A stretch of 23,487 nt of DNA from a virus. Positions 1 through 23,487 of the stretch are shown here, piece by piece. A model generated the notes under the pieces. The model had not been told where the DNA came from, did no database searches, and saw nothing but the letters and a program-made list of their open reading frames with translations. Position numbers and translations under genes: made by a program. Numbering within the stretch: position 1 is the stretch's first letter; the number at the start of each line of letters is the position of its first letter. The stretch spans positions 1-23,487 of the IMG/VR virus record IMGVR_UViG_3300025131_000444; one strand, given 5' to 3'.

Positions 1-1468
1 CAGAGAAAATAGGCTCAATGCCTGAACTAACCCCGTGGAGCATAGAGATAGTACCGCAAGGAGGGATAGTAAGCATAACAGCATTTCTGATCCCGTATCG
101 TTTGATAAGCATTCTAATACGAGCGGGTAAAGTTTTTGCATAATCTTCATTTAAAAATTGTTTGTATTCGAATTCTGGGAATGGGCTCTTGTCCCTTGCG
201 AGATAAACAGATTGCTTGTACGATTCATCTCGTATAGTAGTGAACAATCGGTCTAAGAACTCAAGGCACTTTTCACTACCGTACTTAATCCCCAGTTTAA
301 TGAGCATATAATGTAGACCTGTTACGCCTAGCCCAATCCTACGAGATCTTTCTCCAACCCTCCTGCATGTGTCCGTAGGAAACTTATTAATAGTAAGTAC
401 ATTATCTAAGAATCGAACACCTGTGCGAACCGTTCTTGCAAGACGCTTCCAATCCACATCAGTCCCATCATCAAGTACCATATTAGAAAGATTAACATTG
501 CCGAGGCAACAGTTCCCATAAGAGGGTAATGAAATCTCTCCACAAGGATTCGTTGCATCCAGCTTTTCAAAGTACGAAACATTGGTGTATCTATTAGCTA
601 AGTCGATATTATATATGCCAGGATCGCCCGACTCTACAGAATTTTTCCAAATTATATTCCATAAATCTCTAGCTTTTATATCATTTTTACAAAGAACCTC
701 AAAAGTATCCTTCCAATCTTTTTTGTGAAAGTTCTCTGCTCGTCTAAGAACATCCTCTTCATCCATACCTACAACACTAACAACCTCTTCACCATTACGA
801 ACTAGATCATAAGAGTGATACTCTTTGTTATTAAAAGAAAAGTACCAATCTTCCTCCAATTCTACAGCCTCAAGAAACCTGTCGGTAATGGCAACAGAGA
901 TGTTGAAATTGTTAAGCTCCCCCTTATCCAGTTTAACATGAAGAAATTCCATGAGGTCTGGGTGGGTTACATTAAGGATACCCATGAGAGCAGTTCTACG
1001 GTTCTTTCCTGCTCGTACATGTTCCCCAACCTCATTAATCATTTTTAGGACGGAGACTGATCCTGGGGCTGAGTGATGAACGCTCCCTATGTGGTCTCCT
1101 TTCGGACGAATCTTTGAAACATTAAATCCGACACCTCCACCCGCACAGGAGATTCGGTACATATCCTGGACGGTCTTCCCGATAGAATCCACACTATCCT
1201 CTGGAATAATGACATAGCAATTAAGCAGGTTATGATGGCCCCTATTGCGCCCAGCCCCATAAATAATCCTACCACCTGGGATAAAGTCCCCTGACCCGAC
1301 TGATTCATAGAAGTATTTTTCAATTTTCTCTTTATCCTCATCTCTTTCTGCGGAAGCAACAATCCTAGCAATAACTTTAGATCGTTCAGCCCAAGTCTTC
1401 TCCCCTGGGTAAGCGTATCGTGAATCAAAAATTTCCTGTCCCATATCATCTAGTTTTGCTAATGTCAT
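1..1468 (-). CDS. nrdJ: Class II (B12-dependent) ribonucleotide reductase, C-terminus cut by window edge
   Basis: Reduces ribonucleotides to deoxyribonucleotides for phage DNA synthesis. The reading frame is open from the ATG at 1468 to base 1, giving 489 residues with the C-terminus missing. Visible motifs are GAGRNRGHHNLLNCYVI (first redox Cys84), AGGGVGFN near 109-116, the active-site stretch NPCGEISLP (Asn307, Cys309, Glu311), CCLGNVNLSN at 320-329 and the phosphate-binding loop PPCGTIS at 469-475. The NPCGE form and the lack of an N-terminal ATP cone favour the adenosylcobalamin-dependent class II enzyme over class I NrdA, whose motif is NLCLE. It starts 2 bases after the gp46 stop, so it is probably the distal gene of the same transcript. 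An RNR of this kind would need host cobalamin. Family is confident; the class is an inference from motifs. Confidence 0.88.
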   Translation of the reverse strand, partial: MTLAKLDDMGQEIFDSRYAYPGEKTWAERSKVIARIVASAERDEDKEKIEKYFYESVGSGDFIPGGRIIYGAGRNRGHHNLLNCYVIIPEDSVDSIGKTVQDMYRISCAGGGVGFNVSKIRPKGDHIGSVHHSAPGSVSVLKMINEVGEHVRAGKNRRTALMGILNVTHPDLMEFLHVKLDKGELNNFNISVAITDRFLEAVELEEDWYFSFNNKEYHSYDLVRNGEEVVSVVGMDEEDVLRRAENFHKKDWKDTFEVLCKNDIKARDLWNIIWKNSVESGDPGIYNIDLANRYTNVSYFEKLDATNPCGEISLPSYGNCCLGNVNLSNMVLDDGTDVDWKRLARTVRTGVRFLDNVLTINKFPTDTCRRVGERSRRIGLGVTGLHYMLIKLGIKYGSEKCLEFLDRLFTTIRDESYKQSVYLARDKSPFPEFEYKQFLNEDYAKTLPARIRMLIKRYGIRNAVMLTIPPCGTISMLHGVSSGIEPIFS

Positions 1469-1470
1469 AA

Positions 1471-3057
1471 TTATTTTCCTGTTATTTTAGAGATTCCTTT
1501 GTTTTTTATAATAGTAAGAGTGCGTACATTGTCCATTAAAGATTTAAGATAATTATTATGAGTAATTACGAACAAACTCTTATCTTTCTTGAGTTCTGAT
1601 AATAATATATAGAGACCATCAAGACCATCTTGATCTAGATTCTCAGCAACTTCATCGAAAAACATTAAGTTACTGTTATCGTTATGTGAAATGGTCAACA
1701 GTTGTTGAAGACCAAGCATTACTGCTATGCCAATTTTTCTTTTCTCTCCTCCTGACAAGGAGATATAACTAATTTCTTGCCCATTATGCAATACTTTTTC
1801 ACGGAGTTCTTCGTCAAACTCTACAAAGAATTTTCCTTTGGAGAGATGAGATAAGTAAAAATTTACTTTACCATTAAAATAGGTGAGAATATTTCTAATG
1901 ACATACTTAACTAGACCAGATTCAGAAAAAGCCTTCTCCCAAAATCTCATTATCTCATACTTATTATTATGTTCTTGCTTTACATCATGAGCATCCTGAA
2001 TTTTTTGCTTTGTTTCTTCTCTGAGGGTAGCAAAAGTTTCTGCTTCTTTTTTAAGCTGATTGTATTCTATTATTTTGTAATACTCCGCAGAGGTGATAGG
2101 AAGTTCCCTAAACTCAGACTTAATTTTTTCTTTAGAAGTATTATATTCATTAAGTTGATCACTGCACTCCTGAATATTTAGTTGCAACCGTCTCGGATGA
2201 AAAGGAAGATCAACCACCTGACCACATCTCTCGCACATCTCTTGCTTAGTGGGGTTCTGTAATCTTGTGGTTAAGTATTCTATCCTCTCTTCAAGAGCAT
2301 CAATTTCTTTATTAATTCCTGCTATTTGCCAGTCTAAAGCATCATTATCTCTCTCTGCTTTTACTACATCCTCTAATGATAGTGCTAGAGTTTCCTCCGT
2401 ATATTTTCCTTCAACAGACTCTCTTAGTTTTTTAATACTATTGAACTTCTTATCAAAAGACTCTAAACTCTTTTTGTGTTCGTCAAGGATGGCAGTTTGT
2501 TGTTTGATTACCTGAGAATACTTAGATTTCAAATGTTTCACAGAATCTCTCAAAGAGAATAAACTGTCTAGGTTTAAGAAATTCTTAATTATACTGCGCT
2601 TATCTTCTGGGGTAGCACTAATAAATTCTATATTATTTTGTTGTCCGAATACAGTAGAGGCTAAGAAAACCTTATAGTTTGTACGCAGGTACTCTTCTAT
2701 AAACCTTTGCGTGTTGAGAGCATTATCCTGGGTCTTCTCTTCTTCCCCTATAAAAAATCTAAGATAAGTGGGCTTTTTTCCTCTTTCAATTACAATATTG
2801 CCATTGATAGTAAGTCTAACACTACATTCTTTTTTAGAATACAGGTTAATTAGGGCTGCTTCTGTGGATTTTCTAATAGTCTTACCAAACAAACCCCATA
2901 CAACTGCTTCAACTAATACACTTTTTCCTGCTCCATTAGATCCCCCAGTATCTTTATTCTTTCCTTCAATTAATACTAGCCCCTTAAACTTGTTAAAATT
3001 TAAAGAGACTTTCTTAATAGAATAGAAATTTTTAATTTCTATCTTGTTGATTTTCAT
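1471..3057 (-). CDS. gp46: Recombination exonuclease ATPase subunit, gp46/SbcC/Rad50-like
   Basis: A 528-residue ABC-type ATPase that pairs with gp47 (the next gene upstream) to resect DNA ends for recombination-dependent replication. Walker A is GSNGAGKS at 39-46, the ABC signature LSGGEKR at 434-440, Walker B NLMFFDE at 463-469, the D-loop ENLDQDG follows, and the switch histidine is His500 in FVITH. Between the halves lies a coiled coil of roughly residues 165-380 with a CERC zinc hook (Cys275, Cys278), as in the Rad50 family. Length is close to T4 gp46 (about 560). The ATG lies 26 bp inside the end of gp47, with no clear ribosome-binding site, which suggests translational coupling. Confidence 0.95.
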   Translation of the reverse strand: MKINKIEIKNFYSIKKVSLNFNKFKGLVLIEGKNKDTGGSNGAGKSVLVEAVVWGLFGKTIRKSTEAALINLYSKKECSVRLTINGNIVIERGKKPTYLRFFIGEEEKTQDNALNTQRFIEEYLRTNYKVFLASTVFGQQNNIEFISATPEDKRSIIKNFLNLDSLFSLRDSVKHLKSKYSQVIKQQTAILDEHKKSLESFDKKFNSIKKLRESVEGKYTEETLALSLEDVVKAERDNDALDWQIAGINKEIDALEERIEYLTTRLQNPTKQEMCERCGQVVDLPFHPRRLQLNIQECSDQLNEYNTSKEKIKSEFRELPITSAEYYKIIEYNQLKKEAETFATLREETKQKIQDAHDVKQEHNNKYEIMRFWEKAFSESGLVKYVIRNILTYFNGKVNFYLSHLSKGKFFVEFDEELREKVLHNGQEISYISLSGGEKRKIGIAVMLGLQQLLTISHNDNSNLMFFDEVAENLDQDGLDGLYILLSELKKDKSLFVITHNNYLKSLMDNVRTLTIIKNKGISKITGK

Positions 3058-4042
3058 GAATTAGTTTTAAGCCACTCAGAAGAGTGTCTTTTCCTATAGT
3101 AGTAGTGCTAGAATTAATATATTCTTCAATAAGAGAATCGTTAATGTCTGTAACTGGGTTTATAGAATCTATGACCACCTCATCCGAGGTATCTACCAAG
3201 GGCTTGTATTTAATTTCTACATACCCAGCACTCAATTTATTTATTAACTCCGTAATATTATTCTGATCCTCGTTAACTGTATCAATATTAATTCTAAGTA
3301 GTGTAAAATACCTGCCATCATTAATCCAATCCAAATTCTCCTCCACCATATCATAATCTACCACAAGATGGCGGGGGCCAAATTCTATTGGAAAGGTTTC
3401 CAGTCTGTCATCTTCGATGATTCCGTAGAAGCTTTCTTTTTTGTACTCTGAGAAGTTGGTGGTGTAAGGGGTTCCAAGGAGTGTAATATTTTTGCTCCTA
3501 CTGTATTGGTGAATATGCCCAAGAACAGTAGTATTGTTAAAATCAGCAGGAGTGAGAAAAAAATCGTTGTCCCCAGCAGAATTAAGGGAGCCATAATAAC
3601 CAAAGTGCCCGAATACAGCATAACCAGTTGGGACTTTAACCAAAGCATCTTTAATTTTTGTTTCATCTTCATAGTGCGGAATATATACCCGTCTAGACGC
3701 ATCATCAATCAATATATGGGTGATAATCGTCACATTTTTCGATTCAAAGAGACTTAAGGCAGTTACCCCATCATCGGCCTTGGTCTCACTATCATGATTA
3801 CCTCTAAGGATAAAAACATTACTTTTTTCAGATATATAATCAACAACCTCTTTGAGAGCTAAAAGAACCCTGGGGTAAGGCTTCCTATGCATCATCAAAT
3901 CTCCCAAGAAAATAACATCATCAATTGGGCCTGATTTTAAGGCATCATTATAAATATCAATGGTGGTCCCCCTCTGAGCATTTAAAAGCCCATAGGGTTT
4001 GTTATCAAAATGCAGATCGCCTATTACTAATGTTCTTACCAT
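3032..4042 (-). CDS. gp47: Recombination exonuclease nuclease subunit, gp47/SbcD/Mre11-like
   Basis: A 336-residue metallophosphoesterase that is the nuclease partner of gp46. All the canonical metal-binding motifs are visible in order: GDLHFDN (Asp9, His11), FLGDLMMHRK (Asp48), RGNHDSE (Asn82, His83), FGHFGYYG (His146) and LGHIHQY (His176, His178). Length matches T4 gp47 (339). Its ATG overlaps the end of the upstream zinc-ribbon gene by 7 bp (the sequence AAATGGTAA holds both the start and the stop), and its own end overlaps the gp46 start by 26 bp, so the three genes look co-translated. Confidence 0.95.
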   Translation of the reverse strand: MVRTLVIGDLHFDNKPYGLLNAQRGTTIDIYNDALKSGPIDDVIFLGDLMMHRKPYPRVLLALKEVVDYISEKSNVFILRGNHDSETKADDGVTALSLFESKNVTIITHILIDDASRRVYIPHYEDETKIKDALVKVPTGYAVFGHFGYYGSLNSAGDNDFFLTPADFNNTTVLGHIHQYSRSKNITLLGTPYTTNFSEYKKESFYGIIEDDRLETFPIEFGPRHLVVDYDMVEENLDWINDGRYFTLLRINIDTVNEDQNNITELINKLSAGYVEIKYKPLVDTSDEVVIDSINPVTDINDSLIEEYINSSTTTIGKDTLLSGLKLIHENQQDRN

Positions 4043-4158
4043 TTATCCAATGGGCACTTTTCAGTATCCAATTTAGTTTTAATCTTCAAAAGGCACCCAC
4101 AAATCTTACAAACATTTAGCAATTTGTTATACCCATAACATTTTTTACAAATAATCAT
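4036..4158 (-). CDS. Small zinc-ribbon-like protein with CPLDKW end
   Basis: About 40 residues from the ATG at 4158, preceded by CAAGAGCGA as a weak ribosome-binding site. It holds two CxxC pairs (CKKC near the start and CKICGC in the middle) and ends in EKCPLDKW. That layout of C-x2-C, C-x2-CGC, K-x-K-L and CPxxKW recalls small phage proteins of unknown function that I know as a general pattern. An in-frame ATG at 4260 would add 34 residues and overlap the polymerase gene by 44 bp. I prefer the shorter start because the extra segment mostly overlaps another gene and has only a badly spaced GGAG. Probably zinc-binding; role unknown. Confidence 0.6.
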   Translation of the reverse strand: MIICKKCYGYNKLLNVCKICGCLLKIKTKLDTEKCPLDKW

Positions 4159-4216
4159 TCGCTCTTGAGCAGTGGAAGCAATTTTACAGCCGCCCCTACA
4201 CCAACAAAAAATAGCT

Positions 4217-5302
4217 CTACAAAATCGGTATACCTTTGTCAAAACGAATCTCTTTTCCATCTCCAAATGATCTACCAACCTCTGCATCAATGGCAAGGGG
4301 TACATCAAAGTGAATGTTAAATATCTCCTTGATCGTCGGGTAGTTCACCATCTCATCATAGAGGATCTCAAGCACATTCTCAACCTCATTGTCTGGACAA
4401 ACTACCTCCACGCTATCATGAACTGTTGCAACGGGTCTAGCTGACAAGTTACTAGCTTTAAACCTTCTAGAGATACCCAACAAAGAAGTAAGCAGGATGT
4501 CAGATGCAGTACTCTGGATAGTAAAGTTAAGTCCTTGCCTAAGAGCGCGATTAACAACTGTCTTATTCCTAGAGCCAACATCAGGCAAATTCCTACGCCG
4601 ACCGAATATAGTATAAGCATAACCATTTGTTCTAATAAAATCATTCACAAACTCCATGTATTCAAATACCGCAGGGTACACATTCTTGTAGTTATCTATT
4701 ATTCTCTCTGCCCTTCTAAGTGGAATTCCCATAGTTTCACTTAAATTAAACGGTCCTCCACCATATACAATCAAGAAGGAGACTGTCTTGGCAATCTGTC
4801 TCTCAGTTTTACTAATGTTTTGTTTATTGAATAGTAACTTAGCAGTATAGGTATGTAGATCTGCTCCTTCATTAAAAGCGTTCTGCATATTACCGTCCTT
4901 AGCAACATGAGCAAGCACACGAAGCTCCATTGCGGCATAGTCTACAGCAATGAAAGACTGCTGGGGAGGAGCGGTAAAAATACTACGAATATTATCTTCA
5001 GTAGTACGGGGCAGAGTATGGAATGATACTCCCATAGCTTTCTTAGCATTATAAGAAGCACAAGACAATCGCCCCGTAGAAGTCCCATCAAATCTGAAGT
5101 CTACGAAGATCTTATTTTTTCCATTATACTCAATAGCTTTCCTAGTTCCCTGAATATAAGTCTTAGCTAGTTTCTCCGACTTACGGAGACCCAAGAGCCC
5201 TTTCAGGAATTTCTTAGAGTCTAGTAATTCTTCCGTAGACTTGGAGGCTACTACCCTCTTGCTAATTTGCTTACCTTCATCTCTGTGTTTCCATTTACTC
5301 AC
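4217..5302 (-). CDS. polA: Family A DNA polymerase, part 3: palm and fingers catalytic domain
   Basis: This 361-residue chain carries the polymerase active site. Motif A is AVDYAAMELRVLAH (Asp121, Glu126). The O-helix motif B, RQIAKTVSFLIVYGGG, keeps Arg168, Lys172, Phe176 and Tyr180-Gly181 in family A spacing. Motif C is ATVHDSVEV (His295, Asp296). The usual Glu after the motif C Asp is Ser297 here. The first 60 residues (KFLKGLLGLRKSEKLAKTYIQG) match the thumb that normally continues from the segment encoded by the preceding gene. The start is GTG, with GAGGA 11 bases upstream, and overlaps the end of part 2 by 8 bp in another frame. It must work with parts 1 and 2 to rebuild a whole enzyme, unless the frame break is a sequence error. 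Confidence 0.92.
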   Translation of the reverse strand: MSKWKHRDEGKQISKRVVASKSTEELLDSKKFLKGLLGLRKSEKLAKTYIQGTRKAIEYNGKNKIFVDFRFDGTSTGRLSCASYNAKKAMGVSFHTLPRTTEDNIRSIFTAPPQQSFIAVDYAAMELRVLAHVAKDGNMQNAFNEGADLHTYTAKLLFNKQNISKTERQIAKTVSFLIVYGGGPFNLSETMGIPLRRAERIIDNYKNVYPAVFEYMEFVNDFIRTNGYAYTIFGRRRNLPDVGSRNKTVVNRALRQGLNFTIQSTASDILLTSLLGISRRFKASNLSARPVATVHDSVEVVCPDNEVENVLEILYDEMVNYPTIKEIFNIHFDVPLAIDAEVGRSFGDGKEIRFDKGIPIL

Positions 5303-5774
5303 GGGACTTTAATTCCTCATCAATGTGTTCTAACAAAAGCTTCAGCGTAGGGGCAGACACAGAAGGACTTCCTTTAGCTGTCCTGTCAGGAGGGTACAAT
5401 TCTAAACTTCCTTCTCTGGTATATAGTATCTCAATCAAATCATGGTTGGAGGAGAGGTTGTCTGTCTTCTCAATGCCCTTACAAGAGTAAAGGGAGTCCT
5501 CTTCATTCATGTTCTTAGTAGTGAGTTCTCTCCCCACGCTCTCTAATGTTGATGTGTCCACATCCAATCCATTGTACTCCATCTCTGAAAAAGTCTCAAG
5601 AGAAGGCATTACAACTTTCTCTATTAGTTTGAACATCGGTTCTCCATCTAGCTTTTCGCAAATTAGATTGAATAGCTTTAAAGTGAAGTAGGAATCGAGA
5701 GCGTTCCCCTCACAACAGTCTGAAAGGGGCATGTTTGCCCAATCAAATTTTTTAGGATTGTCAATGGTCAGCAT
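5295..5774 (-). CDS. polA: Family A DNA polymerase, part 2: exonuclease motif III and thumb
   Basis: A 159-residue piece that fills the gap between parts 1 and 3. Residues 10-35 (FDWANMPLSDCCEGNALDSY and following FTLKLF) match the exonuclease III region of DEDD 3'-5' exonucleases, with Asp27 as the likely metal ligand. The Tyr or His usually found four residues before this Asp is Gly23. Residues 45-75 (LIEKVVMPSL, EMEYNGLDVD) match the start of the polymerase domain, and NLSSNHDLIEIL near 107-118 the thumb. It stops at TAA, where part 3 takes over one frame away. There is no obvious ribosome-binding site before the ATG; a minus-strand TATTAT box 14 bp upstream could be a promoter. Confidence 0.82.
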   Translation of the reverse strand: MLTIDNPKKFDWANMPLSDCCEGNALDSYFTLKLFNLICEKLDGEPMFKLIEKVVMPSLETFSEMEYNGLDVDTSTLESVGRELTTKNMNEEDSLYSCKGIEKTDNLSSNHDLIEILYTREGSLELYPPDRTAKGSPSVSAPTLKLLLEHIDEELKSRE

Positions 5775-5785
5775 AGCTATATAAT
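5758..5785 (+). promoter_or_regulatory. Sigma-70-type promoter for the inverted 92-residue gene
   Basis: TTGTCA at 5758-5763 and TATAAT at 5780-5785 are separated by 16 bp, close to the bacterial housekeeping consensus with a perfect -10. Transcription would begin near 5791, followed by AGAGG as ribosome-binding site and the ATG at 5804. The promoter overlaps the first codons of polymerase part 2 on the other strand. Confidence 0.6.
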
Positions 5786-5803
5786 AGACGAGTAGAGGTT
5801 ATT

Positions 5804-6082
5804 ATGAATGATAAAGATTACGAATTGATCGGTGAGTCCATTTGGGACACTTATAGAAACATGAGTTATATTTTAGCTGAAGGAATTTTGGGAAGGCTGA
5901 AGCGTAAAGTATTTGGAAGTGGAAAAGGAGCCGATACCGCTAAGAAATCAACTGCTCTTGAAGATACCCTCTCCAAACAAGGTAACCCTAAACCTAAAAA
6001 AACTAAAAAAGAAACGCCAGAAGAAAGAGCAGCCCGAATAGCTAGAGGCTTATCGGCTGCAGCGCAGTACGGTGACGCTTAA
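5804..6082 (+). CDS. Small basic protein with prohead-protease-like site, inserted inverted in the polymerase locus
   Basis: A 92-residue protein on the strand opposite the surrounding polymerase pieces. AGAGG lies 5 bases before the ATG and a good promoter just upstream. Residues 1-26 are mixed and end in SYILAE; the rest (GILGRLKRKVFG, then KPKKTKK and an Arg/Ala-rich tail) is strongly basic. The junction LAE followed by G matches the consensus cut site of the T4 gp21 prohead protease. Its layout (short leader, cut site, basic body) resembles T4 internal proteins, so I infer a packaged DNA-associated protein; there is no direct homology I can name. The stop codon overlaps that of polymerase part 1 in a shared TTAA. 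No HNH, GIY-YIG or LAGLIDADG motif is present, so a homing endonuclease is not supported. Confidence 0.7.
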   Translation: MNDKDYELIGESIWDTYRNMSYILAEGILGRLKRKVFGSGKGADTAKKSTALEDTLSKQGNPKPKKTKKETPEERAARIARGLSAAAQYGDA

Positions 6083-7101
6083 AGATCTTCTAGTTCAGAA
6101 GAGAAGTAAATCTTAACTAGATCCATCAAGCTCTTCGGAACATTCTCGTCAATAAAGTGGTGCATAATCTTAGTGTCCCATACATTCTTCGTATAGATTC
6201 CGTAGTTAATCAGGAACTTTAGATCGAATTTAGCATTGTGAAAGACCTTCCTGTTCTTAGGGTTCTCTAAGATACGCCGAAGAAGAACCCAAACCCTTGC
6301 GTAATCTGGTTCTCCCTTTCTAAAGGGACTATCTTTATGATCCAGAGGAAGTACCCAAGTATTATCTTGAGAAGCGAACGCTATAGTTTGGATGCTATCT
6401 GTAAGGAAGTTTAGTCCTGTAGTCTCAATGTCTATTGCTAAAGTCTCCTCACTCTCCTGCAAATTAGTTGCAAGCTCCTCCACATCTTCTATACGCATTA
6501 GCGTTTGGTAGGTAAAGTCCCCTTCAGCCTTTTTGCCAAGTACATATTTTTCATATGCATTTTGGATGTCCTTTTGGAATAGGAAACGGTGGCGAGGCTC
6601 CTTAATACAGGCATAAGGATGAAAAATAGGCACAACGATACAGCTATGCCCTCCAGTAGTGATATATTCATAAGATTTTCCTCTCTTGTTTGTGATGCCA
6701 CTCTTCTTGATCAGCATCTTCATGGCTAAGTTCCCACAAGGGAACACTAGTTTAGGCTTTACCTTATCAATGGTAGCCTCTAAGTGTACGCGACATATTT
6801 TCATATTGTCTGGGGTCATGTCTGCTTCTCTAGTATCAGGACATTTTACAGACGCTGCACATATAAAAGGCTCTTTATATGCTTCCTTTATTAGATTTAG
6901 TTCGGCCTTCAAGAATGGAAAGGTTCCTCCAAACTTATATTTAAGAGAGTCCGATAAAAAGAGTGCTGGACATTCATCCAACTGCTCATAATCCATGATA
7001 GAATTACAAGGTTTATTCTTAGAAAGGATAGTACACCCTTCACAAAGAGGATTCTCTCCCTTAAGTTTATGATCGGAATATAAATTATCTAAATCAAACA
7101 T
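6079..7101 (-). CDS. polA: Family A DNA polymerase, part 1: UDG-like domain and 3'-5' exonuclease motifs I and II
   Basis: A 340-residue chain. Residues 1-190 look like a family 4 uracil-DNA glycosylase: Cys20-x2-Cys23 and Cys87-x15-Cys103 have the spacing of that family's iron-sulfur ligands, and IFHPY at 159-163 recalls its second motif. The usual catalytic GEAPG loop is replaced by SDSLK, so glycosylase activity is doubtful. Residues 221-300 hold exonuclease motif I (AIDIETTGL, Asp224 and Glu226) and motif II (HNAKFDLKFL, Asn289 and Asp293). Motif III is missing and is found in part 2. Family 4 UDGs are known to resemble the N-terminus of phage SPO1 DNA polymerase, so parts 1-3 together rebuild an SPO1-type enzyme. 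The chain ends in the linker between motifs II and III. Confidence 0.88.
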   Translation of the reverse strand: MFDLDNLYSDHKLKGENPLCEGCTILSKNKPCNSIMDYEQLDECPALFLSDSLKYKFGGTFPFLKAELNLIKEAYKEPFICAASVKCPDTREADMTPDNMKICRVHLEATIDKVKPKLVFPCGNLAMKMLIKKSGITNKRGKSYEYITTGGHSCIVVPIFHPYACIKEPRHRFLFQKDIQNAYEKYVLGKKAEGDFTYQTLMRIEDVEELATNLQESEETLAIDIETTGLNFLTDSIQTIAFASQDNTWVLPLDHKDSPFRKGEPDYARVWVLLRRILENPKNRKVFHNAKFDLKFLINYGIYTKNVWDTKIMHHFIDENVPKSLMDLVKIYFSSELEDL

Positions 7102-7114
7102 ACTATGATAGGGT

Positions 7115-7465
7115 ATGAAAAATCATTACATCAACAACAAAGAATTTGAGCGTATCATTATATCATACCAGCAAGACCCAGAAAATTACGAGGAAGAGCT
7201 AGTTTCTTTATTTGATCTTCTGATTACGAACATAATAGAATCATTTAGATTCAAAGTTGACCCTGATGATGCGAAACAAGATTGCTTCGCTCTAGTCCTA
7301 AAGACGGTAAAGAATTTTAAACCTCGAAAAGGCACAGCATTTAATTACTTTACTACCATTGTAGTAAATAATCTAAAATTACTTTACACTAGAGAAAAGA
7401 AATACAAACAAAAGATCGAAAATTATATTGAAAAGTATAAAAACGATAACAATCAATCTTTATAG
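7115..7465 (+). CDS. gp55: Late-transcription sigma factor, gp55-like, short form
   Basis: A 116-residue protein. The start HYINNKEFERII resembles the T4 gp55 N-terminus (NYVNNKELLQAI), and the middle (DAKQDCFALVLKTVKNF, then AFNYFTTIVVNNLKLLY) looks like the core-binding and -10-recognition part of region 2 of sigma-70-like factors. It is shorter than T4 gp55 (185 residues), and the C-terminal portion that contacts the sliding clamp in T4 is not evident. It would direct host RNA polymerase to TATAAATA-type late promoters, and one perfect copy lies at 19052-19059. It is divergent from polymerase part 1 and its 3' end overlaps the next, convergent gene by 13 bp. The ribosome-binding site is weak (TAGGGT). 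Confidence 0.75.
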   Translation: MKNHYINNKEFERIIISYQQDPENYEEELVSLFDLLITNIIESFRFKVDPDDAKQDCFALVLKTVKNFKPRKGTAFNYFTTIVVNNLKLLYTREKKYKQKIENYIEKYKNDNNQSL

Positions 7466-7779
7466 ACGCGCAGAGATTTCATCACCATAGGTAAGTAATC
7501 TTCTGAATAGGTGAAGTCGCGCCTTAGCTGAACCAAATGAGGAACTTTATTAGTCTCATATATAACAAAGCTGTGGGGCATATTAAAACTATCCACTATG
7601 TAGAGAGGTTCTCCTCGCTCTCTACCTTCATACCTCTTCTTCAGTTTTTCAATAAGTTTTTCCGAGTGCTGGTCCCACAAAGAAATGAACAAGATGCTTA
7701 TATTATTTCTATCTCGTTTATTTCTTTTTATAATTTTATTAAGTTCATTCTCTTTATCGAGAAAGCGTAATTGAAACAT
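7453..7779 (-). CDS. Thioredoxin-fold-like protein lacking the redox cysteines
   Basis: A 108-residue protein with an apparent alternating strand-helix pattern. SILFISLWDQHSEKLIEKL fits the first strand and active-site helix of thioredoxin, but where WCxxC is expected there is WDQHS. NKVPHLVQL fits the cis-proline loop and following strand. No cysteine occurs anywhere, so it cannot be a dithiol oxidoreductase; a binding or scaffolding role is possible. It overlaps the sigma gene's 3' end by 13 bp and begins 2 bp after the upstream minus-strand gene stops, so those two genes are probably co-transcribed. The fold is an inference from pattern only. Confidence 0.55.
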   Translation of the reverse strand: MFQLRFLDKENELNKIIKRNKRDRNNISILFISLWDQHSEKLIEKLKKRYEGRERGEPLYIVDSFNMPHSFVIYETNKVPHLVQLRRDFTYSEDYLPMVMKSLRVYKD

Positions 7780-7781
7780 AA

Positions 7782-8201
7782 TTATTTCTTATTAGTGTGT
7801 TTACGAATAGCGTTATCATGTAATACCGAGTCTTCTATAGTTCCTGCGCCAGAAACGGCTTGCTCCAAGTCTTCAGTCGAAGCTAGTTTAATTTCTCCGT
7901 CATCTCCTTCAAGGACAGTAATCCCAGACGATGCAAGGTCTTCTTTATTTTCTTTTGCATACTTCTGTACCAAATCAGCAAGCTGCTTGTTCATTCCTTC
8001 AATTCCTGTAAGGAATACAGTTTTGAGGAAGTCCTCATCTGATACTTCTTCTGGTTTACAGACCGAAGCAAAGTTCTTGAAGGCAATAGCCTCGTCCTTA
8101 GATAAATTTATTTGTAGTCTCATACGATTGTTTCTCCGTTCACGAATTTTTATTTTCCAAGCGTCAACATCAATTCTTATTGCAGTTTGGGTGCTATTCA
8201 T
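7782..8201 (-). CDS. Conserved-looking phage protein of unknown function
   Basis: 139 residues from the ATG at 8201. Recognisable features are a basic N-terminus (KIKIRERRNNR), a compact central part starting RMRLQINLSKDEAIAFKNF and continuing through helical segments, and an acidic C-terminal third. A second start at Met27 (8123) has a better ribosome-binding site (GGAGA about 9 bases upstream) and would give 113 residues; the longer form has none. A minus-strand TATAAT at 8208-8213 could start the transcript just before 8201. I do not recognise the family; the beta-helix pattern near MRLQINLSK could suit a ribbon-helix-helix DNA binder, but that is speculative. It pairs with the thioredoxin-like gene downstream. 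Confidence 0.7.
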   Translation of the reverse strand: MNSTQTAIRIDVDAWKIKIRERRNNRMRLQINLSKDEAIAFKNFASVCKPEEVSDEDFLKTVFLTGIEGMNKQLADLVQKYAKENKEDLASSGITVLEGDDGEIKLASTEDLEQAVSGAGTIEDSVLHDNAIRKHTNKK

Positions 8202-8206
8202 TTTAC

Positions 8207-8220
8207 TATTATAGACTGAG
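8207..8220. promoter_or_regulatory. Divergent promoter element between 7782-8201 and 8230-8742
   Basis: The 28 bp between the two divergent genes hold TATTATAGACTGAG on the plus strand; the complementary strand reads CTCAGTCTATAATA, giving a perfect TATAAT toward the minus-strand gene. No good -35 box is visible either way. The same TAGACTGAG string recurs at 11706-11714, and TAGACGAG at 5785-5792. Confidence 0.4.
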
Positions 8221-8229
8221 GATTACAAT

Positions 8230-8742
8230 ATGGAAGACAATTATGATTTTTCTAAGCTAAAAAAGAAAAAGAAGGTTAACAGTAGAGCTAAGGGCAGCAC
8301 CTTTGAACGGCAGATAGCCAAGCTACTTAATAATAGATTCAACACCACAGAATTTTCAAGAACTCCTGGATCTGGTGCATTCGCCACTACGCATACTCTA
8401 CCTGACTACTTAAAAATATATGGAGATCTAATAACACCTATTAAATTTAAATATTGTATAGAGTGTAAAAAAGGATACAATAAGGAAAACTTATATAGTC
8501 TATATAATTATAGTTCAGACACCTGGAAATTTATAGATCAATGTCAAAAAGATTCGGACAAGTGCGACAAGATTCCGATGGTCATCTTCAAGCAGGATAG
8601 ACACCCTACACTAGCTATAGTACCCTCAAATATCCCCTATCAAGCCACTAACTTCATAGAAATATATAAAGAGGGGAAAGTATATAGAGTATATTTATTT
8701 GATGATCTACTTAAAGAAGCTGACTCATGCTGGTTGGAGTAA
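8230..8742 (+). CDS. PD-(D/E)XK nuclease, possibly Holliday-junction-resolvase-like
   Basis: A 170-residue protein with the nuclease core motifs in order: KGSTFERQIAKLL (Glu26), FSRTPGSGA near 42-50, YGDLI (Asp66) and CIECKKGY (Glu78, Lys80). A basic N-terminus (KKKKK) may help DNA contact. The pattern of an early helix Glu, RTPGSG, GD and ExK is typical of Hjc/RecU-like resolvases and related endonucleases; which substrate it cuts cannot be told. TGAGGA about 9 bases before the ATG is a good ribosome-binding site. It is transcribed against its neighbours, and its last 32 bp overlap the end of the 982-residue gene tail to tail. It could process recombination intermediates made by gp46/gp47. 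Confidence 0.75.
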   Translation: MEDNYDFSKLKKKKKVNSRAKGSTFERQIAKLLNNRFNTTEFSRTPGSGAFATTHTLPDYLKIYGDLITPIKFKYCIECKKGYNKENLYSLYNYSSDTWKFIDQCQKDSDKCDKIPMVIFKQDRHPTLAIVPSNIPYQATNFIEIYKEGKVYRVYLFDDLLKEADSCWLE

Positions 8743-11659
8743 GTAATCTCTCTAATAATCTTTGTTGTCCTGCTAAGAACTGAAATAAAAGACCTTCCTC
8801 TTTCACAATAATTTCCCCTCTTTTATCTGTTACGAAATTTCTCTTTGGGGATGAAACATATTCATCTGCGAATTTAGCTTGAGATCTAGTTTGGCGTTGC
8901 TGACTCTCAGTTCCTTTAGTTCCTGACCAAGTACCTTCTTGGCTCCAAGTCATTACTTTTTGCCCATCTACTATATAAGTGGCTGTATCGCCTTCTATAC
9001 TTATCTCTAATCTAGGATTCCCATCTTTATCTATAGCTCCTCGCGCATCTGCTATAGCTCTCATAGGCTCATTTTGAGACCAGCCAATAACTTTACCATC
9101 ATTGGTCCCCTTAATTTGAGCCATCTCAGATTCATTGTACCCACATATTAGTAAATTTCTAATAAGGTAGTTCTCAACCATATCTTTTTTATTTGGATCA
9201 TTTAAATCTCTTTTTAATGCCCGAAATCTAGCTTCTCTTTCCATGCCTTCTTGAACTCTTTCTTGGACTACTCTATCAGAATACTTTCTACTCTTCCCAT
9301 TAATAAAAAATAGCTTAGCAAATTTACTTTTCATCAGTGCGGCCCAGCTTAATTTTCCAGTAATAATTTCACTAGCCATTTTTAAGTGTTGTTCAGGCGT
9401 AGCAATTTTGACTTTTCCGTTTTTATCTACATAGGTTGTAGTTTCTGCAAACCCAGCAGTTGCATGAGAAACTTCCGTTTCTAATTCATCATTATACTGT
9501 AACATTGCTGCAAAATCTGAATCTTCAACTCCATTTTCATCTACTTCAGGACCGAATCCTTGTACTTCTCTTATTCCAGTAAAGAATCCTGGGGTAGGGT
9601 CAGTAGAATCTTGTCTGAAGTATCCATCTCGTACAGCCTCAGTATTAATTTCCCCTGCTTTAGTATTGCCAGCCTTCTCCATCCTCTTTTGACCGAAGGG
9701 CATAAGGTAGACTTGTTGCCCTGGTTTTATATTTAAATCATCCAATCTCTTTTGTACCGAAATTTTAGATTTTGGTGTAGCATTATTAATGATATCGTCG
9801 TAAGTTGTAGGTTGTACCGAAGATCGACTATCTTTGGCAGCCACAGCAGCCTGATCTGGATCTATAAATAAAAGAGCATTATCTGCCCTTGCTCCAGTAC
9901 GAGGCTGTAGTCCTAGGTGGACTGTACCTACTACTCCCTCAATACTTCCTAGCCATTGATCCATAGCCTTTGCTTCCGACAGTATCCAAATTTTTAGTTT
10001 TTCTCTGCTTGTAGCTATACCATACATCTCAGCAGCTTGTTCTGCATCCATGTAAGATTGCATATCTACTGATCCTCCTCGCTCTAAGGAATTATTCATT
10101 ATCTGTTCAAGCATAGGAGTGTCCTTTTCAAGAATAGTTTCTTGAATAAACTCTGTTAGCTCTTGATGGATCTTTTGGTATTTTGTATCTTTTGTATCTC
10201 CGTTTGCAGCATCATAGGCTTCTCTCATTCTTCGAAGTAAAATAGATATTTGGGGGACTCTCTCATAAAGAGTACCTTTGATAGCATTCTTATCATTCTG
10301 TCCAATAGATAGATTTAATACTTGTCTAAGAGGACTAACCTCATCTCCTTTTTCCCCACTAGCAATGTCTGGGGTCCAGTCCGTGTCTGGGCACTCTGAT
10401 CTTAATTTTTCTAAAGCAAATCTCTGAAGGGGGTTTGGAGTAATAACTACTCCCTCAGAAGGAATGCTAGTATCCGCTCCCATCTCCCCAAAGAATATTA
10501 ATTTTTCCTTACTTCCTCTTCCATGTAATCCTACCCTAGTTAGAATTGTCTCACACCTATCTGCCTCTGCCTCCGAAGCAGGAGCTAAAAAACTTAGAAG
10601 TTGTGAATTAGCTTCTACCGCTTCCGATCTTAATCCAGCACTTATTTTACACTTACCTGCTGTATCTATTTTTCCTTTATCATCTAGACAAAAAGTACTA
10701 TCCCCATTAGCAAGTTTATATTCTAAACTTCCAACTGTAGATCCTGCAATATAACTGATTGGATTTTTACAAATATTATCCCATTGTGCTTTTAAATTAT
10801 CATTCTCGGAAGAATTTATTTGGTCTCTACAAAAACTGTCCACAAATTTCATTTGTTGTAAGTACTCTGATTCTTCAGTATGAGATACAGCGGGGTTATT
10901 AGTTTTTAGAGATGCATCATATTCTTCTTGTGCTATTCCTTGTGCTGCGAGGAGTGTTTGAGTATGGTTTAAGGTAGCATTCTTCTCCCCCCTCCCTTCT
11001 ACTTGTACAGCAATAGATTCTCCATCTACCATCCAACCATCGTCTTCTATTTCCTTTACTCTATTAAGTCTCCAAGCCCCCCCAATTTCTGCTGCGGCTT
11101 TTGCCTCAAAGTCTGCGATGGCTTGTTGTTCTTCTCTCTTTCTTTTAGTGGCCTCATCCTCACTATCTGGATCACTACCCCCTTCTCCATCTCCTGATAG
11201 CTTTTCAATAAAATCCTGCTTTCGTCCTGCTGCTTTCTGTACATCTTTATCGTATTTTGCTTGGGCAGTTTCAGTAACCTTTCCAGCCGCAGTAAGTTTT
11301 GGGCTACCTCCCATTTGTACAGTCCCCTTCCCGCTTTTCTCTCCACCGTATAAATTTACTACAACTACATCCCCTTGGGGGTTTCTATAAATAGACATCT
11401 CCGTAGGCTTTCCATTTACACCCATTACTGGAACAGCGTCTGCTGTGGCTGCATTAATCGCATTATTTGCTATAGTCGCCCCATCCTCAAAGGCAAGATC
11501 ACTTGGGGGTGGAGGTGTCTCCTCTTGTGTCTCCTTCTTCTTGGCTTTTGGTTTAGCTTTTGGTTTAGCTTTAGCTTCAGCCTCACTAATATATTCCAGC
11601 TTAAAAGTCCTCTTTTTAAGCTTATTGTAGCTTTCTAATAACTCATTAAAATAGTCCAT
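8711..11659 (-). CDS. Large virion-associated protein candidate, 982 residues, unknown function
   Basis: I do not recognise this protein. The first 26 residues (MDYFNELLESYNKLKKRTFK, then LEYISE) are followed by AEAKAKPKAKPKAKKK, a lysine-alanine-proline repeat. ISE followed by A matches the T4 prohead-protease consensus, so the N-terminus may be a capsid-targeting peptide removed at maturation. Residues 130-200 are charged and probably helical; no membrane segment, nuclease or peptidase motif stands out. The C-terminus is hydrophobic and helical (FQFLAGQQRLLERLL). It follows the tail genes after a strong terminator, with candidate promoter boxes in the 80-bp gap; AGGG about 12 bases before the ATG is a poor ribosome-binding site. 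A large internal or ejected protein is my best guess. Confidence 0.75.
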   Translation of the reverse strand: MDYFNELLESYNKLKKRTFKLEYISEAEAKAKPKAKPKAKKKETQEETPPPPSDLAFEDGATIANNAINAATADAVPVMGVNGKPTEMSIYRNPQGDVVVVNLYGGEKSGKGTVQMGGSPKLTAAGKVTETAQAKYDKDVQKAAGRKQDFIEKLSGDGEGGSDPDSEDEATKRKREEQQAIADFEAKAAAEIGGAWRLNRVKEIEDDGWMVDGESIAVQVEGRGEKNATLNHTQTLLAAQGIAQEEYDASLKTNNPAVSHTEESEYLQQMKFVDSFCRDQINSSENDNLKAQWDNICKNPISYIAGSTVGSLEYKLANGDSTFCLDDKGKIDTAGKCKISAGLRSEAVEANSQLLSFLAPASEAEADRCETILTRVGLHGRGSKEKLIFFGEMGADTSIPSEGVVITPNPLQRFALEKLRSECPDTDWTPDIASGEKGDEVSPLRQVLNLSIGQNDKNAIKGTLYERVPQISILLRRMREAYDAANGDTKDTKYQKIHQELTEFIQETILEKDTPMLEQIMNNSLERGGSVDMQSYMDAEQAAEMYGIATSREKLKIWILSEAKAMDQWLGSIEGVVGTVHLGLQPRTGARADNALLFIDPDQAAVAAKDSRSSVQPTTYDDIINNATPKSKISVQKRLDDLNIKPGQQVYLMPFGQKRMEKAGNTKAGEINTEAVRDGYFRQDSTDPTPGFFTGIREVQGFGPEVDENGVEDSDFAAMLQYNDELETEVSHATAGFAETTTYVDKNGKVKIATPEQHLKMASEIITGKLSWAALMKSKFAKLFFINGKSRKYSDRVVQERVQEGMEREARFRALKRDLNDPNKKDMVENYLIRNLLICGYNESEMAQIKGTNDGKVIGWSQNEPMRAIADARGAIDKDGNPRLEISIEGDTATYIVDGQKVMTWSQEGTWSGTKGTESQQRQTRSQAKFADEYVSSPKRNFVTDKRGEIIVKEEGLLFQFLAGQQRLLERLLTPTSMSQLL
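11541..11582 (-). repeat. 12-bp coding repeat for the Ala-Lys-Pro-Lys tract
   Basis: Near-perfect tandem copies, read on the plus strand as GGTTTAGCTTTT, encode AKAKPKAKPKAKK at residues 28-41 of the 982-residue protein. Slippage could change its length. It directly follows the predicted protease site. Confidence 0.75.
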
Positions 11660-11676
11660 ATTATATTATAGCCCTA

Positions 11677-11719
11677 AGAAAAATTAGGCCCAGCCCATTT
11701 ATATATAGACTGAGCCTAA
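11677..11719 (-). terminator. Intrinsic terminator after the tail tube gene
   Basis: Read on the minus strand, TTAGGCTCAGTC pairs with GGCTGGGCCTAA in a 12-bp stem with two G-U pairs (arms at 11708-11719 and 11684-11695), followed directly by TTTTTCTT. On the plus strand the two wobble pairs become C-A mismatches, so it favours minus-strand transcription. It would end the gp13-to-gp19 transcript before the 982-residue gene. Confidence 0.8.
11696..11703 (-). promoter_or_regulatory. Candidate late promoter (7/8 match) before the 982-residue gene
   Basis: TATAAATG on the minus strand, one base from the T4 late promoter TATAAATA. It lies in the loop of the terminator hairpin 37 bp before the start codon. 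A TATAATATAAT run just before the ATG is an alternative -10. Weak evidence alone. Confidence 0.3.
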
Positions 11720-11739
11720 GTATTTTCACTACTTAACTC

Positions 11740-12330
11740 TCAGGGGTTAGAGTAGTTGAACTGATTCATGAAATCGTACTTGAAGGTCACATCTATAGTG
11801 TGGAAATCGTTGGTTGCATAGTTAAATTCAGATGCTGCCCACTTAGTAGGCCAAACGCCATAAACTTCTACAGTAGAGTGAGGCACCATAGTATTATCAA
11901 GCATAACAATTTCAGCCTTTGCAGCCTTAAAGGTGTTTCCTAACCCCCCTCCAGGCTGAGAACTCTTACTCATTTCACCAGTAATGGGATCGTAGGTATG
12001 CTTAAAGTATCTCCATAGATCACTAGCAGTTTCTCTAAGATACAAGTTATCAAAAGTAACTACTAAGTCTCCAGGAGTAACCTTGCCAGGATAGTGGATC
12101 TTGTCATTAACTCTATCAATTACGATGGGCTCTGAAGCCATCTCCAACCCAGTAATCTTTTTAGCAGCAAGGGTGAGGTCTGTTTCTCCAGTTACATCAG
12201 AAGGTAATCCCAAAAAGTGAATTTCAAACTGATATGTTCTAACTGAATCTAAATCAGTAGAAATTAGGGGTAGACCCTGACCAGGAGTGAAGTTTCTCCC
12301 GTAATAATTTTTATAATATGATTGCGCCAT
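11740..12330 (-). CDS. gp19: Tail tube protein, gp19-like
   Basis: A 196-residue protein that would stack as rings to form the inner tube of the contractile tail. Supporting features are RTYQFEIHFLGLP near residues 31-43, the ITGLEMASEPIVIDR segment, a KIHYPGKVTPGDLVVTFDNL stretch typical of T4-like tube subunits, and a C-terminal KYDFMNQFNYSNP. Slightly longer than T4 gp19 (163). It begins 10 bp after the sheath gene stops, with AGGAAATTAATT as ribosome-binding site, which is the usual sheath-tube gene order. A terminator follows. Confidence 0.88.
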   Translation of the reverse strand: MAQSYYKNYYGRNFTPGQGLPLISTDLDSVRTYQFEIHFLGLPSDVTGETDLTLAAKKITGLEMASEPIVIDRVNDKIHYPGKVTPGDLVVTFDNLYLRETASDLWRYFKHTYDPITGEMSKSSQPGGGLGNTFKAAKAEIVMLDNTMVPHSTVEVYGVWPTKWAASEFNYATNDFHTIDVTFKYDFMNQFNYSNP

Positions 12331-12340
12331 AATTAATTTC

Positions 12341-14539
12341 CTATATGTTTCCTAAATTAGCCGACTGATTAGTAAGATTAATTTCGAAGATAATCATTTC
12401 TGCCGTCTTAGTAGGCTTGACAATAACTTTACACCAAAGTTCGTTTCTATCAATTCTTACTGGAGTATTTACTGTCGCATCACAAACAACACGGAATTCT
12501 GTTATCCCGCGCCGTCTACGAATGTCGTCCATGAAAGGATTGATCAAAGCTTCTATTTGAGACCAAGTAAATTCATCGTTGGGCTCAAACACAAATCTTC
12601 TTGCACTAGAGACGATAACTTTACGGATGTAAATCATCAATCTACGAATGTTAATTCTGTCTAGAGCAGTGGGGTTCCTTTGTGCAGTACGCTGCCCAAA
12701 GATAGTTATACCTTGTTGTGGGAAGGACACGATGGGATTAACCACATTGCCTCCACTATACATGGTATCTCTATCGCCCTGGTTCAGTTTGACTTCTACC
12801 TCCGAAGGCTTAGTGAGTCTACCTCTACGGAATCCCGCAGGAGCAAACCAGCTATCCGAAACACCGTCAGTATATGCCATTTGTCTGGCCCCAAAGATTG
12901 CAGGATCTAACCATCTATCCTTAGCATCAAACACGCTGTAGACCTTAACATGGGGGAAGTAGATCGCTGCATAAGAGCTAGTAATTGCTGAAGTTCTAGA
13001 CCCTGCTGTGCTAGAAGACTTTCCATTAGTCCAATCAATAGCATCTTGTACAGTTCCAATTCCATAGGGGGGAGAAACCAAAGCCATAAAGTTTTGAGTA
13101 CTCTCTGCCAAAGTTATCAGGTTATTCTGAACACTTTCCGTGTAAATACCTGGGACAGCTACGATTCCAATGTTAAGAACATCATCATCAAGTGATTGCA
13201 TTCCCGTCTTGGGATCAACAGAAGAATCTCCAATAAGGGCTGTGGTATTGGCAGCAGTACTTCCTGTTCCATTATCACCACCAGTCATACTCTCACCAGT
13301 ATTTTGAACTAACTTATTCCACCTACCACCATTTGTTGCAATAGTAGTATTTGCAGTAGCAGTACCTGCTCCTGTTGGATTGTCGTTTGGAAGTAAGAAC
13401 TGATCCGTCATCTGGAAACTGGTCGTTCCCATCAGGGTATTAGTTGCAACATCAAAATTAGTTAATTCCGCAGCCGTAGCGTCAGCATCATCTTTGAATA
13501 AGTTACCCTTAATAGTATCAGATTTAAGGTTAGTTTCTCCAGTGTTAATTACATCTTCAATAAAGGCACCTGATCCAACAAAGCTCGTTTTAAATGTTTC
13601 ATCAGCCACACCATCTTGATTAACTACAACACTAAAGTTTTGACTTCCTAGACCATTAACTGTAATGGAATTTCCACTAGTATCTCCACCAGTAGTAGTG
13701 CCTCCATTATAACCAGCCCCCTCATACAAGGAAACTATACTATATGCGGCAGAGTTCGTTCCAGTTTTCTCAAAAGAGGCACCGTAAGCCCTACAAGCAG
13801 AAGCTAAAACCCCTGCTCCAAGCTCTCCACTAGCACCATAACTTGCGCCAGTCGATCCTGCTGCACTTACAGGGCACAATGCTGAAGCTCCTTTAGATTC
13901 ATCAAAAGAAGTGCCACTACAAGCGGAAACCCCTATGTAAGCACCAGAACCAGCAAAGGCTCCTACGATAGCTCCAGACAATCCCAATCCCGCGTAGCCA
14001 TCTCCTCCATCAAAAACGCCCACTTTATCTGCGTCTAATCCTCCACCAACAATCTTTCTAATAGCTTCCGCTTGACCAGAAACTGCGGTACTTGTGGGGA
14101 TGGTAAAGTCTTTTCCTGGTGCGGTAAATTGGGCAGTACCTGCATTATCATATACTTGAATCCTAAGAGTTAAAGCAGCATCAAGTCCCCATCCTTTAGT
14201 TGCATCAGAGCCTCCTGAAACAATTATGGAGGGGCAAGTTCCCATAGTCATTGTAGCAGAGGCATCGGCAGCGGTAGAGGTTACAGCACGAATGAAATAC
14301 AGCGTGTTCGTTTGCTCTAAAATTTCTAATGCGCCTTCCAATGCTTGGCCTGGAATAGACTCATAAGGCTTACCGAAGGTACGAACCAAGCTGTTTTGGT
14401 TAGTAATAAGAGTAGCTTTGTTCGTTGGTCCTTTGCTGGCAAAGCCAACCAAACCAACGATTGAAGTATTAATTGACGGAGTATAATCCGAAATATCTTT
14501 TTCTATGGTGTAGACACCTGGGCTTACATAATTAGGCAT
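12341..14539 (-). CDS. gp18: Contractile tail sheath protein, gp18-like
   Basis: A 732-residue sheath subunit. The N-terminus (YVSPGVYTIEKDISDYTPSI, then SIVGLVGFASKGP) is diagnostic of T4-type sheaths, as is the C-terminal domain (INPFMDDIRRRRGITEFRVV, DRNELWCKVIVKPTKTAEMI). The conserved handle domain starts near residue 470 (LVSPPYGIGTVQDAIDW). Between roughly 100 and 460 lies a long low-complexity Gly/Ser/Thr/Ala-rich region that is poorly conserved in the family and probably faces outward; it makes this protein longer than T4 gp18 (659). AGGAG lies 8 bases before the ATG. The tube gene follows immediately. Confidence 0.95.
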   Translation of the reverse strand: MPNYVSPGVYTIEKDISDYTPSINTSIVGLVGFASKGPTNKATLITNQNSLVRTFGKPYESIPGQALEGALEILEQTNTLYFIRAVTSTAADASATMTMGTCPSIIVSGGSDATKGWGLDAALTLRIQVYDNAGTAQFTAPGKDFTIPTSTAVSGQAEAIRKIVGGGLDADKVGVFDGGDGYAGLGLSGAIVGAFAGSGAYIGVSACSGTSFDESKGASALCPVSAAGSTGASYGASGELGAGVLASACRAYGASFEKTGTNSAAYSIVSLYEGAGYNGGTTTGGDTSGNSITVNGLGSQNFSVVVNQDGVADETFKTSFVGSGAFIEDVINTGETNLKSDTIKGNLFKDDADATAAELTNFDVATNTLMGTTSFQMTDQFLLPNDNPTGAGTATANTTIATNGGRWNKLVQNTGESMTGGDNGTGSTAANTTALIGDSSVDPKTGMQSLDDDVLNIGIVAVPGIYTESVQNNLITLAESTQNFMALVSPPYGIGTVQDAIDWTNGKSSSTAGSRTSAITSSYAAIYFPHVKVYSVFDAKDRWLDPAIFGARQMAYTDGVSDSWFAPAGFRRGRLTKPSEVEVKLNQGDRDTMYSGGNVVNPIVSFPQQGITIFGQRTAQRNPTALDRINIRRLMIYIRKVIVSSARRFVFEPNDEFTWSQIEALINPFMDDIRRRRGITEFRVVCDATVNTPVRIDRNELWCKVIVKPTKTAEMIIFEINLTNQSANLGNI

Positions 14540-14550
14540 AATTTATTCTC

Positions 14551-14727
14551 CTAAGCGTTTGAAATCTTAAATATTCTTCGTCTGTGAAGAGTTTGAATTT
14601 GTTCTGTGATATAGTGATCAGGCACTACAATACTTTCTCCTGGCTGCATCCACTTTTCTCTATTACCCTTTTCCGTACCAAAATAAATGGTGAATGCCTG
14701 AAGGCTATCATTTTTAACTAGTTTCAT
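14551..14727 (-). CDS. Small conserved-looking protein upstream of the sheath gene
   Basis: A 58-residue protein, MKLVKNDSLQAFTIYFG at the start and HRRRIFKISNA at the end, with a WMQPGESIVVP stretch in the middle. AAGGAG stands 8 bases before the ATG, a strong ribosome-binding site, and the stop is 11 bp before the sheath ATG. The product is small, basic at its C-terminus and without membrane segments or cysteines. I do not know its function; the position suggests a tail or connector accessory. Its PGE-centred layout is loosely like that of the 71-residue protein at 18847-19062. Confidence 0.75.
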   Translation of the reverse strand: MKLVKNDSLQAFTIYFGTEKGNREKWMQPGESIVVPDHYITEQIQTLHRRRIFKISNA

Positions 14728-14793
14728 ATCTTTATCTCCTTATTATCTACCCAACGAGTTCACTTTTTTTGAGAACTTTTTTTATACCGTGCT
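14728..14793 (-). promoter_or_regulatory. Candidate late promoter (7/8 match) before the 58-residue and sheath genes
   Basis: This 66-bp gap holds TATAAAAA on the minus strand (14779-14786), one base from TATAAATA, then an A-rich stretch with a weak inverted repeat (GTTCTC and GTGAAC around a run of seven A). It may start a separate sheath-tube transcript; the match is not strong. Confidence 0.3.
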
Positions 14794-15615
14794 TTAAGTG
14801 CAGCCATTTGCATCGTAGATAGCACCGACCTCAATCACAGGAACCGAATTCTTTTCATCAGTTTCTTTTACTTCCTTATCTATATCTGCATGCATAGTAA
14901 ATCCACGGGGGTGGGAGGATGTTACAATCGACCAGTGAGGATTGAGAATTCCTAGATCATGTGGGGGAACTATTCCTGGCTTATCAGTCTGGGGATCACT
15001 AGGTAATACTAGCGTTCCAGTAACTTGCGCTCCCGCAGGTATAACTCCTTGCCGTACTTCACCTCTCAAAATAGGCCACTTTCCGTCGTATTTTCCATCA
15101 TCACCCCTAACCCAGTAAAAAGTCTGACCTATATTTGTAAACCAATCCATTTCCCATAACCCAATATTAAACGGTCCCACAGGTACACTACTATTGTTAG
15201 TTACTGTATAGGAAAAGGTAACATCTCCCGTGTACCACCAACAGTTCTGATTACTACCCGATCCTGGAGGGTTCTTTGTATTTGTGTAATACGGACCACC
15301 ACCACCAATTGCGTCAAGGGTAAGATCAAGATCAGGCGCAGGATCCCCACCATCACCACATAAAACATCTTGGCTTTCATTCTCAGTAGTCTCGGCTGCG
15401 TGAGAACCATCAGGCCCGTGAGTATCAATTAAATCCCCAGGTAAAGAAACTTTGTATCCCTCTACAAAAACACTATCGCTTCCTCCATTAATCAGCCCAC
15501 CCGCTGTATCTATCCCTGCCCTGGTTATTCCCTTACCATTTGCTTTTACTGTAGTAGATCCAGTATTGGCATCTCCACAACTAGCAAGATCCCCTTTTCG
15601 TTCAACTCCTGGCAT
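14794..15615 (-). CDS. PAAR-like tail spike tip protein with C-terminal beta domain
   Basis: A 273-residue protein. Residues 1-88 resemble PAAR-repeat proteins that sharpen the tip of a contractile-tail spike (T4 gp5.4): MPGVERKGDLASCGD, a middle Gly-rich turn, SDSVFVEGYKVSLPGDLI and DTHGPDGSHAA. Candidate metal ligands are Cys13, His66, His72 and Cys86. T4 gp5.4 has only about 97 residues; here a second domain (roughly 100-273) follows, with FSYTVTNNSSVPVGPFNIGL typical of CARDB/Ig-like beta sandwiches. The extra domain might bind the host surface or a cargo. The gene starts 4 bp after gp15 ends, within the tail cluster. Confidence 0.65.
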   Translation of the reverse strand: MPGVERKGDLASCGDANTGSTTVKANGKGITRAGIDTAGGLINGGSDSVFVEGYKVSLPGDLIDTHGPDGSHAAETTENESQDVLCGDGGDPAPDLDLTLDAIGGGGPYYTNTKNPPGSGSNQNCWWYTGDVTFSYTVTNNSSVPVGPFNIGLWEMDWFTNIGQTFYWVRGDDGKYDGKWPILRGEVRQGVIPAGAQVTGTLVLPSDPQTDKPGIVPPHDLGILNPHWSIVTSSHPRGFTMHADIDKEVKETDEKNSVPVIEVGAIYDANGCT

Positions 15616-15619
15616 TACA

Positions 15620-16750
15620 TTAACATCCTATCAAGAATTTTTCTATTTTCCCACTAGAAGTTACTAGAAATTTAGGGCTGGGAATATATGCTTCAACAAC
15701 AATGTTTATTGTTTTCTGTATAATTCTATCCTCTTTATCTTCAGCAGTAAGCTTACCTGAATCCTCCTCAGTATCAATGTAAGCTTTCATTAGAGTAGAA
15801 TACTTTGTAGGAACTTCCATATCAGGATTGAATTTAAGTCTTACTTGCTCTAAAATTTGGTCCATGTCAGACATGTATTTAGTCCAAATATTTAATTGGT
15901 ACATAACATCTACTGCTCTCGGAGCAAAACTAAGGACCCTAAAAGCTCTATTCTTCTCTTCGTCCCAGTACTTCTCTTGTACCAGAACATTCTCTGCTCT
16001 TCTTCTATTTTTATTATTATTAGAAATAGTTTGAGATATAGAAACAATAGGGAGAATAATGTTATTATCCTGTTTTAATTTAGCTATAGTTCTTTCCGCA
16101 TTTGCATGAACACACTTAATTTTTATAAAATTCTCTTCTGAACTTATGTAACCTAACTCACTAAAGGAGGCTATCATGCTCCTAAGTAATTCTTTATATA
16201 TAAAGGAGATATTATTTTCAGCTTGTGTCATTCGATACATTTTTTTTCTAATATCTCCCTCTCTAGTATTCCATTGCTCACTCCTACTGGTTATAGCAGA
16301 TAAGGTAGCGTCTTCTGAGATAATGACATTATCTGAATCTAAAGTAAATGATAACGATCCTCCATAAGAGGGGCCATATACTGTAATAGGATTTCCATAT
16401 GCTACATTGAATCCTGACTGTGTAGCCGATACTGTGCCTACTGGAAAATTATAAAAGCCACCCCCTGAAGCAATAAAAGAAGGCTCCCCAGAAACACGCA
16501 TTGTCCAAGTAGACTCTATGAATGGATCATTAACCATTTTTCCCTGGAAAGATATAAGGGAATCTTGGCCTACTGTTTTTAAATAGTCTCCTTGATAATT
16601 TCCCGCCAAATCATACTGAGAAATTCCGATAGCAGTTAATAATTTAGTTGTAGTAGTGGTAAAGCCTACTGCCCCTGATTCCATAGGGTTGGTGGACGGG
16701 GGAGAATAAGGTACAGAAATTTGTTTCCATACTGAAATCTTAGAACTCAT
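15620..16750 (-). CDS. gp15: Tail sheath stabiliser / tail completion protein, gp15-like
   Basis: A 376-residue protein. The C-terminal half matches the T4 gp15 pattern: LPIVSISQTISNNNKNRRR near 231-249, a VMYQLNIWTKYMSDMDQILE segment near 286-305, then LKFNPDMEV and a final domain with RIIQKTINIVVEAYIPSP. This protein caps the tail tube and joins it to the neck. The first about 150 residues are beta-rich and not typical of gp15 (T4 gp15 has 272), so this is an extended version. It overlaps the gp14-like gene by 11 bp, consistent with coupled translation. gp15 identity rests on pattern and order rather than on a catalytic motif. Confidence 0.7.
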   Translation of the reverse strand: MSSKISVWKQISVPYSPPSTNPMESGAVGFTTTTTKLLTAIGISQYDLAGNYQGDYLKTVGQDSLISFQGKMVNDPFIESTWTMRVSGEPSFIASGGGFYNFPVGTVSATQSGFNVAYGNPITVYGPSYGGSLSFTLDSDNVIISEDATLSAITSRSEQWNTREGDIRKKMYRMTQAENNISFIYKELLRSMIASFSELGYISSEENFIKIKCVHANAERTIAKLKQDNNIILPIVSISQTISNNNKNRRRAENVLVQEKYWDEEKNRAFRVLSFAPRAVDVMYQLNIWTKYMSDMDQILEQVRLKFNPDMEVPTKYSTLMKAYIDTEEDSGKLTAEDKEDRIIQKTINIVVEAYIPSPKFLVTSSGKIEKFLIGC

Positions 16751-17318
16751 CTATGCCACCCCCATAGCCTCCTAGCTCATCACTAACTTTAGTGAGAGGT
16801 TGATCTTGCACATCAGGAGCGTCACGAAGGAGTTTAGCAGAGCAGACTAGGTGGTATACCCCGTAAGCCTCGAAACTGTCCTCAACAACCTCGAAAATCT
16901 CATAATTTTGCTCCTGGAATTCAGGTTTGACCACATCCCCAGGTATTACGGCCCTACCAAGCTTGCGTTCAATGTAGCTCTTATTAAAGGTGAAAAGCTG
17001 ATCATTTGTTAGCTCGATACCGAACTGGGTCAGGTTCTCACTTAAGGATACAGGCTCATAGTGACCATGCACAATGAGAGGAGTTTTAGCTATAGGCTTA
17101 TTCCTAGATTCCATGTATACTTCATCAAAATCATCAGACTGATAGTACTTATAGAAGTAAAACTTAGATCCACCAAGACGAATCATCTCATCGTCAACCA
17201 AATTGAAAAGATTTATGTCAGCGTTGTTCTGATCAAATAGACTAAGAATACTCTCCTCACCATCAAGGTCAGGAAGCTCAGGTAATTTAGTCGTTACTTT
17301 CCAATTTTTTTTAGCCAT
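16740..17318 (-). CDS. gp14: Neck protein, gp14-like
   Basis: A 192-residue protein. DDEMIRLGGSKFYFYKYYQS near 42-61, the LTQFGIELTNDQLFTFNKSY stretch near 96-115, LGRAVIPGDVV and a YEIFEVVEDSFEAYGVYHLV segment near 139-158 follow the layout of T4-like gp14 proteins, which close the head-tail junction with gp13. T4 gp14 is longer (256). It lies between the gp13/internal-protein genes and gp15, the order expected for a neck cluster, and overlaps gp15 by 11 bp. Assigned on pattern plus context. Confidence 0.7.
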   Translation of the reverse strand: MAKKNWKVTTKLPELPDLDGEESILSLFDQNNADINLFNLVDDEMIRLGGSKFYFYKYYQSDDFDEVYMESRNKPIAKTPLIVHGHYEPVSLSENLTQFGIELTNDQLFTFNKSYIERKLGRAVIPGDVVKPEFQEQNYEIFEVVEDSFEAYGVYHLVCSAKLLRDAPDVQDQPLTKVSDELGGYGGGIDEF

Positions 17319-17321
17319 TTA

Positions 17322-17975
17322 CTAATCGTCTTTTTGTAGTCTCTTTAAATTTGCTGCTGCCTTTTTAGATCCACTACCAGCAGCTACGGATGCTAATGCT
17401 ATATCTTTCTTTTTTTTGTCGTCATTAGCTTTCTGTTCTGCTCGGCTCCTTCTTTTCTTAATCCCCCTTACGGTTGCATCCCTAGACTCAGCAGTTGTAG
17501 GATTGCGCCTAAATTTATTTGGTTCTCGACCATATCTGCTTTCTGCTAATTTTCTTACATAAGCGTTAGAGCTTCTAGGCTCTTCATCCTCAACTCTTAA
17601 AGCTTCGGCTAGAACATATCCTAGTCTGTGATATTCAGTGCTGTCCTTTAGAGCTTTCTTCGCTCTTTTTGATCCACTACTAGCGGCTACTTGAGCTAAT
17701 ACTCTCTTCCTAGTTCCTGGCTTTGATCCTTGTAATTTCCTTCTCTTTCTAGTAGTAGCCCTTTTCAGGTTCCTCTTTAGTCTTGCCTTGTCCCAAAATT
17801 CCTTGTCTGGATAATCCCCTCCTCTAGCCGCTTCAGCATCCTTTTCGGAGTGGTGAGGTCCTCCCGCTTCTCGTTCCCGCTCATCACTAGCCACACTTTC
17901 GGGCTCCTCTGTGCTGTACAGGCTCGGATGGCTGCGTTTAGCCTCATTCAACTTTCTTTTTTTAAAATTTTTCAT
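17322..17975 (-). CDS. Basic internal-protein-like protein with prohead-protease sites
   Basis: A 217-residue, very Lys/Arg-rich protein. It begins MKNFKKRKLNE followed by A, close in form to the T4 internal-protein targeting peptide MKTYQEFITE followed by A, where the prohead protease cuts. Another consensus site, LAE followed by A, lies at 122-125 inside STEYHRLGYVLAEALR. A 19-residue module repeats: VLAQVAASSGSKRAKKALK (92-110) and ALASVAAGSGSKKAAANLK (193-211), 12 of 19 identical. No enzyme motif is visible. The gene sits between gp13 and gp14, 9 bp and 3 bp away. I infer a DNA-binding protein packaged in the head, cut into peptides at maturation; no specific homologue is recognised. Confidence 0.7.
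   Translation of the reverse strand: MKNFKKRKLNEAKRSHPSLYSTEEPESVASDEREREAGGPHHSEKDAEAARGGDYPDKEFWDKARLKRNLKRATTRKRRKLQGSKPGTRKRVLAQVAASSGSKRAKKALKDSTEYHRLGYVLAEALRVEDEEPRSSNAYVRKLAESRYGREPNKFRRNPTTAESRDATVRGIKKRRSRAEQKANDDKKKKDIALASVAAGSGSKKAAANLKRLQKDD
17343..17399 (-). repeat. Second copy of the internal SGSK module
   Basis: Codes residues 193-211 of the basic protein. It is 12/19 identical in protein to the copy at 17646-17702 and visibly similar in DNA (GATCCACTAC and GCTAC shared on the plus strand), so it is probably an internal duplication. Confidence 0.6.
17646..17702 (-). repeat. First copy of the internal SGSK module
   Basis: Codes residues 92-110 of the basic protein and directly precedes its STEYHR peptide. 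Partner of 17343-17399. Confidence 0.6.
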
Positions 17976-17984
17976 AATACTTTC

Positions 17985-18863
17985 CTAATACATCGTGAAC
18001 ACTGGTGGTTCTTCAATTTCGAAAAGAAGTTCTTCTTTGAGAGTTTCTTTTTCTTTTACACTCTGATCTGACAGAGCTTGTCCATTTAATGCTGCCCCTC
18101 CACCAGGGGAAGGCAGTGTTTTATATTTCCCTCTTACCTCTCCAAGAATTCCTTTAGACACAGCTAAAGCAAATCTTTGAATCCAGTTCTTGTAGTAAGG
18201 ATGTAAGGTTCCTGCATCCAAAGCTCTGTAAACTAGAATACAGGTCTGATTGTTCTGTACAGGAGTGGGGTATAGCTGTAGAACATTGCCATTAATAACA
18301 TCCCAAGCTCCTTCCTGACCTAAAACCTTTCTCATTGTCTCTAGACTCTGTTGTAACAGGTAGAAGTCTGAGATACTAAAGTTACTGAATAAGAAGTTGT
18401 CTTGGAAGTATTTAATAAAGAAATCATACTCCAAGGTTCCTGTCATGTTCTGAATGCTCAATAAAGATTTCTTATATACCACATAACTAAGGTTGTTAGC
18501 TATGTGCATCGGAAGTAAGTACCTGTTTTGTCCTGCGGAACATTCAAATGCAGCCTGTTGTTCGCACCAAAAGGGAGCATGATAATCTAGGTTAGTTATC
18601 GCTTCATCTATTGCAGTCTTAACTTGAAAATCTGTTAGCTCTACTCTAACAACTGGATGCCCTAAACGAGCAAGAATAAAATCTCTAATAGTAGTTTCAA
18701 ATCTAGTTAGTTCTACTGGATCTGATAGAGTTCCTGTATTAAGTTTAGAGCTATCAATGGCTGTAGAAAATATATCTGTATCCCCCAAGTCCCTACCTCC
18801 ATAGGAACCAAAGGTATCTCCATACCCTAACAATCTGGGATCAACTCTAGCTGCTGCTGCCAT
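17985..18863 (-). CDS. gp13: Neck protein, gp13-like
   Basis: A 292-residue protein. TIRDFILARLGHPVVRVELT at 58-77, TDFQVKTAIDEAI at 77-89 and, near the C-terminus, RFALAVSKGILGEVRGKY followed by SPGGGAALNGQAL and a helical KEKETLKEELLFEI are the features I associate with the T4-like gp13 family, which completes the head and links it to gp14. Length is close to T4 gp13 (309). It overlaps the 71-residue gene upstream by 17 bp and is followed within 9 bp by the basic protein. Confidence 0.8.
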   Translation of the reverse strand: MAAAARVDPRLLGYGDTFGSYGGRDLGDTDIFSTAIDSSKLNTGTLSDPVELTRFETTIRDFILARLGHPVVRVELTDFQVKTAIDEAITNLDYHAPFWCEQQAAFECSAGQNRYLLPMHIANNLSYVVYKKSLLSIQNMTGTLEYDFFIKYFQDNFLFSNFSISDFYLLQQSLETMRKVLGQEGAWDVINGNVLQLYPTPVQNNQTCILVYRALDAGTLHPYYKNWIQRFALAVSKGILGEVRGKYKTLPSPGGGAALNGQALSDQSVKEKETLKEELLFEIEEPPVFTMY

Positions 18864-19062
18864 TTAATTCTTCCTTATTTTCTTTTACTACTTTCTTTTT
18901 TGGCCGACCTTTCTTTTTTACTATAGGACTGCTAAGTACTTGTAAGTATCTAGAGTTCACAAAAGTTTTTGATTCAAATAATTCACCTGGGCGAATCTCA
19001 ATAATCTCATTCTCCAAATGAATAAGCATATTCCATCTACATTTACTTTTATATTTATACAT
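18847..19062 (-). CDS. Small protein with AT-hook-like KKGRPKKK tail
   Basis: 71 residues from the ATG at 19062, with AGGG five bases upstream. The C-terminus has VKKKGRPKKKVVKENK; GRP flanked by lysines is the AT-hook minor-groove-binding pattern. The N-terminal half is beta-like (MLIHLENEIIEIRPGELFES). A second start at 19029 (Met12) would be used if transcription begins at the TATAAATA box that lies inside the first codons (19052-19059). First gene after the MCP terminator; it overlaps gp13. Role unknown, possibly head-associated. Confidence 0.65.
   Translation of the reverse strand: MYKYKSKCRWNMLIHLENEIIEIRPGELFESKTFVNSRYLQVLSSPIVKKKGRPKKKVVKENKEELNGSSS
19052..19059 (-). promoter_or_regulatory. 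T4-type late promoter TATAAATA
   Basis: A perfect eight-base match to the T4 late promoter, on the coding strand, right after the terminator that follows the capsid gene. It is the only exact minus-strand copy I found. It would start the neck and tail transcript near 19046 and fits the gp55-like sigma gene at 7115. Confidence 0.5.
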
Positions 19063-19090
19063 GAATACCCTATTGTATATAGGAAGTGAA

Positions 19091-19126
19091 TGAGGGCCAG
19101 AAGAACAAAATTTCTTCTGACCCTCA
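19091..19126 (-). terminator. Hairpin terminator after the major capsid gene
   Basis: A 15-bp stem (TGAGGGTCAGAAGAA and TTCTTCTGGCCCTCA on the minus strand) with a 6-base loop. The single non-Watson-Crick position is a U-G pair in minus-strand RNA but a C-A mismatch in plus-strand RNA, so it is oriented for the capsid transcript. The U-tract is poor (TTCACTT), so it may act as an attenuator or RNA-stabilising 3' end. Confidence 0.65.
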
Positions 19127-19148
19127 TGTTAATTTAAATTAATTTAAA

Positions 19149-20825
19149 TCAGTCACCCGCAGTTCCCAGGTTCGTCGTATTCTGAGCGAACGGTGAGAAC
19201 AGGTAGTTACTCGTAGGACCAATAATACGCACGATTCTATAGAATCGGTTGTACGGTTCAATAGTAACTTTACCGTAGCGAGTTAAGATACCCTTCCTGG
19301 GCTGGAAGGTCTCTGGGTCAACAATGGTAGGCAGTTGCTGGAGAGGGATATAGGGGCAATAGCAATACCCAGAATCCATCGCATTAGCACCTTTGTAACC
19401 GACGAGAATTTCATCCGTAGGATACATCGGATCAACATACAGGTCGTAGCGACCCATAAACTTGCCTTTATACTCAATAGAGTTTCTACCAATATTGGTA
19501 GGACCATCAGCAGGTTGCACACCACCCTCAAGCTTCGAAGCACTCTCTAAGAGAGAAGCAACGAGAGGAGAGGTGAGGAGCCAATTACCAGGACCACGCA
19601 TAGTGGTGCGGTAAATATCTTGCGAAGCGAGGTTAATAATCGCCAGCAAGTTAGCATACACTTCGCCAACATGACGAGGATAAAGGCTAAGAGAAGACTG
19701 ACTAAAATCAATCACGAAAACATTAGAGGCTTGCTTCGTAGCACCAAGCGCAGTATCTGTTCCCGTACCTTGGGCTCCATTGAAGTCGTAAGTAAACTGA
19801 GCAGGAACAAACTGAGTTGCTCCAGCAGCACTATCCAAGCCAGGGAATACTCCATTACCTCTGTTACCAAGATCAATGTAATCATTGTCAGTTAATCTCA
19901 GATCAACACCACCTTCGTTCGTCTTGTGACGACCGTAAGCAATCATGCGAAGATCTTCAATGAGTTCACGGTCGATCTCAAGCTGAAGTTCCTTCGAAAG
20001 AAGATCCGTAAGCTCACGCTCAAGATCAAGGTTGTGATAAGCCTTAAGGTCTTGAGAAGCCTCAAGAGTCCAAAGGGCTCTCATCTTACGAGTGTTAGCC
20101 ACAACAGCTTCCTGCTCGATGTGGAAGGTCATTTCAGGAATACCCGTACCACTCAGACGCTCACCACCAGATAGGTTATAACCCATCACAGCATTAGCGT
20201 TGGGGAAGGCAGCAATTTGACCACCCATCGTCCCAGAGCCAGCACCAGTACCAAAGAAGGGCTCACTACCACTCGGGCCAGCAGCCAGAACATTGGACAC
20301 ATCGAAACCGCTTTGAGCTTGATCGCCGTCAAGACCATTGGAAGTTCCTCGCGTACCAGTAACACCGAAAGTACCGGGCCATCCAGCGTTAGCATCTCCT
20401 TGGGTTCCAAGGGCACCAGCAGACACAGAACCAATATCAGAAGCAGTCAGACCTCTGTAGGTCAGGTTGAACTTGCTGTAGACAGTTTGAATGTCAGTAC
20501 CAGAAGCACGGTCGTTACCCAGATAAAAGACCTGAGAAACAGGTCCCTGCATGGGCTGAACGCCAACCAGTTGGTTAGCTAAAAGTTTCGGGTAAACCCG
20601 ACGAACTAAGGGAAACGCAAATTTTTGGAAAGTTCCGAGTTGACCAGTTGTAGTGGTCGCAGCGGAAATAGCCTCATTCATGTTAAGTTTATCTTCAACG
20701 ATTGATTTAGCTTGGTTTTCAAGAAGTTGTGCAGTCACTCTACGGGTATAGTCATTATCAATACCCTCAAGCACAGGCTCCCACTTCTGGACAAGCGTAT
20801 CATCAGTTTGATGCATTACATCCAT
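19149..20825 (-). CDS. gp23: Major capsid protein, gp23-like
   Basis: A 558-residue capsid subunit. LVQKWEPVLEGI near the start, RRVYPKLLANQLVGVQPMQG and VSQVFYLGNDRA near 75-105 match the T4 gp23 N-domain (KWKPLLEG, RRAIPNLIAFDICGVQPM). The C-terminal region (VGYKGANAMDSGYCYCPYIP, then TRYGKVTIEPYNRFYRIV) matches gp23's end. A prohead-protease site, MNE at 49-51 followed by A, would release a propeptide as in T4, where cleavage follows residue 65. AAGGA lies 10 bases before the ATG, and the scaffold gene ends just upstream. A hairpin follows the stop. Confidence 0.96.
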   Translation of the reverse strand: MDVMHQTDDTLVQKWEPVLEGIDNDYTRRVTAQLLENQAKSIVEDKLNMNEAISAATTTTGQLGTFQKFAFPLVRRVYPKLLANQLVGVQPMQGPVSQVFYLGNDRASGTDIQTVYSKFNLTYRGLTASDIGSVSAGALGTQGDANAGWPGTFGVTGTRGTSNGLDGDQAQSGFDVSNVLAAGPSGSEPFFGTGAGSGTMGGQIAAFPNANAVMGYNLSGGERLSGTGIPEMTFHIEQEAVVANTRKMRALWTLEASQDLKAYHNLDLERELTDLLSKELQLEIDRELIEDLRMIAYGRHKTNEGGVDLRLTDNDYIDLGNRGNGVFPGLDSAAGATQFVPAQFTYDFNGAQGTGTDTALGATKQASNVFVIDFSQSSLSLYPRHVGEVYANLLAIINLASQDIYRTTMRGPGNWLLTSPLVASLLESASKLEGGVQPADGPTNIGRNSIEYKGKFMGRYDLYVDPMYPTDEILVGYKGANAMDSGYCYCPYIPLQQLPTIVDPETFQPRKGILTRYGKVTIEPYNRFYRIVRIIGPTSNYLFSPFAQNTTNLGTAGD

Positions 20826-20842
20826 ATTAATTTATCCTTATA

Positions 20843-21484
20843 TTAAGATTGAGAGAAGGGCATGAACTTCATGACCTCATCCGTTAAAAATTCATTATTG
20901 GAATGAACTCTTTCTTCGTTAATCTCTCTATCAGCTTGAGATACAACGATAGCTTTTTCCGATGAGACAAATGCCTCCTCCTTAGAAGCCTCTAAGTTTT
21001 CAACCTCTTCAAGAAGTTGGAAATTTTGCCCCTCAAGTTCACTGACAGATTGTTCGGTGAGAGATAATTTACTTCCAAGAACTTTGATAGTTCCTTGAAG
21101 TTTTTCATTCTCATTAACGAGTGCGTCTACTTGTTCATCAAGAACGCTAAACTCTTCCTGTAATTCACCATGCTGACTGGTCATTTCAGAAAGAGCATTC
21201 TCTTCATCACTGTCACTTAGCTCAAGAGCCATTAAAGTTCTTACCGACTCAAAAAGTCTTGCATTACGGAAGACTTCGCTTTCTTCGGAAAGCTCGGTAA
21301 AAGCTTGATCTTTAAGTTGGTCAATTTTATTACGGAGATAGGCATTAACCTTAGCCTCCAACAAACCGATCTTCTCTTCTACTTGTTCGTTTATAGTAGA
21401 ATCTACCATCTCGAAAATAGCTTCGACGGTAGATTCGTTTAATCCTTCAGGTAGAATATCGGCAATATTCTTTATATCATTCAT
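20843..21484 (-). CDS. gp22: Prohead core scaffolding protein, gp22-like
   Basis: A 213-residue acidic, largely helical protein (MNDIKNIADILPEGL at the start), with a predicted coiled coil from about residue 90 to 175 (LQEEFSVLDEQVDALVNENE and following). This layout, and its place directly before gp23, match the T4 gp22 core scaffold, which shapes the prohead and is then digested. LLE followed by A near 41-44 is a prohead-protease site. I chose the ATG at 21484 over 21505 because AGGAG sits eight bases before it; the longer form adds seven residues and lacks such a site. Confidence 0.85.
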   Translation of the reverse strand: MNDIKNIADILPEGLNESTVEAIFEMVDSTINEQVEEKIGLLEAKVNAYLRNKIDQLKDQAFTELSEESEVFRNARLFESVRTLMALELSDSDEENALSEMTSQHGELQEEFSVLDEQVDALVNENEKLQGTIKVLGSKLSLTEQSVSELEGQNFQLLEEVENLEASKEEAFVSSEKAIVVSQADREINEERVHSNNEFLTDEVMKFMPFSQS

Positions 21485-21505
21485 AAATAGTTCTCCTAGG
21501 TTCAT

Positions 21506-21559
21506 TATTATCTATTAGTTTAATATACAAAATTGTATTTTTTTTTAAAAATGTATGAG
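21506..21559. other. AT-rich gap before the scaffold gene
   Basis: A 54-bp spacer with the AT-only palindrome TACAAAATTGTA next to a run of nine T on the plus strand. No exact TATAAATA box is present; TATATTAA on the minus strand is a poor match. Possible regulatory leader for gp22 and gp23. Confidence 0.3.
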
Positions 21560-21931
21560 TTACTTGTCATCATCATTTTTAGAGGGTTTCTTTCGTGTTC
21601 GTGCTGATCTAGCTGGTCTTGTCCTAGCTGGTCTAGCTGGTCTAGCTGGTCTAGCTGGTCTTGTCCTAGTTGATTGAGTATTAGTTTCTGGAGCATCAGC
21701 AGCCCGTCTTCCTCCAGAAGCAGATTCAGCAGATTTCCCTTTCGAACGACTAGTCGCACCGTGCTTCATAGCTCTTGCGTACCCTTTCTGTTGCGCTAGT
21801 CCAGCAAGAAACTCTCTTGAATAATGCCGTGATATTCTCACGCCAAGTCCACCCTGTGCTGACGGTTTCTTAGTCATAGATGCTTCTAACTCACCTGTGA
21901 ACTCTGCAAGTAATCTTTTTATGAATGACAT
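21560..21931 (-). CDS. Small basic protein with Ala-Arg-Pro repeats
   Basis: A 123-residue protein. The N-terminus MSFIKRLLAE followed by F resembles the targeting peptide plus cut site of internal proteins, although the residue after Glu is not the usual A/G. The middle is Gly/Ser/Arg-rich, and the C-terminal third is an RTRPARPARPARPARTRPAR tract ending in an acidic KNDDDK; such tails resemble DNA-condensing, histone H1-like sequences. It starts one base after the previous gene stops and precedes gp22, the region where T4 has gp67 and gp68 core proteins. It is probably a head core or internal protein; no homologue recognised. Confidence 0.7.
   Translation of the reverse strand: MSFIKRLLAEFTGELEASMTKKPSAQGGLGVRISRHYSREFLAGLAQQKGYARAMKHGATSRSKGKSAESASGGRRAADAPETNTQSTRTRPARPARPARPARTRPARSARTRKKPSKNDDDK
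21609..21659 (-). repeat. 9-bp tandem repeat coding Ala-Arg-Pro
   Basis: Five copies of CTAGCTGGT (plus-strand reading), four of them perfectly in tandem at 21624-21659, with further degenerate units beyond. They code the ARP tract and could expand or contract. Confidence 0.85.
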
Positions 21932-21932
21932 T

Positions 21933-23487
21933 TTACTGTAGTATTTCTGCTAATAAAGATCCGAATCTGTGGTATTCAGTAGAAGTTAGTTGTAATTGAG
22001 CGCGTCTTTGCTGTCCAAGCTTACCTGGAGTCTGTCTTCCTGCTTTAGGTCTTGGACCTCCTCCTTCGTCGGGAGAAGCTCCAGATTTCGAACCATATTT
22101 CCTCATGTGAGCTTGCGTTTTCAATCTATCCGCATAGTCTGGGCTAACTCTTGCCGTTGACCTTTCCCCAGAACTGCTTGGTACAGGTTTTTTAACACCT
22201 CTGGCTGCAACATGTGCTGATCTATCAGCACTAGCAGCAGCAATCCCTCCTCCTTTTAGACCTTGACCATGCCGTTGGCCTGATCTACCACCAGCAGCGA
22301 CCTTCTTGAGAACATCTGGGTCTCTCTTACTTGCACCTCTTCCTAATTGTAGTGGTTTTTTATCTGGAACTACTTCGGCTTCCACCTCCCTAGGAGGTTG
22401 TTTACCCGCAGGAAGTTGAGGCTGCCCTGGATGAGGAGCCCCGTTTCTTCTCTGGTCTGGTTGCTCTTCCCTATGTTCTGCTGGAACTTTCGGAGGTGTT
22501 TTCGATGGACGAGAACCATCCCCTCCTTTATCTCTTGGTCCAACACTAACTCCAGGTCTATCTCCTTGTGCTTCAGCACTAGGCTTCCCACCAGCCACCC
22601 CACCCTTTTTGGTTTCAAGCTCTCCTGCTCCAGGACCGTGCCTTGTAACCTTAAGTGAAGCCATAGCTCTTTTTCTCTGTCCAGGCTCAAATTCCTTATT
22701 TCTAGCTGCTGTTCTTCTAGCCTCGGCCTTTTCCTCATCTCCTTGTGCAAGCCCGGATTGACGGCGTTTTTCTGTGTCAAGAATATCTTTCACCTCTAGA
22801 TTTTCTTTCCTCTTATCCATATACTTTTCACCAACAGCTTCTTTTGCCGCTTTACCGAATCTCTTAATAGCCTGACCAGTCCCTGTAGCTGCATCAACTG
22901 CGGTTCCATGCACCTTGGACTTAAGCCTTTCTGTCTTGTCCCGCCTTACTTCTCTATGACCTCTACGGGTATCTGCCGCAGCTTCATCATCGGCTCTCCT
23001 AATCTTTCTCCTAGATACATCATCTTCCCTTGATTGCTCTCCAGCATGCTTCCTACTCGCCCTACCTTCCTCTCCAGCAGCGGTAACATCTAAAGCTCTT
23101 TCTGTTCCTTTAGCCTCAATTTCCTCAGTACCCTTCTTTCGGAAGCCAAGAGTTTTCCAAGATCTGCCTCCAGATTTAATTTTAGCTGCCTTCCGATTAC
23201 CCTTCTCAGTTTCAATTTTTTCTTGCGCGGCAGCCATACCTTTTGCTGCACCTCCAGCCGCTCCTTTAATCTTAGTGGCCTTACCTTCAGCCTCTGCTTC
23301 TCGCTCAACAGTACCTTTCCACTTCCTGAATCTGGTTTCACCAGTCCTCTGCTGTGTATCCTTAAGATCTTGTTTTCTACTAGCGGCTCTTGTTTTCTTA
23401 ATTCTTCGCGTATCTTCTTTGGTTTTATACTTCTCAAATCTCTTCGCTGTTCTTAGAGTGGATCTATGGTGCTTCCGTAATCCTCGT
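21933..23487 (-). CDS. Long Lys/Arg-rich protein, N-terminus beyond the window, C-terminal STEYHR motif
   Basis: The reading frame is open past the ATG at 23237 up to the right edge with the same basic character (KWKGTVEREAEAEGKATKIK, then GAAGGAAKG), so the real start lies outside and at least 518 residues are visible. It is rich in Arg, Lys, Glu, Gly and Ala with no hydrophobic core, and appears disordered. It ends in TSTEYHRFGSLLAEILQ, nearly the same peptide as in the gene at 17322-17975. The stop is one base before the next ATG. It lies upstream of the scaffold gene, in the head cluster. I infer a DNA-associated head protein; nothing enzymatic is visible and I do not recognise a family. 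Confidence 0.75.
   Translation of the reverse strand, partial: RGLRKHHRSTLRTAKRFEKYKTKEDTRRIKKTRAASRKQDLKDTQQRTGETRFRKWKGTVEREAEAEGKATKIKGAAGGAAKGMAAAQEKIETEKGNRKAAKIKSGGRSWKTLGFRKKGTEEIEAKGTERALDVTAAGEEGRASRKHAGEQSREDDVSRRKIRRADDEAAADTRRGHREVRRDKTERLKSKVHGTAVDAATGTGQAIKRFGKAAKEAVGEKYMDKRKENLEVKDILDTEKRRQSGLAQGDEEKAEARRTAARNKEFEPGQRKRAMASLKVTRHGPGAGELETKKGGVAGGKPSAEAQGDRPGVSVGPRDKGGDGSRPSKTPPKVPAEHREEQPDQRRNGAPHPGQPQLPAGKQPPREVEAEVVPDKKPLQLGRGASKRDPDVLKKVAAGGRSGQRHGQGLKGGGIAAASADRSAHVAARGVKKPVPSSSGERSTARVSPDYADRLKTQAHMRKYGSKSGASPDEGGGPRPKAGRQTPGKLGQQRRAQLQLTSTEYHRFGSLLAEILQ

Follow-up and report, generated by a model that had tools for sequence, protein, structure and literature searches.

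SPO1 gp31 and the related single-chain polymerases of the Herelleviridae (PHROG 17, the SPO1-type family A polymerase profile) carry a UDG-like, an exonuclease and a polymerase domain, in this order, on one polypeptide whose gene is interrupted at most by self-splicing introns. The phage polymerases divided between genes that have been described earlier come in two parts and are linked to introns, homing endonucleases or small inserted ORFs. In Aeromonas phages 25 and 44RR the T4-type replicative polymerase, a family B enzyme, consists of two chains (gp43A and gp43B), and the split goes together with a seg homing endonuclease gene or with a spacer that is not translated. In phage 25 the chains 43A and 43B co-purify and show polymerase activity (PMC2988022). 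The OM43 phages MEP401 and MEP402 divide a marine family A polymerase between two genes that flank a small ORF; here the break lies inside the polymerase domain, a UDG-like part was not reported, and the authors suspected an intron (PMC10580990). In jumbo phages the catalytic core of DNA polymerase III alpha, a family C enzyme, is divided between two separate proteins that are thought to reassemble (PMC7824862), with a family B polymerase alongside. A family A enzyme in three parts is not mentioned in papers on phage polymerase diversity (PMC11348598, PMC6302109), and text searches, which cover subscription journals little, returned none.

The window analysed here, i.e. the whole stretch of DNA, is a 23.5 kb IMG/VR virus record (IMGVR_UViG_3300025131_000444, positions 1 to 23,487); all coordinates below refer to its minus strand unless stated otherwise. 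Three genes at this locus together cover a SPO1-type polymerase. The first, p1 (6079..7101; 340 aa), encodes a UDG-like domain and the N-terminal part of a 3'-5' exonuclease with motifs I and II, p2 (5295..5774; 159 aa) encodes the C-terminal exonuclease part with motif III followed by the ascending thumb helices, and p3 (4217..5302; 361 aa, GTG start) encodes the remaining thumb, the palm and the fingers of a family A polymerase. Pfam detects in p1 a UDG-like domain (PF03167, E 2.8e-6) and a 3'-5' exonuclease (PF01612, E 4e-19) that is cut at profile position 131 of 173, and in p3 DNA_pol_A (PF00476, positions 60-380, E 4e-78); in comparisons with the sequences of solved structures p3 matches the Klenow fragment from residue 292 on. 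There is no Pfam match for p2, which was recognized through PHROG 17 (E 4e-5) and Klenow (E 8e-5; Klenow 199-293). Without a Pfam match p2 could pass for an unknown protein, and re-annotation is warranted.

The matches to PHROG 17 are collinear (p1 520-785, p2 794-928, p3 926-1239), so that UDG-like, exonuclease, thumb and palm/fingers regions are matched in the order of the single-chain enzymes. When the parts are joined (860 aa), tblastn aligns them end to end with single-chain phage polymerases at E values of about 1e-57 to 1e-63, over up to 97% of the length; Lysinibacillus phage LysYB1 (27% identity, 96% cover) is among the best matches over the whole length. ORFs, Pfam and PHROG 17 collinearity thus agree with the first-pass annotation of this DNA, which had proposed a UDG-like/exonuclease/family A polymerase formed by three genes at this place. 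Like gp43A/gp43B and the OM43 and jumbo phage polymerases the enzyme lies on separate chains, but it is of family A, unlike the Aeromonas (family B) and jumbo phage (family C) enzymes, has three parts rather than two, and differs from the OM43 enzyme, for which a UDG-like part was not reported, in the position of its breaks. The annotation had also pointed to Rhodothermus phage RM378, a phage of T4-type morphology. There, exonuclease and polymerase do lie on separate genes with the exonuclease domain uncut, as it had stated; however, the genes are distant from each other and the enzyme is an unrelated family B polymerase (PF03104 on Rm378p024, PF00136 on Rm378p092), which rules it out as a homologous parallel.

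Relatives were collected by scanning IMG/VR with different probes, which returned 199, 178, 125 and 114 relatives, about 200 contigs of the same clade in all. The loci handled numbered 274, many of them overlapping, and yielded 94 distinct p1/p3 pairs; residue invariance was counted on 66 distinct sequence sets. In contrast to the single polypeptide of PHROG 17 polymerases, no fused copy was found in 250 loci with p1 and p2 or in 260 with p2 and p3 (94 distinct sets, marine far-T4-like phages). One intact frame in a related genome, an observation that had been named in advance as fatal to the three-gene proposal, was therefore sought and not encountered, the relatives showing the same breaks instead. 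A two-part intermediate was likewise not found, and scans with the divergent members L042 and L054 returned the same clade only. Among 84,980 species genomes the clade had a single match, a Prochlorococcus single-cell contig.

Errors in sequencing or assembly, or gene decay, could also leave an enzyme in pieces, and in one relative (L017) p2 itself carries a further frameshift that may be an assembly error. The same breaks, however, recur in 94 distinct sequence sets, drawn from one single-cell genome and numerous metagenomes, and median dN/dS is well below 1 (p1 0.095, p2 0.037, p3 0.047; 14-17 usable pairs per part), which rules out a pseudogene; we give this explanation a negligible probability. 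Each part is conserved as a separate chain, as in split polymerases of the 43A/43B type, and the break points stay in place in spite of a divergence within the clade that reaches 55% in p1 and 41% in p3. Judged from the sequences, the three-part split is real, old, conserved and under selection.

Our main reading, to which we assign a probability of roughly 0.7, is that the replicative polymerase of this far-T4-like marine myovirus clade is a SPO1-type family A enzyme made as three permanent, assembling polypeptides. According to this model p1, p2 and p3 would be translated separately and would then assemble non-covalently to give the single-chain fold, with p1 and p2 rebuilding the exonuclease domain and p2 and p3 rebuilding the thumb, half of which would come from each. 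The age and conservation of the cuts, and the selection on the parts, make it probable that the pieces come together as one working enzyme, and we infer that the three chains associate physically and that the complex has polymerase activity. The two-chain enzyme of Aeromonas phage 25 is a precedent for such a complex. Distance matrices gave correlations of 0.77 for p1-p2 and 0.81 for p2-p3, with 0.83 for a neighbouring sbcD-like gene against p2; the coevolution signal among the parts is no greater than shared descent. Signs that p1 has been exchanged between lineages likewise do not favour the model. What is new here is that a diverse, abundant marine clade keeps two fixed breaks, one of them through an active site.

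The first break lies near residue 473/474 of E. coli Pol I, between exonuclease motif II and motif III (D501), at a site of variable length among single-chain relatives. It coincides exactly with the end of the conserved C-terminal helix of p1, and the end point of p1 is the same in nearly all loci. The second break lies near E. coli residues 615-617, at the tip of the thumb, flanked by STSEEVLE and by the helix that leads to EYR. Here p2 carries a C-terminal extension of about 12 aa (5298..5333) and p3 an N-terminal extension of about 25-30 aa (5213..5302), both absent in the single-chain relatives examined, whose thumb tip is without extra residues. It had been stated that the parts join without obvious loss; nothing is indeed missing at the joints, but alignment with single-chain relatives shows a gain of about 40 residues at the p2/p3 junction. 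Neither the thumb-tip location of this break nor its extra residues had been remarked upon in the first-pass annotation. The extensions may form the joint between p2 and p3. It is also conceivable that the breaks are functional in themselves, in that the extra thumb-tip helices of p2 and p3 would serve for docking or processivity, while exchange or release of p1 would allow proofreading to be adjusted, a tentative proposal that we regard as unlikely. The break points also constitute natural split sites for engineered split or switchable polymerases.

In the window 304 nt lie between p1 and p2 and contain an antisense ORF, orfX (5804..6082, plus strand), which encodes a basic protein of 92 aa and lies outside the enzyme; its presence between p1 and p2 had gone unmentioned in the first-pass annotation. 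The stop codon of p1 overlaps the start codon of p2 as TAATG or TGATG in 34 of 69 loci, all of them free of inserts, and orfX is absent where the overlap is TAATG. In the remaining loci 184 to 2287 nt of unrelated genes, some on the opposite strand, lie between p1 and p2. Insertion of orfX is ruled out as the cause of the split, and the p1-p2 inserts are most likely later guests, because relatives without an insert are already split. About half of the clade members have no intron, homing endonuclease or small ORF at the joints.

The two parts p2 and p3 overlap by 8 nt in the window, and 75 of 77 loci show an overlap of 8, 4 or 23 nt. Upstream of the GTG of p3, within the reading frame of p2, stands a Shine-Dalgarno-like GAGGA (5314..5318). 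Of the 66 distinct sets, 41 have a Shine-Dalgarno match of at least 5 bases (GAGGAG) ahead of the p3 start, whereas internal ATG/GTG codons taken as controls have one in 11%. This signal is made by two Glu codons, for which GAG is used 81 times out of 87, compared with 62% in the rest of p2, so that the signal exceeds what the protein sequence requires. Taken together, p3 has its own conserved, predicted Shine-Dalgarno and start site.

These features bear on whether the parts might be rejoined into one chain by RNA trans-splicing, programmed frameshifting or protein splicing. Such an explanation would be in keeping with the introns found in the homologous SPO1 and phage K genes (both at GRLSS-P/N, phage K also at HNGK/FD). 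However, no Rfam intron family was found in the window or in five related loci, start and stop codons overlap, and the breaks lie at other sites than the SPO1 and phage K introns. For inteins, p1 and p2 stop and start exactly at the break, with no extra sequence of intein length. The p1-p2 and p2-p3 frame relations differ among relatives, p2 and p3 being 585 nt apart in L054, so a conserved frameshift cannot join the parts; and p3 has a start of its own. Rejoining into a single chain is therefore highly improbable. That the breaks and the known intron sites do not coincide had been overlooked in the first-pass annotation.

The first break divides the exonuclease active site. Motif I (D224-x-E226, 6424..6432) and motif II (D293 in HNAKFD, 6223..6225) lie on p1, while the motif III aspartate (D27 in GNALD, 5694..5696) lies on p2. 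None of the four carboxylates varies among the 66 distinct sets. This bears out the proposal that the site is carried by two chains. By alignment D27 and G23 of p2 correspond to D501 and Y497 of E. coli, and the Tyr of the YxxxD motif that defines DEDDy exonucleases together with the four carboxylates is Gly throughout the clade (G23, 66/66 sets), whereas the aligned single-chain PHROG 17 enzymes keep the Tyr. This replacement had not been noted in the first-pass annotation. On the evidence of its residues, the exonuclease site is split and acid-complete, but non-canonical as DEDDy. With Gly in place of the motif III Tyr in every member, full proofreading is uncertain and exonuclease chemistry may be weakened; proofreading by the complex would accordingly be a less sure expectation than its assembly.

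The same replacement would suit an arrangement in which the polymerase is made up of p2 and p3 and the complex is largely exonuclease-deficient, with little or no proofreading, p1 being separate or loosely attached and having another role, e.g. as an Fe-S UDG-like DNA-binding subunit. It would also be in line with the distance of p1 from p2, which are often set apart by other genes (up to 2.3 kb, some on the opposite strand), with the faster evolution of p1 (dN/dS 0.095) and with its distances being the least concordant with those of p3. Against this arrangement, all four carboxylates on p1 and p2 are invariant and the conserved p1 helix ends at the break, whereas a dispensable exonuclease would be expected to lose its carboxylates, as described for divPolA1 (PMC11348598). 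We consider a loose p1 unlikely and favour the three-chain assembly. The clade offers a natural, deeply sampled test of how the active site of a cut domain survives.

All polymerase catalytic motifs were found on p3, as had been noted: motifs A (D121), B (K172/F176/Y180-G181) and C (H295-D296) lie within 4415..4942 and are invariant in 66 of 66 distinct sets, F176 being the equivalent of E. coli F762. Nine relatives of 71-131 kb, none of them certified complete, each contained a single DNA_pol_A match, and polymerases of family B or C were not found in these same nine (up to 130.6 kb). With the exonuclease site split, its acids invariant and no other polymerase detected, the three products presumably act together; the claim that a working enzyme would need all three chains is thus supported at the level of the genome. 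It could still be imagined that the genome is copied by a host polymerase or an unrecognized phage polymerase and that the split enzyme serves repair only, as none of the contigs is certified to be complete and profiles could overlook a very divergent polymerase. Countering this are the single family A polymerase in contigs of such length, the strong selection on the parts, and the gp46/gp47-type recombination genes and ribonucleotide reductase genes that adjoin the split polymerase genes. A repair-only role is very unlikely in our estimation.

Structure prediction with AlphaFold2 was carried out on single chains, with alignments of 21 sequences each for p1 and p2. The model of p1 alone had a mean pLDDT of 77.6, and both the UDG-like and the exonuclease parts were confident; its fold matches were family 4 UDG (4zby/4zbx, E 2e-8 to 7e-8) and the Klenow exonuclease. 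Residues 316-340, which are conserved and end in the helix at the break, nevertheless had pLDDT <50 for p1 in isolation. The model of p2 alone (pLDDT 57, pTM 0.27) was too poor for a fold search and its low confidence may reflect the shallow alignment. Low confidence in the p1 tail and in p2 would fit chains that need partners, but is weak evidence for them because the alignments held so few sequences.

Family 4 UDG has the catalytic motif GEAPG-x2-E and Fe-S ligands. The N-terminal domain of p1 combines the fold of this family with four cysteines, C20, C23, C87 and C103 (6793..7044), whose spacing is that of the Fe-S ligands. C87 and C103, which align with cysteines of Sulfolobus UDG 4zbx, are present in 66 of 66 distinct sets, and C20 and C23 in 64 of 66, the other two being gapped. 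At the position expected for the catalytic motif the p1 alignment shows FLSDS instead, and glycosylase activity of p1 is therefore unlikely.

The window (2-7465 and 11740-20825) combines a T4-type gene set with a SPO1-type family A polymerase, whereas the polymerase of T4 belongs to family B. The T4-type genes encode the major head protein, sheath, tube and gp46/gp47-type proteins, and the set includes a short gp55-like sigma (7115-7465, + strand). This amounts to a T4-type backbone whose polymerase has been swapped. Within p1, which supplies the UDG-like domain and exonuclease motifs I and II, the UDG-like domain retains all four cysteines found in family 4 UDG (6793-7044, - strand) and lacks the glycosylase active-site motif. 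Judging from these cysteines, an Fe-S cluster may be part of the polymerase complex.

The spacer separating p1 from p2, the gene containing exonuclease motif III, is an insertion hot spot, both in the window (5775-6078) and in related loci of this marine phage clade (L017, L018, L020, L022, L031, L037, L045, L052, L054 and L077). As judged by eye, many of the inserts encode small basic antisense proteins and others resemble a 2OG oxygenase or a glycosyltransferase. The antisense proteins share an N-terminal leader of ~25 amino acids ending in (L/I/V)xE (MNDKDYELIGESIWDTYRNMSYILAE), reminiscent of the T4 capsid-targeting leaders that are cut by gp21. A leader of the same style (MDYFNELLESYNKLKKRTFKLEYISE) begins a 982-amino-acid protein without a PHROG match (8711-11659, - strand), and this resemblance suggests that the protein would be packaged within the capsid.

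Comparing L037 and L045 with L046, L068 and L093, p1 differs by 26-27% and p2 by 43-45%. The much closer similarity of p1 across these lineages suggests that it has been exchanged between phages, and such exchange would in turn suggest that the p1 chain is to some extent interchangeable. One clade member (L093/L051; QCKN01000003.1, 130.6 kb) sits in the Prochlorococcus sp. AG-409-P03 single-cell genome, hinting that the virus either has a cyanobacterium as its host or was sorted together with the cell; neither this contig nor eight other long contigs gave a psbA/psbD family match. In L017, p2 is broken again by a frameshift (L017 5590-5957; 92 amino acids), which is either an assembly error or a fourth break.

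Follow-up and report, generated by a model that had tools for sequence, protein, structure and literature searches.

Conserved tags on otherwise variable proteins, including the prohead protease, suggest an elaborated T4-type head-targeting system in a clade of uncultured phages

The DNA analysed here (23,487 nucleotides, the whole of positions 1 to 23,487 of IMG/VR record IMGVR_UViG_3300025131_000444; hereafter the window) comes from an uncultured T4 relative that is probably marine. On its minus strand lie the genes for the gp23 major capsid protein (19149..20825; phrog_138, E 3.4e-85), an acidic, coiled-coil gp22-like scaffold (20843..21505), a very basic 123-aa protein (21560..21931; pI 11.6) and the C-terminal 517 residues of a partial gp21 ORF (21933..23487). 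The scaffold was assigned from its position between gp21 and gp23, its composition and its conservation in 63-64 loci, and its searches returned no confident family match. The same strand encodes a 217-aa basic protein between gp13-like and p192 genes (17322..17975) and a 982-aa acidic protein (8711..11659; pI 5.1), and the plus strand encodes, at the polymerase locus, a basic protein of 92 aa (5804..6082). A sequence-only reading had proposed that five L/I-x-E strings in these products are prohead-protease sites of T4-like packaged internal proteins. All five strings occur where it placed them, and four of the proteins are basic (pI 9.5, 10.3, 11.6 and 10.5), the fifth being the acidic 982-aa protein.

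The region 21933..23487 had been read as a separate basic protein, and it is instead the hypervariable basic tail of the gp21 prohead protease. An independent gene is ruled out by contigs L002 and L003 (identity to the window 99.8% across 14.3 kb and 99.2% across 8.2 kb, respectively), in which a single ORF spans the region and encodes a full-length gp21 of 835 aa, with the catalytic domain beyond the window edge. The gp21 homologue that the sequence-only reading had asked for is thus found in contigs >99% identical to the window: L002:1188-3695 is one ORF matching PF03420 (Peptidase_S77) at E 1.4e-21, with 77.3 bits against a cut-off of 27, and phrog_207 at E 4e-47, and the gp21 profile also matched the solved chain 5jbl_A (E 1.1e-15). 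Among 20 long relatives, Peptidase_S77 was matched once in 17 and twice in one. As in T4, the gene precedes gp22 and gp23, and its catalytic domain is homologous (the core being 32% identical to that of T4 gp21), with H72 and S125/S126 aligned with T4 gp21 and invariant in 34 relatives. T4 gp21 has 212 aa (212-216 aa in T4 and cyanophages), whereas that of the clade ranges from 253 to 836 aa, the extra length being due to the hypervariable basic C-terminal tail. The catalytic-domain tree sets the clade apart from cyanophages and T4, and close relatives on it, its inner forks being weak, differ in tail length (271 vs 447 aa; 253 vs 455 aa).

The 217-aa protein begins with MKNFKKRKLNE/A (E11), carries VLAE/A at E124 and contains two extended motifs: type A, [HWS]TxYxx[MIL]Gxx[LM]AE[AS]LG, at E124 (42.7 bits) and type B, NxYVxKLME, at E145 (26.7 bits). 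In contig L004, the DNA is ~92% identical to the window on both sides of 17322..17975, and the gene itself has been replaced except for an 82-bp island (17555..17636, minus strand; 90% identical) that codes for type A and for the first part of type B. Retention of a tag while the cargo is replaced is the pattern expected for an address label. Turnover of the gene is also apparent from tblastn, which matched it at 3 loci and its neighbours at 77 and 70.

The type A matrix, for which the gp13-p192 gene was the sole training set, scored 27.6 bits at the extreme C-terminus of gp21 (STEYHRFGSLLAE; 21945..21983, minus strand), where SLLAE/I, at E514 of the partial ORF, is followed by ILQ and the stop codon; lying three residues from the C-terminus, this is not the site of an N-terminal propeptide. 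Type A was detected in 25 of 34 non-redundant gp21 tails (0-2 motifs per tail, 28 sites in all; shuffled mean 0.05, maximum 1) and in 6 of 15 ORFs located between gp21 and gp22 (shuffled 0.01), counts that overstate the number of events, since the sites of related contigs are not independent and some copies moved with modules exchanged between gp21 tails and other loci. It fell below threshold in nine of the 34 tails and in 10 of 55 gp13-p192 ORFs. Thirteen of the 14 conserved neighbour classes, including gp21 catalytic domains, capsid, gp13, p192, sheath, tube and scaffold, had no site, and the remaining PAAR-like class had one. A different site, AYxP[WF][IL]EE, marks a hinge at residues 199-205 in 29 of the 34 gp21 proteins and does not occur in 11,197 aa of tails. 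The version in the window's phage, YQPFIEEA, matches YQEFIAEA of T4 IPIII at six of eight positions, a level reached in 4 of 5000 shuffles. An AlphaFold model of whole gp21 (pTM 0.38) had low confidence outside the catalytic core, and the placement of a tag in the active site could not be read from it.

At the polymerase locus, the 92-aa protein carries YILAE/G at E26 within a variant type A at residues 14-26 (WDTYRNMSYILAE/G), whose score of 9.0 was reached in 12 of 5000 shuffles; its positional relatives share the N-terminus xYExIGESIWDTYRxMxxxLAE. Its gene does not lie within the polymerase gene, as had been suggested, but is inserted on the opposite strand, separating two ORFs of a polymerase already split into three in relatives, and only some genomes carry a tagged gene there. 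The 123-aa protein begins with MSFIKRLLAE/F (E10), has homologues in two near-identical contigs only and scored with neither motif matrix; other ORFs at its position begin with type A (MNNTYKNIGLIIAEALNL).

The 982-aa protein, with homologues in 31 loci, aligns as a conserved 26-residue N-terminus, a variable region and a conserved C-terminal domain. Its propeptide-like N-terminus (MDYFNELLESYNKLKKRTFKLEYISE/A; 11582..11659, minus strand), with YISE/A at E26, is the best conserved part: mean column entropy is 0.63 bits over residues 1-26 versus 3.13 bits over residues 27-60 (26 distinct relatives), E26 is present in 26/26 and residue 24 is always I or L. Neither Pfam nor PHROG gave a match, and a Foldseek search with the predicted fold (mean pLDDT 67.6) retrieved no solved structure at E<=0.001 and one weak match, to an uncharacterised protein of S-RIM8. 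In plan, the nearest analogue is T4 Alt, a large non-basic protein with a processed N-terminal propeptide, that of the 982-aa protein being putative; the ADP-ribosyltransferase domain of Alt was not found by Pfam, PHROG or Foldseek. Given the invariance of E26 here and the longer motif common to the sites of the 217-aa protein, the gp21 tail and the 92-aa protein, four of the five proposed sites are backed by comparison with relatives, and that of the 123-aa protein stands without independent support.

Counting the bare motif was rejected as evidence. In the five proteins, [LI]xE[AG] occurs five times against 3.3±1.8 in shuffled sequences, so the rule as first put forward is at chance level, and [LI]xE occurs 16 times against 16.6±3.5; the bare motif is also found in conserved scaffold, sheath and repair proteins. 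The lack of enrichment in the window and the unsupported 123-aa site are what would be expected of chance L/I-x-E sites in low-complexity basic proteins, but the extended motifs are two orders of magnitude more frequent than in shuffles, and they are specific in position and locus. Chance is excluded for these extended motifs, and as an account of the sites in general it is extremely improbable, although it may still explain the 123-aa site.

Tagged basic proteins have a median pI of 10.1-10.2 and 20-24% K+R, and their ILMFVWY content is 18-22%, compared with 28-38% in most conserved neighbours. The predicted mature part of the tagged proteins is basic and fast-evolving, the acidic 982-aa protein excepted, and the cargo matched no known family in Pfam and PHROG searches. 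Outside the clade, type A was absent from outgroup genomes G023 and G024, with only a weak match in G021, and at the thresholds used no tag was detected around the head genes of T4, cyanophages P-TIM40, Sf-CH1b and B23 and two environmental phage records. A six-frame scan of the nearly whole S-RIM8 genome gave three scores >10, namely one ORF-start artefact and two minus-strand ORFs opposite annotated plus-strand genes, and tblastn of the bare tag against phage isolates gave no match. Within the clade, gp23 has a conserved candidate processing site, [LMI]xE/(A/D/S), seen as NMNE/A at E51 (N-terminal alignment of 47 relatives), and in most relatives [LIM]xE[AGS] also occurs close to the N-terminus of u67, u68 and gp22.

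The sequences show conserved tags on changing cargo, in phages that encode the protease. From these sequences we consider it likely that the clade has elaborated a T4-type system of head targeting and maturation. Short conserved tags, in four forms (type A, type B, the gp21 hinge and the 26-residue N-terminus of the 982-aa protein), would bring otherwise unrelated proteins to the prohead core. The variable, basic and rapidly replaced cargo would comprise the gp13-p192 gene product, the polymerase-adjacent insert, the ORFs between gp21 and gp22 and the gp21 tail, with the large acidic 982-aa protein also counted among the tagged proteins. The tag may bind the core or the protease and be cut by gp21 after its glutamate, and gp21 may release its own tail by cutting at the hinge. 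Basic pieces might then be retained in the head alongside the DNA, and a subset could perhaps be ejected against host defences or to act on the host. The T4-like internal-protein set first proposed is thus recognizable as several unrelated basic proteins with a common head-processing-type motif, scattered loci and rapid turnover, less one that is the protease's own tail, one that is acidic and one whose site has no comparative backing.

The tagged proteins could instead be disposable parts of the prohead core, like T4 gp67, gp68 and most of gp22, which would build the core, be chopped by gp21 and leave the head undelivered to any host. Two of the loci flank head genes, gp21 is itself a core protein, the neighbouring u67, u68 and gp22 have the N-terminal sites described above, and T4 core fragments mostly leave the head (PMC9026906). 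True core proteins are, however, conserved across the clade, whereas the tagged proteins turn over between close relatives, and one is found at the polymerase locus of some genomes only, as would suit accessory cargo; we regard this account as rather unlikely. Less likely still is that type A forms a helix that docks onto a virion or host partner and is left uncut by gp21, with its LAE ending coincidental. Conservation does extend 9-12 residues upstream of the glutamate, beyond what the L/I-X-E rule needs, and a cut at gp21 motifs lying 3-7 residues from the C-terminus would free almost nothing, but the L/M-A-E-A/S core agrees with the gp21 rule and with the capsid and core sites of the clade, and T4 targeting sequences unite docking and cutting in one peptide (PMC9026906). 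Even uncut docking would leave type A a targeting tag. That the islands are recombination junctions for swapping cargo genes, conserved as DNA rather than for protein function, would suit both the 90% DNA identity to L004 inside a replaced gene and the movement of modules between loci; it is very improbable given that non-homologous loci share the motif, on both genome strands and beside differing neighbours, with conservation specific to residues (Y, G, LAE).

The targeting and maturation system that we favour resembles that of T4 IPI, IPII and IPIII in its small, basic, variable proteins behind a short leading tag ending in L/I-x-E/A, encoded at scattered loci and poorly conserved between relatives. 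In the T4 IPIII YQEFIAEA-type tag, targeting involves residues 4 and 7 and processing residues 8 and 10 (PMC9026906). As in T4, type B and the gp21 hinge have Y at -6, a hydrophobic residue at -2 and E at 0, whereas in type A the Y stands at -9, with G at -5, and the motif often lies inside the protein or at its C-terminus. Against the 10-residue N-terminal T4 tag (aromatic 4, hydrophobic 8, E 10), type B fits as MNxYVxKLME if Met precedes, but it is usually internal; type A differs in spacing and the 982-aa tag has 26 residues. Unlike T4 internal proteins, some clade proteins carry several tags, and some of the candidate cargo is joined to the protease.

In T4, both gp21 and Alt undergo C-terminal processing (PMC9026906). 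The prohead proteases of phiKZ and SPN3US shed a C-terminal propeptide by autocleavage, and many packaged proteins of these phages, where inner-body and ejection proteins are the counterparts, have cleaved propeptides (PMC5694885, PMC10052503), features whose counterparts in the clade are predicted from sequence. As far as these accounts go, SPN3US differs in its 64-residue protease propeptide, A-x-E cleavage and N-terminal propeptides, and a hypervariable cargo tail is not mentioned for either protease. More tentatively, and less probably than not, gp21 may be the front of a self-processing cargo polyprotein. It would enter the prohead, cut itself off at the hinge and cut its own tail at the tags into basic peptides, which would be packaged alongside the DNA and reach the host on delivery; the cargo segment would be freely swapped from phage to phage and also from the gp21 tail to other loci and back.

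T4 internal proteins are counter-defence cargo, and they are hard to find because a short tag is all they have in common. A tag that can be read from genomes would offer a way to list candidate injected proteins across a clade of uncultured phages, in which part of the candidate cargo sits on the maturation protease itself.

The window, 23,487 bases, is the whole virus record of a T4-like phage; none of 50,697 phage records is close to it at the DNA level. Judged by the capsid protein, the isolates nearest to it are cyanophages, at ~30% identity, and the label of probably marine is drawn from its relatives. Running down the minus strand from position 23487 are the end of a long basic ORF, a 123-aa basic ORF (21560-21931), a gp22-like scaffold, the gp23 capsid protein (phrog_138, E 3.4e-85), a 71-aa ORF, a gp13-like head-tail adaptor (phrog_211), a 217-aa basic ORF (17322-17975), p192, a tail-sheath stabiliser-like protein, a PAAR-like protein, sheath, tube and a 982-aa ORF (8711-11659), after which come replication genes. 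Flanked by the genes for the sheath stabiliser-like protein and the sheath, the PAAR-like protein (14794-15615) matches phrog_281 at E 4e-4.

The sequence-only reading had proposed five genes with L/I-x-E sites as packaged internal proteins cut by a T4-type prohead protease, gp21. All five site strings are present at the positions given, but on their own they carry little meaning: [LI]xE[AG] occurs 5 times in these proteins against 3.3±1.8 in shuffles and is also found in further window proteins. The case must rely on comparison.

Scanning IMG/VR with the window capsid protein gave 78 loci. Two of them, 99.8% (L002, across 14.3 kb) and 99.2% (L003, across 8.2 kb) identical to the window, extend beyond its end, and in both, 21933-23487 is the C-terminal portion of an 835-aa ORF. 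This ORF opens with the domain of a gp21 prohead protease (Peptidase_S77, E 1.4e-21; phrog_207, E 4e-47), which is identical to T4 gp21 at 32% of 154 aligned positions. The gp21 homologue that the earlier reading called for is thus this very ORF, and a search restricted to the window found no protease because the ORF is cut at the record end. Whereas gp21 has 212 aa in T4 and 214-216 aa in the isolates checked, 41 of 42 closed gp21 ORFs in relatives span 253-836 aa, the other being a short 83-aa piece. Median pI is 5.6 for the catalytic part, which is thus neutral to acidic, and 10.2 for the basic tails. Outgroup lengths are 201 aa (genome G024), 275 aa (G023) and 425 aa (G021); the contig of the last, L171 (130,604 bases), is the longest outgroup relative, and its intermediate gp21 has a basic tail.

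Directly past the catalytic domain (~residues 199-205), 29 of 34 distinct gp21 sequences carry a hinge, Y..[FWIL][ILV].E, typically AYQPWIEEA; the pattern has no occurrence in 11,197 residues of gp21 tails. The window phage hinge, YQPFIEEA, is identical at 6 of 8 positions to YQEFIAEA of T4 IPIII (taken from the T4 record), a level reached in 4 of 5000 shuffles. According to PMC9026906, IPIII targeting depends mainly on residues 4 and 7 and processing on 8 and 10, and processing of T4 gp21 and Alt is C-terminal; the SPN3US protease removes its own 64-residue C-terminal propeptide (PMC10052503).

Between gp13 and p192 nearly all relatives carry a basic, hypervariable gene (the gp13-p192 gene), represented in the window by the 217-aa ORF. 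A position matrix centred on the glutamate and trained on gp13-p192 genes only defined a putative tag, type A, with consensus [HWS]TxYxx[MIL]Gxx[LM]AE[AS]LG. Across the 34 gp21 tails of a non-redundant set it found 28 sites, where shuffles averaged 0.05 and never exceeded 1; the 15 ORFs lying between gp21 and gp22 gave 6 (shuffled 0.01). These counts measure locus specificity rather than the number of events, since sites in related contigs are non-independent and some were relocated with exchanged modules. The matrix scan found none in gp21 catalytic domains or in 13 of 14 conserved-neighbour classes, the exception being one site in the PAAR-like class. A second form, type B (NxYVxKLME), is mostly restricted to the gp13-p192 gene. 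The 217-aa protein scores 42.7 bits for type A at E124 and 26.7 for type B at E145, and the window gp21 tail 27.6 for type A at E514. In L171, whose gp13-p192 gene is basic and 454 aa long, type A is matched only weakly, so the tag may take other forms outside the main clade. Some gp13-p192 genes (L060:2430-3071 and others) start with an N-terminal module, MPLTSKGKKIMAAMVKQYGKQKGKEVFYASKNKGTIEGVE, common to phages HMO-2011, HTVC033P and HTVC023P. In Synechococcus phage S-RIM8, SXDG_00170 (L221:42993-44150), annotated as a cytidyltransferase, starts with MKKFSAFLTEAEK, which resembles a T4-type capsid targeting sequence, here on an enzyme.

Residues 1-26 of the 982-aa protein read MDYFxELLxSYxKLKKRTFKLxYIxE across relatives. 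Mean column entropy in 26 distinct relatives is 0.63 bits there against 3.13 for residues 27-60, with E26 invariant and residue 24 I or L throughout; full-length identity is 20-39%. Judged from the alignment, this is the pattern of a propeptide attached to a diverging protein, which is acidic and has no recognised fold match.

The 92-aa gene (5804-6082) lies at a Family-A DNA polymerase in three ORFs (6079-7101, 5295-5774 and 4217-5302). Both flanking polymerase ORFs are present at 72 loci. At 38 of these, 184-2287 bp of inserted DNA lie between the first and the second ORF, many of the inserts without the motif; at the other 34 the first ORF stops directly ahead of the second's start. Inserts on the same opposite strand in G007, G005 and L151 share, apart from small variations, the N-terminus YExIGES[IVM]W[DN]TY[RK]xMxxxIAE, beyond which their basic sequences differ; those of L140 and L142 have the related WNTYRSMGALIAE. 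For type A at E26 the 92-aa protein scores 9.0, a value that 12 of 5000 shuffles attained. In G005 (L137) three tandem opposite-strand ORFs, all with the tag-bearing N-terminus, are a local expansion of this family.

The cargo also turns over. The window and contig L004 are 93.5% identical across 21055-17960 and 91.2% identical across 17322-15418, and in place of 17322-17975 L004 has a different 104-aa gene, bar an 82-bp island (17636-17555, 90% identical) that codes for type A plus the first part of type B. In tblastn the 217-aa protein matches 3 loci, its neighbours 77 and 70. The L018 gp21 tail and the L025 gp13-p192 gene share a 41-residue segment at 93% identity, and gp21-tail segments of L033 and L074 have counterparts in L076 that are free-standing ORFs, with 75-87% identity. 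By these alignments, modules travel between loci.

Each component is known in kind: targeting tags, packaged internal proteins, and prohead proteases that are processed at the C-terminus. Neither a protease carrying exchangeable basic cargo hundreds of residues long nor the type A tag was found in the isolates checked or in the open-access passages covered.

At the sequence level, the protease, conserved tags, variable basic cargo, fusion to gp21 and swapping are established. By analogy with T4, the tags would bring the proteins that carry them to the prohead core, where gp21 would cleave after the tag glutamate; more tentatively, the basic pieces might then stay with the DNA and arrive in the host. 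There, T4 IPI inhibits a restriction system, and IPIII is required on one natural strain of E. coli (PMC9391042). The main rival sees the pieces as core material exiting the head.

Follow-up and report, generated by a model that had tools for sequence, protein, structure and literature searches.

What does a marine T4-like phage gain from a 982-codon gene that stands directly downstream of its tail tube gene and encodes a protein without a recognized family? The question is raised by an open reading frame (ORF) on the minus strand at positions 8711-11659 of the window, the whole 23,487-nucleotide stretch of virus DNA that was analysed. The ORF begins with an ATG, encodes 982 amino acids and takes up 12.6% of the window, close to the eighth estimated in an earlier sequence-only reading. 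The protein consists of a leader, a linker, a variable region, a Cys region, a nuclease-like core and a C-terminal helix. It passes no curated cut-off in Pfam or NCBIfam, so its earlier description as a protein without a recognized family stands. It is not a chance ORF, because it has a family of homologs and because comparison with an 83% identical copy (L002) gives a dN/dS of 0.435 across 380 N-terminal codons.

The neighbors of the gene are T4-type late genes, including one for a gp15-like sheath stabilizer. The gp19-like tail tube gene (11740..12330, minus strand) is the constant upstream neighbor, the gp18-like tail sheath gene (12341..14539, minus) lies upstream of the tube gene, and the gp23-like major capsid protein (19149..20825, minus) marks the T4-type setting. 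The best matches of this capsid protein in the phage collection, mostly to cyanophages, have only 29-34% identity, so the source is, judging by this divergence, a deeply branching marine T4-like phage.

A terminator-like hairpin of 15 pairs (11684..11719, minus) follows the tube gene and separates it from the 982-codon gene, and similar hairpins were seen by eye in the relatives. The gene had been described as sitting alone behind a strong terminator. The hairpin bears out the second half of this description, and the first half is almost correct, except that the 3' end of the gene shares 32 bases with a convergent ORF on the plus strand (8230-8742). The product of that adjoining ORF is itself nuclease-like (PDDEXK_15). 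Upstream of the 982-codon gene, a promoter-like CTATAATA (11664..11671, minus) begins 12 nucleotides before the ATG. All 39 distinct upstream sequences of the family have the motif CTATNAT among the 25 bases that precede the start codon, and in 37 of them it begins at position -12. None of the 39 carries a Shine-Dalgarno-like word in the final 20 bases. The motif at the start codon and the absence of such a word together suggest that a promoter abuts the start codon and that the message is leaderless or nearly so. The window also encodes a sigma-region-2-like protein, which scores below the Pfam cut-off and might read the CTATNAT promoter.

The family belongs to marine T4-like phages, and its full-length members mostly have 770-1,070 residues. 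A direct search with the window protein retrieved only copies with 99% and 83% identity. When the sheath gene was used instead, 80 loci were found. No tube gene was found in three of these and the contig ended too soon in another 11, leaving 66 testable loci, in 65 of which the tail tube gene is immediately followed by an ORF with the same leader. The sole exception, L079, has the body of the protein and diverges over about 70 bases in and near the leader, perhaps as a result of an assembly fault. Two further scans added more members. The alignments, which yielded 51 representatives, left out L058 (633 residues), L088 (331 residues) and members cut by contig ends. Identity in the protein body drops to 20-30% among the relatives.

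Neither the window protein, nor two of its relatives, nor the leader had a match among 50,697 phage records searched with tblastn. A contig search with member A1 gave no confirmed match either, but a divergent relative was found there later by way of the RNR gene; such negatives are therefore no proof of absence. This relative is on a 130,604-base contig (AG-409-P03) of a Prochlorococcus single-cell genome, the only one matched among 400 genomes of that family. Prochlorococcus is not claimed as the host, given this single match and given that psbA, hli and plastocyanin genes were not found on the contig.

The protein begins with a conserved segment of 26 residues, MDYFNELLESYNKLKKRTFKLEYISE (11582..11659, minus). 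The mean frequency of the most common residue is 0.85 in residues 1-26 compared to 0.31 in residues 27-982 across the 51 representatives, a set that was collected with a pattern already demanding the final Glu of the leader. A second collection of 46 distinct leaders was obtained by tblastn with the window protein, a search that very different leaders would escape. In all 46, residue 24 is Ile or Leu and residue 26 is Glu; Met1, Tyr3, Leu7, Ser10, Leu14, Lys15, Arg17 and Glu26 are invariant. Conservation stops at Glu26, and residues from 27 onward are free to vary. The leader of the divergent AG-409-P03 relative ends in NITLDE, again an (L)xE motif. Third codon positions of the leader vary most (0.36, compared to 0.15 and 0.10 for the other two), which indicates that the leader is conserved as protein and not as DNA.

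Bacteriophage T4 offers a close precedent. The T4 protease gp21 cuts after L/I-X-E, and leaders target the internal proteins to the head (PMC9026906, PMC3012670). For IPIII, ten N-terminal residues are enough for packaging (PMC9026906), and across the T-even phages the internal proteins are reported to vary greatly apart from a conserved targeting sequence (PMC3012670). Judged by its sequence, the segment 1-26 is a T4-type capsid-targeting leader, with a candidate prohead protease cleavage site after Glu26. The prohead protease family PF03420 scores above its cut-off in 11 of the 16 gene-bearing records, and the protease is also encoded on the AG-409-P03 contig. The window, itself a fragment, is among the five records that lack it. 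Thus the targeting peptide suspected earlier is present and conserved. The suggestion of a virion protein agrees with the (I/L)xE ending, the late head and tail gene position and the co-occurring protease, and it is very likely that the protein is targeted to the head.

The leader is followed by a Lys/Ala/Pro-rich linker (residues 27-55; 11495..11581, minus), which is not conserved. The Lys-Ala-Pro repeat (KPKAK) to which attention had been drawn is present, but it occurs in only one of the 51 representatives, which does not support it as an important feature. Residues 56-260 (10880..11494, minus) form a variable N-terminal region, most of which is modeled with low confidence. A small predicted α/β region (residues 365-423; 10391..10567, minus) holds the invariant Cys369 and Cys423. 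At the other end of the protein is a conserved helix, GQxxLLExLL (residues 957-973; 8741..8791, minus), whose Q..[LI].E signature is found in 41 of the 51 representatives. The LLE at position 970 also fits the (I/L)xE rule. T4 Alt is reported to be trimmed at both ends, including the C terminus (PMC9026906, PMC3012670), and by analogy a second prohead protease cleavage at Glu970 is possible.

The core of the protein (residues 440-945; 8825..10342, minus) is predicted to have a fold similar to that of the restriction endonuclease HinP1I, a prediction made on the equivalent segment of a relative. The invariant residues in the alignments include Cys369, Cys423, Glu466, Gly589, Asp593, Lys658, Gly669 and Arg808. 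Three of these are proposed to be catalytic and are conserved in all 51 representatives: Glu466 in KGxxxE (10262..10264, minus), Asp593 in TGxRxD just before a strand (9881..9883, minus) and Lys658 in GQK, close to where a strand ends (9686..9688, minus). They had been noted as a potential PD-(D/E)XK triad ahead of all fold searches and models. In PD-(D/E)XK active sites, a helical Glu is followed by an Asp before a strand and then by a Lys on a later strand. Active site residues of this kind are documented for EcoRI and EcoRV (PMC4081073), and HinP1I is known to work as a monomer (PMC4081073).

The model of the full-length window protein is mediocre (pLDDT 70.9) and had no useful match in the Protein Data Bank, HinP1I not being listed. 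The core model of the compact member L095 (51 sequences) is considerably better, with a pLDDT of 87.8 and a pTM of 0.85. Its top match in the VIA-align comparison with the Protein Data Bank is HinP1I (2fkc_A), with a Z score of 9.2 and an rmsd of 4.3. In this model Glu26, equivalent to Glu466, is in the first helix, Asp138 (Asp593) just precedes a strand and Lys175 (Lys658) closes a later one. The three residues, invariant in 51 of 51 representatives, follow the helix-strand-strand order and may correspond to the active site residues of HinP1I. A search through 386 genomes of the cyanobacterial phylum recovered HinP1I relatives in 13. In the nine that were aligned, GxxxE, GYK(A/S)D, QVK and KxG follow each other in that order, with exceptions, and a comparison by eye finds KGxxxE, TGxRxD, GQK and KxG in the same order in the window family. 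By itself the structural match to HinP1I is suggestive; the core is probably a nuclease. The first viral structural match of the core model is A0A7D7JQW9 (E 8e-6), an entry without a name.

Taken jointly, leader and core are best explained by a PD-(D/E)XK nuclease that is packaged in the head and cuts DNA in the infected cell, a reading to which we assign a probability of about 0.6. The leader would bring the protein into the scaffold core, where the prohead protease would cut after Glu26 and perhaps at Glu970, and the mature protein would stay in the head. It would then be ejected together with the phage genome. Its core, a HinP1I-type PD-(D/E)XK nuclease with Glu466, Asp593 and Lys658 in the active site, would cut DNA once inside the newly infected cell; the host chromosome or a competing element would be its most likely target.

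The alternative that survives best, although it is unlikely, is a head-internal protein whose nuclease-derived fold has lost its cutting activity and which either binds or organizes DNA or blocks a host defense. T4 IPI, which is packaged and inhibits a restriction enzyme (PMC3012670), would be the model for the latter role, and the leader and gene position fit this alternative as well. So does a feature of the proposed active site. The position two residues before the PD-(D/E)XK lysine is acidic in most of the superfamily. In HinP1I homologs it is Gln in seven of nine and Ser in two of nine. In the window family it is Gly, Ala or Ser, neither an acidic residue nor Gln being found there, and a Gln mostly stands directly before the lysine. 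Nevertheless, Glu466, Asp593 and Lys658 have remained invariant in a protein that otherwise retains 20-30% identity, as is expected of catalytic residues.

It is likewise improbable, and slightly more so, that the packaged protein has a core of some other unrecognized fold and resembles HinP1I by chance. The Z score of 9.2 is not decisive, as it is only modestly above the best values of 7-8 that are usual in VIA-align when a model has no clear Foldseek match. Furthermore, the HinP1I family shows no significant similarity in profile-profile comparison (probabilities of 0.3% and 0.2%, and a P of 0.21 in a repeat), although the highest-scoring segments bring together the C-terminal ends of the two families in the expected order. 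The family model PF11463 (R-HINP1I) matched none of four records at an E of 10. A chance resemblance, however, would have to extend over 214 of the 247 HinP1I residues and stand three Z units above the next row, which has a Z of 6.1 and matches helices only. It would also have to agree with a triad that had been proposed ahead of the fold match.

A third alternative, which is very unlikely, is a late cytoplasmic nuclease that processes or packages DNA but does not remain in the virion, its leader only docking the protein on the assembling head. The nuclease-like ORF adjoining the gene is in keeping with such a role, but conservation stops at the protease motif that closes the leader, as expected if the leader were removed inside the prohead. 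The sequence-only reading was to be given up if a known enzyme from outside the virion clearly matched. This applies only in part: the predicted fold does match that of a restriction enzyme, whereas the leader indicates a virion protein. That reading had left the choice between an injected effector and a polymerase, and with a nuclease-like core the effector is plausible. A virion RNA polymerase is scarcely credible, as only the size and probable virion location speak for it, no polymerase family exceeds its curated cut-off in any library, the one weak PHROG match named DNA polymerase I involves one of 23 members (E 0.051), and two rows for the N4 virion RNA polymerase (Z of 4.5-4.6, 71 residues) are short and lie among unrelated helical rows.

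Other library matches were discarded. PHROGs and PADLOC gave only weak matches to the 982-residue protein, and no solved structure matches it by sequence; what the libraries and the sequences of solved structures returned was weak and limited to single members. The matches of PHROG 10171 and 4359, with E values from 2e-5 to 9e-4, involve three members and are confined to the leader end. A 378-residue protein of phage S-RIM8 matched the full-length model structurally (E 3e-3). This match was dropped, as a profile search covering 155 kb of the S-RIM8 genome (171 kb) found no family match, and the protein is absent among the matches listed for the core model. In total, four S-RIM8 proteins were examined and set aside.

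If the nuclease were sequence-specific, the phage might be expected to lack the target, and a palindrome is indeed missing from the window: ACGT occurs 0 times where 36 are expected. It is also absent from two larger relatives, G020:C3 (168 expected) and G004 (84 expected), and CCGG is absent from G020:C3 and G002. Among 4-mers with at least 10 copies expected, none but ACGT and CCGG is missing entirely from any of five sequences; the gaps are in four of these, and the fifth, G001, has none. Site counts were made over 113 loci, some of them near-duplicates. Among loci with at least five sites expected, ACGT is absent from 29 of 112 and CCGG from 47 of 101. GCGC, TCGA and seven other palindromes are absent from no locus, and CGCG is absent from one of 78.

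Comparable gaps are found as strictly in phages in which the gene was not detected, and the missing sites were therefore rejected as evidence for a nuclease target. S-RIM8, with no detected homolog, lacks CCGG (139 expected). Six further controls were represented by stretches of 30-49 kb, outside which the gene could lie. CCGG is absent from those of S-PM2 (15 expected), P-SSM2 (14) and AG-345-O18 (16), and TCGA from that of HTVC008M (28 expected); KVP40 and P-SSP7 have no such missing 4-base site. Several 6-base palindromes are missing too. Trees of 85 loci lead to the same conclusion, because the site labels follow the nuclease tree hardly better than the sheath tree. ACGT labels require 12 changes on the nuclease tree and 13 on the sheath tree (83 labeled loci; shuffled means 21.6-21.7), and CCGG labels require 14 and 17 (77 labeled loci; shuffled means 25.3-25.4). 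The controls and the missing 6-base palindromes make host restriction the likelier cause, and avoidance of it accounts for the gaps at least as well. It is unlikely that the protein is a sequence-specific endonuclease ejected from the head against host or rival DNA while its own genome is spared for want of the site, and the self-sparing part of this idea is unsupported.

The preferred reading, a head-packaged nuclease, would be a new combination of two known things and not a new kind of system. The T4 proteins IPI, IPII, IPIII and Alt likewise have an N-terminal (I/L)xE leader before a very divergent mature protein (PMC9026906, PMC3012670). The T4 leader, however, has 10 residues compared to 26 here, and the T4 internal proteins are far smaller than the body of the window protein, which none of them matches. 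Furthermore, several T4 proteins share the leader, whereas each of the five phage sequences searched has a single ORF with the leader pattern. HinP1I (PF11463, 2fkc) resembles the core in predicted fold, Glu-Asp-Lys order and nearby glycines, but has no significant sequence similarity to the window family, which adds a long helical insertion between the Glu and the Asp as well as the Cys region, the leader and the C-terminal helix. Polyvalent and other injected phage proteins are likewise large, consist of many regions and are predicted to enter with the DNA (PMC5512222); unlike these, the window protein has no recognized common domain and would take a T4-type route through the head. The nearest parallel is artificial. 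T4 heads have been engineered to contain EcoRI or staphylococcal nuclease by fusion to a leader that sends the nuclease in (PMC9026906, PMC3012670), while the case described here would be natural. No natural head-packaged HinP1I-like nuclease was found in the open-licence papers searched.

The analysis gives a likely function to a large gene that almost all members of a group of uncultivated marine T4-like phages share and whose family has no match in the annotated phage collection searched. With the leader as a guide, further head-packaged proteins could be sought in metagenomes. If the proposed function is correct, these phages would carry in their heads the natural counterpart of what has been engineered in T4, and what they deliver at the start of infection would become directly testable.

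The 982-residue protein gene, a candidate head-packaged nuclease, is convergent with a PDDEXK_15/RusA-like nuclease gene (8230-8742, +; E 4e-27), with which it overlaps by 32 bases. A sigma-70 region 2-like protein (7115-7465, +; E 2e-4, below the cut-off) is a candidate late sigma factor. A pol A-type polymerase appears to be split across several ORFs (4217-5302, 5295-5774 and 6079-7101; -), the polymerase part being recognized by reading the sequence; the first ORF contains a uracil-DNA-glycosylase-like domain and a 3'-5' exonuclease.

The promoter-like motif CTATWATA occurs five times in the window, compared to 3.45 matches expected by chance. All five are positioned directly 5' of ORF starts in the correct orientation (among them 11664-11671, 8206-8214, 5780-5787 and 1507-1514), and in three cases the match stops about 5 bases short of the ATG.

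Contig QCKN01000003.1 (130,604 bases; loci L219 and L223-L229), filed under a Prochlorococcus single-cell genome, is related to the window phage and syntenic with it. The two are 85% identical in RNR and 56% in gp23. ACGT, CCGG or several 6-base palindromes are wholly missing among the window, the compared sequences G020:C3, G001, G002 and G004, and the control phage S-RIM8. In several genomes of the cyanobacterial phylum (1.7-2.1 Mb; loci L230-L237), ORFs that read as methylase-like adjoin HinP1I-type restriction genes.

Inspection of the sequences also showed that three charged proteins of the window have in common a module that resembles [DE]Y..[LF]G..[IL]LAE and has a putative cut at (I/L)xE, the motif of the T4 prohead protease. 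The module is N-terminal in one protein (5804-6082, +), internal in another (17322-17975, -) and C-terminal in the third (21933-23486, -). All three may be further proteins of the head core.
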